Source of the DNA: a virus
Direction: 5' to 3' (one strand)
Virus record (IMG/VR): IMGVR_UViG_3300018420_004001
Coordinates: 1 to 40,205 of that record
Length of the DNA stretch: 40,205 nucleotides
The position numbers were made by a program, and so were the translations under genes. Positions 1-40,205 of the stretch are shown here, in pieces. How positions within the stretch are numbered: position 1 is the first letter of the stretch; each line of letters starts with the position of its first letter. The notes below the pieces were generated by a model. That model was given only the letters and a program-made list of their open reading frames with translations, was not told the DNA's origin and did no database searches.

Positions 1-462
1 AAATTCTTCTATGCTCCTTTCTACGATATCAGGATTATCTGACGCAAGTACAGTAAACTGACCAGGATGCATAGACACCCTGACATCAAGTTCACGAGCC
101 TTTGCGCCGACGTGAGCGAAGTTAGTCTCGCAATATTTTCGTACATCAGGCTTGCGCCAGAAGTAAGACCAAGTAGGCTCAGTATAAACAGGTAGGACGT
201 CACTTCCCAACCTAACCATTCTAAGTTCATTCGGTAATCCTCCTACATAATTGATAAGATTAAAATACGATTGTATGTTGTGAACCATAATGTCCCACAA
301 TCGTTCTTCAGCAACTTCTTTAGTTTGCCTATTAAGCCACGCAACGGTTGTACTGCGTGTGTTCAATGGACGCTGAATCTCCTCAAGAAGTTTCTTCTTC
401 TGAGTCTGATCAGGGTGCATATATTTGCAGGCAAAGCCTATTCTTTTCGTAATATTTTCCAC
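1..462 (-). CDS. uvsE: UV-damage endonuclease (UvdE/UvsE family), C-terminus cut off by window edge
   Basis: Minus-strand frame open from 462 to the left edge (154 codons, no stop), beginning with GTG. UVDE-family enzymes nick DNA 5' of UV photoproducts using a metal-bound TIM barrel. Seen here: an N-terminus reading MENITKRIGFACKYMHPD, then a segment containing NELRMVRLGSDVLP, and near the window edge VRVSMHPGQFTVLASDNP. The HPGQF segment with its following SDNP is a family hallmark (typically HPGQFVVLNSP). The GTG was chosen because the only upstream in-frame candidate is a TTG four codons before it, next to a stop, and because family members begin just before an R(L/I)G(Y/F) segment. It overlaps the upstream phosphomannomutase gene by 25 bases, so translation is probably coupled. 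Phages use such enzymes for DNA repair in sunlit water. Confidence 0.85.
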   Translation of the reverse strand, partial: MENITKRIGFACKYMHPDQTQKKKLLEEIQRPLNTRSTTVAWLNRQTKEVAEERLWDIMVHNIQSYFNLINYVGGLPNELRMVRLGSDVLPVYTEPTWSYFWRKPDVRKYCETNFAHVGAKARELDVRVSMHPGQFTVLASDNPDIVERSIEEF

Positions 463-1142
463 GTCTCTTCCCAATTTTTAACATTATAACAGAGACCTAA
501 GTCTTTGTCAATGATTTCTTTCTTTAATGGATAATCATTTCCTTCAGGGTGCATTGCATCGCCAAAGAAATGTAACTCGTCATTGGGATCAAAATCTCTT
601 AATATTTGTGATTTATCACTGCCTTTTGGAAAAATATCAATACCTGTTTCGCCGCCTACTTTGGCATCTATATCTGGGAATATTGTACAAAATGCTTTTG
701 CAATTGTATTACGTTCATCAAAACCTGTATCGTGCTTAACATATAATTTACGTTGTTCTTGGTTTGCATTGCGACCTACAACACTAAAGTTACACATACC
801 AGGTCTATGTTCGAAGTGTAAACCTGTTCTTAGTTCAAACATACTTTCATTCATACATTGTGTTAAAAAATTAATAGCAAGTTCAGGTAATTTCCATTCA
901 CTTGTATACACATTTTTTCCTTGTTCGTAAACGTCGCTGCCAGAACAATTGTAAACTCTATCAGCAAAGTTATAAACCATCTGTCCAACTTGCTCTAATG
1001 TTTTATCTTTGTCACTACCAGTAACAAGATAAACAAAATTGTGTTCTTGGAAGTTAAGGAACCATCGTTGAAAGTCTGGATCCATAGAACATCTACTAGG
1101 TGTTAATGTTCCGTCAACATCAAATATAAATCTACGAGTCAT
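438..1142 (-). CDS. Eukaryotic-type phosphomannomutase (PMM family, HAD superfamily)
   Basis: A 234-residue protein matching the alpha-PMM1/PMM2 family, which interconverts mannose-6-phosphate and mannose-1-phosphate for GDP-sugar synthesis. HAD motif I is DVDGTLT (residues 8-14) with both catalytic aspartates. Motif II lies in YLVTGSDKD. The substrate-cap signature RPGMCNFSVVGRN is clear. HAD motif IV is FFGDAMHPEGNDYP, equivalent to the FFGDxxxxGGND of PMM2. Length is close to that of human PMM2 (246). This family is distinct from the bacterial ManB/PGM mutases. It overlaps the 2OG oxygenase gene before it by 11 bases and uvsE after it. Together with KdsA and the glycosyltransferase it suggests a surface-polysaccharide or glycan-modifying cassette. 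A phosphatase acting on another sugar phosphate is the alternative. Confidence 0.82.
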   Translation of the reverse strand: MTRRFIFDVDGTLTPSRCSMDPDFQRWFLNFQEHNFVYLVTGSDKDKTLEQVGQMVYNFADRVYNCSGSDVYEQGKNVYTSEWKLPELAINFLTQCMNESMFELRTGLHFEHRPGMCNFSVVGRNANQEQRKLYVKHDTGFDERNTIAKAFCTIFPDIDAKVGGETGIDIFPKGSDKSQILRDFDPNDELHFFGDAMHPEGNDYPLKKEIIDKDLGLCYNVKNWEETWKILRKE

Positions 1143-1704
1143 AAGTATACCAGCCAGTGATAATATACTTGTAACCTTCGTAGATAGGATTGCCCCTATG
1201 TGGATGTGTATAACCTGCAGGCCAAAATACTAGTTTGCCCTCTTCAGGTTTTACTTTCACGCCTTGATAAAGATATTCTGTTTCTCCACCTTCTTCTACA
1301 TCATTAAGATATAATGTGTAAGCAACTACTCTATTGCAACTTGCTTGTCCACCATCTTCAACGTGCCATACGTGATATCCTTGTTTAGGACCTGTCCTTT
1401 GAATGCACATTCCTTTTGGACTATGACCTTCAATTGTTTCTAATATATCATACTCGCCAACATACTTGTCGTAGAATTGGTGTACTGTTTGGAAAAAATG
1501 TTGACAAAACTTATGATCATAATACTGTATACCATTACCAGGTGCCCAGTCATACATAATTCTGTCGTCTTGATTTTTCTTGATATTATTCTGTTCTATA
1601 GTTTGTCTTTGTTCCTTCATCATTTCAAAGACTTCTATTGCTTTTTTACAGTATTCACTGCTAAATGCTTTTTTATATTCTTTTATAAATGTGTCTTGTT
1701 TCAT
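1132..1704 (-). CDS. 2OG-Fe(II) oxygenase, prolyl 4-hydroxylase-like
   Basis: A 190-residue protein with the double-stranded beta-helix signature of P4H-like dioxygenases, which couple oxidation of 2-oxoglutarate to hydroxylation of a peptide or other substrate. Seen: GYHVWHVEDGG, carrying an HxE form of the first iron-ligand pair (usually HxD), then a strand AYTLYLNDVEEGGETEY typical of the family. The distal segment is FWPAGYTHPHRG, and a lysine in YKYIITGWY fits the 2OG-carboxylate ligand. The frame extends to a TTG at 1710, but the ATG at 1704 forms an ATGA overlap with the stop of the preceding glycosyltransferase gene and is preferred. Such genes are common in T4-like marine phages; their substrates are mostly unknown. 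Confidence 0.8.
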   Translation of the reverse strand: MKQDTFIKEYKKAFSSEYCKKAIEVFEMMKEQRQTIEQNNIKKNQDDRIMYDWAPGNGIQYYDHKFCQHFFQTVHQFYDKYVGEYDILETIEGHSPKGMCIQRTGPKQGYHVWHVEDGGQASCNRVVAYTLYLNDVEEGGETEYLYQGVKVKPEEGKLVFWPAGYTHPHRGNPIYEGYKYIITGWYTYDS

Positions 1705-2516
1705 TGCCAATTATCCACTACAAATTTATCTTGCACTTGTGCAGGATTAGGTTCACCGTGGAAAACTGCAATACAGCATTCTTTGTCAGGAACAATATCA
1801 TCACGTATTGTTTTAAATTTTCTTATACCGTGCTGCATTCCTAACTCACTGCGTGATCTTATTTCCCACTTGTAACTTTGTATCCACTTATCTGGCCAAA
1901 ACTTCATATGTTTTTTAGCCTGTGCCCAAGTCCAGTCTTGGTCTCCTTGCATTCGCATAGCATATTCTGGATTTTGTTTAAACTTATCAAAAATATAATT
2001 TTGACTACCAGCATTCCACGCCATTACTGAACTGTTCAAGTACTTATATCCAGGATGAAACTTCCTATTAAAATCTCTAATTCCAACAAAGTCTTCTGTC
2101 CACATAGTTGCAAGTTTATCTATATTATTATGTATCACTACATCTAGATCCATATATAATATTCTACCCGGAATAGGCATAGAACTTTCAAACATATGTA
2201 CTTTGTGCCACCAACCTTTTTTATAACCTTGATTAGGACGTATGATACTAGTAACACCTTCTATTGGGGCTGGATCATCTGTTAAGCACCAAAATTTATA
2301 AGGAACATTCAAATGGCGCTCCACCATATTCCTTAACCTAATGACGTATTCTTGTCCGTACTTGTTACCAAAGCGAACACAAAGAACATTTATTTGTACT
2401 GATGCATCGGTCGTAACAGTTTCTTGCAATCGTTGTCTTGCTACCTTCTCAGCACGAAGTAGTGCTTTCCTTGCTTTACGTTGCTCTTTAGTTTCTTTGG
2501 ATTTGTCGAATGCCAT
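1701..2516 (-). CDS. Glycosyltransferase, GT-A fold (GT8-like)
   Basis: A 271-residue protein. After a charged N-terminal 40 residues it reads VQINVLCVRFGNKYG, followed by RHLNVPYKFWCLTDD, a GT-A nucleotide-sugar-binding layout. The metal-binding DxD motif is in ILYMDLDVVIH. Further GT8-like features are the segment with WWHKVHMF, SSVMAWNAG, and a C-terminal HGEPNP that resembles the late HxGxxKPW motif of GT8 enzymes. It should transfer a sugar from a nucleotide donor. It sits 11 bases after kdsA and overlaps the next gene by 4 bases. Phage DNA or host lipopolysaccharide are plausible acceptors; the adjacent KdsA favours an envelope sugar, but this is inference. Confidence 0.72.
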   Translation of the reverse strand: MAFDKSKETKEQRKARKALLRAEKVARQRLQETVTTDASVQINVLCVRFGNKYGQEYVIRLRNMVERHLNVPYKFWCLTDDPAPIEGVTSIIRPNQGYKKGWWHKVHMFESSMPIPGRILYMDLDVVIHNNIDKLATMWTEDFVGIRDFNRKFHPGYKYLNSSVMAWNAGSQNYIFDKFKQNPEYAMRMQGDQDWTWAQAKKHMKFWPDKWIQSYKWEIRSRSELGMQHGIRKFKTIRDDIVPDKECCIAVFHGEPNPAQVQDKFVVDNWQ

Positions 2517-2527
2517 TAACCATCTTC

Positions 2528-3304
2528 CTAACCTGTGTAAGAATATTTAACAATGTCTGCGACAACTGTTTTAAAATCTTTTAAATGTAATGCATTAGGT
2601 CCATCACTAGGTGCATTATCTGGATCTTCGTGAACTTCTAAAAAGAATTCTGTTACACCCATTGCAGATGCAGCACGAGCCAAGCCAGGCACATACTCAC
2701 GATTACCGCCACTGCTAGTGCCCATACCTCCGGGTTTTTGAACTGAGTGCGTAATGTCATAAACAATGGGAACGTTATAATTAGACAGCATAAACTGAAG
2801 GCCAGTGAAATCAGTGACCAAAGTATTATATCCAAAACTTGTTCCCCTTTCTGTAATCCAAACTTCTTTAGCACCTTCTGTTTTAGATAAAATGTTTTCA
2901 ACGTCCCAAGGTGCAAGGAACTGTCCTTTTTTAATGTTTACAATCATTCCTGTTTTGACCGCAGCACGGACCAAATCAGTTTGTCTACACAAGAAAGCAG
3001 GAATCTGTAATACATCAATTATGTCTTGATAATATGCTCCTATTTTTAAAACTTCGTTGACGTTATGCACGTCTGTTATAATTTTTAAACTAGGTATTAC
3101 TTTTTTAAGACTTTCAAAGTCTTGCATAGTAGTTTGTAATCCCTGTCCTCTTTTGCCTTTGATACTTGACCTATTTGCCTTATCGTAACTTGCTTTAAAA
3201 ATATAATCAACACCGTGCTTATCACAAACACGTTTACATTCTTTTGCTATTCTTAAACTCTGTTCTAGAGTTTCGTGTTGACACGGTCCTGCTATAATTC
3301 TCAT
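2528..3304 (-). CDS. kdsA: 3-deoxy-D-manno-octulosonate 8-phosphate synthase (metal-dependent class)
   Basis: Condenses phosphoenolpyruvate with arabinose-5-phosphate to Kdo-8-phosphate, the precursor of the inner lipopolysaccharide core sugar. The 258-residue sequence carries nearly every family motif: IAGPC at residues 4-8, FKASYDKANRSS, GKRGQGL, TDVHN, DVLQIPAFLCRQTDL, KKGQFLAPWD, ERGTSFGYN, DITHSVQKPGG, SGGNREY and FLEVHEDPDNAPSDG. The cysteine in GPC, the histidine in THSVQ, the E of EVH and the D of SDG are the metal ligands of the class II enzyme; class I enzymes have Asn instead of Cys. It begins directly after the stop of the QueD-like gene. It is about 20 residues shorter than bacterial KdsA. 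It implies a Gram-negative host and envelope-sugar manipulation. Confidence 0.93.
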   Translation of the reverse strand: MRIIAGPCQHETLEQSLRIAKECKRVCDKHGVDYIFKASYDKANRSSIKGKRGQGLQTTMQDFESLKKVIPSLKIITDVHNVNEVLKIGAYYQDIIDVLQIPAFLCRQTDLVRAAVKTGMIVNIKKGQFLAPWDVENILSKTEGAKEVWITERGTSFGYNTLVTDFTGLQFMLSNYNVPIVYDITHSVQKPGGMGTSSGGNREYVPGLARAASAMGVTEFFLEVHEDPDNAPSDGPNALHLKDFKTVVADIVKYSYTG

Positions 3305-3754
3305 CTATGCCTCGTAAATTGCGGAGTTGGCTCCGTGTTCTGCACACTCGACCTTGATACAATAGCAACGATTATTTGTTGCTTCTCTAATTAATTTGTC
3401 TGCAAAGTTAAATGCGTGTTCTGCAAACTTCTCTGCACCTACACCATCAAACTCTCTTACTTCACATAAGTCTTTATCTTGTAAATCATAAAAGTCTTGT
3501 TTATGCGGATCATTAACATCTACACAAGTCTTATGATCAAAACTATCTTCCAACCAAGCCTTCAAAGGCTTTAGTCCGCCAAAGTCAACTGCCCAATTTT
3601 TATTATCTAGTTCATCACAACCAAATGTAAATGTAAATGCTAAACTATATCCGTGCAATAAATGGCAGTGTGAATGATCTGCGTTAGGCTGTCTAAAGAC
3701 TGCCGATAGTCCAATATTGTGTCCATAGTGTTTAGTACTGTAATGTTTTCCCAT
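3305..3754 (-). CDS. QueD-like 6-pyruvoyl-tetrahydropterin / 6-carboxytetrahydropterin synthase homologue
   Basis: A 149-residue member of the QueD/PTPS family, whose canonical members convert dihydroneopterin triphosphate to a tetrahydropterin, for example on the route to 7-deaza-guanine. Seen: HCHLLHGYSLAFTFTFG (family form CxxxHGHxF), DFGGLKPLKAWLEDSFDH (family DFxxLK...LDH) and a C-terminal ECAEHGANSAIY. Two of the three usual zinc histidines differ: FxAxH is SAVFR and HGH is HGY. This is therefore a divergent subgroup and zinc binding is uncertain. A good Shine-Dalgarno (AGGAG) precedes the ATG. It is the first gene after the promoter at 3829-3857, with kdsA directly behind it. In phages QueD usually serves preQ0-type DNA modification, but no other que gene is present here. 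Confidence 0.78.
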   Translation of the reverse strand: MGKHYSTKHYGHNIGLSAVFRQPNADHSHCHLLHGYSLAFTFTFGCDELDNKNWAVDFGGLKPLKAWLEDSFDHKTCVDVNDPHKQDFYDLQDKDLCEVREFDGVGAEKFAEHAFNFADKLIREATNNRCYCIKVECAEHGANSAIYEA

Positions 3755-3828
3755 TATTTTCTCCTGTTTTAAATAATGGCGGCAGAATTAGAAGGGTTGA
3801 CGCCAAGTCCTTGTTAAACATAAAATTA

Positions 3829-3857
3829 ATTATACGATCTATTTAGGCAGTTGTCAA
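3829..3857 (-). promoter_or_regulatory. Consensus sigma70 promoter for the queD-like/kdsA/glycan cassette
   Basis: On the minus strand TTGACA (3857-3852) and TATAAT (3834-3829) are separated by exactly 17 bases, a perfect match to the bacterial consensus. The -35 box lies inside the last codons of the upstream gene. The leader to the ATG at 3754 is about 70 bases. Confidence 0.85.
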
Positions 3858-4448
3858 GAGCTGACTTGACACATTGGGCAGTTTCCATTGTGTTGGAGTT
3901 TGCCAATCTTTTGCATTTATGATATTAAATTCTATCTGCGGATTGTGAACAAAAACTTTTTGTGCTTGGTACACCCAATAACTAAAGTCTACAGGTTTAT
4001 CATCCTTTTTAGCATAGTGCATTGTGTTTTTGTAAATGTTATTCACCTTACTATTTTTATCGTATAGGTCAAAACCAATTATTCTTACCTCGGTAATGTC
4101 TGGCAAACTTGCTGCAACTAAAAGTGCATAAGTTCCACTGCCCCAATGTAAAGGTTGATCTATTTTCTTTTCACCTTTGTAAGGTAAGTCTGGTAAATGA
4201 TTTATTCTTTTGTCTTTTTTAATCTTTCTAAAATACTTGAACCACATATCTCTAACATAAATTTTAGTGTTAGCAGTGTTATCACTTTGTATTGCTTCAT
4301 CTACCATACGTCTGTCGCAGCATATTAAATGATCTACAGCGAGATCTCTGTGTAATGCATTACAACCTACTACTGTTTTATTTTCTGTTAGTTTAGGAAG
4401 GTTTAAGAATCTTCGGCTTTCACCATTACCTATGCAATAGGCAATCAC
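3843..4448 (-). CDS. Hypothetical protein, possibly a DUF115/sialyltransferase-like glycan enzyme
   Basis: A 201-residue protein starting with GTG (AGGT upstream as a weak ribosome site). It opens with AYCIGNGESRRFLNLPKL, a Rossmann-like GNGxSR nucleotide-binding turn. Later segments read HLICCDRRMVDEA, HWGSGTYALLVAAS and EVRIIGFDLYDKN. The order GNGxS, then (S/G)GxYA, then GxDxY resembles proteins of the DUF115/CstII-like group, which act on nucleotide-activated sugars. The match is by motif order only and no catalytic residue can be assigned. It follows the tail-fibre gene by five bases and precedes the kdsA operon, so a role in modifying host surface glycans is a reasonable guess. Confidence 0.5.
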   Translation of the reverse strand: MIAYCIGNGESRRFLNLPKLTENKTVVGCNALHRDLAVDHLICCDRRMVDEAIQSDNTANTKIYVRDMWFKYFRKIKKDKRINHLPDLPYKGEKKIDQPLHWGSGTYALLVAASLPDITEVRIIGFDLYDKNSKVNNIYKNTMHYAKKDDKPVDFSYWVYQAQKVFVHNPQIEFNIINAKDWQTPTQWKLPNVSSQLLTTA

Positions 4449-4453
4449 AGTTA

Positions 4454-5287
4454 CTACCTAATGTCGCCGAATGGTGCCCAGTTACCAGGATTGCCGGCTC
4501 TAATACATACCCAACCAATGTGTCCTCTTTGTTGTGGAGCATCGTTCCATACAATATCACCTTGATTGAATTGTCCACCTGTTGGAGGAGCAGTACCGGC
4601 TAAATGTTTTTTATTGTTAAACTTGATAGCACCTCTTACGTGTAAGTCTACATCACTATCTGGATTATTAACACCAATAGCAAGTTTGCCGTTGACTGAA
4701 ACTTTTATAGGTGCAGCATTGCTGTTACCTAGTGCAATATCGCCGCCTGCTTTAATTGCTACTCTAGTTGTGTTATCTGTTTTAAATTCTAAATCGTGAC
4801 TTGCAAATGTACCAACAAAACCTTTTACAAAGTCTTCAGTACCAACCATCACTTCAATACCATCTTCTGCAACTGAAAGTGCTGCATTAGGTTCTTCAGT
4901 ACCAACACCTAGTCTATCACTGTTTGCATCAAAGTAAACGTATTGATTAATGCTTACGCTACCATCAACAATAAGACCTTTTAGTCTACCTACTTCACGT
5001 AAATTACTTTTTGTAACGCTTCTGCCTAGTTCTTGTTCAGCAAGGACTGCGTTGCCGTTAATAGCAAGATGTTTGCCGCGGCCAATATCAATTGTTTCTG
5101 ATGAAAAAAGTCTATCTTCATCAGCAACCATAACGAATTTTTTAGTATAGTCTCTACCCGCCCAGTAGAACCCTTTATCATAAATGTTCCCACTAAAACT
5201 AACCGACGAATTTGCTGTAATTGAGCCGTCTTCGGTAAGTGCTAGTGTAAGATCTTGTAGTGCTTTTTCAACTGCTGTACTGTTCAT
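4454..5287 (-). CDS. Tail-fibre/adhesin-like virion protein
   Basis: A 277-residue protein with the low-complexity, Gly/Asn/Val-rich beta-structured composition of phage fibres and adhesins. It contains two copies of the trimeric-fibre motif: DRLGVGTEEPNAALSV and GKLAIGVNNPDSDVDLHV (general form LGIGTxxPxxxLxV). The C-terminal part (GQFNQGDIVWNDAPQQRG, GWVCIRAGNPGNWAPFG) looks like a terminal head domain found in such proteins. No peptidase or chaperone motif was seen. An apparent late-promoter box lies only five bases before the ATG and no Shine-Dalgarno is visible, so the mRNA may be leaderless. It probably recognises the host surface. Confidence 0.72.
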   Translation of the reverse strand: MNSTAVEKALQDLTLALTEDGSITANSSVSFSGNIYDKGFYWAGRDYTKKFVMVADEDRLFSSETIDIGRGKHLAINGNAVLAEQELGRSVTKSNLREVGRLKGLIVDGSVSINQYVYFDANSDRLGVGTEEPNAALSVAEDGIEVMVGTEDFVKGFVGTFASHDLEFKTDNTTRVAIKAGGDIALGNSNAAPIKVSVNGKLAIGVNNPDSDVDLHVRGAIKFNNKKHLAGTAPPTGGQFNQGDIVWNDAPQQRGHIGWVCIRAGNPGNWAPFGDIR

Positions 5288-5292
5288 AATAG

Positions 5293-5300
5293 TATTTATT
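5293..5300 (-). promoter_or_regulatory. T4-type late promoter box before the tail-fibre gene
   Basis: Minus strand AATAAATA followed by CTATT and the ATG at 5287. This matches the NATAAATA late core used by T4-like phages (T4: TATAAATA). Its spacing would place transcription start at or next to the start codon. Confidence 0.55.
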
Positions 5301-5313
5301 CTCTTTATCTATA

Positions 5314-5334
5314 AAGCGTCTTTACAAAACGCTT
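5314..5334 (-). terminator. Hairpin at the end of the 430-residue gene
   Basis: Inverted repeat AAGCGT / ACGCTT with a nine-base loop. It overlaps the stop codon of the gene ending at 5333 and lies directly upstream of the late box. The downstream tract is not a clean U-run, so it is a weak or processing-type terminator. Confidence 0.4.
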
Positions 5335-6625
5335 AATATGCTGCTATTAATACAGTTTCAGCGTTTATACGACCGTTCATTTTAATTGGTGTTGTTGTAA
5401 GTTTTGCAAACCAATTCTCGAACTTCTTACGTGTATTTAGCGATTTTACTTCACGTAGTTGTTCTACGGGTTTTCGCAGTGTACAAGCAACGCTTTTATC
5501 ATCATCAAAACGCTGTAATGTTGTTCCTTTAATGTCTAGTCCTGTACCATCACGCATACCGCCTAATGGATCTTCATTGCTTGTGTAGTATATTCCCAGT
5601 TTACGAGTTTTACCATTAAACACAACCAAGCACGTTGCACCTACTAGTTTCCAAGCAGGAATACTTGAAATGCTATACTTGTCGTCTGAAACTTTATACT
5701 TCATTTTTGCTACAAGTTGCTCTGGTGATTTTCTAGCAATTTTACGTGGCTTTCTATTTGCTTTTGATTCAGCAATAATAGCATCACAAGCGCCTTGCAC
5801 TGCAATATAAAAAGCATACAGTTTCTTAATATCTGTTTTCTTAAGATGCGCATACCCTTCTTTAAGTTGTTGTGCATAGTCCTTTTCTAATTCTGTAGCA
5901 TCTTTTCCTAGTTTTTTAGGATTAAGTAATTCTTCATATTCCTTAATTTGTCCATCATATGAAGCCTTAATCATTCTAGCGTGTGGCTGCTTACACTCCA
6001 TTTGTCTAAGTCTTGTTGCAGGCTTGATATCTTTAAAGTCTGTAATTTTTCCGTCTAAGTAATCGTCGTGTGCTGCTTCAATAAACTCACACATAAGATA
6101 TGATGCTTGTCTAATTCTATCTTGGATACTTGGCTGACTTAGTTTTTTGTTTTCTTCTTTTGCTGCCGCTGCTGCATCTTCTTTTTCTTTTTGTTCAGTT
6201 TTATCTTTACCTTCGTTCAGTGCTTCGGCGATTCTTTTCTTTACAAATTCTGTAACAGGTCTAAGTTCTCCAGAAGTTCCTGGTAGACTATCCCAATATT
6301 CTGCTGCTGGCTTGTAAAAATCAGGCATACCATTGTTAAGCATTTTGCAAGTAATTGCAGCGGTTGTGCTTACTGTGCTATCTGCTGCTGCTTTTGCTTT
6401 TTTAATATCATCTTTAGTGTATCCATTGGCTTCCATCCAGATCCAAACTGCTGGCATAAGGTCTTTACTTGCAAAGTTAGCATAGTACCATTGGTGTGAA
6501 CCTTGTTTCTTACGATGAAACTCTTCGCCAGATAACTGTTCCCAACCATCCCAAGATGGCTCTGTTAGTTTGGCGCCTTTACGCAACCTAGGTGCGCTTC
6601 TTATTGTTTTTCTTTTACCAGCCAA
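5333..6625 (-). CDS. Conserved phage protein of unknown function, 430 aa
   Basis: Starts with TTG (GGAG ten bases upstream, no closer ATG). The N-terminal 35 residues are basic. Residues 40-130 include two tryptophan/tyrosine-rich segments (HQWYYANF, MPAVWIWMEANGY). About residues 135-160 are a Lys/Glu/Ala-rich, likely coiled-coil stretch. The middle is helical and charged. The C-terminal 120 residues are the most distinctive, with EQLVAKMKYKV, CLVVFNGKTRKLGIYYTS, DIKGTTLQRFDDDKSVACTL and RKPVEQLREVKS. This tail resembles a hypothetical protein I recall from T4-like cyanophages; its function is not known to me. It is driven by a perfect sigma70 promoter, which suggests early or middle expression and an intracellular rather than structural role. 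Confidence 0.8.
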   Translation of the reverse strand: MAGKRKTIRSAPRLRKGAKLTEPSWDGWEQLSGEEFHRKKQGSHQWYYANFASKDLMPAVWIWMEANGYTKDDIKKAKAAADSTVSTTAAITCKMLNNGMPDFYKPAAEYWDSLPGTSGELRPVTEFVKKRIAEALNEGKDKTEQKEKEDAAAAAKEENKKLSQPSIQDRIRQASYLMCEFIEAAHDDYLDGKITDFKDIKPATRLRQMECKQPHARMIKASYDGQIKEYEELLNPKKLGKDATELEKDYAQQLKEGYAHLKKTDIKKLYAFYIAVQGACDAIIAESKANRKPRKIARKSPEQLVAKMKYKVSDDKYSISSIPAWKLVGATCLVVFNGKTRKLGIYYTSNEDPLGGMRDGTGLDIKGTTLQRFDDDKSVACTLRKPVEQLREVKSLNTRKKFENWFAKLTTTPIKMNGRINAETVLIAAY

Positions 6626-6654
6626 TGTCAGTTTGCTCCTTCAACAAAAATTAG

Positions 6655-6683
6655 ATTATATGATGATATATATCCTTTGTCAA
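6655..6683 (-). promoter_or_regulatory. Consensus sigma70 promoter
   Basis: Minus strand TTGACA (6683-6678), a 17-base spacer and TATAAT (6660-6655). It is a perfect consensus placed 30 bases before the TTG start of the 430-residue gene. Confidence 0.85.
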
Positions 6684-6726
6684 GAGAAATTACTTTTTTC
6701 CGAGCAATTTAGATTCAAAACAGATA

Positions 6727-6885
6727 TTACCATAGCTCTAATGTTCTACCGTTACCTGCTATAATAGCCAAACAAGTAACAATGTGCAGTATAATCCACA
6801 GAGTACGAATAACCGCAACTCTGTCTGCTTGTTTATCATCTTCAAATGCCTTTCTTCCTATTGCTTTACACCAAAGTTCCCACAT
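6727..6885 (-). CDS. Small single-span membrane protein, 52 aa
   Basis: Reads MWELWCKAIGRKAFEDDKQ, then a charged ADR segment and a hydrophobic helix from about residue 28 to 44 (TLWIILHIVTCLAIIAG), ending ELW. An AGGAT Shine-Dalgarno lies upstream of the ATG. It begins six bases after the stop of the preceding small gene. The layout (W-rich start, acidic/basic middle, one membrane helix) resembles small proteins of T4-like marine phages; function unknown. Confidence 0.65.
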   Translation of the reverse strand: MWELWCKAIGRKAFEDDKQADRVAVIRTLWIILHIVTCLAIIAGNGRTLELW

Positions 6886-6890
6886 AAAAA

Positions 6891-7082
6891 TTATCCTTCG
6901 TATTCAACTACCATTACATTTTCTTCCTTTCCTGGTTCGATCCAATCTTCAGCAGCAATAAGTGCTTCATCAAAGTCATCGAACAAAATAGGTTGCCGTA
7001 TAAATGCTTCTCCAGAATCTTCTGTAACAAACATCCAATCATCGTCCCCGTCTATGCACACCATTATACCGTACCTTTTCAT
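6891..7082 (-). CDS. Small conserved phage protein, 63 aa
   Basis: Begins MKRYGIMVCIDGDDDWMFVT and continues with SGEAF, LFDDFDEALIAAEDW and a final VVEYEG. The alternating strand/helix pattern and the closing VVEYEx resemble a small protein family often seen in T4-like cyanophages; no function is known to me. No Shine-Dalgarno precedes the ATG. The start overlaps the stop of a 12-codon reading frame (TAATG) that has a strong ribosome site, so it is probably translated by coupling. Confidence 0.65.
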   Translation of the reverse strand: MKRYGIMVCIDGDDDWMFVTEDSGEAFIRQPILFDDFDEALIAAEDWIEPGKEENVMVVEYEG

Positions 7083-7120
7083 TAGGTCACACCACGAGTA
7101 AAGTAAAAACTGTATTCCAT
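7082..7120 (-). CDS. 12-codon leader peptide between thyX and the 63-aa gene
   Basis: Reads MEYSFYFTRGVT. A perfect AAGGAGG Shine-Dalgarno overlaps the thyX stop, and the stop of this frame overlaps the next ATG as TAATG. The strong ribosome site has no other start codon to serve. Its product may matter less than the act of translating it. Confidence 0.45.
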   Translation of the reverse strand: MEYSFYFTRGVT

Positions 7121-7130
7121 TTTAGCCTCC

Positions 7131-7793
7131 TTAGACTAAATCTGTTGCTAGTGGAAAAATATCAGCAATGACTTTAGCACAGGCGTGTGCAATATCCATA
7201 TGCTCTTTCTGTGTTCCGTTTGCGCCACGTAGTTCAATATAATGAATCCACGAACGCAGTGTTCCGTTCATATACAAACGTGTTTTTGTGTTACCTTCAG
7301 GCAAGACAACACGAGCCTGCTCTTTAGCAATACCGTTGTCGATAGCCCAGTTATATACTTCTTTTGCTTTTTCAATTACTTCTTGTTGTTTTGAAGCCCA
7401 ATCATAATGTAATTCACTTTCATCATCAAGTTCAATTGAATTTTGTCTGTTTTGTTTGTCTTGTAAACGTGCTTCACGTGTTACAAACATTTCACCAAAC
7501 TCTGCAGGATTTGCATAGCGTTGGCTAAACTCTTGGAAACTAAAACTACGATGTCTTACAATTTGATGTGCAATATCTCGTGTTGTGTTTATTTCTAAAC
7601 AAGCACTTACCATTTCAAGTGGAGACCAATGAGCGTGTTTAATTAGATACTTGATAAGTTTCTCACTTGTCTCACTGTTCATTTGATTGCTTGGATTGCT
7701 TACTCTAGCACAATAAGCAATAAGTTCTTGACAGTTGTCTAAACCTACTCCTTGTGGTGCTGTGCTATAGGAAATCAATTTTACTTCAGTCAT
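7131..7793 (-). CDS. thyX: Flavin-dependent thymidylate synthase ThyX
   Basis: Converts dUMP to dTMP using FAD, NADPH and methylene-tetrahydrofolate, supplying thymidine for phage DNA. The 220-residue protein has the diagnostic RHRX7S motif as RHRSFSFQEFS (residues 80-90) followed by QRY. It also has HAHWSPLEM (family HxSxFE) and a C-terminal ARVVLPEGNTKTRLYMNGTL-type segment that binds dUMP and flavin. Length is normal for the family (about 220-250). The ATG overlaps the previous small gene by 8 bases. ThyX rather than ThyA/Td is typical of marine T4-like phages. Confidence 0.96.
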   Translation of the reverse strand: MTEVKLISYSTAPQGVGLDNCQELIAYCARVSNPSNQMNSETSEKLIKYLIKHAHWSPLEMVSACLEINTTRDIAHQIVRHRSFSFQEFSQRYANPAEFGEMFVTREARLQDKQNRQNSIELDDESELHYDWASKQQEVIEKAKEVYNWAIDNGIAKEQARVVLPEGNTKTRLYMNGTLRSWIHYIELRGANGTQKEHMDIAHACAKVIADIFPLATDLV

Positions 7794-7995
7794 CTGTTTG
7801 TCCTTTTAACTGTCTAACTCTGTGATGTAACCAACTTATAGCCGTATTTATATGGCCTGTGTCGTGTGGTTGTAATTGCTTTGTAGCGTATTCTATCTCA
7901 TCTTGGAGAAAGTCTATACGCATTATATCTCTGAATAACTTATTTTTATCTTTAGAAGTTTGGACCTTCTTTTTCGTCCTCGTCATCAATTTCAC
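7786..7995 (-). CDS. Small hypothetical protein, 69 aa
   Basis: Lys/Arg-rich N-terminus (TRTKKKVQTSKDKNK) followed by a predicted helical body with RIDFLQDEIEYATKQL and HINTAISWLHHRV. The frame opens with GTG at 7995 (AAAGG upstream); an in-frame ATG at 7986 is an alternative. It overlaps the neighbours on both sides (44 and 8 bases), which supports real coupled translation. No recognisable family. It may bind nucleic acid, judging only from its charge. Confidence 0.55.
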   Translation of the reverse strand: MKLMTRTKKKVQTSKDKNKLFRDIMRIDFLQDEIEYATKQLQPHDTGHINTAISWLHHRVRQLKGQTDD

Positions 7996-8293
7996 ATAAC
8001 CTTTCTATATGTTTGTAGTGTTCGTATGCTTTTTTAAGTGCTTCAAATTTTTCTAACTTTTTAGGATCTGGAACTAAAATGTTTAGTCTTGATTCAATGG
8101 CTTCTAGTCGTTTGCGCATAGCACTGTCGACTTCAAGGCTGTCTGTACTATAAGACCAATCAGTTGCACTGTCAAGAGTAGATGAAGTATCAAAAGTAAA
8201 ATTGGTATCATATGATGTTACGGCAGAGCCAGAGGCCCCACCGTAGATATCATCATTATCTAATGTAATAGTAAAAGTGTTATCATCACCCAT
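7952..8293 (-). CDS. Small hypothetical phage protein, 113 aa
   Basis: The N-terminal half is Asp/Ser/Thr-rich and acidic (GDDNTFTITLDNDDIYGG and a Ser/Thr/Asp run to about residue 55). The C-terminal half is helical, with SAMRKRLEAIESRLNILVPD, EALKKAYEHYKHIERL and an acidic tail. The MRKRLEAIE...ILxPDP pattern looks like a small protein of T4-like cyanophages that I remember only as hypothetical. It overlaps the upstream gene by eight bases (ATGGGTGA) and the downstream one by 44. Confidence 0.6.
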   Translation of the reverse strand: MGDDNTFTITLDNDDIYGGASGSAVTSYDTNFTFDTSSTLDSATDWSYSTDSLEVDSAMRKRLEAIESRLNILVPDPKKLEKFEALKKAYEHYKHIERLCEIDDEDEKEGPNF

Positions 8294-8480
8294 TAAGTTT
8301 TGCCTCTTTACGAGAGTTTTTTGTATCAGTGATTTCTTTACGTCTTTCCTTGATAGCCTTAGTCATCTCTTGTAGGGCCTTTCTTGCTCTGGTTCCGGCA
8401 GCACCGTTACCTGCTTCAAATTTCTCATCTTCAGCAAGAAAAACATCCATTGCTGCTTTGATAGCGTCTGTATTTGACAT
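8286..8480 (-). CDS. Small helical conserved phage protein, 64 aa
   Basis: Highly helical, Ala/Lys/Glu-rich: MSNTDAIKAAMDVFLAEDEK, then GNGAAGTRARKALQEMTKAI and a basic KERRKE tail. The GNGxAGTRARKALQE segment is reminiscent of the H1-like/histone-like small proteins of phages, but no function can be assigned. AGGAGA precedes the ATG. It is the first gene of a seven-frame block (64 aa, 113 aa, 69 aa, thyX, leader, 63 aa, 52 aa) under the consensus promoter at 8525-8553. Confidence 0.65.
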   Translation of the reverse strand: MSNTDAIKAAMDVFLAEDEKFEAGNGAAGTRARKALQEMTKAIKERRKEITDTKNSRKEAKLNG

Positions 8481-8524
8481 ATTATTTGTTCTCCTAATAA
8501 TAAAATGAACCTTATTTGTTCTTT

Positions 8525-8553
8525 ATTATATAAGCCTTGAATGCATTTGTCAA
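8525..8553 (-). promoter_or_regulatory. Consensus sigma70 promoter for the thyX block
   Basis: Minus strand TTGACA (8553-8548), 17 bases, TATAAT (8530-8525). It is a perfect consensus 45 bases before the first ATG. Confidence 0.87.
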
Positions 8554-8564
8554 TATGTAAAGTG

Positions 8565-8572
8565 GTTAAATA
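8565..8572 (+). promoter_or_regulatory. Possible late-type box at the left end of the radical SAM island
   Basis: Plus strand GTTAAATA lies eight bases before the ATG at 8581, resembling but not matching NATAAATA. It is the only promoter-like element seen between the divergent blocks on the plus strand. Confidence 0.25.
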
Positions 8573-9561
8573 TGTTTATAATGAATGATTTTACTCTTAT
8601 TCCGTTCCAAAACATTGTAAAGTTCGGCCAAAAAACTATGCTAGATCAACCTTTATTCAATGTTAGTTGGATACTTGGTCGCTTTTGCAATTACAGTTGT
8701 AGTTACTGTTGGCCATATGCAAGAACGGATAAACCAGATCATCAAGAACTAGATGTCTACAAAAATACGATAGATGAAATTAAACGCCAGGCAAGAGATA
8801 ATGGATTTACTGAATTCCATTTTAGTTTTAGTGGAGGCGAGCCAACAGCGTACAAACACTTTGGAGAGCTTATAGAGCATTACTGTAGTGATACAGAAGC
8901 ACCTTACCAAAGTATACATATTACCACTAATCTATCTCCAGGTAGCAAATGGTGGAACAGATGGCTAGAAGCAACGAGTAAATTACAACGCAGAAGTATT
9001 ACTGCTAGTTTCCATTCTGAGTTTGCAAAGGAGCAAGAGTTTGGAGACAAATGTTTACAACTTATGGCTGACGGTGTATTAGTTACAATCAATCAAGTAA
9101 TGGTTCCTCACCATTTTGACGAGTATTATGAAAGGTGCAAACGATTTTCAGAAAGGGGTATTAATGTAACACTTAAACCACAAAGCGATCCAACTGCTAG
9201 TTTTATTGTAGATGGATATACTGTGAAACAACACTTAATGATGCAAGAACAATTTCCACAACACATAAAAGGTGAACAAGTTATGCAAATGTATTTTGAA
9301 GATCACAAAGGTAACGATTACGGATTGGATCAAGCAGAAAGAATGAACGCATTTGACTTCAATAAGTTTAAAGATTGGAATTGCGCAGCAGGGTATCAAA
9401 GTTGCGTTATAAGGGGGGTGGAAGTTAAGAGAGCATATAGTTGTGCGGAAGAGCCTTTAGGCACGCTTACAGACGGTTTTACGCTGTTTAAAGCACCATC
9501 TAAATGCATTACTAGCACCTGTGTAAGTTCTGCAGACAGTAAAATACCAAAATCAAGATGA
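8572..9561 (+). CDS. Radical SAM enzyme 1 (short type with C-terminal cysteine cluster)
   Basis: The 329-residue protein has the 4Fe-4S/SAM motif CNYSCSYC (Cys 39, 43, 46) and the SAM-binding SGGEP (residues 87-91). The C-terminal 60 residues hold further cysteines (WNCAAG, YSCAEEPLG, SKCITSTC), laid out like a SPASM/twitch auxiliary cluster. Family members cleave SAM to a deoxyadenosyl radical, often to modify peptides. It shares its architecture with the proteins at 13113 and 19731. The start is ATG 8572 or the in-frame ATG 8581; the latter leaves MNDFTLIPF as N-terminus. Its stop overlaps the next start as ATGA. Substrate unknown. Confidence 0.85.
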   Translation: MFIMNDFTLIPFQNIVKFGQKTMLDQPLFNVSWILGRFCNYSCSYCWPYARTDKPDHQELDVYKNTIDEIKRQARDNGFTEFHFSFSGGEPTAYKHFGELIEHYCSDTEAPYQSIHITTNLSPGSKWWNRWLEATSKLQRRSITASFHSEFAKEQEFGDKCLQLMADGVLVTINQVMVPHHFDEYYERCKRFSERGINVTLKPQSDPTASFIVDGYTVKQHLMMQEQFPQHIKGEQVMQMYFEDHKGNDYGLDQAERMNAFDFNKFKDWNCAAGYQSCVIRGVEVKRAYSCAEEPLGTLTDGFTLFKAPSKCITSTCVSSADSKIPKSR

Positions 9562-10163
9562 AAATAGATATACAAGATATAAAATTTTGGATGGATGCTA
9601 TTCGCAACAGCGATGACAGAAGTCGAACACTTGAAAGTTTTTGGGGAGGACAACTTCAATCCAAAACTTGGTTAATAGAATCTCTTGAAAGAAAATCACG
9701 TATTGCAAATGCATCAGTTATTATTTTTGGTGGATGGAATGGTGTACTTGCTAGTATGTTGTTTAACAGTGAAATAGGAATAAAACATATTACAAGTGTA
9801 GATATTGATCCTGTTTGCGAAGAAATAGCAAGAACAATGAATAAGCGACAAGAAATGGAAGGCAAGTTTGTTGCTGTTACAGAAGATATGTGTAACTTCC
9901 ATTACGACAAAAAACCTGACATAGTTATTAATACAAGTTGTGAACATCTGACCAAAGCACAATATAAAAAATGGTTGCAAAATGTTCCTAAAGATTGTAA
10001 AATAGTACTACAAAGTAATGATTATAAAGAACTAGATGAACACGTAAATTGTGTATCATCTTTAGCAGCATTTAAAAAAAGCAGTGGCTTATCTTCATAT
10101 ATGGTTGAGGATGAGTTACAATTACAAAAGTATATAAGATTTATGCTTATTGGACACAAGTAA
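9558..10163 (+). CDS. SAM-dependent methyltransferase-like protein (class I Rossmann fold)
   Basis: 201 residues. The SAM-binding glycine loop appears as VIIFGGWNGVLAS (residues 54-66), a variant of the usual GxGxG. It is followed by the acidic ribose-binding motif TSVDIDPVCEE and, after a strand, DIVINTSCEHL in the motif IV position. This order is that of class I methyltransferases, but the GGWNG loop means the catalytic step is inferred. The GGWxG form is used in a few nicotianamine-synthase-like and phage proteins. It sits between two radical SAM genes with ATGA and TAATG junctions. It may methylate a product of the same pathway. Confidence 0.65.
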   Translation: MKIDIQDIKFWMDAIRNSDDRSRTLESFWGGQLQSKTWLIESLERKSRIANASVIIFGGWNGVLASMLFNSEIGIKHITSVDIDPVCEEIARTMNKRQEMEGKFVAVTEDMCNFHYDKKPDIVINTSCEHLTKAQYKKWLQNVPKDCKIVLQSNDYKELDEHVNCVSSLAAFKKSSGLSSYMVEDELQLQKYIRFMLIGHK

Positions 10164-11161
10164 TGTATAACATAGATCAAATCAAATCAGTTCACCTTGA
10201 AGTGACATCTAAGTGTCAAGCAAAGTGCCCTATGTGTCCTCGCAGAATACAAGGCGGACCGCTCCTTGATACTTTATATCTTGAAGAAATAGATTTAGGC
10301 ACTTTTGTTAATTGGTTTCCAAGAGACTTTGTAAAACAGTTAGATGAATTGAATATGTGTGGTAATTTAGGAGATCCTATAATTGCAACAGACACTTTAG
10401 AAATATACAGATATCTTAGAGAAACCAATCCTATAATGCATTTACAAATGCATACTAACGGCAGTGCAAGGTCTATAGATTGGTGGAAAGAATTAGCAAG
10501 TTTGAATGTGCAAGTTGTGTTTGGTATAGATGGTTTAGAAGACACTCACTCTCTTTATAGAGTAAACACAGACTTTAACAAAATAATAAAAAATGCAACA
10601 GCATTTATACAAGCAGGTGGAGATGCTCGTTGGGATATGTTAGTGTTCAAACATAATGAACACCAAGTTAGTAAATGTGAACAGATGTCAAAAGAATTAG
10701 GCTTTACACATTTCTATCAAAAACACACAAGTAGATTCAGAGACGGTAAACTAGATGTTATAGATGATAATTACAATATAACACATACTTTGTATCCAAC
10801 TACGCATAGTGATAAAAACAGTGCAGGAGTTGAAAAAGCAAAACAAGATGTGTTACCTAACATCACTTGTAAAGCACAAAAATATAACCAAATATATGTT
10901 GCTGCTAACGGCGGTGTAAGTCCTTGCTGTTGGTTAGATTTAGAATGGGTGCCGCAGCATAGTTTTTCTCGTATAGATTATATGAGCAAAGTTAAAGAAT
11001 ATCCTAATCTAAATAATAAAAGTCTTAGCGATATATTTGCAAGTGGCTTTTTTAGCAAAATATCAAGTTGCTGGTCAACTACAGGTTTGAAAGAATGTAC
11101 AAGGCAGTGCGGCAACTTTGATAAATTAAATAAACAGTTTGTAGGGATACCAAATGAGTAA
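10163..11161 (+). CDS. Radical SAM/SPASM enzyme 2
   Basis: 332 residues. The cluster motif is very N-terminal, SKCQAKCPMCPRR (Cys 18, 22, 25). The usual GGEP strand is replaced by NMCGNLGDPI, a GxxGDP form seen in a phage/cyanobacterial subgroup. HTNGS and FGIDGLED follow in the expected barrel strands. The C-terminal 100 residues hold a SPASM-like set: CKAQKYNQIYVAANGGVSPC, CWL, then ECTRQCGNF at the end. It is closely similar in layout to the minus-strand protein at 20695-21699, including DGLED and a DARWDMLVFKHN segment (there LARWRMLVFEHN). The two are evidently paralogues. Confidence 0.87.
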   Translation: MYNIDQIKSVHLEVTSKCQAKCPMCPRRIQGGPLLDTLYLEEIDLGTFVNWFPRDFVKQLDELNMCGNLGDPIIATDTLEIYRYLRETNPIMHLQMHTNGSARSIDWWKELASLNVQVVFGIDGLEDTHSLYRVNTDFNKIIKNATAFIQAGGDARWDMLVFKHNEHQVSKCEQMSKELGFTHFYQKHTSRFRDGKLDVIDDNYNITHTLYPTTHSDKNSAGVEKAKQDVLPNITCKAQKYNQIYVAANGGVSPCCWLDLEWVPQHSFSRIDYMSKVKEYPNLNNKSLSDIFASGFFSKISSCWSTTGLKECTRQCGNFDKLNKQFVGIPNE

Positions 11162-12470
11162 AACGTTTTGCCCGCTACCTTGGATACATATGGCGACTAG
11201 GCCTAATGGTGATGTGAGAGTTTGCTGTACAGCAAATGCAAGTGGTGCTGGCCCGGAAGATAATAAGACTGCAGGACTTGTAAAGAAAGACGGTATTGCT
11301 ATGAACTTGAGAGACCATACTATTGAAGAAGTATGGAATAGTGAACATATGCGTAACACAAGACTGCAAATGTTAAATGGTGAAGTACCTGTAAGTTGCA
11401 CAAAATGCTTTGATGAAGAAAGTAAAGGTGTAGTGAGCAAACGTCAATGGGAAACACGTGAATGGGAAGGAAAAATTGATATGAAAAACCTTGTAGATAA
11501 AACACAAGAAGATGGTAGTTTGGAGGTTGATATTCCTTACTTTGATTTACGCTTAGGAAATGTATGTAACCTAAAATGTGTAATGTGTTCGCCGCACGAT
11601 AGTTCAAGTTGGATTAAGGATTGGAGAAGTCAACAACCTAATTACAAAAATCCTATTCTAGCAAGTGATCAAGATTGGGATCAAAACTTTGATTACACTT
11701 GGTACAAGAAGGGAAGTTTTATTGAAAGTATGATGCAGCAAAGTCATAACATTCAGCAGTTATATTTTGCTGGCGGTGAGCCATTAATGATTCCCGAGCA
11801 TTGGAAAATATTACAAGAGCTAATAGCAGATGGTCACGCAAAAAATATTAAGTTAAGATATAACACCAATGGACACCCTCCTAGTATGAGAAAGGCTGTT
11901 AACTATTGGAATCAGTTTAAAGAAGTTGTTGTAAATTTTAGTATGGATGGAACTGAACGTGTAAACAATTACATAAGACATCCAAGTGTATGGAGCGATC
12001 AACTTGATGCATTCTATTACATTACACAAGAACTAGATAAAAATCATCAAGTTAATATTGCTTGTGCTGTACAAGCACTTAATGCACTTGACTTAACAAA
12101 TTTTGTAGAATGGTCAATACAAGCAAATCAAATTAATAATAAAAGAACACATATGGCTGCACCTTTTATTAATACACATTTTGTATATCTACCAAGTTAT
12201 ATGAATATTAAAGTATTGCCTATAGAAATTAAAAACAAGGTGCGTAGAAATATCGAAGACTTTCTAATTAGGCATTCAAATGACAAGTACTTCAATGATC
12301 ATCCTATGGGCAGACAGCGTTGGGAAGGTATAATTAAATTTATGTACGCAGAAGATTGGAGTCATAAATTACCTGCATTAGTAGAATATTTAGACAGTTG
12401 TGATAAAACAAGAGGGACTGACTGGAGAGAAACATTTCCAGAGTTAGCGGAAAGTATAGATGGACAATAA
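11154..12470 (+). CDS. Radical SAM enzyme 3 with N-terminal twitch domain
   Basis: 438 residues in the N-Twi-rSAM architecture, where the auxiliary cluster domain precedes the radical SAM barrel. N-terminal cysteines: FCPLPWIHM (Cys 6), VRVCCTAN (24, 25) and SCTKC (82, 85). The SAM cluster is NVCNLKCVMC (138, 142, 145) and the SAM-binding AGGEP is at 206-210. RYNTNG and VNFSMDG mark later strands. This arrangement is found mainly in marine bacteria and phages and is associated with uncharacterised peptide or small-molecule modification. It overlaps the previous gene by eight bases and the next by 11. Paralogues lie at 13998, 17824 and 21732. Confidence 0.88.
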   Translation: MSKTFCPLPWIHMATRPNGDVRVCCTANASGAGPEDNKTAGLVKKDGIAMNLRDHTIEEVWNSEHMRNTRLQMLNGEVPVSCTKCFDEESKGVVSKRQWETREWEGKIDMKNLVDKTQEDGSLEVDIPYFDLRLGNVCNLKCVMCSPHDSSSWIKDWRSQQPNYKNPILASDQDWDQNFDYTWYKKGSFIESMMQQSHNIQQLYFAGGEPLMIPEHWKILQELIADGHAKNIKLRYNTNGHPPSMRKAVNYWNQFKEVVVNFSMDGTERVNNYIRHPSVWSDQLDAFYYITQELDKNHQVNIACAVQALNALDLTNFVEWSIQANQINNKRTHMAAPFINTHFVYLPSYMNIKVLPIEIKNKVRRNIEDFLIRHSNDKYFNDHPMGRQRWEGIIKFMYAEDWSHKLPALVEYLDSCDKTRGTDWRETFPELAESIDGQ

Positions 12471-13116
12471 AGAAATAGAAAGAGCATTACGTTGGCAAAG
12501 TCTAGTAAATCTAGGTAACCAAGTCAAACTTAAATGGAGCATAGATCATTATGCTGTTGAAAAACAATTAGAACAGTTTAAAGACAATTGGTGTCCGTAT
12601 AATGCTAAAAAGGATACACACAATAACAGATGGGGATTACCTATTACTAGTCACACAGGTGATGTTATGGACAATTATCATCTTAACAGTTTTGGTCATA
12701 TGCAAAAATATCACGATGTAGAAATGAAGGAAGAAAACTTCAATACACCTACAGACGTATATCATAAAATACCAGAACTTAAAAAAATAGTTGATGTGTT
12801 TTATCCTGACATAGGCCGTGTACATTTAGTACGTGTAGATCAAGGAGGATTCTTTCCTCCACATAGAGATTTTCACGGTACTAGTCCAGAGTATTTTAGA
12901 TTGTTAGTTGTATTTGGACGTTGTAGTCCAGAAAATTATGTACAACTTATCGATGGAAAGCCTTTGTATCCAGAAGCAGGATATGTGTACTTTACAAACT
13001 TTCAATTAGATCATAGTGTGTTTAGTTTTAGTGATAATTTGTACAGTCTTATTTTAACAGTGAAACTAAATGAGCGTACACAACAACTAATATTAGATAA
13101 CACGATGGCAGAATGA
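12460..13116 (+). CDS. AspH-like 2OG-Fe(II) oxygenase 1 of the island
   Basis: 218 residues. The facial triad is visible as PPHRDFH (His 135, Asp 137) and LDHSVFSF (His 185), with the beta-strand GYVYFTNFQ before the distal histidine. Aspartyl/asparaginyl beta-hydroxylase-like enzymes hydroxylate side chains of peptides or free amino acids. The arginine expected about ten residues after the distal histidine is not obvious (FSDNLYSLILTV follows), so 2OG binding may differ. It lies between two radical SAM genes with short overlaps. Confidence 0.72.
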   Translation: MDNKEIERALRWQSLVNLGNQVKLKWSIDHYAVEKQLEQFKDNWCPYNAKKDTHNNRWGLPITSHTGDVMDNYHLNSFGHMQKYHDVEMKEENFNTPTDVYHKIPELKKIVDVFYPDIGRVHLVRVDQGGFFPPHRDFHGTSPEYFRLLVVFGRCSPENYVQLIDGKPLYPEAGYVYFTNFQLDHSVFSFSDNLYSLILTVKLNERTQQLILDNTMAE

Positions 13117-14018
13117 AGTTAATATATCAAGATACATCAAAAGAAAATTGGTTTTTAGTTAGTTGGACACTTAGCAATAAGTGTAACTATCGTTGTTCCT
13201 ATTGTCCTGAGCATTTACATAATGGTAGTACAGGCCAACCTAGGTGGGATACTGTTGAAAGATTCGTCAAAAATTTTACAGTACCCGGTAAAGATATTTG
13301 TTATAGACTAAGCGGTGGTGAACCTACATACTGGAAACATTTCATTGACCTTGCTAAACTTGTAAAAGAACAAGGGCATACTTTTAGTTTTCTTACAAAT
13401 GGTAGTAGAGAAATAGAATACTATAAAGAAATAAGCCAATACACAGATGGTTATATTATTTCATATCATAATGAATATGCTAACTTACAACACATAAAAG
13501 ACATTGTAAAAGTAAGTGATTGTCCTGTGTTTATAAATCTAATGCTTTCTCCTGATAACTTTGATGAAATGTTTGACATCGCAGAAGAAATTTATTTTAG
13601 TTCAGACAATGTAAGTATTTGGCCAAAAATTATTTTAGATAAATCCAATATAGATGCAATTACAAATACGCCTGCAAACTATAACAAAATACAATTAGAA
13701 ACAATCGACAACTGGCCATTCTTTAGAAAGTTACCTGATGCTAATTTACATAGAGGTGAACTTTTGTTAGATGAAAAACCTGTTACAGCAAACAATTTAA
13801 TAACTAACAATCAAAATACATTTTACGGTTGGAAGTGTTGGGCAGGATTACATATGATCAATGTAGATATGTGGGGCAACATATACAGAGCAGATTGTAA
13901 AGAGGGCGGAGCATTAGGCAATATAGAACGTTACAAGTTGCCTAAAGAAACAATTCAATGTGGCAAAGCAGTATGTGCTTGTCTAAGTGATATCTACTTA
14001 CGTAAAGAGACTGTCTAG
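13113..14018 (+). CDS. Radical SAM enzyme 4 (short type)
   Basis: 301 residues. Cluster motif NKCNYRCSYC (Cys 24, 28, 31); SAM-binding LSGGEP around residues 66-71; FLTNGS follows. The C-terminal end is YGWKCWAG, ADCKEGGALGNIE, IQCGKAVCACLSD. This glycine/cysteine pattern is shared with the proteins at 8572 and 19731 and looks like a twitch cluster. The 3' end overlaps the convergent minus-strand gene at 13998 by 21 bases, so both strands are coding there. It is the last gene of the first plus-strand block. Confidence 0.85.
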   Translation: MKLIYQDTSKENWFLVSWTLSNKCNYRCSYCPEHLHNGSTGQPRWDTVERFVKNFTVPGKDICYRLSGGEPTYWKHFIDLAKLVKEQGHTFSFLTNGSREIEYYKEISQYTDGYIISYHNEYANLQHIKDIVKVSDCPVFINLMLSPDNFDEMFDIAEEIYFSSDNVSIWPKIILDKSNIDAITNTPANYNKIQLETIDNWPFFRKLPDANLHRGELLLDEKPVTANNLITNNQNTFYGWKCWAGLHMINVDMWGNIYRADCKEGGALGNIERYKLPKETIQCGKAVCACLSDIYLRKETV

Positions 14019-15083
14019 TTCAGGGCAAACGTCAAGTACATTTGTACCACGCAATTTATCAACTTTATTTGTAAAATCAATAAACTGTTCAAGTTCAGCA
14101 GGGCGCGATGAATGTCTGTATCCTGTTCCTTCAAGTATATGTTCAGGAAGTATTTGTGGATTCAAGTAAGCAGGTGTTGTAACAACATTGTTTACATATA
14201 ATTCATAGTGTGGCTTTTTAATTTTAAAGAACCAGTCTACAATATCTTTTACGTGGCACACATTGTATGTCATAATAGTGCCTGCAAAAATTAGTCTATC
14301 CATTTTATCTAAATGCTGTAAGTTATCTACTAGTTGTTCGAAAGGAAAGTTATCACCACCCCTAATGTATTCGTATAACTTGCCTGTGCCTTCAATACTA
14401 ATATGCCATTTAGTTTCTTTAAATTGATGAGCTAATTCGTCAAACTCTAAATCTACAACAGTACCATTAGTGCTAATATCAAGTGTAATATTTTTTGCAA
14501 GATCAAGTTCAATAAGTTTTTGCATAATTTGTTTGTTAGCAGGTTCCATATATGGTTCACCTCCCTTGATATTAACATACTGTAAGTTCTTAAAATATTC
14601 AGGATATGCAAACAAATTATCTACAATGTCAGGTGAAAGATTTCTGTAACCAAAGTCTGGTTCGTGAATAGGTCTTTGTACACCCATTTTATCAAGTTTT
14701 AAATCTTCCTTAATCCAAGCAGTACTGTTTACACCACTACACATTCTGCACTTAAGATTACACAAATTACTCATATTAAATTCTAAGAAATATATGTCAT
14801 TTCGTAAGTTGCTCTCTGGTTTTAGCATAGGATTTAGAACTTGCTCAAAAAACTTTCTTCTGCTATGTCCGTTTGTATTTTCTTTAAGTGTACATTGAGA
14901 ACAATTACTAGGAAACTGACCTTGAGCAATAGTACGCTGAGTGTGTATCAATCCAGGATTACGGAATATAGTTGGTAGATCTTCTCTAAGCAGGTTACCG
15001 TGACGTCCTGTATACACACAGTCAGGTACAACATCTCCGTTGAATCTTATACTAAGAGCGTGCCAAGGTGCAAAGCACTTCAT
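13998..15083 (-). CDS. Radical SAM enzyme 5 with N-terminal twitch domain
   Basis: 361 residues, N-Twi-rSAM architecture. Twitch cysteines: MKCFAPWHAL (Cys 3), PDCVY (22) and NCSQC (61, 64). SAM cluster NLCNLKCRMC (108, 112, 115); KGGEP at 173-177; DISTNG and ISIEGTG in later strands. A GAGG ribosome site precedes the ATG, and the gene overlaps the upstream propeller gene by 32 bases. It is the last gene of a six-gene minus-strand block reading from 19718. No C-terminal cluster domain is present; the end (KLRGTNVLDVCPELDSLF) resembles that of the other N-Twi paralogues (RGTDWRETFPEL, MRPWEEY). Confidence 0.88.
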   Translation of the reverse strand: MKCFAPWHALSIRFNGDVVPDCVYTGRHGNLLREDLPTIFRNPGLIHTQRTIAQGQFPSNCSQCTLKENTNGHSRRKFFEQVLNPMLKPESNLRNDIYFLEFNMSNLCNLKCRMCSGVNSTAWIKEDLKLDKMGVQRPIHEPDFGYRNLSPDIVDNLFAYPEYFKNLQYVNIKGGEPYMEPANKQIMQKLIELDLAKNITLDISTNGTVVDLEFDELAHQFKETKWHISIEGTGKLYEYIRGGDNFPFEQLVDNLQHLDKMDRLIFAGTIMTYNVCHVKDIVDWFFKIKKPHYELYVNNVVTTPAYLNPQILPEHILEGTGYRHSSRPAELEQFIDFTNKVDKLRGTNVLDVCPELDSLFT

Positions 15084-16197
15084 AACTCAAATCCTCTTTT
15101 ATACTATACAGGTGGTGCTCCGACGATATTGTGTCATAGCCTATTACACACAGTTTGTCATCAAAAATTATTGGCCTTCCAAAAAGGGTGTTGCCAAAGT
15201 AAATGCTGTCAAGTTCATCTCCATCTTTACTTATTTTAAAAATAGGACAACTTGGTGTGCCACTTGGAATAAAATATGCATACCCTTTGTACTCTATACC
15301 ACATCTATATCTATACTTTCCACCGTGCGTTATACCTATATCAAATTGTTTACTTTGTTTTGTAACTGTATTGAATACAAGTCCCCAGTTGCTTTCTCCG
15401 TGTTCTGTGCCATAGGGTAATGCTACAATATTGTCCCCTACAAGTACACCACCATTATATTTTTTAGCAAAGTCTACACCTTTTATTTCGTGGTAAGTTG
15501 CTTTGTTTGTATCTGTATTAAATTCAACAATTGTGTTTAGACCTTTAGTTTCTCCAAATGGCAAACTGTATAAAGTATTACCTTTTACAATAATATCACT
15601 ATACTTTCTAGTAATGTTAGGATCAACTTCTAGTTCGTAACTTGTAAATTTTGTTCCGTCAAAACTTAGTAAACTTGTATATCCTGGTTGATCGCCTCTT
15701 GGCATACTCCAATAACGCCCATTACAAAACACTGTACCCATATGTAATTTTTTGCCTTTGTGTGGTAAAGGGTGTATTGACAGTTTGCCGTTGTTAATAT
15801 AGATAGCATTATTTGTTCCTTCGTAGCCTAAAGGAAAACTAAAAGCAGAATTCCATTCGTAATTTATTGCTACACTATAGAATTGTCCTTTACCTGTAAA
15901 TGGTAATTTATGCTTTATAATTGCTCCTGGCTTCATTTCAGTAACAATATTTAGATCATCGTATATACCATAGGGTATGAACCAAGCACTGTCTCCTAGC
16001 ACTGCCACAGCATTTGTTTTACTTGTGCTAGGTGGCAAATCTAAATTCATATACTTTCCATCTAACCATACATCGCTGTAACTTTTACACAAGTCCGTAG
16101 CAAATGGAGGACTTAGTAACTTGCCTTGGTATTCAGCAAGTAACAGATGCTTAATCTTAGTTTCTTTGTAGTAATCTTGAAACTCTTTATATGCCAT
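15052..16197 (-). CDS. Beta-propeller-like protein 1
   Basis: 381 residues with about seven copies of a roughly 45-50 residue unit, each marked by an aromatic/hydrophobic pair, proline and glycine: LLSPPF, WFIPYG, SFPLGY, WSMPRG, SLPFGE, ALPYGT, FIPSGT. Such regularly spaced (F/W)xxPxG blades indicate a kelch/propeller-like fold, used for binding rather than obvious catalysis. No signal peptide is apparent, so it should be cytoplasmic. It has a paralogue immediately upstream in the same operon. Embedded between a radical SAM gene and a kinase-like gene, it may be a scaffold or carry the substrate; that is inference. Confidence 0.65.
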   Translation of the reverse strand: MAYKEFQDYYKETKIKHLLLAEYQGKLLSPPFATDLCKSYSDVWLDGKYMNLDLPPSTSKTNAVAVLGDSAWFIPYGIYDDLNIVTEMKPGAIIKHKLPFTGKGQFYSVAINYEWNSAFSFPLGYEGTNNAIYINNGKLSIHPLPHKGKKLHMGTVFCNGRYWSMPRGDQPGYTSLLSFDGTKFTSYELEVDPNITRKYSDIIVKGNTLYSLPFGETKGLNTIVEFNTDTNKATYHEIKGVDFAKKYNGGVLVGDNIVALPYGTEHGESNWGLVFNTVTKQSKQFDIGITHGGKYRYRCGIEYKGYAYFIPSGTPSCPIFKISKDGDELDSIYFGNTLFGRPIIFDDKLCVIGYDTISSEHHLYSIKEDLSYEVLCTLARS

Positions 16198-17410
16198 TTA
16201 GGTCTACCGTTTTAATTACTTGTTCTTTAATAGTATCAAATACTAACACAGTTTGGAAACTATCACTTTCTCCATATGGAAAAGCAAATATAATATCATC
16301 CTTAATAACACAATTGTTATATTTTTCTATAGTAGTACTATCTTTGAAATATTCACTTACATCTACAGTGTAAAATTCAGTTGTATCTGTATCGACAACT
16401 AAAACCTCTGCAAGGTCGCCTTGACTTTTCCAAGTATCTTCTGGTTCGCACACACAGCCTCCTCTTGGAATGTAATATATTTTACCGTGATTGTTTTCAA
16501 TACCTGCAAAATATTTTTTGCTTTCTTTACCTATGCCAAGATCCATAGTTCTCCACGTATTAGTAAAACTATCTACAATAAGCATTTCGCTCCAATCTTC
16601 ATCGTGTCCAGCAGGCGGAAAAAATATTTTGCCATTACGTGCAACAGTATGAGCATAATATTTCCTACTAGTTGTCTGCTGTCCTGTTTTATTATATTGC
16701 CAACCTTTTTCTGTTTTCATTGCAAGAAAGTCAAAGAATTTACTTTCGCTGTAAGGCGGCGCAAAAAGTTTGTTACCTACTTTTGCAAGTGTTGTAAATT
16801 TTTTATTTGCAGTCCTGTCTTTATCATAATCAGCCCATACATCACTTATGTCAATAAGATTATAATTGTTATGCATACAATCATATTCTAGTCTGTAAGG
16901 AAAGAATACATCGTGTTTTTCACCTCGCGGCATTCCATATATGATACCATCTATCATTTGTGTTGTATGCCACATCTTTGTGTCTTGTACAGGAATATCT
17001 AATTGCAATAATTTGTAAGTATGATCAATTATGTTAAAGTCTAAAACTAAATTGTAGTGTTCGTGTTCACCATATGGAATGGCAATTATGCGATCACCGT
17101 ATATGTGTCCTTGCACATATTTTCCTTTACCTGGTATTTGTAATTTAACATATTCTACATTATCATTATTAGTATCAACAATAAGAATACTGCTTTCATT
17201 GTAAGGTAAAAAATAAATTTTATTTCTGTAGACTATACCTTTCTGCCATTTTTCTGTGCTGCTATCTACTTGCAATGGTATTTTAGTTATGGCATACGTG
17301 TTAGGATCCATCTTTAGCATATAGTCAATAGATTCTGTAAGTCCATATGGTGGAACATAAATCATACCGTTGTTTCCAATGGTAGCGTAACTAAATGCTT
17401 GAGGGGTCAA
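16187..17410 (-). CDS. Beta-propeller-like protein 2
   Basis: About 407 residues. Eight repeat marks can be read: YVPPYG, FLPYNE, AIPYGE, GMPRGE, APPYSE, FPPAGH, YIPRGG and AFPYGE, spaced about 45-60 residues. It is clearly a paralogue of the neighbouring gene. The frame reaches a TTG at 17422 without a ribosome site. The in-frame TTG at 17410 has GGAG six bases upstream and is preferred; either way no ATG lies near. It overlaps the kinase-like gene by about 20 bases and the next propeller gene by 11. Two tandem propellers between radical SAM genes is an arrangement I do not recognise from any described pathway. Confidence 0.65.
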   Translation of the reverse strand: MTPQAFSYATIGNNGMIYVPPYGLTESIDYMLKMDPNTYAITKIPLQVDSSTEKWQKGIVYRNKIYFLPYNESSILIVDTNNDNVEYVKLQIPGKGKYVQGHIYGDRIIAIPYGEHEHYNLVLDFNIIDHTYKLLQLDIPVQDTKMWHTTQMIDGIIYGMPRGEKHDVFFPYRLEYDCMHNNYNLIDISDVWADYDKDRTANKKFTTLAKVGNKLFAPPYSESKFFDFLAMKTEKGWQYNKTGQQTTSRKYYAHTVARNGKIFFPPAGHDEDWSEMLIVDSFTNTWRTMDLGIGKESKKYFAGIENNHGKIYYIPRGGCVCEPEDTWKSQGDLAEVLVVDTDTTEFYTVDVSEYFKDSTTIEKYNNCVIKDDIIFAFPYGESDSFQTVLVFDTIKEQVIKTVDLNGI

Positions 17411-17837
17411 ATAATTCTCCAAATGCTGATTGTAGGTCTGCTTTTAATTTTGTATGTATAGTTTCTTTATCGTAAATGCCTACGTTGTCCCAATCTACCA
17501 TATGCATAACATCTCCGTCAACTATAATATTACTTAACACCCAATCTCCGTGTGCATATGGAAGTGTGCTATTAATTTGGTTAACACAAAACTTACACAC
17601 CTCATCACAAAACTCTGGTGTATGTTTTAATTTACTTGCAGGCTGTCCTAGATATCTTGTGAAATCTATATAATTTTCTCCAACAAATTTAACATAACCA
17701 GGTTGCACCTTGTTTAGTATTTCAGCGTGTTGTTGCATCCATACTGAATCTTTATCATACCAAAACTTTCTAATGGTGTCACTATCTTTGAGATATACAG
17801 CACGTTTCTTTTCTGTGTTTTGCTTAATCAAGTCCAT
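17391..17837 (-). CDS. Minimal APH/choline-kinase-like phosphotransferase
   Basis: Only 148 residues, against about 260-300 for aminoglycoside phosphotransferases. The catalytic loop is intact: YAHGDWVLSNIIV (His 96, Asp 98, Asn 103), followed by the metal-binding MVDWDNVG (Asp 115, Asp 117). The N-terminal ATP-binding lobe is greatly reduced: VYLKDSDTIRKFWYDKD keeps a possible lysine but no glycine loop. It may phosphorylate a small molecule or be a degenerate binding protein. It overlaps the radical SAM gene upstream by 14 bases and the propeller gene downstream. Short versions of this kind have been seen in other marine phages, to my recollection. Confidence 0.7.
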   Translation of the reverse strand: MDLIKQNTEKKRAVYLKDSDTIRKFWYDKDSVWMQQHAEILNKVQPGYVKFVGENYIDFTRYLGQPASKLKHTPEFCDEVCKFCVNQINSTLPYAHGDWVLSNIIVDGDVMHMVDWDNVGIYDKETIHTKLKADLQSAFGELFDPSSI

Positions 17838-18858
17838 ATGCTTTTGCTACCTCTGGCAAGTAATCTTTTATATGCACATTTCTAAATGTATCAAGTTTAG
17901 TAATATATTCTACAAACTTTGCCTGTGCTGTAGGATCTGCTTCACCTATTTTCCATTCGTCTATATATTTAAACTGTGACTTTAGACTATCAGGTGCATT
18001 TTTAACGTGCAGCCAATCAGGATATACAAGTAAATTATCCCATACTTTCATATTCATTTTATCTGCCCATTCTTTTATTTCATCTTGATACAATGCATTA
18101 AGCACACTAGTACAAGGTGCAACATCACACTTGTAAAGATCTTTGTATATATCTACATTGCGGCTTATAGTTTCCCAATTGCTACCATACCTAATGTATT
18201 CTATTTTTCTATCTACTGCATCTAAACTTAAACTCATTATAACACGATCGAAGCGTTTAAGCAACTCGTGTACTTTAGGATTGTAAAGTGTCGCATTCGT
18301 ATTAAAACGTACTGTTACACTACTGTCTAGTCTTTCTAAAAACTGCGGTAAGTGTTTTACCATCATAGGTTCGCCGCCTGTCAGATAAACTTCTTTCAAA
18401 GGTAAATTTTCAAAGTAATGTAGATATCTTTCGTCATACCAATTGTAGTTAGGTATGTCAAGTATTTGATGAACAGGTATAATGCCTTTGCGTTGCATTG
18501 AAACTGCTTCTTCTGCAATGCTGCTACTTGCACCACTATGACAACTTATACACTGTAGGTTACAACTATTTCCAAATCTCAAATCTAAATGTGTAAGTCC
18601 AGGGCCATAATGTTCTTTAAGTTGCCTTCGACTTTTCAAACCTTTTTCTTCGTGTAACTTACAACCTTCACAAGCATCAGGCCATTCATCACGTGCTAAT
18701 TGTTCTTTTGCTTTTGTAACTGTAGCACTGTTTAACCATTGTTGAGGAGTGTGTGTATGTACATTTTCAATATTGTCTGGTTCGTTACTAGTACAACACA
18801 TACGGTATTGACCGTTTGCAGCAATGTAACTGTGACTTTCTAATAAACTACATCTCAT
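17824..18858 (-). CDS. Radical SAM enzyme 6 with N-terminal twitch domain
   Basis: 344 residues. Twitch cysteines MRCSLLE (Cys 3), RMCCTSN (21, 22), DACEGC (63, 66). SAM cluster NSCNLQCISC (99, 103, 106); LTGGEP at 159-164; RFNTNA and MSLSLDA in later strands. It overlaps the unknown upstream gene by four bases and the kinase gene downstream by 14. Compared with the 438-residue paralogue it lacks the long insertion between twitch and barrel. Family role is the same: SAM-derived radical chemistry on an unknown substrate, most likely a peptide or amino-acid-like compound. Confidence 0.88.
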   Translation of the reverse strand: MRCSLLESHSYIAANGQYRMCCTSNEPDNIENVHTHTPQQWLNSATVTKAKEQLARDEWPDACEGCKLHEEKGLKSRRQLKEHYGPGLTHLDLRFGNSCNLQCISCHSGASSSIAEEAVSMQRKGIIPVHQILDIPNYNWYDERYLHYFENLPLKEVYLTGGEPMMVKHLPQFLERLDSSVTVRFNTNATLYNPKVHELLKRFDRVIMSLSLDAVDRKIEYIRYGSNWETISRNVDIYKDLYKCDVAPCTSVLNALYQDEIKEWADKMNMKVWDNLLVYPDWLHVKNAPDSLKSQFKYIDEWKIGEADPTAQAKFVEYITKLDTFRNVHIKDYLPEVAKAYGLD

Positions 18859-19718
18859 AACATTTTTGCCTGCTGAATTAGTTCATCAGTGTTTTCTTTA
18901 ATAGGAGTAATTTTAACATCTACAATATTTTTGTATTCGCTTAAAAAGTAAGTCCATTCGTCACGTGCTTGATTGTGTACATTGTTCCATTCTAAAGGCA
19001 TAACAAGTTTACCTACAACAATATAACCTAGTGCCATATCAAGCGTAATTGGTTTATAGGTATGTTGCTTATACCATTCAACAAAATGTTTAGTGACAGT
19101 ATATGGTGTTTCGTATGCAGGCCTGTATAACATATAACCTTCACAATTTATGTGCTTCTGCGGTACGACACTATCTATTTTATCTGCTTCATTACGTCCT
19201 GCGATCTCTAACCAATGCTTACCAAGAGTGTTATATCCCATACATAAGTCACCGTACCCTCTGTCCATTTTAAAAAACAGATAATCTTCGTTACTAAGAT
19301 CAGTAGTGGTTGCACCTTCAAATCTAAAAAAACTGTTTATGCGAGGTACATCTCTGTTACTTAGAAACTGTTCATAAACGTGTATTAGCCTATTAAGTTT
19401 ATCATAATCATCATTTGGATCTGCTTGTTCTACTAATTCGTGTAGTTCATTAAGTGTAAGTGATTTATCCAAACCTAACTTATCTATAAGTTCTGCCATT
19501 TGTTCTAATAATTTTTCTTCGTCTTTGTTATCTAAAACAAAACTTGTTTCTTGCACTAATGGCTTTGTTATATTTTCTTTTAACAATTGTAAAAATTTAC
19601 AAGCAGGCGGATGATCGTACAACACATACGTCAATGGTAGTAAATCTTTTCCGTTAGAGTATGTGACAGTTAGGCCAGGTTTGTTCCAATATATACTGTA
19701 CTGGTTTTGTGTACTCAC
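18855..19718 (-). CDS. Unknown protein of the radical SAM block, 287 aa
   Basis: I do not recognise the family. The frame extends to a TTG at 19736 that would overlap the divergent gene's ATG. A GTG at 19718 has GGAG six bases upstream and is the better start, giving MSTQNQYSIYWNKPGLTV. Visible features: TYVLYDHPPACKFLQLL, an acidic helical middle (residues about 65-120), then a conserved-looking segment YLFFKMDRGYGDLCMGYNTL with GKHWLEIAGRN and a C-terminal TLDMALGYIVVGKL. The RGYGDLxxGYNTLGKHW stretch looks like a structural core of a phage protein family. No catalytic motif. It is the first gene of the minus-strand block that feeds radical SAM enzyme 6. Confidence 0.6.
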   Translation of the reverse strand: MSTQNQYSIYWNKPGLTVTYSNGKDLLPLTYVLYDHPPACKFLQLLKENITKPLVQETSFVLDNKDEEKLLEQMAELIDKLGLDKSLTLNELHELVEQADPNDDYDKLNRLIHVYEQFLSNRDVPRINSFFRFEGATTTDLSNEDYLFFKMDRGYGDLCMGYNTLGKHWLEIAGRNEADKIDSVVPQKHINCEGYMLYRPAYETPYTVTKHFVEWYKQHTYKPITLDMALGYIVVGKLVMPLEWNNVHNQARDEWTYFLSEYKNIVDVKITPIKENTDELIQQAKML

Positions 19719-19724
19719 TAAATA
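19717..19724 (+). promoter_or_regulatory. Late-promoter-like box before radical SAM enzyme 7
   Basis: Plus strand ACTAAATA followed by CTCCGT and the ATG at 19731. It differs from NATAAATA at one position and continues as TAAATACTCC, similar to T4 late promoters. No Shine-Dalgarno is present, so a leaderless transcript is possible. Confidence 0.35.
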
Positions 19725-19730
19725 CTCCGT

Positions 19731-20714
19731 ATGCAACTTACTAAATTAACAGATCATCATCCAAGCGAATTAGTCAATATTAACTATCAAATGGGTAATA
19801 CTTGTAATTATGCCTGTTGGTACTGCTTCCCAGGCAGTAATGAAGGTACATATCGCTGGCCAAATTTTGAACTAGCCAAAAATAACTTAGAACACATAAT
19901 AGATTGTTATAAGAAATCAGGTAAGACACGCTTTAATATTGACCTAATAGGAGGTGAGCCTACACTGTGGCCGGAGTTAGGAAAGTTTACAAAGTACTTT
20001 AGACAATTAGGTTGTACTTTCCATTTAAGTACAAACGGTAGTCGCAGCATTAATTGGTGGAAAAAGCACGGTGGTGAATTTGATACAATTTACATTAGTT
20101 GTCATCATCAACGTATTGACGTAGAACACGTAAAAGAACTAGCAGATATGCTTTGGCAAGAACATAACAATGTTATTTGTGATGTACTTATGGACACAAA
20201 AGATTGGCAAAAATGTGTTAACATTGTAGATAGTTTATTAGATAGTAAGACAAGTTTTCCTGTAAATGTAAAACCTATCAAGTTAGGAGATGTTACACAA
20301 GATACAAATTATGATCAATCACAGTATCTATTAGATCAAAGAAAACGTGATCCTAAACAAGACGAAATATTTAAACCTAAAAGAAAGAAACCGCCAGTAC
20401 AGTTAACATTAGAAGATGGAAGCAAACAAGATGTAAGCAAAAATTATATCCTAATTAATAATCTAAATAAGTTTGAAGGATGGACCTGCAACTTAGGAGT
20501 AGATACAATTTTTATAAACTTCGACGGAAGTATAGGAAGTGTATGTGGCAATAATTTATTAGGATTTAAATCAGGAACTTACAATTTATACGATATAGAT
20601 CTACCTAATAAGTTTCATCCTGTTGTAAAACCAGTAACTTGCGAACAGAAGAAATGTATGTGTCAAGTTGGCTTTCTATTAGAAAAACACAATCCTACGT
20701 ACCACACACTTTAG
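19731..20714 (+). CDS. Radical SAM enzyme 7 (short type)
   Basis: 327 residues. Cluster motif NTCNYACWYC (Cys 25, 29, 32), SAM-binding IGGEP (73-77), then HLSTNGS and IYISCHHQ. The middle (about residues 200-230) is Lys/Asp-rich and may be a flexible loop. The C-terminus carries GWTCNLG, SVCGNNLLG and TCEQKKCMC, the same cysteine layout as the proteins at 8572 and 13113. It is a lone plus-strand gene between two minus-strand ones; the 3' end overlaps the convergent gene at 20695 by 20 bases. Confidence 0.86.
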   Translation: MQLTKLTDHHPSELVNINYQMGNTCNYACWYCFPGSNEGTYRWPNFELAKNNLEHIIDCYKKSGKTRFNIDLIGGEPTLWPELGKFTKYFRQLGCTFHLSTNGSRSINWWKKHGGEFDTIYISCHHQRIDVEHVKELADMLWQEHNNVICDVLMDTKDWQKCVNIVDSLLDSKTSFPVNVKPIKLGDVTQDTNYDQSQYLLDQRKRDPKQDEIFKPKRKKPPVQLTLEDGSKQDVSKNYILINNLNKFEGWTCNLGVDTIFINFDGSIGSVCGNNLLGFKSGTYNLYDIDLPNKFHPVVKPVTCEQKKCMCQVGFLLEKHNPTYHTL

Positions 20715-21699
20715 AACATATATCATATCTGTTTTCATTCTTCCAACTTTCAGGCAAGTAAGTTGAGAACCATTCACTATTAAGTATTTCTTCTAAACTG
20801 TAATCATCTACATTTAACCAATCAATACTTGCAACATCTTTAGCATATGGACTTTCAGGATTACGTGGCCATCTGTCACTAAGGAAATAACAGCAAGGAA
20901 ATACTTCTCCTGTATGACTAATTTGCACTTTACGTTTCACCTGCCATTTACATTTAATAACACTTGTGCTGAAATCTTGGATTGATTTAATACGTTCTAC
21001 ATTATCAAGATATTTTGAATCATATTTTATTTCACGTGCTTTGTCTTTTTTATTTGCTTTAAATTTTTCAATTGCTTTATCAGCAAGACTATTAATCGCA
21101 CTGAATGTGTGTCCGCCATTAATATCAAACTTTTTAAATCCCATTGCAAATGCAAGTTCTTCACATTCTTCTATTTGATGTGCGTTATGTTCAAACACAA
21201 GCATACGCCATCTAGCCAAACCTCCTGCACCTATGTACGTTTGTGCATTGGCCATAATTTTATCCCATAAAACTCCTCGTCTATAAAGATGGTTTGTATC
21301 TTCTAGTCCGTCAATAGAAAAGGTTACGTGACTCGGCTCTGGAAACTTTTGCATTACTTGTGCTAGTTCTTTCCATTGTGTGCCTAAGCCGCCGTTTGTG
21401 TGTATAGTAATCACCGGAGGCGTATCTGAAATTTCCAAAATGTATTCTAGTGCAGGTATTAGGTTAGGGTTGAATATAGGGTCGCCATAACTGCCATTAA
21501 ATATAACTTCTTTGATTTGGTTTGCAACTTGCGGAGTAAACAGGTTTTTCCAAGTTTCTAAACTCATATGCTCTAATGGCATTCTTGGATTTACTGTTAC
21601 ACCATCAATGTTTCTGCTGCAATTTCCGCACATAGAATTACAGTGACTAGTAAAATCTATCACAATCGCTTCTAAATCATTCAACTTTATGTATGGCAT
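20695..21699 (-). CDS. Radical SAM/SPASM enzyme 8
   Basis: 334 residues. Cluster motif SHCNSMCGNCSRN (Cys 20, 24, 27). The SAM-binding strand reads IFNGSYGDPIF instead of GGEP, as in its paralogue at 10163. TIHTNGG, SIDGLEDT and LARWRMLVFEHN align with that paralogue. The SPASM-like C-terminus has CKWQVKRKVQISHTGEVFPC, CYF and a last DICSKVCG. It starts with ATG next to a 14-base palindrome and has no evident Shine-Dalgarno. Confidence 0.87.
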   Translation of the reverse strand: MPYIKLNDLEAIVIDFTSHCNSMCGNCSRNIDGVTVNPRMPLEHMSLETWKNLFTPQVANQIKEVIFNGSYGDPIFNPNLIPALEYILEISDTPPVITIHTNGGLGTQWKELAQVMQKFPEPSHVTFSIDGLEDTNHLYRRGVLWDKIMANAQTYIGAGGLARWRMLVFEHNAHQIEECEELAFAMGFKKFDINGGHTFSAINSLADKAIEKFKANKKDKAREIKYDSKYLDNVERIKSIQDFSTSVIKCKWQVKRKVQISHTGEVFPCCYFLSDRWPRNPESPYAKDVASIDWLNVDDYSLEEILNSEWFSTYLPESWKNENRYDICSKVCGT

Positions 21700-21711
21700 A
21701 AGTATACTTAT
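21698..21711. promoter_or_regulatory. 14-base palindrome in a divergent gene gap (candidate operator)
   Basis: ATAAGTATACTTAT is a perfect inverted repeat. It touches the start codon of the minus-strand radical SAM gene and lies 20 bases before the start of the plus-strand one. No other regulatory signal is evident in the 32-base gap. Confidence 0.4.
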
Positions 21712-21731
21712 ACTAGAAAAGTGCTACTATA

Positions 21732-23027
21732 ATGAATCAAGAACCGATTAAATTCGTCGATGCTGTAAAGGCTGCCAATTTAGATAAAACTCTAGATGGC
21801 AGTGCTATGTGTGCTATGAAGTGGATACACTTTTATATCCATCTCAAAGAAGGCATTGTAAAGAATTGTCACAATGTTCCACATAGGCATATTTCGCAAC
21901 AAGAACTAGATGAGTATGGTAAAGACGTATTTGTAAACCATCCTTACGAAGTAGAACGTAGGAAAGAAAAACTTGCAAATATAAAACACTCCGACTGTAG
22001 TGCTTGTTGGCGTAATGAAGAAAGAGGAATACGAAGTCCTCGATTACCTAAAGCATATTATGACTTTCATAGAAAGAGATTTGACGAACCAATTGATGAA
22101 TTAAAAGCAATGCCTAGTCAATTAGAAGTTTATTTTAATAATACTTGTGATTTGAAATGTGTGTATTGTAATGAAACGTTCAGCAGTCAATGGGAGATAG
22201 AGAATCGTAAATTTGATGTAAAGCCAAGTGAAAAGAAAGTAGCACCAGAAGGTTTGAAAGAAGTGTTCTATGAATGGTTAGAACAAGATGCTGTACCTTA
22301 CATATTACAGTATTATGTGCTTGGCGGCGAACCTTTGATACAAAATGAAACATATGAGTTTATAGATAGATTAATACCTATGCTAAAAGCACAACAAAAT
22401 AAATTTAAAATTAAGCCTGTGCTAATTGTTATCAGTAACGGTAACACACCAAAAGCATATCTAGATAAGTGGTTACGTAAGATAGAAGAAATAGAACCTT
22501 ATGTTACTGTGCAAATGGATATCAGTATGGAAAGTTTTGGTCGCAGAGCAGAATTTGTAAGAACAAATTTAGTTTGGGATAGATTTGCTGCTAACATAGA
22601 ACGCATTATAGAATTTAGTGCTGACAAAGATATGCGTATTAGATTTAGTACGACTCATAATGTTTTAAGTATAACAAGTTGTTTAGATTTATTAAAATGG
22701 TTACATAGTTTATCTAAACAATACGATGTAAAATTAGATTTGATACGTAGTAATGTATCATATCCTAAACATCTAAGTCCGTGGATGCTTACCAGTAAAT
22801 ATAACAATTATATTTCTGACATAGTATCTTGGATTACAGAACACGCACCTGAATGGAAAGACTATGCAGACTTTATGCAATCTATAGGCGACAGTTTTGG
22901 TAAGCACACTGAAGCAGATAGAATTGCAGCAGCAGAATGGATAGACACAATGAAAGTAAGACGTAACTTACACTTACTAGAATATTTTCCTGAGATGCGT
23001 CCTTGGGAGGAATATATCAATGGATAG
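21732..23027 (+). CDS. Radical SAM enzyme 9 with N-terminal twitch domain
   Basis: 431 residues. Twitch cysteines at SAMCAMKW (27), VKNCHN (46) and SDCSAC (89, 92). SAM cluster NTCDLKCVYC (139, 143, 146); LGGEP at 197-201; VISNGN and DISMESFG in later strands. It heads the longest co-directional block of the island, eleven genes to 31296 joined by overlaps or direct junctions. The C-terminal end (LLEYFPEMRPWEEY) resembles the other N-Twi members. The downstream AspH-like gene starts within its last codons, with GGGAGG as ribosome site. Confidence 0.88.
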   Translation: MNQEPIKFVDAVKAANLDKTLDGSAMCAMKWIHFYIHLKEGIVKNCHNVPHRHISQQELDEYGKDVFVNHPYEVERRKEKLANIKHSDCSACWRNEERGIRSPRLPKAYYDFHRKRFDEPIDELKAMPSQLEVYFNNTCDLKCVYCNETFSSQWEIENRKFDVKPSEKKVAPEGLKEVFYEWLEQDAVPYILQYYVLGGEPLIQNETYEFIDRLIPMLKAQQNKFKIKPVLIVISNGNTPKAYLDKWLRKIEEIEPYVTVQMDISMESFGRRAEFVRTNLVWDRFAANIERIIEFSADKDMRIRFSTTHNVLSITSCLDLLKWLHSLSKQYDVKLDLIRSNVSYPKHLSPWMLTSKYNNYISDIVSWITEHAPEWKDYADFMQSIGDSFGKHTEADRIAAAEWIDTMKVRRNLHLLEYFPEMRPWEEYING

Positions 23028-23799
23028 ATATATTGTCGATTATAATCCTGCAGAAATCACTAGTAGATTTATAGATAGCACAGAGTGGGATATAATCGAA
23101 CTCCCTTGGAAAATTGATATCGAACAATTACAAGATTGGTATAATATTGTAGATAGCGAATATGATCATTTGTATTTTAGTTGGCGCAAGTCAGAATACC
23201 TAAAAGACAAATACCATTTAGAAAACATCGATAATGCATTTGACGGAGATATTGGCCAAGCAGGTAGAGGTGTATATGATCAAGGATATCATATTGTAGA
23301 TTATATTAAAAACACAGAACTAGCAGAAATTCTTGTAATGGAAGTAAGTTGGTATTGTGAAAAAGAAATACCAGGAGTACCTAGTTGGGCAGGCCGTAAA
23401 GAACTATATCCTGAATGTTGGTTAGGTGAAGGGAAAAGCATACAACAAAAGTTTGATTTTGGATATGTTAAATTTATGAAAAGTTCACTAGGAGAACAAA
23501 TACTAAAAGATCTCAGTATACGCAAACATCAGCCAACTGCTGTGCTTGGCAAACACGTTGATGGCCCAAATGTACAAAGACTGCATATACCCATTGATAC
23601 AGACAATGAGGCAAAATTTTTATACGGACAAGACCTGGAAAGAGAGTATAACTTGTTACCTGGAAAGGCATATATTATAAATGCAGCAGTACCGCACGGT
23701 ACAGTAAATAACAGTAAAAACAACAGAGCTCATTTGCAAAGTAAGCCTATTAATGAAACTGTTGTAAAAATAGCAGGAATGAAATGGAACAGTTACTAA
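23020..23799 (+). CDS. AspH-like 2OG-Fe(II) oxygenase 2 of the island
   Basis: 259 residues. The C-terminal cupin carries the triad in GKHVDGPNV (His 179, Asp 181) and VPHGTVNN (His 226) with Arg 236 (NRAHL) as likely 2OG ligand. Between them are RLHIPIDTDNEAKFLYG and YNLLPGKAYIINAA, the strand pattern also found in the oxygenases at 25945, 28597 and 29471. The N-terminal 150 residues are a separate helical/strand region with VDYNPAEITSRFID, also recognisable in the 29471 protein (QNYNPKDITMDLLY). It may be a substrate-recognition part. Confidence 0.8.
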   Translation: MDRYIVDYNPAEITSRFIDSTEWDIIELPWKIDIEQLQDWYNIVDSEYDHLYFSWRKSEYLKDKYHLENIDNAFDGDIGQAGRGVYDQGYHIVDYIKNTELAEILVMEVSWYCEKEIPGVPSWAGRKELYPECWLGEGKSIQQKFDFGYVKFMKSSLGEQILKDLSIRKHQPTAVLGKHVDGPNVQRLHIPIDTDNEAKFLYGQDLEREYNLLPGKAYIINAAVPHGTVNNSKNNRAHLQSKPINETVVKIAGMKWNSY

Positions 23800-24479
23800 A
23801 GTATTGGCAAGAGCATAACAACGAATATAAGTTTGAATATCCTGAACAGTTCGATCCTAAATGGATAGTGATGGAAAGCGGCTGGCCATTTTTTAAATTA
23901 AGTGCTTTAGACAATCAGCCTTGGAAAGAAATGTATGCAGAAGCCGAAGCATTATCAGATAAGTTTCACGTGCATAGAGATGAGTATGGAAAAGGTTGGC
24001 GCAGTTTAACATTGCACGGATTAAATGAGGATACACAAACACTTAACAGTTATGGTGACAGACAAAAAACTATAAAAGAATTAGATTGGACTTGGGTAGC
24101 AATGGAATGTCCTATTACTAAGAAGTTTTTGACAGACGTATGGCCAGCAGAGTATTTGAATCGTGTGAGATTTATGTTACTAGAGCCAGGCGGATATATA
24201 CTGCCACACCAAGATAGAGCAGACGATGAAAAACGTTTAAGCGTTTGTAATATAAGTTTAAACAATCCTGATCATTGTGAGTTTGTAATGAAGGACCAAG
24301 GGCGTGTACCGTTTGATGATAATGGCAGTGCATTTTTAATGGACATAAGCAATGTACATAGTGTATGGAATAGAAGTAACAAGCCACGTATACATATGAT
24401 TATTCATTATGAACTAGGCAGACGTATTAGAGATTTTTTCTATGTGCTTAGACAAAGTTATTATACTAATAGAGGTTAA
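23784..24479 (+). CDS. AspH-like 2OG-Fe(II) oxygenase 3 of the island
   Basis: 231 residues. Triad in LPHQDRADD (His 142, Asp 144) and SNVHSVWNRS (His 192), with Arg 202 (KPRIHMIIHYE) in the 2OG-binding place. MLLEPGGYILPHQD is the classic leading strand of aspartyl/asparaginyl hydroxylases. The N-terminal region contains GWRSLTLHGL. This is the member of the island closest to canonical AspH. It overlaps the previous gene by 16 bases and abuts the next (TAA ATG). Confidence 0.82.
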   Translation: MEQLLKYWQEHNNEYKFEYPEQFDPKWIVMESGWPFFKLSALDNQPWKEMYAEAEALSDKFHVHRDEYGKGWRSLTLHGLNEDTQTLNSYGDRQKTIKELDWTWVAMECPITKKFLTDVWPAEYLNRVRFMLLEPGGYILPHQDRADDEKRLSVCNISLNNPDHCEFVMKDQGRVPFDDNGSAFLMDISNVHSVWNRSNKPRIHMIIHYELGRRIRDFFYVLRQSYYTNRG

Positions 24480-25955
24480 ATGAAAGACTGGAATAGCATA
24501 ACTGTTGATAGATATTGGGAACAAATAAAAGTTTCTAATGATATTGCTATAGGTATACTAGATACACGTAGAGATATAGATAGTGAAATAGTAAGTAAAC
24601 GTTCGTTTGATATGACTTACTTTTATATTAACAGAATGGTAAAGATGGGCCTAAGCAAGTATGTAGGATCATATACAACTGTACAAGAAATACTAGAACG
24701 TGCTGCAAAAGAAAACAAAAAATACTGTATGGTTGCTGCACAAGGTTTATTGCTATATAGAGGTCCAAGTCTAGTTACACAAAGTTTAACATACGCAGAA
24801 AAGAATCCTAACTTTTTTGTTGTAGGACATATAATGGATAAAAAGAAACAGCACTATCTTACTAAAGGTGCTTATCCAGGATTACATAGACAGTATCTAT
24901 TTGTTAATGTTGCAAAGTGGATAGAACTTGGTAAACCTGTATTTGACGAAATGGGAGTGTTCCAAGATCGTAAACCTATATTACAGAATTACGAAATGAG
25001 CGCAAACACTATGAACAGTAATTATACACCTGCGTGGATACGTAGAGCAGGTGGTACAACTGAATATCCTGTTACCAGCGATGGTAGCAACTGGATTGAT
25101 ATTGCATTACGTAATGATATTGTTATTGAGAATTTAGATAATGATATGCGTGATTGTAAAGTGTATTTGTATCCTTATATAGAAACTAAAAAATTAGAGG
25201 AAGTATGGTATGAAAAAGATGTTGAAAAAATTGATCAGTTATCTAACCAGTCTCAGAAAGCCTGGTTGCGAAAACTCCAATACCAAGAGTACATCGAAAA
25301 AGACAGAGTCTATGTTTTTAACACGGAAACTCTATCTGCTGAAGGAGTAAGAACAGGAGGCAAAACTATTGATCATCTGTTTACTGCTGCTGCTGGATTT
25401 AAGCCTTTAGCAATTCTCAACGCAAACGGATTTAGTAATAGTACAACTGTGCATTACTTCGATTGGTGCGAATCAAGTCTTAACTATAAAAAACATCTTA
25501 TAGAAACTTGGGACGGGTATGACTTAGACAAATGGTTATTAGAACACGACTTAGATTACAACTTCAGTTCTACATACAGAGGAAACTATAAACAATTCTG
25601 GGATCAAGAAGTTGCAGAACACGGAGGTAGTTTAGCATTTCAACGATTGTGGGAACGCTATAGAAACTTAAGGCACGAGTTTTATGTATGTGATATTGTA
25701 AATGAAAGTAAAAAGTTATTTGACGAAATAAACAAATACCACGGCACTAGAGTAATGTGGACAACAAACATTTGGTCAAGTGAAATGCTGCATTGGAACG
25801 TAGAACCTGAAGTATTAGAAATAAAATGGAAACAGTTTGAAGAACAAATCCCAGATGATCTTGTGTTATACGGACACGATTATATTGCTGTGGATATGAA
25901 TTCAAGAGTAAGGGATGGAGTGCAATTAACGCATCCAAAGTATAATGAAAGTTAA
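24480..25955 (+). CDS. Unknown large protein of the oxygenase block, 491 aa
   Basis: I do not recognise this family. The sequence seems to have two halves. Residues 1-210 include NDIAIGILDTRRDID, KYCMVAAQGLLLYRGPSLV and NFFVVGHIMDKKKQHYLTKG, a Rossmann-like or GT-A-like strand pattern without a clear DxD. Residues 270-490 include YIEKDRVYVFNTE, FKPLAILNANGFSNSTTVHY, FDWCESS and TRVMWTTNIWSSEMLHW. No transmembrane segment and no metal motif of known type. It starts directly after the stop of the previous gene and overlaps the next by 11 bases. It is the largest protein of the island, and its position makes it a candidate for the carrier, ligase or transferase that such a tailoring set would need. 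Confidence 0.6.
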   Translation: MKDWNSITVDRYWEQIKVSNDIAIGILDTRRDIDSEIVSKRSFDMTYFYINRMVKMGLSKYVGSYTTVQEILERAAKENKKYCMVAAQGLLLYRGPSLVTQSLTYAEKNPNFFVVGHIMDKKKQHYLTKGAYPGLHRQYLFVNVAKWIELGKPVFDEMGVFQDRKPILQNYEMSANTMNSNYTPAWIRRAGGTTEYPVTSDGSNWIDIALRNDIVIENLDNDMRDCKVYLYPYIETKKLEEVWYEKDVEKIDQLSNQSQKAWLRKLQYQEYIEKDRVYVFNTETLSAEGVRTGGKTIDHLFTAAAGFKPLAILNANGFSNSTTVHYFDWCESSLNYKKHLIETWDGYDLDKWLLEHDLDYNFSSTYRGNYKQFWDQEVAEHGGSLAFQRLWERYRNLRHEFYVCDIVNESKKLFDEINKYHGTRVMWTTNIWSSEMLHWNVEPEVLEIKWKQFEEQIPDDLVLYGHDYIAVDMNSRVRDGVQLTHPKYNES

Positions 25956-27063
25956 AAATTATAATAAAGAAGAGTTCGATAAATTTTGTGAACAACTTAA
26001 TATCAATGATGCAACTGTTGAAGATACAGGTGAATATTTTATTTGTATTGATAACCACTGGGAAAAGAACAATAGATTTTTAAAGAAACATAATAATGTT
26101 CTACATTTAGGATTTGATGATGTTGCTGAAGATCAATACAAGTCCGTTGCTGATAACGATGATGATTTTGTAGTTGGTAGAGCATATGCAAGGGCAATGA
26201 CAACAGCACAGGCTGAAGAATGTTTTAACTTTATAGATAGTGTTCCAGATAATAGTAGTATAAGGATTTACTGCACACACGGAGAATCACGAAGTATTGC
26301 AATAAAAGATTTTATCGATAGTTTCCGCAATAACATACCTACACAGGGCGGCAACAGACACGTAAGACAATTGTTAGACAATGTTCTGGCTGTAAAAGGC
26401 AAAGCAATTGAAGGTAAAAAGCGATATATTAGAAAATATGACGAAGCCAATCTAGGCTGGAAAATAAAGAAATGGTTTCCTGTAGACATAGAAAAACTGA
26501 GAGAATGGTTTACAACACTTGAAACCGAATACGGGGATTGGAAATTTGTTGTAGGAGAAAATGAACACGTATGGCAAACTCCTATTATTGATCCTACAGG
26601 TAAGACTGGACACAAGTTGAAATATGACACAGCATATTATACATTATGTTGGAATGATGATAGTCCAGGGCCTAAACCATTTGAACAAGGAAATGCCAAA
26701 CCTGAATATAGAGACAACGATAATGACGAACTTAATCCACGCAAATGTTTTTCAGGATATGGTTTAGATATTGTAAAGAATTTGCCAGTGCGTAGTAAAA
26801 AGTGGTTGGTAACAATGCACAGTCCGGGTACTGAACTTATTACACATCAAGATAGCCCAGATAAAATACGTGTGCATATTCCTATATATACAAACGCACA
26901 AAGTAATTGGGTAATAGGCGGAGAAGAATATCATATGGAAGCAGGTTGGGCCTATATTGTAAATACCACAGTGCCTCATAGTGTTGCAAACAAAGGCGAC
27001 GGATATAGAATACATCTTTATGGTAAAGTATGGACAGACGATATAAAGGAACTTAATATATGA
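25945..27063 (+). CDS. CX5R phosphatase-like domain fused to an AspH-like 2OG-Fe(II) oxygenase
   Basis: 372 residues in two parts. Residues about 30-160 end in IRIYCTHGESRSIAI, which contains a CX5R loop (Cys 110 to Arg 116) followed by Ser. That is the form of dual-specificity/tyrosine phosphatase active sites (HCxxGxxRS), with a preceding strand as expected. Residues 170-372 are an oxygenase: TELITHQDSPD (His 301, Asp 303), VHIPIYTNAQSNWVIGG, GWAYIVNTTVPHSVAN (His 345) and Arg 355. The aspartate general acid of the phosphatase domain cannot be placed with confidence. I know of no described protein with this fusion. Confidence 0.72.
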   Translation: MKVKNYNKEEFDKFCEQLNINDATVEDTGEYFICIDNHWEKNNRFLKKHNNVLHLGFDDVAEDQYKSVADNDDDFVVGRAYARAMTTAQAEECFNFIDSVPDNSSIRIYCTHGESRSIAIKDFIDSFRNNIPTQGGNRHVRQLLDNVLAVKGKAIEGKKRYIRKYDEANLGWKIKKWFPVDIEKLREWFTTLETEYGDWKFVVGENEHVWQTPIIDPTGKTGHKLKYDTAYYTLCWNDDSPGPKPFEQGNAKPEYRDNDNDELNPRKCFSGYGLDIVKNLPVRSKKWLVTMHSPGTELITHQDSPDKIRVHIPIYTNAQSNWVIGGEEYHMEAGWAYIVNTTVPHSVANKGDGYRIHLYGKVWTDDIKELNI

Positions 27064-27665
27064 AAGTAGTAATTACAGGTAGTAAGAAGTCTGGTATTAA
27101 ACCAGGTATACATAAAATGAATGCCTGGCTGCACGAATACTTTTCACAGTTTGATCTTGTTCAAATTAGTAGAACAACAGGATATGATTTTGATACTGAC
27201 TACGACAAAGCAGTAGAAGTAGCAAGGACTGCTGATATATTTGTAAACAGTGCTTGTGTAAAAGACTATCAATTAAAGTTTTTGAATGATGTATATGGAC
27301 ACGTTCCTACAATAATATGCTTAGGAAGTATTGCAGGCGATATGTTTGGTGCACCACAGAAGTATGATAACCATCCTAACTATCCTGAAGTGAAACACGA
27401 ACTAAAAGAAAGATGCAAATGGATACAACTAGAAAAAAAGCAAGGTGTAAAAACAAATCTTTTACATTTAAATATCACAGAAACTAAAGAAGTAGAGTGG
27501 AATACAGAGGGATTAGACAAAAATCAATTGTTTAATACATTAGACTTTTGGTTGAACAATCAATACATATCAAACATTGGTTATAAGTTTTGGTCAGAAA
27601 ACTACGGCGAGCAAAAACTTGCAAAAGTAAAAGGAGTGGTAGACCACTTCAAACAGAGGAAATAA
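27060..27665 (+). CDS. SDR-like NAD(P)-binding protein
   Basis: 201 residues. N-terminal VVITGSKKSGIKPGIHK is a TGxxxGxG-like dinucleotide loop with insertions. ADIFVNSACV fits the NNAG strand position. YPEVKHELK supplies a YxxxK pair, the catalytic residues of short-chain dehydrogenases. Overall it is shorter than typical SDRs (about 250), lacking the substrate-loop end. It would reduce or oxidise a small substrate, or be a binding remnant. ATGA-type junction upstream; downstream its TAA overlaps the hemE ATG (TAATG). Confidence 0.6.
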   Translation: MKVVITGSKKSGIKPGIHKMNAWLHEYFSQFDLVQISRTTGYDFDTDYDKAVEVARTADIFVNSACVKDYQLKFLNDVYGHVPTIICLGSIAGDMFGAPQKYDNHPNYPEVKHELKERCKWIQLEKKQGVKTNLLHLNITETKEVEWNTEGLDKNQLFNTLDFWLNNQYISNIGYKFWSENYGEQKLAKVKGVVDHFKQRK

Positions 27666-28600
27666 TGAAAACTATATTACAGCGAACTATAAAAGACAAA
27701 GAGAAAAACTTATATCCTGTTTGGTTAATGCGCCAAGCCGGAAGGTATATGCCAGAGTATATGCATATTAAAAACAACAGTAATGGATTCTTAGATATGG
27801 CTCTTACACCAAGTAAAGCAAAAGAAATTACAATGCAGCCTATTAAAGAATTTGATATGGACGCTGCTATTATCTTTTCTGACATACTTATTATTCCCTA
27901 TGCTATAGGACAAGAACTAGATTATACTCCTGCACCAGTACTAGGAACATTCAATAAAGATATGTTAAACACAGATATGACAACATTTGTAGAAAGATGT
28001 CAACCTGTATATGATGCAATTAAACAAACTAGACAAGAACTAGATAGTAACAAAAGTCTAATTGGATTTGCAGGTGCTCCTTACACACTTTGCAAGTATA
28101 TGACAAAAACAAAAGACCAAGAAGTTGTTGACAAACTAGTGCCTTATATCATAGAACATTTAGTAAAACAAATAGAAGCAGGTTGTGATACTGTACAAAT
28201 ATTTGACAGTTGGGCAGGAGATTTATCAGTAGAAGAATTAGACAACTTATGTTACTCACCAACAACACGTATAGTAGATGCAATTAGAGATCTTCATCCA
28301 GAAGTTGGTATTGTTGCTTTTCCAAGATTAATAGGTAAATGCATTAATGAATTTGCTGCATTGGTTAAGCCTGATTGTGTAAATTTAAGTGACGACATAC
28401 CTGTTGAAGATGTTATTACTGACGTAGTTTTACAAGGTGGTATACCTATAGATGTATTGCTAGATGATAGTGACATCACACCAATGTTGCAAAAAATGAA
28501 AGACAAATCATATGTAGTGAACCTAGCACACGGAGTAAACAAAGAAACTCCTGTAGAAAATGTAAGACACTTTGTGGAAACTGTAAAGAAATTTAGATGA
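27665..28600 (+). CDS. hemE: Uroporphyrinogen decarboxylase homologue
   Basis: HemE removes four carboxyl groups from uroporphyrinogen III to give coproporphyrinogen. Seen: PVWLMRQAGRYMPEY (residues 18-32, both arginines present), FSDIL with Asp 73, FAGAPYTL, QIFDSWAG (178-184) and LAHGVNKETPVENV with His 289 near the C-terminus. The usual QGNLDP loop is altered to QGGIPI. At 311 residues it is 30-40 shorter than bacterial HemE, with deletions spread through the middle. The frame runs upstream to 27590, but ATG 27665 forms a TAATG junction and begins at the normal HemE N-terminus. A homologue with changed substrate (URO-D superfamily includes methyltransferases) cannot be excluded. I know of no well-described phage hemE. 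Confidence 0.86.
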   Translation: MKTILQRTIKDKEKNLYPVWLMRQAGRYMPEYMHIKNNSNGFLDMALTPSKAKEITMQPIKEFDMDAAIIFSDILIIPYAIGQELDYTPAPVLGTFNKDMLNTDMTTFVERCQPVYDAIKQTRQELDSNKSLIGFAGAPYTLCKYMTKTKDQEVVDKLVPYIIEHLVKQIEAGCDTVQIFDSWAGDLSVEELDNLCYSPTTRIVDAIRDLHPEVGIVAFPRLIGKCINEFAALVKPDCVNLSDDIPVEDVITDVVLQGGIPIDVLLDDSDITPMLQKMKDKSYVVNLAHGVNKETPVENVRHFVETVKKFR

Positions 28601-29187
28601 TAAGAGAAACAAAAAAACTTAATACAACTGTAGATCTCAGTGAACTGCAAAATTTTTACTGCCAGTTAGAAACTGAGTACGAACACTTGTGTTGGCGATA
28701 TCAGGATAATGTAAGTGAAGGTGTAGGAGGACACGTACTTGATAATGCCTATGGCTGGGCATTGCAAAGCAACTTAGAAGATTTGTCAGTACCTTGTCCG
28801 CCCTATAATGTAACAGAAGAACGCAAAATGCATCCGTATAGAGATACTGAAATGATGTTCGGTATTGCTAAAAGACTACAAGAAGCATTTCCTTTTGCAC
28901 ATCAATTTAGTGTAGTTGTACACCCGCCAGGCACATTTATAAATTTTCACAGTGATAGTGACAATTACCTCAAAGTACATATTCCAATTCTAACAAACAA
29001 CAAAGCATACTTCCAATTTCAACCTATGCGTAGATTCGTATTACCAGCAGACGGAAGTATGGTTCTTGTAAATACAAATATCAAACACGGTACACACAAC
29101 GAGGGTGAAACAGATAGAGTGCATTTATACTTTAAAATACCCGTTGACAAAGAACAACAAGTGTTAGATAAAGAAGGTACAATATGA
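28597..29187 (+). CDS. AspH-like 2OG-Fe(II) oxygenase 4 of the island
   Basis: 196 residues. Triad in INFHSDSDN (His 118, Asp 120) and IKHGTHNEGE (His 164), with Arg 174 (TDRVHLYF) as 2OG ligand. KVHIPILTNNKAYFQF and GSMVLVNTN are the same strands as in the proteins at 23020, 25945 and 29471. It is the shortest of the set and lacks an N-terminal extension. ATGA overlap with hemE before and with a membrane protein after. The position directly behind hemE invites the idea that its substrate is tetrapyrrole-related, but nothing in the sequence shows that. Confidence 0.82.
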   Translation: MIRETKKLNTTVDLSELQNFYCQLETEYEHLCWRYQDNVSEGVGGHVLDNAYGWALQSNLEDLSVPCPPYNVTEERKMHPYRDTEMMFGIAKRLQEAFPFAHQFSVVVHPPGTFINFHSDSDNYLKVHIPILTNNKAYFQFQPMRRFVLPADGSMVLVNTNIKHGTHNEGETDRVHLYFKIPVDKEQQVLDKEGTI

Positions 29188-29474
29188 TATTTTGGATAGG
29201 ATTCACTGTAATGGTACTAAATGAAGGGTTTGTGATTATGAGACACGTACACCCTTGGTTTGCTAACAAGCGAGATCAATTGATTTCGACATATGGTGAT
29301 AAATGGAAAAAGTTTCACGCAACATTAGATTACGTTTGGATAGGCGGAGTAAGTTTAGGAATACTAATTGACTTTTCTAATTGGAAACTTTACGCAACTG
29401 TTTTAGCAATCTTTTGGGGAACTGTAGCCGTAGGTGTATACCTACCTCTTTTGATCAAAAGGTTACGTAAATGA
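29184..29474 (+). CDS. Small integral membrane protein, 96 aa
   Basis: Three hydrophobic segments: about residues 2-18 (IFWIGFTVMVLNEGFVIM), 49-63 (YVWIGGVSLGILIDF) and 68-90 (KLYATVLAIFWGTVAVGVYL), with a basic C-terminus (LLIKRLRK). It has no recognisable domain. ATGA overlaps both sides place it firmly in the oxygenase operon, where it is the only membrane protein. It could anchor the pathway at the inner membrane or export a product; both are guesses. Confidence 0.65.
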   Translation: MIFWIGFTVMVLNEGFVIMRHVHPWFANKRDQLISTYGDKWKKFHATLDYVWIGGVSLGILIDFSNWKLYATVLAIFWGTVAVGVYLPLLIKRLRK

Positions 29475-30178
29475 GAGTAATTCAAAATTACAATCCTAAA
29501 GATATAACAATGGACTTGTTATACAACGATGACAGTTGGGGTGCATTAGAACTTAATGTTGATCTTGATGTTGATGCATTACAGATGTATTACTTTGACA
29601 TCAAGAGCAAACACAGTTATCAGTATTTCAACTTCCAAGACTTTCCAGATAGACTTACTATTGAAGTTAGTAAACAATATATGGAATTAGGATACTGCGG
29701 TTATTACTGCGGGCCAATAGGTGGATATACACTTGCTTGGCCTACAGTACGTTATGAACCTTTACCACCTCCTAGTCAAGCAAATGTTGATATGTTTCCT
29801 GAAACACTTGATCCTGAATTCTATGAGAAGTGTAATGTACTACCAAAGTTTAGATTTGGTTATATGAACACATTGTTAGATATGTTAGGAGAAGATAGTT
29901 TCAAACAGTGTATCATTACAGAACACGGACCGACTGCAACTATCAAAACACATAAAGATAGCAATGCTAAAAAATTACACATACCACTTGCAACAAATGA
30001 ACAAGCAGTGTTTACATTTGGTGAACATAGAGAACTTAAATTTAATATGCGTGTAGGAAAAATTTATATATTAAACACAAGTGCATTTCACGGCACAGAA
30101 AACTTTGGCGAAACAACCAGAGCACACTTTATAACAAGAGTAGATGAAACACGCATACAAGATATTATAGCATTATGA
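29471..30178 (+). CDS. AspH-like 2OG-Fe(II) oxygenase 5 of the island
   Basis: 235 residues. Triad in IKTHKDSNAKK (His 161, Asp 163) and SAFHGTENFGE (His 207), with Arg 217 (TTRAHF). The N-terminal NYNPKDITMDLLY and SWGALELNVDLDVDAL match the start of the protein at 23020, so these two form a pair. An insertion near residues 75-115 is Gly/Pro/Tyr/Cys-rich (GYCGYYCGPIGGYTLAWP). It lies just before the halogenase gene with an ATGA overlap. Confidence 0.82.
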   Translation: MRVIQNYNPKDITMDLLYNDDSWGALELNVDLDVDALQMYYFDIKSKHSYQYFNFQDFPDRLTIEVSKQYMELGYCGYYCGPIGGYTLAWPTVRYEPLPPPSQANVDMFPETLDPEFYEKCNVLPKFRFGYMNTLLDMLGEDSFKQCIITEHGPTATIKTHKDSNAKKLHIPLATNEQAVFTFGEHRELKFNMRVGKIYILNTSAFHGTENFGETTRAHFITRVDETRIQDIIAL

Positions 30179-31296
30179 AAGTAACAATAGTAGGTGGCGG
30201 AACAGCAGGTTGGATGACAGCAGCATATTTGTCTAAAAAGACAGATTGGAATATTACTGTGGTTGCCAGCGAAGATATACCTATTATAGGAGTGGGTGAA
30301 AGCACACTTCCAAGTCTTTATGACTTTATACAAGAGTGTGGTCTTACAGAACAAGATTTATTTGAACATACAACAGCAGTTAGAAAATATACTATTAGAC
30401 ATCTAGACTGGAATAAAAATGGAGATTGGTATCATCATTTTTGTTTTAATGAAACCCAACACGATGAACAATTGCAGTGGATGAAAAATTATGAAAGACC
30501 AAATGAAAAATGGCGACACGCATATCACATAGATGCATTTAAGTTTGGTGCAATGTTGCGTGATAAAGTTGCTATACCAAATGGTGTTGTTGTAGAACAA
30601 AGAACAATAGACAGTATAGATGAAATAGAATCTGATCTAATTATAGACTGCACAGGATTTAACAAATTAACTAAACCTACTAACTGGGTAGATAGTGCTT
30701 TGCCTAATAATAAAGCAGTAGTATGTCCTAGTAATCAAGTTATTAATAAACCTTATACACAAACAACAGCACTTAGTTCGGGTTGGATGTGGACTATAGC
30801 ATTACAAACAAGAACAAGTAATGCATATGTGTTTAGTGACAAACATATTACATATGAACAAGCAAAAGACGAATTTATAAAAAGTTGTCCGTATAAGTTA
30901 GACTTAGACAAACTTAGATACCTCTCTTGGAAAGGAGGATACACTACTACTCCGTTTAGGGAAAACGTTTTAAATATAGGATTGAGTGCAGGATTTTTTG
31001 AACCATTAGAATCTCAGGCTATATGGGCAACACAATATCAAATAGAAATGCTTGTAAGACTAGGATTGAATAAACAGGCTGTTTACAATAAGCAATGGGT
31101 AACAATGATGAAACATATCGAAAGATACTTGTTAGCACATTACACTGCAAGTTCACGCAGGGATAATGATTACTGGAAACAGTTTGATAATATTCTAATG
31201 GTAACTCCTAGTAATGAGAAGTTTAAGATTTTTGATGAGTATAGTTATCGTTGCCTAGCGAACGGTTACGCTCTTCCATATAGGTCAGCACATTAA
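30175..31296 (+). CDS. Flavin-dependent (tryptophan) halogenase homologue
   Basis: Members use FADH2, oxygen and halide to make a chloramine or similar on a lysine and halogenate aromatics. Here: FAD motif VGGGTAGWMTAAYL (residues 6-19), VGESTLPSL (40-48), the catalytic lysine position at Lys 71 (RKYTIRHLDW, aligned eight residues before W79), and the halogenase motif GWxWxIP as GWMWTIA (203-209). EPLES (276-280) keeps the catalytic glutamate, but the next two residues are QA where chlorinating enzymes have TG, the halide-site backbone. At 373 residues it is well short of PrnA/RebH (about 530). A viral halogenase from a cyanophage is known, so the function is possible; halide preference or even activity is open. 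Its 3' end overlaps a convergent gene by 74 bases. Confidence 0.84.
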   Translation: MKVTIVGGGTAGWMTAAYLSKKTDWNITVVASEDIPIIGVGESTLPSLYDFIQECGLTEQDLFEHTTAVRKYTIRHLDWNKNGDWYHHFCFNETQHDEQLQWMKNYERPNEKWRHAYHIDAFKFGAMLRDKVAIPNGVVVEQRTIDSIDEIESDLIIDCTGFNKLTKPTNWVDSALPNNKAVVCPSNQVINKPYTQTTALSSGWMWTIALQTRTSNAYVFSDKHITYEQAKDEFIKSCPYKLDLDKLRYLSWKGGYTTTPFRENVLNIGLSAGFFEPLESQAIWATQYQIEMLVRLGLNKQAVYNKQWVTMMKHIERYLLAHYTASSRRDNDYWKQFDNILMVTPSNEKFKIFDEYSYRCLANGYALPYRSAH

Positions 31297-31804
31297 TACG
31301 CCATAAGTTTTGTGGAACATTGTATAGTTCCATTTGTCTATCAAGTTCCCATATACCACGCTTTGCAAGTAATGGCATAATAGTATTATTCATTCGTTGA
31401 CTTTTTCCACCGTCATCATTTATGTTTGTACTAATGTATAAGTCTGCATTTATATTCTTTTCTATTGCCCAACGTATTTGTAAATCTAGTAGATAACTTA
31501 ATTGTATCCCTGTTTTAAATATATCTCTGCCTGTACCTAATGTGTATCCTGGAAGTTGGGCACCTCTAAATAAACATCTGTAGGCGTGTTCAGATACTTC
31601 TGGTAAAGGGTGAACACCTGCAATGCTTACAATTTTTCCATTCTCTGTAGCAACTGTCCAAGTGCCTACTTCTAAGCACCATTCCCATTTCATTTTGTCT
31701 AGTGATGTGTTATTACTAAAGTTTTGATCTTTACAAAACTGTTCTACTAAAGATCTATCTTTTTCAGTAGCAAATCTAAACTGTAGTTTTCCAAGTGTCG
31801 CCAT
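31223..31804 (-). CDS. GNAT-like acyltransferase
   Basis: 193 residues. Opening FRFATEKDRSLVEQFCKDQN has the strand-helix start of GNAT N-acetyltransferases. WTVATENGKIVSIAGVHPLP gives the two central strands, and YTLGTGRDIFKTGIQL stands where the acyl-CoA pyrophosphate loop (R/QxxGxG/A) is expected, in altered form. It overlaps the ANL-domain gene upstream by 29 bases, suggesting that activation and transfer of an acyl group are linked. The family call is moderate, since the loop is not canonical. The C-terminal 24 codons lie antisense to the halogenase gene end. Confidence 0.55.
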   Translation of the reverse strand: MATLGKLQFRFATEKDRSLVEQFCKDQNFSNNTSLDKMKWEWCLEVGTWTVATENGKIVSIAGVHPLPEVSEHAYRCLFRGAQLPGYTLGTGRDIFKTGIQLSYLLDLQIRWAIEKNINADLYISTNINDDGGKSQRMNNTIMPLLAKRGIWELDRQMELYNVPQNLWRINVLTYMEERNRSLGNDNYTHQKS

Positions 31805-32447
31805 CTGATTGTTTTATCCGTTGTGCAAATCTACAAGGACCTAATTCAAATAAGTCTCCTGTTGCTTTACCATTAATATAACATTGCTGTAAATTGCTGT
31901 GGTATCCACCTATTGGCATAAACATAACGTGATGTCTGTCTGCATTTACAGTGCGCAAGTCAAACTCAGGTGTGTTGTATCCGACAAATACTGGCGGAGG
32001 AACTTCTGTCATACCATACCAGTTAGCAACTGTTTGTACACCTTTGCTTGTAAATGCATCTATAAAGTCTTGTGTAATAGGACTGCTGCCTGTAACCATA
32101 TAGCGTACACTGCTCATATCTAAATCAGCAAAGCCTTTTGTATTTTTAAGCAGTTCGAGATGTTTTGGTATTAAACTAATAACTGTTGGATTAAACTTTT
32201 TAAAGTTTTCAACATAACTGTATGGATTGAAGTTACTGCTTAAAAGTTTTGCGCCTGCTTGTTGTGCAGGATATGCTGTAATAGTATAGTGGGCTATAGT
32301 GTTTGCAGGAAATACATCTATTACTCTATCATTGTCAGTAAGATTTATTTCTTGTATACTGGCTGCTGCGCATTCTTTAATATATTCCCAAGAGTGGTTA
32401 ACCACTTTAGGTTCGTCGGTTGAGCCAGATGTGAATAAAGTCAGCAT
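31776..32447 (-). CDS. Minimal ANL-superfamily adenylation domain
   Basis: Adenylate-forming enzymes activate carboxylates with ATP. This 223-residue protein starts almost on the phosphate-binding motif (MLTLFTSGSTDEPKVVNH, A3) and contains VISLIPKHLELL, VRYMVTGSSPITQ, the A5 motif NWYGMTEVPPP (residues 142-151) and TGDLFELG (A7) near the end. It lacks about 150 residues before A3 and the whole mobile C-terminal domain that carries the catalytic lysine. There is no upstream in-frame start, since a stop lies nine codons before the ATG. The start codon sits inside a 12-base-pair hairpin. It could adenylate only with a partner or have become a binding protein. Confidence 0.8.
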   Translation of the reverse strand: MLTLFTSGSTDEPKVVNHSWEYIKECAAASIQEINLTDNDRVIDVFPANTIAHYTITAYPAQQAGAKLLSSNFNPYSYVENFKKFNPTVISLIPKHLELLKNTKGFADLDMSSVRYMVTGSSPITQDFIDAFTSKGVQTVANWYGMTEVPPPVFVGYNTPEFDLRTVNADRHHVMFMPIGGYHSNLQQCYINGKATGDLFELGPCRFAQRIKQSDGDTWKTTV

Positions 32448-32468
32448 ACTATAATTTATGCTGACTTT
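32437..32468. terminator. Perfect 12-bp hairpin between the adhesin and ANL genes
   Basis: AAAGTCAGCATA (32437-32448) and TATGCTGACTTT (32457-32468) are perfectly complementary around an eight-base loop. On the plus strand the hairpin is followed by TTGTC and an AT-rich stretch. On the minus strand it contains the ATG of the ANL gene (32447). It could terminate plus-strand readthrough from the island and also mask translation of the ANL gene in readthrough mRNA from the adhesin. Confidence 0.6.
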
Positions 32469-32490
32469 TGTCTAATTTTGGTTAATCTGA

Positions 32491-33957
32491 TTATGCTTGA
32501 ATTGCAATTTGTACCCAAGCAGTACCTAAGTAAATAACTGCTTGTTGCTTAGTTGGGTTACTACCACTTGGATCCCAAGTAGCACCATCTGCAATAGCAA
32601 TCATACCTGCTGCTGGACTTGTTGGTTCTGCTGTCAATACAGCAAGTTTTGCAAATCCGTTGACGTCAAGTGTTGCTGCTGCATTTTCTTGGTTAACAGC
32701 AAGTCTACCTTGTGCATCAAAAGTAAGATATTTAAGTACTGGTGAACTACCTGTACCTCCATTGTTTGTGAATACAACTTTACCTTTAACTTGGTCTGAT
32801 GCTACAGTTTCGTTTGGATCAATTTGGAATCCAAAAATACTTGCTGGTACATAACCATTAACGCCTGTTTCAAATGCTCTTGATGAAAAGCCGCCAATAA
32901 ATTCACCTGCTGCTGGATTAGTTGGTGTAACAATATTATTGTGTCTTGAACTAAAAGTAATTTTACTTGAGTTTGTAATACTTGTACCACCTAGTGCAAC
33001 AACTTCAACTGGCTGCGAATAGTCAATGTTTGTAATTTGTAATGTTGGGCTAGGTGCAGCGTCAGTAACATCACCGATCTTAATAAGTGTTTCTGGAAGT
33101 TGTACTCTTAAAACGTTATCTGTAAAATTAACAGAACCGTTGTTTAAGTTTACTGTACCGTCTATTGCATTGATAAGTTGTGTACTATCGTCTGCAAACA
33201 CACTGCCATATAAGTCACCAAATATTGACCCAGCAGTAATGTTTCCGTTACTACTGTTTACAATAACAGTTGAGTCATCACCTACGATATCAACATTTAA
33301 TGAACCACCGCTTCCTGCGCCGCCGATTGGTCCACCATCAATAGTTGAGTTAGCAGGTAAGTTAACACCACCTGCACTGTTGCGTGACATTTGTGCTGTT
33401 CCTAAGTGGATAGTTGAACCACTTAAATATAAATCTTTGAATCTAGCAGCAGCACTACCAATGTCATACTGCTCATTAGCATTAGGAATAACATCTGTAC
33501 CTACTGTTCCGTTTAAGTTAATTACACCATTTACTGCATCAACCATTATAGTTGAGTCATCTGCACTAATAGAACCTTGATAGTCACCAGTGAAACGTGT
33601 AGCAGTTACGTTGCCAGTAATATTGATGTTACCGTTTCCTGTAATGTCTCTGCTGTTCATATCTACGTTTTGACGTAGTTGATCTAGCGAAACTGTAGCG
33701 TCTAATGTTCCTGCGCTGTCGTTGTAATTGAAACTTATACCTTGGTGTGTACTTGCAGTACCAAGCATTGCGCCGATAGCATCTTCCGCATCCTCGGCAT
33801 TAAAACCCGTTATTGGGGTTAAATCTTTTAATAATGTAGCACCATCGCCGATATACAGTTTTTGATCATCTGTAATCCAGATCATCTCACCCATTTGTGG
33901 GGGTGATGCAAGTACCTGTCTTTCCGCTTCAGTGCCGCGTCTAATTTGTAATGGCAT
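32491..33957 (-). CDS. Adhesin/tail-fibre-like structural protein with Mtd-like N-terminus
   Basis: 488 residues. The N-terminus MPLQIRRGTEAERQVLA, then PQMGEMIWITDDQKLYIGDG, is the attachment domain found in phage receptor-binding proteins such as the Bordetella phage tropism determinant and many fibre proteins. The middle contains three related repeats, marked ADDSTIMVDAVNGVINLN, GDDSTVIVNSSNGNI and ADDSTQLINAIDGTVNLN, plus IGSAAARFKDLYLSG, which is common in trimeric fibres. The C-terminus (QGRLAVNQENAAATLDVNG, ending YLGTAWVQIAIQA) is a typical terminal head. CAGGAG precedes the ATG and a late promoter lies about 45 bases upstream. It is expected to be part of the virion and contact the host. 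Confidence 0.85.
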   Translation of the reverse strand: MPLQIRRGTEAERQVLASPPQMGEMIWITDDQKLYIGDGATLLKDLTPITGFNAEDAEDAIGAMLGTASTHQGISFNYNDSAGTLDATVSLDQLRQNVDMNSRDITGNGNINITGNVTATRFTGDYQGSISADDSTIMVDAVNGVINLNGTVGTDVIPNANEQYDIGSAAARFKDLYLSGSTIHLGTAQMSRNSAGGVNLPANSTIDGGPIGGAGSGGSLNVDIVGDDSTVIVNSSNGNITAGSIFGDLYGSVFADDSTQLINAIDGTVNLNNGSVNFTDNVLRVQLPETLIKIGDVTDAAPSPTLQITNIDYSQPVEVVALGGTSITNSSKITFSSRHNNIVTPTNPAAGEFIGGFSSRAFETGVNGYVPASIFGFQIDPNETVASDQVKGKVVFTNNGGTGSSPVLKYLTFDAQGRLAVNQENAAATLDVNGFAKLAVLTAEPTSPAAGMIAIADGATWDPSGSNPTKQQAVIYLGTAWVQIAIQA

Positions 33958-34002
33958 ATTAATTAACTCCTGGCAACATCATATATTCGTTCTTATGCTT
34001 AG

Positions 34003-34010
34003 TATTTATG
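34003..34010 (-). promoter_or_regulatory. T4-type late promoter of the adhesin gene
   Basis: Minus strand CATAAATA followed by CT, an exact NATAAATA match. It lies 45 bases upstream of the ATG, leaving room for a leader with a CAGGAG ribosome site. Confidence 0.7.
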
Positions 34011-34036
34011 TCTAAACGAAATATAATGAAATGTTT

Positions 34037-34615
34037 CTAAGACAGCACATCTACGTCTGCTGCTATTATATAACGATATTTATCGCTTTGCGGAATGCCC
34101 GGACGATGCCAATAACTGCTAGGGTAAATTAACCAAGTAAAATCGCTAGGTTTTACAAAGAATTTACCATCATTTTCAGGGCCGTTAGGCGCTATTTCAG
34201 TGCCTGCTAGTTCCCTGTGTTCTGTATCTTCGGGTATGTGTAGATACCAAATTCCGCTAAAACTCTTAGGTGTTTCTTTGTGTTGATGATTATGCCAAAG
34301 TATCTCTCTATTTTCTTGTGTAGCCTTATTTGTTTTAAAACTCCACGCCTGCATATTAGCAATTTGCACTTCTCTACCGTGCCACATAAAAACACTCATA
34401 AGAAAACTCATTCTAAACTTTAACCAAAACGGCTCTGGTCTAGCAAATATGTTTTCTTTAGTTTGATATTTAGGACTGTTTTCCCAATAATTTCCTGCAT
34501 CAATAATACTGTTAACTGTTGTTATAGCATCATTGACATCCTGTTGTCCTATGATAGAACTCCAGTTGTACTTCTTAAATACTTCAGATTGATCTATTAC
34601 TGTGTGTTTGTCCAT
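34037..34615 (-). CDS. 2OG-Fe(II) oxygenase-like protein
   Basis: 192 residues. Core: LWHNHQHKE (His 108/110), SFSGIWYLHIPED, GTEIAPNG (Glu 140), then IYPSSYWHRPG (His 170) and Arg 181 in YRYIIAADV. The pattern HNHxH...SGIWYLHxP...P S xxxHRP...RY is that of a phage oxygenase group related to PF13759/PhyH-like proteins. Which acidic residue completes the triad is not clear. It ends 27 bases before the late promoter of the adhesin and its start overlaps the preceding gene as TAATG. Function unknown. Confidence 0.7.
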   Translation of the reverse strand: MDKHTVIDQSEVFKKYNWSSIIGQQDVNDAITTVNSIIDAGNYWENSPKYQTKENIFARPEPFWLKFRMSFLMSVFMWHGREVQIANMQAWSFKTNKATQENREILWHNHQHKETPKSFSGIWYLHIPEDTEHRELAGTEIAPNGPENDGKFFVKPSDFTWLIYPSSYWHRPGIPQSDKYRYIIAADVDVLS

Positions 34616-35352
34616 TAATACTCTTGTTGCCAGACAGCAGCAGAGTAACCTTTACCGTTAGTGTCACCGCCCTGGTTGTCTAGTTCTTCATTGTTGTACA
34701 TAATAGTATGTATCACATCTTCGCCATTAGGTGCTTCACTATAGGTTATTTTTAATTTCTTAGGATCAAATTCTCCAACAGTTTCTACTACGGCATCAAA
34801 AAATGTACCTTTCTCCATAGACAACATCTGTACAATGTATGTGCCTTTTTCAGGGTAAAGATCATCAATAGGATGAAGTATCTCTGTTTCGTAATCAGTT
34901 TGATCGCCTATGTTTCCAGCAAGTTCATTAATGTCGATAGGCTTTAGTGCTTCATTTAAATGTTTAGAATCCCAGCCATCGCCATCTTGTTCATCAACAC
35001 TAATGTTACCACTGTCAATAGATACACTATTAATGTGTTCAAACTCGCCAGGCATTTCGTACCAAGCACTGCGCCATTCTTTTCCATCGGCATCAGGACT
35101 CATTAAAAAGTCTGCTTCAGGCGGAACACTTTCAATATTTTCAAAATCAAAGTCTCCGTCTTCTGCATTAAGCATATAGTTTACAAGATCATTATCACCG
35201 TGTTCGTCTACAATAGGCTTCCAGAAATCATATGCTTCTTTGGTAAGTTTACCGTATACGTGTTCTCCACCGTAACCATAAACTTGCACACGGTAGTAAC
35301 GTTTGCCTTTTATGTTGTCAACTAGTTCTTGTTTTTGTTCTGCTGTTGCCAT
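34615..35352 (-). CDS. Hypothetical acidic phage protein, 245 aa
   Basis: Strongly acidic, with many Asp/Glu (LNAEDGDFDFENIESVPPEA, VDEQDGDGWDS). An N-terminal segment KGKRYYRVQVYGYGGEHVYG is beta-like. The second half, PEKGTYIVQMLSMEKGTFFD followed by FDPKKLKITYSEAPNGED, looks like a strand-rich domain. It resembles proteins from T4-like marine phages that I recall only as hypothetical. TAATG junctions on both sides place it in a tight operon with the membrane protein before it and the oxygenase after it. Confidence 0.65.
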   Translation of the reverse strand: MATAEQKQELVDNIKGKRYYRVQVYGYGGEHVYGKLTKEAYDFWKPIVDEHGDNDLVNYMLNAEDGDFDFENIESVPPEADFLMSPDADGKEWRSAWYEMPGEFEHINSVSIDSGNISVDEQDGDGWDSKHLNEALKPIDINELAGNIGDQTDYETEILHPIDDLYPEKGTYIVQMLSMEKGTFFDAVVETVGEFDPKKLKITYSEAPNGEDVIHTIMYNNEELDNQGGDTNGKGYSAAVWQQEY

Positions 35353-35723
35353 TAAACGTGTTCTCCACCTGGATCCTTTTCGTCAAGGTAAATTTTATAT
35401 GGATTGCCTTTTTTATCGTGATCAATTACATAACCACGGCTTCTTCCGTAAGAATGATAAGTTCCAAATCTCCAAGGTGAATGTTCTGCAACTTTAAACG
35501 TACCTACTGTAACAACAATTGCACCAATCAATGCAACGTGTGCAATAGCACTGACACCAAATGCAGTCCAACTACCAACAATAATAGCAAACGCAACACA
35601 CCACATCCAAGCAAGGACCTGCATAATTAAGTGTCGTGTGCTTAGATCGGGTATATGGCGTAGCGGATTCTTTTCATAATCCATTACACTATTCCAACTA
35701 TCATAAATCCATTGTCTCATCAT
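35352..35723 (-). CDS. Membrane protein with two helices, 123 aa
   Basis: N-terminal cytosolic segment (MMRQWIYDSWNSVMDYEKNP), then two hydrophobic helices at about residues 34-52 (VLAWMWCVAFAIIVGSWTAF) and 56-76 (VSAIAHVALIGAIVVTVGTF), and a basic, tyrosine-rich tail (HSYGRSRGYVIDHDKKGN). No known domain. TAATG junctions at both ends. Small two-helix proteins with a WxSVMDYEKNPLRHIPD-like start occur in T4-like cyanophages as hypothetical proteins, to my recollection. Confidence 0.65.
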   Translation of the reverse strand: MMRQWIYDSWNSVMDYEKNPLRHIPDLSTRHLIMQVLAWMWCVAFAIIVGSWTAFGVSAIAHVALIGAIVVTVGTFKVAEHSPWRFGTYHSYGRSRGYVIDHDKKGNPYKIYLDEKDPGGEHV

Positions 35724-35908
35724 TATCTCTTTCCTAAAAACCGTTTCGCCGCTTGTATTGGATTTTTCAATCCTTCATAGGTATCATCAATGAACCCTAT
35801 ATGTTTACTTAACTTAGCATCAAGTGCTTCAATAGTCAACTGTAATTTGTCAACTTTAAGTTCTAGTTTTTCCAATTTGTCTGAAAAGTCATCTTTTTGT
35901 TTTGCCAT
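35723..35908 (-). CDS. Small coiled-coil protein, 61 aa
   Basis: A heptad-rich helix, KLEKLELKVDKLQLTIEALD, spans about residues 11-35. It is followed by a short segment ending KNPIQAAKRFLGKR that could be an amphipathic or basic tail. It overlaps the upstream 52-residue gene by 20 bases and the downstream gene as TAATG. Confidence 0.65.
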   Translation of the reverse strand: MAKQKDDFSDKLEKLELKVDKLQLTIEALDAKLSKHIGFIDDTYEGLKNPIQAAKRFLGKR

Positions 35909-36047
35909 TTTCTAACTCCTCTGCTAGGATATTCAATAGTTCTATGAACTCGTGAACTGCTTTTAGTTTATCTTCTTGACTTGTGTCACTAAAAACTGTG
36001 TGTAATAGTTTTGGATATTCTTTATTTAAAGTTTCATTTATCGTCAT
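35889..36047 (-). CDS. Small helical protein, 52 aa
   Basis: Reads MTINETLNKEYPKLLHTVF, then a charged helix with KAVHEFIELLNILAEELENG and a TKR end. It begins inside the tail of a 28-residue membrane peptide gene and ends inside the start of the coiled-coil gene, which supports its reality. No family recognised. Confidence 0.6.
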   Translation of the reverse strand: MTINETLNKEYPKLLHTVFSDTSQEDKLKAVHEFIELLNILAEELENGKTKR

Positions 36048-36120
36048 TTTGTCTTACCTTAATAAGAACATACAAAACTAAAACACTAAATGGTATACCG
36101 ATAAAAAAGAGCCCTATCAC
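36034..36120 (-). CDS. Tiny single-helix membrane peptide, 28 aa
   Basis: GTG start overlapping the TGA of the preceding gene (GTGA). Sequence: MIGLFFIGIPFSVLVLYVLI followed by KVRQNDDK. One membrane helix with a charged cytosolic tail, so positive-inside topology is satisfied. The frame ends 13 bases past the next start. A GAAGAAGGG stretch upstream may act as ribosome site. Confidence 0.5.
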   Translation of the reverse strand: MIGLFFIGIPFSVLVLYVLIKVRQNDDK

Positions 36121-36683
36121 AAGAGCCCTTCTTCGGTTAATACAGAAACAGTTTCCTCAGACAGAGGAATCTCTGTCTTGAAGTTAAGATCAAGAACTTC
36201 GTCTTGAACTTTCTGCTTTTGCTTGGTAAGATTTTTTACCTCTGCTTTCGCTTGAGTAATTTGATCCTTACCAAGGATAGAAGTACTAATAGTATCTCTA
36301 CCATAGTACTCTTTATCGTCTCGATTCTTGATACGATCAAGACGACCTTTAATAACTTCCATCGAAGTCATTGGCTTTTGACTTGCAATAGAACGTAATT
36401 GCGAAATACGCTTTTCAATAAAAGCGGCTTTAGCAAGGTTAGTAGAAATGCCACAGTTAGCATTTGCAGTTGCTACCAAGGCACGAATATTATAAAATGC
36501 TTGAAGCAATTTCTGCCTACGAGCATCGTTGCCAAAGAAGTTATCGTTGGCAGTTTGAATTAAATCAACGGGATTTTCAAACTCGTTGATTTCTACTTGA
36601 GAGTCCATCTCTATGGAGCTCATAGCATCGTTGATGCTATTCTGGAGAGCGTTCGCTTTCCTCAGATTGATGTTCATCATCAT
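36117..36683 (-). CDS. Hypothetical helical phage protein, 188 aa
   Basis: Mostly alpha-helical. The N-terminus MMMNINLRKANALQNSINDA is followed by NDNFFGNDARRQKLLQAFYN, IRALVATANANCGISTNLA, EKRISQLRSIASQKPM and a C-terminal coiled coil (QAKAEVKNLTKQKQKVQDEV) ending DLNFKTEIPLSEETVSVLTE. Similar proteins occur in T4-like cyanophages without a known role, to my recollection. It overlaps the omega-like gene by 47 bases in a different frame, unusually long for this genome; one of the in-frame methionines at codons 1-3 is the start. Confidence 0.6.
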   Translation of the reverse strand: MMMNINLRKANALQNSINDAMSSIEMDSQVEINEFENPVDLIQTANDNFFGNDARRQKLLQAFYNIRALVATANANCGISTNLAKAAFIEKRISQLRSIASQKPMTSMEVIKGRLDRIKNRDDKEYYGRDTISTSILGKDQITQAKAEVKNLTKQKQKVQDEVLDLNFKTEIPLSEETVSVLTEEGLL

Positions 36684-36927
36684 CCTCCTGTGAGTTAATT
36701 TGATCTAGTTCGTATTGTGTTTTTTCTACACCGTGAAAGTGATCTCTTGTGTATTTCTTTTCTTCTATTTCGTGTAACGCAATCACTCCTGGCTTTACTG
36801 CTGTGCTGTCTACTTCAGGCTTTGCACCTTTTGAAAGTTGTCTACCACGTTTTGATGCCATCAGCACTAGTTCAAATGGACTTGCCTCTGAAACTTCAAT
36901 TGCCTTTTCTACAAATACTCTTGCCAT
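36637..36927 (-). CDS. rpoZ: RNA polymerase omega-subunit (RpoZ) homologue
   Basis: 96 residues. MARVFVEKAIEVSEASPFEL is followed by VLMASKRGRQLSKGAKPEVD, KPGVIALHEIEE and an acidic tail. Bacterial omega reads MARVTVEDCLxKVxNRFELV, LLAAKRARQL, then KPTVIALREIAE, so the match covers the whole conserved region (residues 1-56). Omega binds the beta-prime C-terminus and helps assemble RNA polymerase. The conserved NRF is SPF here. The remaining 40 residues are acidic (SQEDDDEHQSEESERSP). A phage omega is unexpected. It could stabilise or re-route host RNA polymerase, perhaps for late transcription. AAAGG precedes the ATG, and a sigma70-like promoter lies at 36946-36974. Confidence 0.75.
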   Translation of the reverse strand: MARVFVEKAIEVSEASPFELVLMASKRGRQLSKGAKPEVDSTAVKPGVIALHEIEEKKYTRDHFHGVEKTQYELDQINSQEDDDEHQSEESERSPE

Positions 36928-36945
36928 ATTGTGCCTTTCTATAAA

Positions 36946-36974
36946 AATATGTTAACAGCTCGATAAAAGGTCAA
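36946..36974 (-). promoter_or_regulatory. Sigma70-like promoter of the omega-like gene
   Basis: Minus strand TTGACC (36974-36969), 17 bases, CATATT (36951-36946), just upstream of the ATG at 36927. The -10 match is modest. Confidence 0.5.
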
Positions 36975-37217
36975 GTATTGGACAAAACAAATTTCAACAG
37001 CCTTGTCCAGGCCTTGCACAATTTACACATAAACAAAGTGCATAAACTGCTTACCTCCGACTTACAATAAACAAGCAATACTAAAGTCGGTTCACACAGT
37101 TAAGGTTTCAATACCTTTTCTATGTATGGAGACATTTGTTACCAAATATCGGGTCCAACCTAGTCTACCCTTTACCTCGCCGGTTACTTTAAAATACTAA
37201 AGTATTTCTTAGTAACA
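36975..37217 (-). ncRNA. Candidate structured noncoding RNA or long leader
   Basis: No coding frame of meaningful length. It begins about seven bases after a good promoter with a hairpin at 37216-37183 (GTTACT/AGTAAC outside, AAATAC/GTATTT inside, UUUA loop). Next comes a segment far richer in GC than its surroundings (about 37187-37150, with CCGGCGAGG and GGGTAG...ACCC). Then a stem at 37149-37132 has a GUAA (GNRA) tetraloop, followed by AAGGT/ACCTT (37117-37102) and a long-loop stem CCGACTT/AAGTCGG (37090-37057). No tRNA or known riboswitch was recognised. The 3' end is undefined; the transcript may run on into the omega-like gene. Confidence 0.5.
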
Positions 37218-37223
37218 GTATTT

Positions 37224-37252
37224 AATATAGCAGTCTTTACTGTAAAAGTCAA
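37224..37252 (-). promoter_or_regulatory. Sigma70-like promoter of the noncoding region
   Basis: Minus strand TTGACT (37252-37247), 17-base spacer, TATATT (37229-37224). Five of six matches in each box. Confidence 0.7.
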
Positions 37253-37255
37253 GTA

Positions 37256-37876
37256 TTATTTTTCCATTTTGGACATTAATCTTACGTCCCAAGCCAAAAT
37301 AGTTCTTTCTCCCTGTCCTTTCCACGGATATACTGTATGTGGAATATGACTAGGAAAGATAATCATTTTGAGCGGCTGTGGTTGAAATCGCCACTGATCT
37401 GTGAATATTAAATGTGCTGGGTTCCTAACTACTGGAAACCTAAATTCAATTTGAGAATCTGAAGGTTTGGATTCAGTGTCAAGATCAGGTACATCAATAT
37501 AGATATTACCGCTGATATGTGCTTCGTGATTGTGTAGAGCTTGGTAGTCACCTTCTGTTTGTTTTATAGTCCAAGCACTTATAAGTGTAGGTTCAAATCC
37601 TGCAAGATCGTTAATACCTTGTGTTCTCACTACATTATCTATATAATCTTTACAACGGCTTTCAATAAACGTTTTAAGAAAGTCAGTGTTTAGACCAAAC
37701 TCATTTGGAACTAGTTGTACTTGCTGACCACCTCTAATGCTAATGTTTGGATTGCCCTCATCATTATGCTCGTTCTTTGTGTGTGCGTGGTCAACAATAT
37801 GTTTTAATTGAATATGGACTTCAGATGAAATATCATCTACTGCCATTACTGTTGGATTAAAATAAGCAAACTTCAT
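37256..37876 (-). CDS. 2OG-Fe(II) oxygenase, PF13759-like
   Basis: 206 residues from ATG 37876. Core: QALHNHEAHISGNIYIDVPD (His 115/117), then IEFRFPV, LKMIIFPSHIPHTVYPWKGQ (His 180) and Arg 191 in GERTILAWDV. This HNHxxxxxSGxxYIxxP...FPSxxxHxVxPxxGxxxR layout is the signature of the 2OG-FeII_Oxy_5 family, frequent in marine T4-like phages. A GTG 30 bases further upstream lies inside the hairpin after dnaK and is not favoured. An exact late box ends five bases before the ATG and no Shine-Dalgarno is visible, so this too may be a leaderless late gene. Confidence 0.85.
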   Translation of the reverse strand: MKFAYFNPTVMAVDDISSEVHIQLKHIVDHAHTKNEHNDEGNPNISIRGGQQVQLVPNEFGLNTDFLKTFIESRCKDYIDNVVRTQGINDLAGFEPTLISAWTIKQTEGDYQALHNHEAHISGNIYIDVPDLDTESKPSDSQIEFRFPVVRNPAHLIFTDQWRFQPQPLKMIIFPSHIPHTVYPWKGQGERTILAWDVRLMSKMEK

Positions 37877-37881
37877 ATCAA

Positions 37882-37889
37882 TATTTATG
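37882..37889 (-). promoter_or_regulatory. T4-type late promoter box before the 2OG oxygenase
   Basis: Minus strand CATAAATA, exact NATAAATA match, followed by TTGAT and the ATG at 37876. Confidence 0.6.
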
Positions 37890-37912
37890 GGGTAGCACCT
37901 AAGCACTACCCC
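37889..37912 (-). terminator. Hairpin after dnaK
   Basis: GGGGTAG / CTACCCC seven-base-pair stem with a ten-base loop, eight bases after the dnaK stop and directly before the late box. No U-tract follows on the minus strand, so it may stabilise the dnaK mRNA end or pause polymerase rather than act as a classical terminator. On the plus strand CTACCCC is followed by TTTCTGATTATTTCTTTT. Confidence 0.5.
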
Positions 37913-37919
37913 TTTCTGA

Positions 37920-39806
37920 TTATTTCTTTTCTTCGTTAACTACTTCAGCATCAATTACTTCGCCTTCGTCATTGTTGCCATTTGCTTCAGGTGCTTGTTG
38001 CGCCTGCGCATCTTTGTAAATGGCTTCACCTAACTTTTGGCTTACTTTAATTAATGCTTCTTGTTTTGACTTAATGTCATCAACGTTGTCTTGTTTGATT
38101 GCTTCTGCAAGTTCTTCTTTTGCTTTAACAATACTATCTTTAGTTTCACTGTCAACTTTGTCACCGTGTTCTTCTAAAGTTTTATCTGTTGAATGTACCA
38201 GTGCATCTGCTTGGTTCTTAGCATCAATTGCTTCACGCTTTGCTTTATCTGCTGTTGCGTTTACTTCTGCATCTTTAACCATTTGCTCGATCTCTGCTTC
38301 ACTTAGTCCACCGTCAGACTTAATTGAGATAGTTTGTTCTTTGCCAGTGCCTTTATCTTTTGCACTTACATTAACAATACCATTTGCATCAATATCAAAC
38401 GTAACTTCAATTTGTGGCATACCTCTTGGAGCAGGAGCAATACCTTCAAGGTTAAAATTACCAAGACGTTTATTGTCATTGGCTAATTCTCTTTCACCTT
38501 GTACAACGCTAATTGTAACAGCACTTTGATTGTCTTCTGCTGTACTAAACACTTGCGACTTCTTAGTTGGAATCGTAGTGTTCTTTTCAATAAGTTTAGT
38601 AGATACTCCGCCTAGTGTTTCGATACCAAGTGATAAAGGAGTTACATCAAGTAATAGTACATCTTTTACATCGCCACTTAGCACACCTGCTTGGATAGCA
38701 GCACCTAGTGCTACAACTTCATCAGGATTAACACCTTTGTTAGGTTCTTTGCCGAAGTAATTTTTAACTGCTTCTTGTACTTTAGGCATACGTGTTTGTC
38801 CGCCAACAAGTATTACTTCTGTAATATCACCTTTGCTTACACCTGCATCTTTCAATGCAACTTCACAAGGTTTGATAGAACGTGTAACAAGTTCATCTAC
38901 TAGGCTTTCAAACTTTGCTCTAGTAATTTTTAAATTTAAGTGCTTAGGTCCTGATGCATCTGCTGTAATAAATGGCAAACTAATATCAGTTTGTGTTGCA
39001 CTTGAAAGTTCAATTTTTGCTTTCTCTGCTGCTTCACGCACACGTTGTAATGCAAGTTTGTCGTTTGCAAGATCAACTGCATCTGACTTTTTAAACTCAT
39101 CTATAATGTACTGTGTAAGTGCTGCATCAAAGTCTTCACCGCCTAGTGTTGTATCACCATTAGTTGAAAGAACTTCGAACACACCATCACCTAAGTCAAG
39201 GATGGATACATCAAATGTACCACCACCTAAGTCATACACTACAATTTTACCTGTTTCTTTTTTATCAAGTCCGTATGCTAATGCTGCCGCAGTAGGCTCA
39301 TTAACAATACGTAAGACTTCAAGTCCTGCAATTTTACCTGCGTCTTTAGTTGCTTGTCTTTGTGCATCATTAAAATATGCAGGTACTGTTATCACTGCTT
39401 TGTCTACAGTTTGTCCTGAATACTTTTCAGCAGTCTCTTTCATTTTAGTAAGGACTTGTGCTGAAATTTGCTGTGGTGATAATTCTTTGCCGTTGGCTTT
39501 TACCCAAGCATCACCTGCACTTGATTTTACAATTTCATATGGAAGTGTCTTTGCGTCCTTTTTAATTTCAGGACTGTCAAACTTTCTACCGATTAGACGT
39601 TTAGCAGCGTAAATTGTATTTTCTGGATTTGTAACTGCTTGACGTTTTGCTGCAACACCAACAAGTGTTTGCTCGTCAGTGTAGGCTACAATACTTGGTG
39701 TAGTACGTGCGCCTTCTGCATTTTCGATTACTTTTGGATCTGCGCCACTTAAAACAGCAACACAAGAATTTGTTGTACCTAGATCGATACCGATAACTTT
39801 GCTCAT
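37920..39806 (-). CDS. dnaK: Molecular chaperone DnaK (Hsp70)
   Basis: A complete 628-residue DnaK (E. coli 638). ATPase domain: [15 protein letters not shown] (phosphate 1), [50 protein letters not shown] (phosphate 2) and [17 protein letters not shown] (adenosine). Linker [19 protein letters not shown] leads into the substrate domain with [19 protein letters not shown] and [19 protein letters not shown] helical lid follows, and a short acidic tail ends [13 protein letters not shown]. All expected motifs are intact, so it should be an active ATP-driven foldase that works with host DnaJ and GrpE. AAGGAGG precedes the ATG. Phage-borne full-length DnaK is uncommon; it may support folding of virion proteins or replication. 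Confidence 0.97.
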
Positions 39807-39832
39807 AGTATTTCCTCCTTAATTAAGCGAGT

Positions 39833-39861
39833 TATATAATTTGAACCTTTTCAGCGTTCAA
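39833..39861 (-). promoter_or_regulatory. Sigma70-like dnaK promoter overlapping an inverted repeat
   Basis: Minus strand TTGAAC (39861-39856), 17 bases, TATATA (39838-39833). The -35 box is one arm of TTGAAC-N9-GTTCAA (39841-39861). The N9 spacing equals that of the CIRCE heat-shock operator, though the arm sequence does not match it. Confidence 0.6.
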
Positions 39862-39931
39862 GTATATTTATCATACACATATTATATATGCATTAATATA
39901 GAAAATACAAGAGCAAATATTATCCAAAATG

Positions 39932-40018
39932 TTAATTACGACCCATATGTTTAGGGCCACTATCTTGTGCTATCCAATCTAAAAACTTAAACCAGCGTTT
40001 TTTGATACGGATCAACAT
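39932..40018 (-). CDS. Tiny basic protein, 28 aa
   Basis: Reads MLIRIKKRWFKFLDWIAQDS followed by GPKHMGRN. Its ATG lies within the last codons of the upstream partial gene, with GGGGGAAG about ten bases before it. Basic and aromatic. The overlap and ribosome site favour a real gene, but its size makes this uncertain. Confidence 0.4.
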   Translation of the reverse strand: MLIRIKKRWFKFLDWIAQDSGPKHMGRN

Positions 40019-40205
40019 CCAAATACTTCCCCCATTCACTGTAATAATGGCGCATACCTACTTCATCGTGTATAGTTCCATTTTCGTGTCTACCGTGTAG
40101 TATATTTCTAGACTCTGTACCTACACGCATAGTTGTACCTTGTCCTGCAACACCTATTAAATCTTCGTGTAAATTACGGCCAAAAGGTCCCCATATGCTG
40201 TTGTG
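39987..40205 (-). CDS. C-terminal end of a gene running off the right edge
   Basis: The last 72 codons of a minus-strand gene, ending with TAA at 39987. Visible: HNSIWGPFGRNLHEDLIG, GQGTTMRVGTESRNILHGRH, then EVGMRHYYSEWGKYLD. Enriched in His, Gly and aromatic residues, without a recognised motif. The 5' part is outside the window, so neither start nor function can be given. Confidence 0.6.
   Translation of the reverse strand, partial: HNSIWGPFGRNLHEDLIGVAGQGTTMRVGTESRNILHGRHENGTIHDEVGMRHYYSEWGKYLDVDPYQKTLV

Follow-up and report, generated by a model that had tools for sequence, protein, structure and literature searches.

Genes of the island

The window, as we call the whole stretch of viral DNA analysed here (a linear fragment of 40,205 nucleotides), contains a 22.7-kb block at positions 8572-31296 in which the open reading frames and their coordinates matched those given in an earlier note on this DNA (Table 1). 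Only 32 bases of the block are left uncovered, all of them at 21700..21731. The island reaches further, to at least 32447, with the addition of the GNAT-like and AMP-binding genes. ThyX and PTPS/QueD-like genes are also found near it in the window.

Table 1. Features of the island and its boundary, in window positions
Feature	Position	Strand	Evidence or remark
rSAM1, short type	8572..9561	+	PF04055 58.6 bits
Putative methyltransferase	9558..10163	+	Methyltransf_25 21.4 bits, under cut-off; recurs in cassette
rSAM2, C-terminal SPASM	10163..11161	+	PF04055 33.6, SPASM 24.3 bits
rSAM3, N-terminal twitch	11154..12470	+	NF033640 408 bits
AspH1, proline-hydroxylase-like 2OG oxygenase	12460..13116	+	Family profile to 1e5r/4p7w
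rSAM4, short type	13113..14018	+	PF04055 49 bits
rSAM5, N-terminal twitch	13998..15083	-	NF033640 236.5 bits
prop1, beta-propeller	15052..16197	-	AlphaFold pLDDT 90.5; Foldseek propellers, Tako8 TMt 0.74
prop2, propeller-like, blade motifs	16187..17422	-	Weak Kelch match; co-inherited with prop1
Mini-kinase, APH type	17391..17837	-	Weak APH match; D98/N103/D115 invariant (alignment)
rSAM6, N-terminal twitch	17824..18858	-	NF033640 220 bits
Protein without assigned family	18855..19736	-	Confined to window-like islands
rSAM7, short type, optional	19731..20714	+	PF04055 43.1 bits
rSAM8, C-terminal SPASM	20695..21699	-	PF04055 40.1, SPASM 29.2 bits
Uncovered stretch	21700..21731	none	Sole gap of block, 32 bp; separates divergent genes
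rSAM9, N-terminal twitch, optional	21732..23027	+	NF033640 211 bits
AspH2	23020..23799	+	PF05118 21.8 bits
AspH3	23784..24479	+	PF05118 49.6 bits
491-aa island-specific protein (24480), probable GT-A-type glycosyltransferase	24480..25955	+	Foldseek, weak
AspH4, N-terminal CX5R-motif domain fused to AspH	25945..27063	+	PF05118 46.2 bits
SDR-like protein	27060..27665	+	No significant family; assigned by inspection
HemE, uroporphyrinogen decarboxylase, optional	27590..28600	+	PF01208 234 bits
AspH5	28597..29187	+	PF05118 31.1 bits
Small protein	29184..29474	+	phrog_31495, 113 bits
AspH6	29471..30178	+	PF05118 32.9 bits
Flavin-dependent halogenase, PrnA/PyrH/VirX1 family	30175..31296	+	PF04820 (Trp_halogenase) 251 bits
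GNAT-like acyltransferase	31223..31804	-	Conserved position; family by inspection
AMP-binding core, N- and C-terminal parts missing	31776..32447	-	PF00501 72.2 bits, profile 168-331
Tail fibre, Mtd-type N-terminus, bounds island	32491..33957	-	PF18454 26.0 bits, cut-off 26.3

The earlier note had proposed nine radical SAM (rSAM) proteins of three architectures, and the profile searches bear this out. The CxxxCxxC motif is present in all nine, and eight exceeded the PF04055 cut-off in hmmscan (33.6-58.6 bits); the ninth, 21732, reached 28.9 bits for a cut-off of 29.5, and 30.5 bits in the genome scan. The curated cut-off of the N-terminal twitch model NF033640 (170 bits) was passed by four proteins, 11154 (408 bits), 13998 (237), 17824 (220) and 21732 (211). 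A C-terminal SPASM domain (PF13186) was found at 10163 and 20695, and the short type comprises 8572, 13113 and 19731. In the family alignment of rSAM1, C39, C43 and C46 are invariant and five C-terminal cysteines are conserved, with a mean column identity of 72%. NF033640 is a subfamily-level model named after the domain alone, with no substrate given. Searching the island rSAMs with family profiles gave no sugar-specific rSAM family at cut-off and many weak matches to NCBIfam maturase equivalogs, all far under theirs, while the rSAM3 profile reaches the peptide maturase SkfB.

The six AspH or proline-hydroxylase-like oxygenases were also recovered, by different routes. Proteins 23784, 25945, 28597 and 29471 are over the curated cut-off of PF05118 (22.6 bits), 23020 is borderline, slightly under it (21.8 bits), and 12460, which alone has no Pfam match, is connected by its family profile to the proline hydroxylases 1e5r (E 6e-4) and 4p7w (E 1e-3). 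An HRD motif and a later histidine are invariant in the alignment of the 12460 family (H135, D137, H185), so that the HxD...H iron triad is present. AspH3 is the best-conserved oxygenase of the island, with H142, D144 and H192 invariant, and the N-terminal region of AspH4 matches phrog_5614 over 18-144.

HemE and the halogenase were identified as such by profile search (234 and 251 bits). The catalytic lysine and glutamate of PrnA correspond to K71 and E279 of the halogenase, invariant in the 13 sequences aligned, and the WxWxIP site, which is variable across the family, reads GWMWTIAL in the window. The methyltransferase 9558 and the SDR-like protein 27060 of the earlier note are present, yet their assignments are weak, the former under cut-off and the latter without a family. 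Its list did not include the beta-propellers 15052 and 16187, the mini-kinase 17391 or the conserved 491-aa protein 24480. The latter had no Pfam match, no PDB match by sequence and no relative in the bacterial or archaeal genomes searched. The top Foldseek matches of its model (mean pLDDT 65) were glycosyltransferases, weakly (best E 4e-3, prob up to 0.97), and on this model it is a probable GT-A-type glycosyltransferase. A GT8-like reading of genes at 46-48 kb in the related contig G001 was unsupported by Pfam.

Recurrence and carriers of the island

The co-occurrence of these genes in other phage genomes, on which the earlier note had made its reading depend, was found. Searches of viral contigs detected relatives of rSAM3 in 134 contigs and relatives of 24480 at 80 viral loci belonging to 38 lineages, with the gene order nearly always kept, and the same cassette order appears in dozens of divergent contigs from different samples. 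The dN/dS of the island genes, computed against one relative, was mostly 0.02-0.12, indicating strong purifying selection. The island is almost certainly a conserved pathway, and some 20 enzymes kept in order by many aquatic phage lineages must repay the genome space that they take.

The pattern of co-inheritance was scored over 27 complete loci. There, prop1, prop2, AspH5, AspH6 and the AMP-binding gene are strictly co-inherited (20/20 versus 0-1/7; for prop2 with prop1 and for the AMP-binding gene, 20/20 versus 0/7). Optional members are rSAM7, present in two of the 27, and also rSAM9 and HemE. In type-B islands the propellers are absent and the rSAM core is kept; these islands have extra NTP-transferase-like and TauD genes, HemC and class III aminotransferase genes and, in some of them, a QueC-like gene. 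A UDP-sugar dehydrogenase gene was found in one type-A island. HemE and HemC occur in few islands, and the cassette recurs without either. The tail-fibre gene 32491 is a recurrent neighbour.

The island is carried by uncultured phages of aquatic bacteria that are T4-like and jumbo-related and of which only environmental DNA is known. Fe-S assembly genes were found in six of nine carrier contigs of at least 119 kb (A-type Fe-S carrier in 6/9, IscU in 4/9), and the rSAM island gives a reason for such genes in marine viruses. Among cultured phages, searches for rSAM1, 24480, prop1 and the AMP-binding protein gave no relatives, and the left half of the island had none at the DNA level; rSAM3 and rSAM6 had distant matches only, in K566/K567 and two unannotated fragments. 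Neither the window nor the related contigs scanned had tRNAs, which therefore give no hint of the host.

Possible products of the pathway

The earlier note saw in these genes the make-up of a peptide or natural-product tailoring pathway. Tailoring is the right kind of reading, but a peptide natural product is unsupported, because the 22.7-kb block leaves so few bases uncovered and has no small ORF associated with the island. The strongest chemical company of phage rSAMs elsewhere is that of glycosyltransferases (in phage K566 and, by record annotation, in CP220), which argues for a glycan or glycosylated target over a free peptide. We tentatively favour a phage-borne pathway whose product, newly built or remodelled, is a decorated glycan or glycosylated protein; its likeliest site is the fibres of the phage itself or the envelope of the host. 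It would be one pathway, co-inherited in jumbo-related T4-like phages. Protein 24480 would transfer the sugar, the rSAMs would act on unactivated C-H positions, in the sugar or in the protein next to it, by oxidation, epimerisation or cross-linking, and the AspH enzymes would hydroxylate the target. The mini-kinase, the AMP-binding/GNAT pair and the halogenase could add phosphoryl, acyl and halogen groups, respectively, and the propellers may serve as carriers or scaffolds or belong to the modified target. The phage might gain altered adsorption or evasion of host surface defences.

The recurrent cassette, the conserved CxxxCxxC, HxD...H and halogenase Lys/Glu residues, the low dN/dS and the Fe-S genes are consistent with this glycan pathway, as are the GT8/GT4 genes interleaved in K566, the nucleotide-sugar-transferase-domain genes overlapped in CP220, the GT-A-like model of 24480, the NTP-transferase-like, TauD and UDP-sugar dehydrogenase genes of related islands, and a fibre gene adjoining both the window island and a cyanophage array. 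However, 24480 lacks a Pfam match and its Foldseek matches are weak, the sugar-transferase domains of CP220 come from record annotation, with none by Pfam, and no sugar-specific rSAM family reached cut-off. The usual substrates of AspH enzymes and halogenases differ, being proteins, amino acids and small aromatics; HemE and HemC fit no glycan scheme, and the fibre adjacency may reflect an insertion hotspot only. It is also possible, with somewhat less assurance, that the island represents an unknown class of viral modification pathway, in which an rSAM/SPASM and twitch core with a switchable propeller-AspH-adenylation-halogenase module would build a chemical group new to virions or bacterial envelopes.

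Direct post-translational modification, in which rSAM, AspH, halogenase and kinase act without any sugar on side chains of the fibre, the propellers or host proteins, is a serious but rather unlikely alternative. The AspH family includes protein hydroxylases, and AspH1 is proline-hydroxylase-like; the strict co-inheritance of both propellers with AspH5, AspH6 and the AMP-binding gene, the neighbouring fibre and the reach of rSAM3 to SkfB point in the same direction. The glycosyltransferases that recur beside phage rSAMs elsewhere, and the rSAM core retained in type B without propellers, argue against it. Unlikely too is a free small molecule made in infection, such as a toxin, a siderophore-like or a signalling compound: halogenases, AMP-binding cores, GNATs, methyltransferases and oxygenases are frequent in natural-product clusters, but the island proteins searched included no recognisable complete NRPS/PKS, transporter or resistance protein, and the AMP-binding protein is missing large parts of the enzyme.

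We consider improbable a RiPP pathway with its precursor encoded elsewhere in the genome. SPASM and twitch rSAMs with oxygenases are typical of RiPP maturation and the weak maturase-family matches are many, but none is over cut-off. The absence of a precursor peptide reported in the earlier note was confirmed, since no precursor gene was found in or beside the cluster, the block leaves just those 32 bp uncovered, and across lineages no conserved small ORF accompanies the island. One ORF of 62-83 aa was seen at 10 loci only.

Hypermodification of phage DNA bases, known in phages, is very improbable; the nearby ThyX and PTPS/QueD-like genes and the QueC-like gene of some type-B islands speak for it, but the island had no recognisable enzyme of base modification such as TET/JBP or a dNMP hydroxymethylase, and AspH enzymes, propellers and a halogenase are a poor fit. 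We give as little credit to the supply of a tetrapyrrole or cofactor to the host, as HemE in the window, HemC and the class III aminotransferase in type B and the propellers (found in heme d1 pathways) might suggest, against the rarity of HemE and HemC and the recurrence of the cassette without them. An assembly artefact or chance clustering, for which it could be said that the window is a linear fragment, is practically excluded, because contigs from different samples, dozens of them, share the gene order, and the contig is not chimeric.

Relation to known phage systems

The earlier note regarded such a block in a phage as undescribed, which is too strong: phages with 11-12 rSAM genes have been published (PMC2853527, PMC5332604) and fibre-halogenase-oxygenase arrays exist in cyanophages. 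The Campylobacter phages CP220 and CPt10 are T4-like and have 11-12 rSAM genes, five of them in one exchangeable overlapping module (PMC2853527). This module and the window have in common several rSAM genes in an overlapping block of a T4-like phage, and the SPASM-type rSAMs of CP220 match the rSAM2 and rSAM8 profiles (rSAM2, E 6e-22 to 1e-16). According to the record annotation (Pfam gave none), two genes with nucleotide-sugar-transferase domains overlap the rSAM cluster of CP220. CP220 and CPt10 have an amidinotransferase, whereas the window island has no such Pfam match; in the CP220 stretches examined, the AspH, propeller, 24480 and halogenase profiles had no match and the twitch profiles matched weakly. 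The T4-like marine virus TARA_ERS488813_N000010 (183 kb) has 12 rSAM genes and an A-type Fe-S carrier (PMC5332604), and is probably the same kind of phage as the island carriers. It was described in terms of Fe-S gene content, in a passage that does not discuss an island, oxygenases or a halogenase (PMC5332604).

In the cultured Vibrio phages K566/K567, the island VPK566_0302-0314 contains several N-twitch rSAMs in overlapping genes which, unlike those of the window, are interleaved with GT8/GT4 glycosyltransferases. Among its genes the authors named a glycosyltransferase and those for lipid A (PMC12028318). The window AspH, halogenase and propeller profiles had no match there. In cyanophage Syn10 a fibre gene, two halogenase genes and at least six oxygenase genes follow one another. 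Cyanophage arrays of this kind are the source of VirX1, their halogenases are about 30% identical to that of the window, and a fibre gene adjoins both. The cyanophage 2OG oxygenases, downstream of the fibre-region genes, are of PF13759, PF13640 and JmjC types, not AspH, and the array had no match to the window rSAM profiles.

The island makes testable the old question of why some T4-like phages have a dozen rSAM genes, with the cultured phages K566 and CP220 as entry points, and it is a source of many untested rSAM enzymes and of a halogenase with defined partners. New with respect to the known systems is the combination of genes that is conserved, in which two beta-propellers and a mini-kinase stand with half an adenylation domain and a probable glycosyltransferase of GT-A type.

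Gene content of the island

We have analyzed the block of enzyme genes at 8572-31296 (the island), and all the ORFs of the earlier note were present at their coordinates. The CxxxCxxC motif appeared in nine proteins, and motif and family searches placed all nine in the radical SAM (rSAM) superfamily with the three architectures proposed: four with an N-terminal twitch above the NF033640 cut-off, two with a C-terminal SPASM above cut-off and three short. From the six AspH-like 2OG oxygenases claimed, five were recovered with PF05118 (one slightly under the cut-off), and the sixth, 12460, only through its family profile, which led to proline hydroxylases. The HemE and tryptophan-type halogenase calls were clear; the methyltransferase and SDR labels were weakly supported. 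Island genes overlap almost end to end, with 32 of 22,725 bases uncovered, all between the divergent genes 20695 and 21732. The conserved arrangement goes beyond the proposed end of the block (see table). The left arm of the window carries genes that look like sugar metabolism adjoining the island.

Features in the window and in related viral loci (L) and contigs (G)
Feature	Location	Remarks
Left arm	438-6625	phosphomannomutase-like, KdsA-like, PTPS, 2OG oxygenase and fibre-like genes
CX5R-motif domain gene	25945-27063	domain occurs alone in other islands (L158:13547-13972)
GNAT-like and truncated AMP-binding genes	31223-32447	part of conserved arrangement
AMP-binding core	31776-32447	223 aa, without N-terminal part and C-terminal domain; kept in 20/20 type-A islands
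Mtd-type fibre	32491	part of conserved arrangement
DnaK (HSP70)	37920-39806	complete, 899 bits, on a phage genome
Third propeller-like protein	L189:13811-15058	~415 aa, directly before halogenase in 18 islands
HemC (porphobilinogen deaminase)	L168:424-1263	type B; with aminotransferase and window HemE, three unusual phage genes
Class III aminotransferase	L194:1910-3028	type B
Second rSAM pair, then GT8-like genes	L092:2133-7819	on G001; GT8-like by eye, no Pfam confirmation; near large fibre-like genes
A-type carrier, IscU, second A-type carrier	G019:C1:73428-74440 (contig of L181)	consecutive
A-type carrier, IscU, second A-type carrier	G023:C1:87125-88137	consecutive
Halogenases and oxygenases of cyanophage Syn10	L204:7986-17042	mostly annotated hypothetical

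Recurrence and inheritance

Relatives of rSAM3 (11154) were encoded by 134 viral stretches. The recurrent order was rSAM1-MTase-rSAM2-rSAM3-AspH1-rSAM4 / rSAM5-prop1-prop2-kinase-rSAM6-rSAM8-AspH3-24480, with local gains and losses, and in contigs sharing it rSAM3 was 55-61% identical to that of the window. Scanning with the 491-aa protein 24480 gave 80 loci (38 lineages at 95% identity), every one viral, and no relatives in bacterial and archaeal genome contigs.

We compared 27 representatives with complete flanks, 20 of type A and 7 of type B. The propeller gene prop1 was found in 20/20 and 0/7 respectively, by definition, its presence setting the types. The other counts are free of this: prop2 and the AMP-binding gene were in 20/20 vs 0/7, AspH5 and AspH6 each in 20/20 vs 1/7, and the halogenase in 16/20 vs 0/7; rSAM1 and rSAM2 are undercounted owing to the 10-kb flank used. 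Given these counts, the island is a core plus a module passed on as a unit.

Against the related contig G008, dN/dS was 0.02-0.12 for every gene in 8572-31296 with a usable estimate, 0.22 for the GNAT gene and 0.17 for the AMP-binding gene. No halogenase match was found in G008, and the halogenation step therefore looks dispensable.

Candidate functions and target

The halogenase matches PyrH, VirX1, PrnA and RebH, and their lysine and glutamate, residues of established role, are invariant in the alignment of its family. A confident model (pLDDT 90.5) predicts prop1 to be a beta-propeller. The 24480 model is of moderate confidence; its best fold matches, none passing E 0.001, were with few exceptions GT-A glycosyltransferases and nucleotidyltransferases, among them a PBCV-1 capsid glycosyltransferase. 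In 25945 (AspH4) a domain with a CX5R motif is fused to AspH; a phosphatase role is just a guess, since a stand-alone relative matched solely RapZ_C, weakly.

We infer that the target may be a glycan or a glycosylated fibre or envelope, which fits most findings, glycosyltransferase evidence within the island being weak. The main rival, direct protein modification, overlaps with this reading. A RiPP, DNA modification or a tetrapyrrole is less likely.

Carrier phages and known systems

On the 186-kb contig G001, inspection showed structural and replication proteins of T4-like kind, and the nearest relatives of its major capsid protein (67-71%) are those of jumbo T4-like phages, e.g. Sinorhizobium phage Phosso, Vibrio phage 2.275.O and PA5oct. 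Besides, one island-flanking gene has relatives in ~320-380 kb phages. We searched nine contigs with a length of 119 kb or more (118.9 kb being rounded up): six had an A-type carrier and four IscU, the carrier-IscU-carrier arrangement appearing twice. In the same way, a T4-like Tara virus has 12 rSAM genes plus an A-type carrier (PMC5332604). This Fe-S supply speaks for actual use of the rSAM enzymes.

The earlier note held such a gene set to be undescribed; actually, multi-rSAM phages are already known. A conserved cassette that combines an expanded AspH set with propellers, an adenylation core and a halogenase did not turn up in the open-licence papers searched. The twitch rSAM genes of Vibrio phage K566 are interleaved with genes for GT8 and GT4-like glycosyltransferases, in an island that took the place of another at the same site (PMC12028318). 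Campylobacter phage CP220 encodes 11 rSAM proteins (PMC2853527), and in one cluster its rSAM genes overlap with an amidinotransferase gene and with two others whose annotation names nucleotide-diphospho-sugar transferase domains. In Syn10, a gene run including large fibre-region proteins (called from position and size) is followed by two halogenases in tandem and by six or more different oxygenases of 2OG/JmjC type. In view of these arrangements, the window island looks like the join of two separately existing themes: rSAM with sugar transfer, as in K566 and CP220, and the fibre-linked halogenase with oxygenases, as in Syn10.
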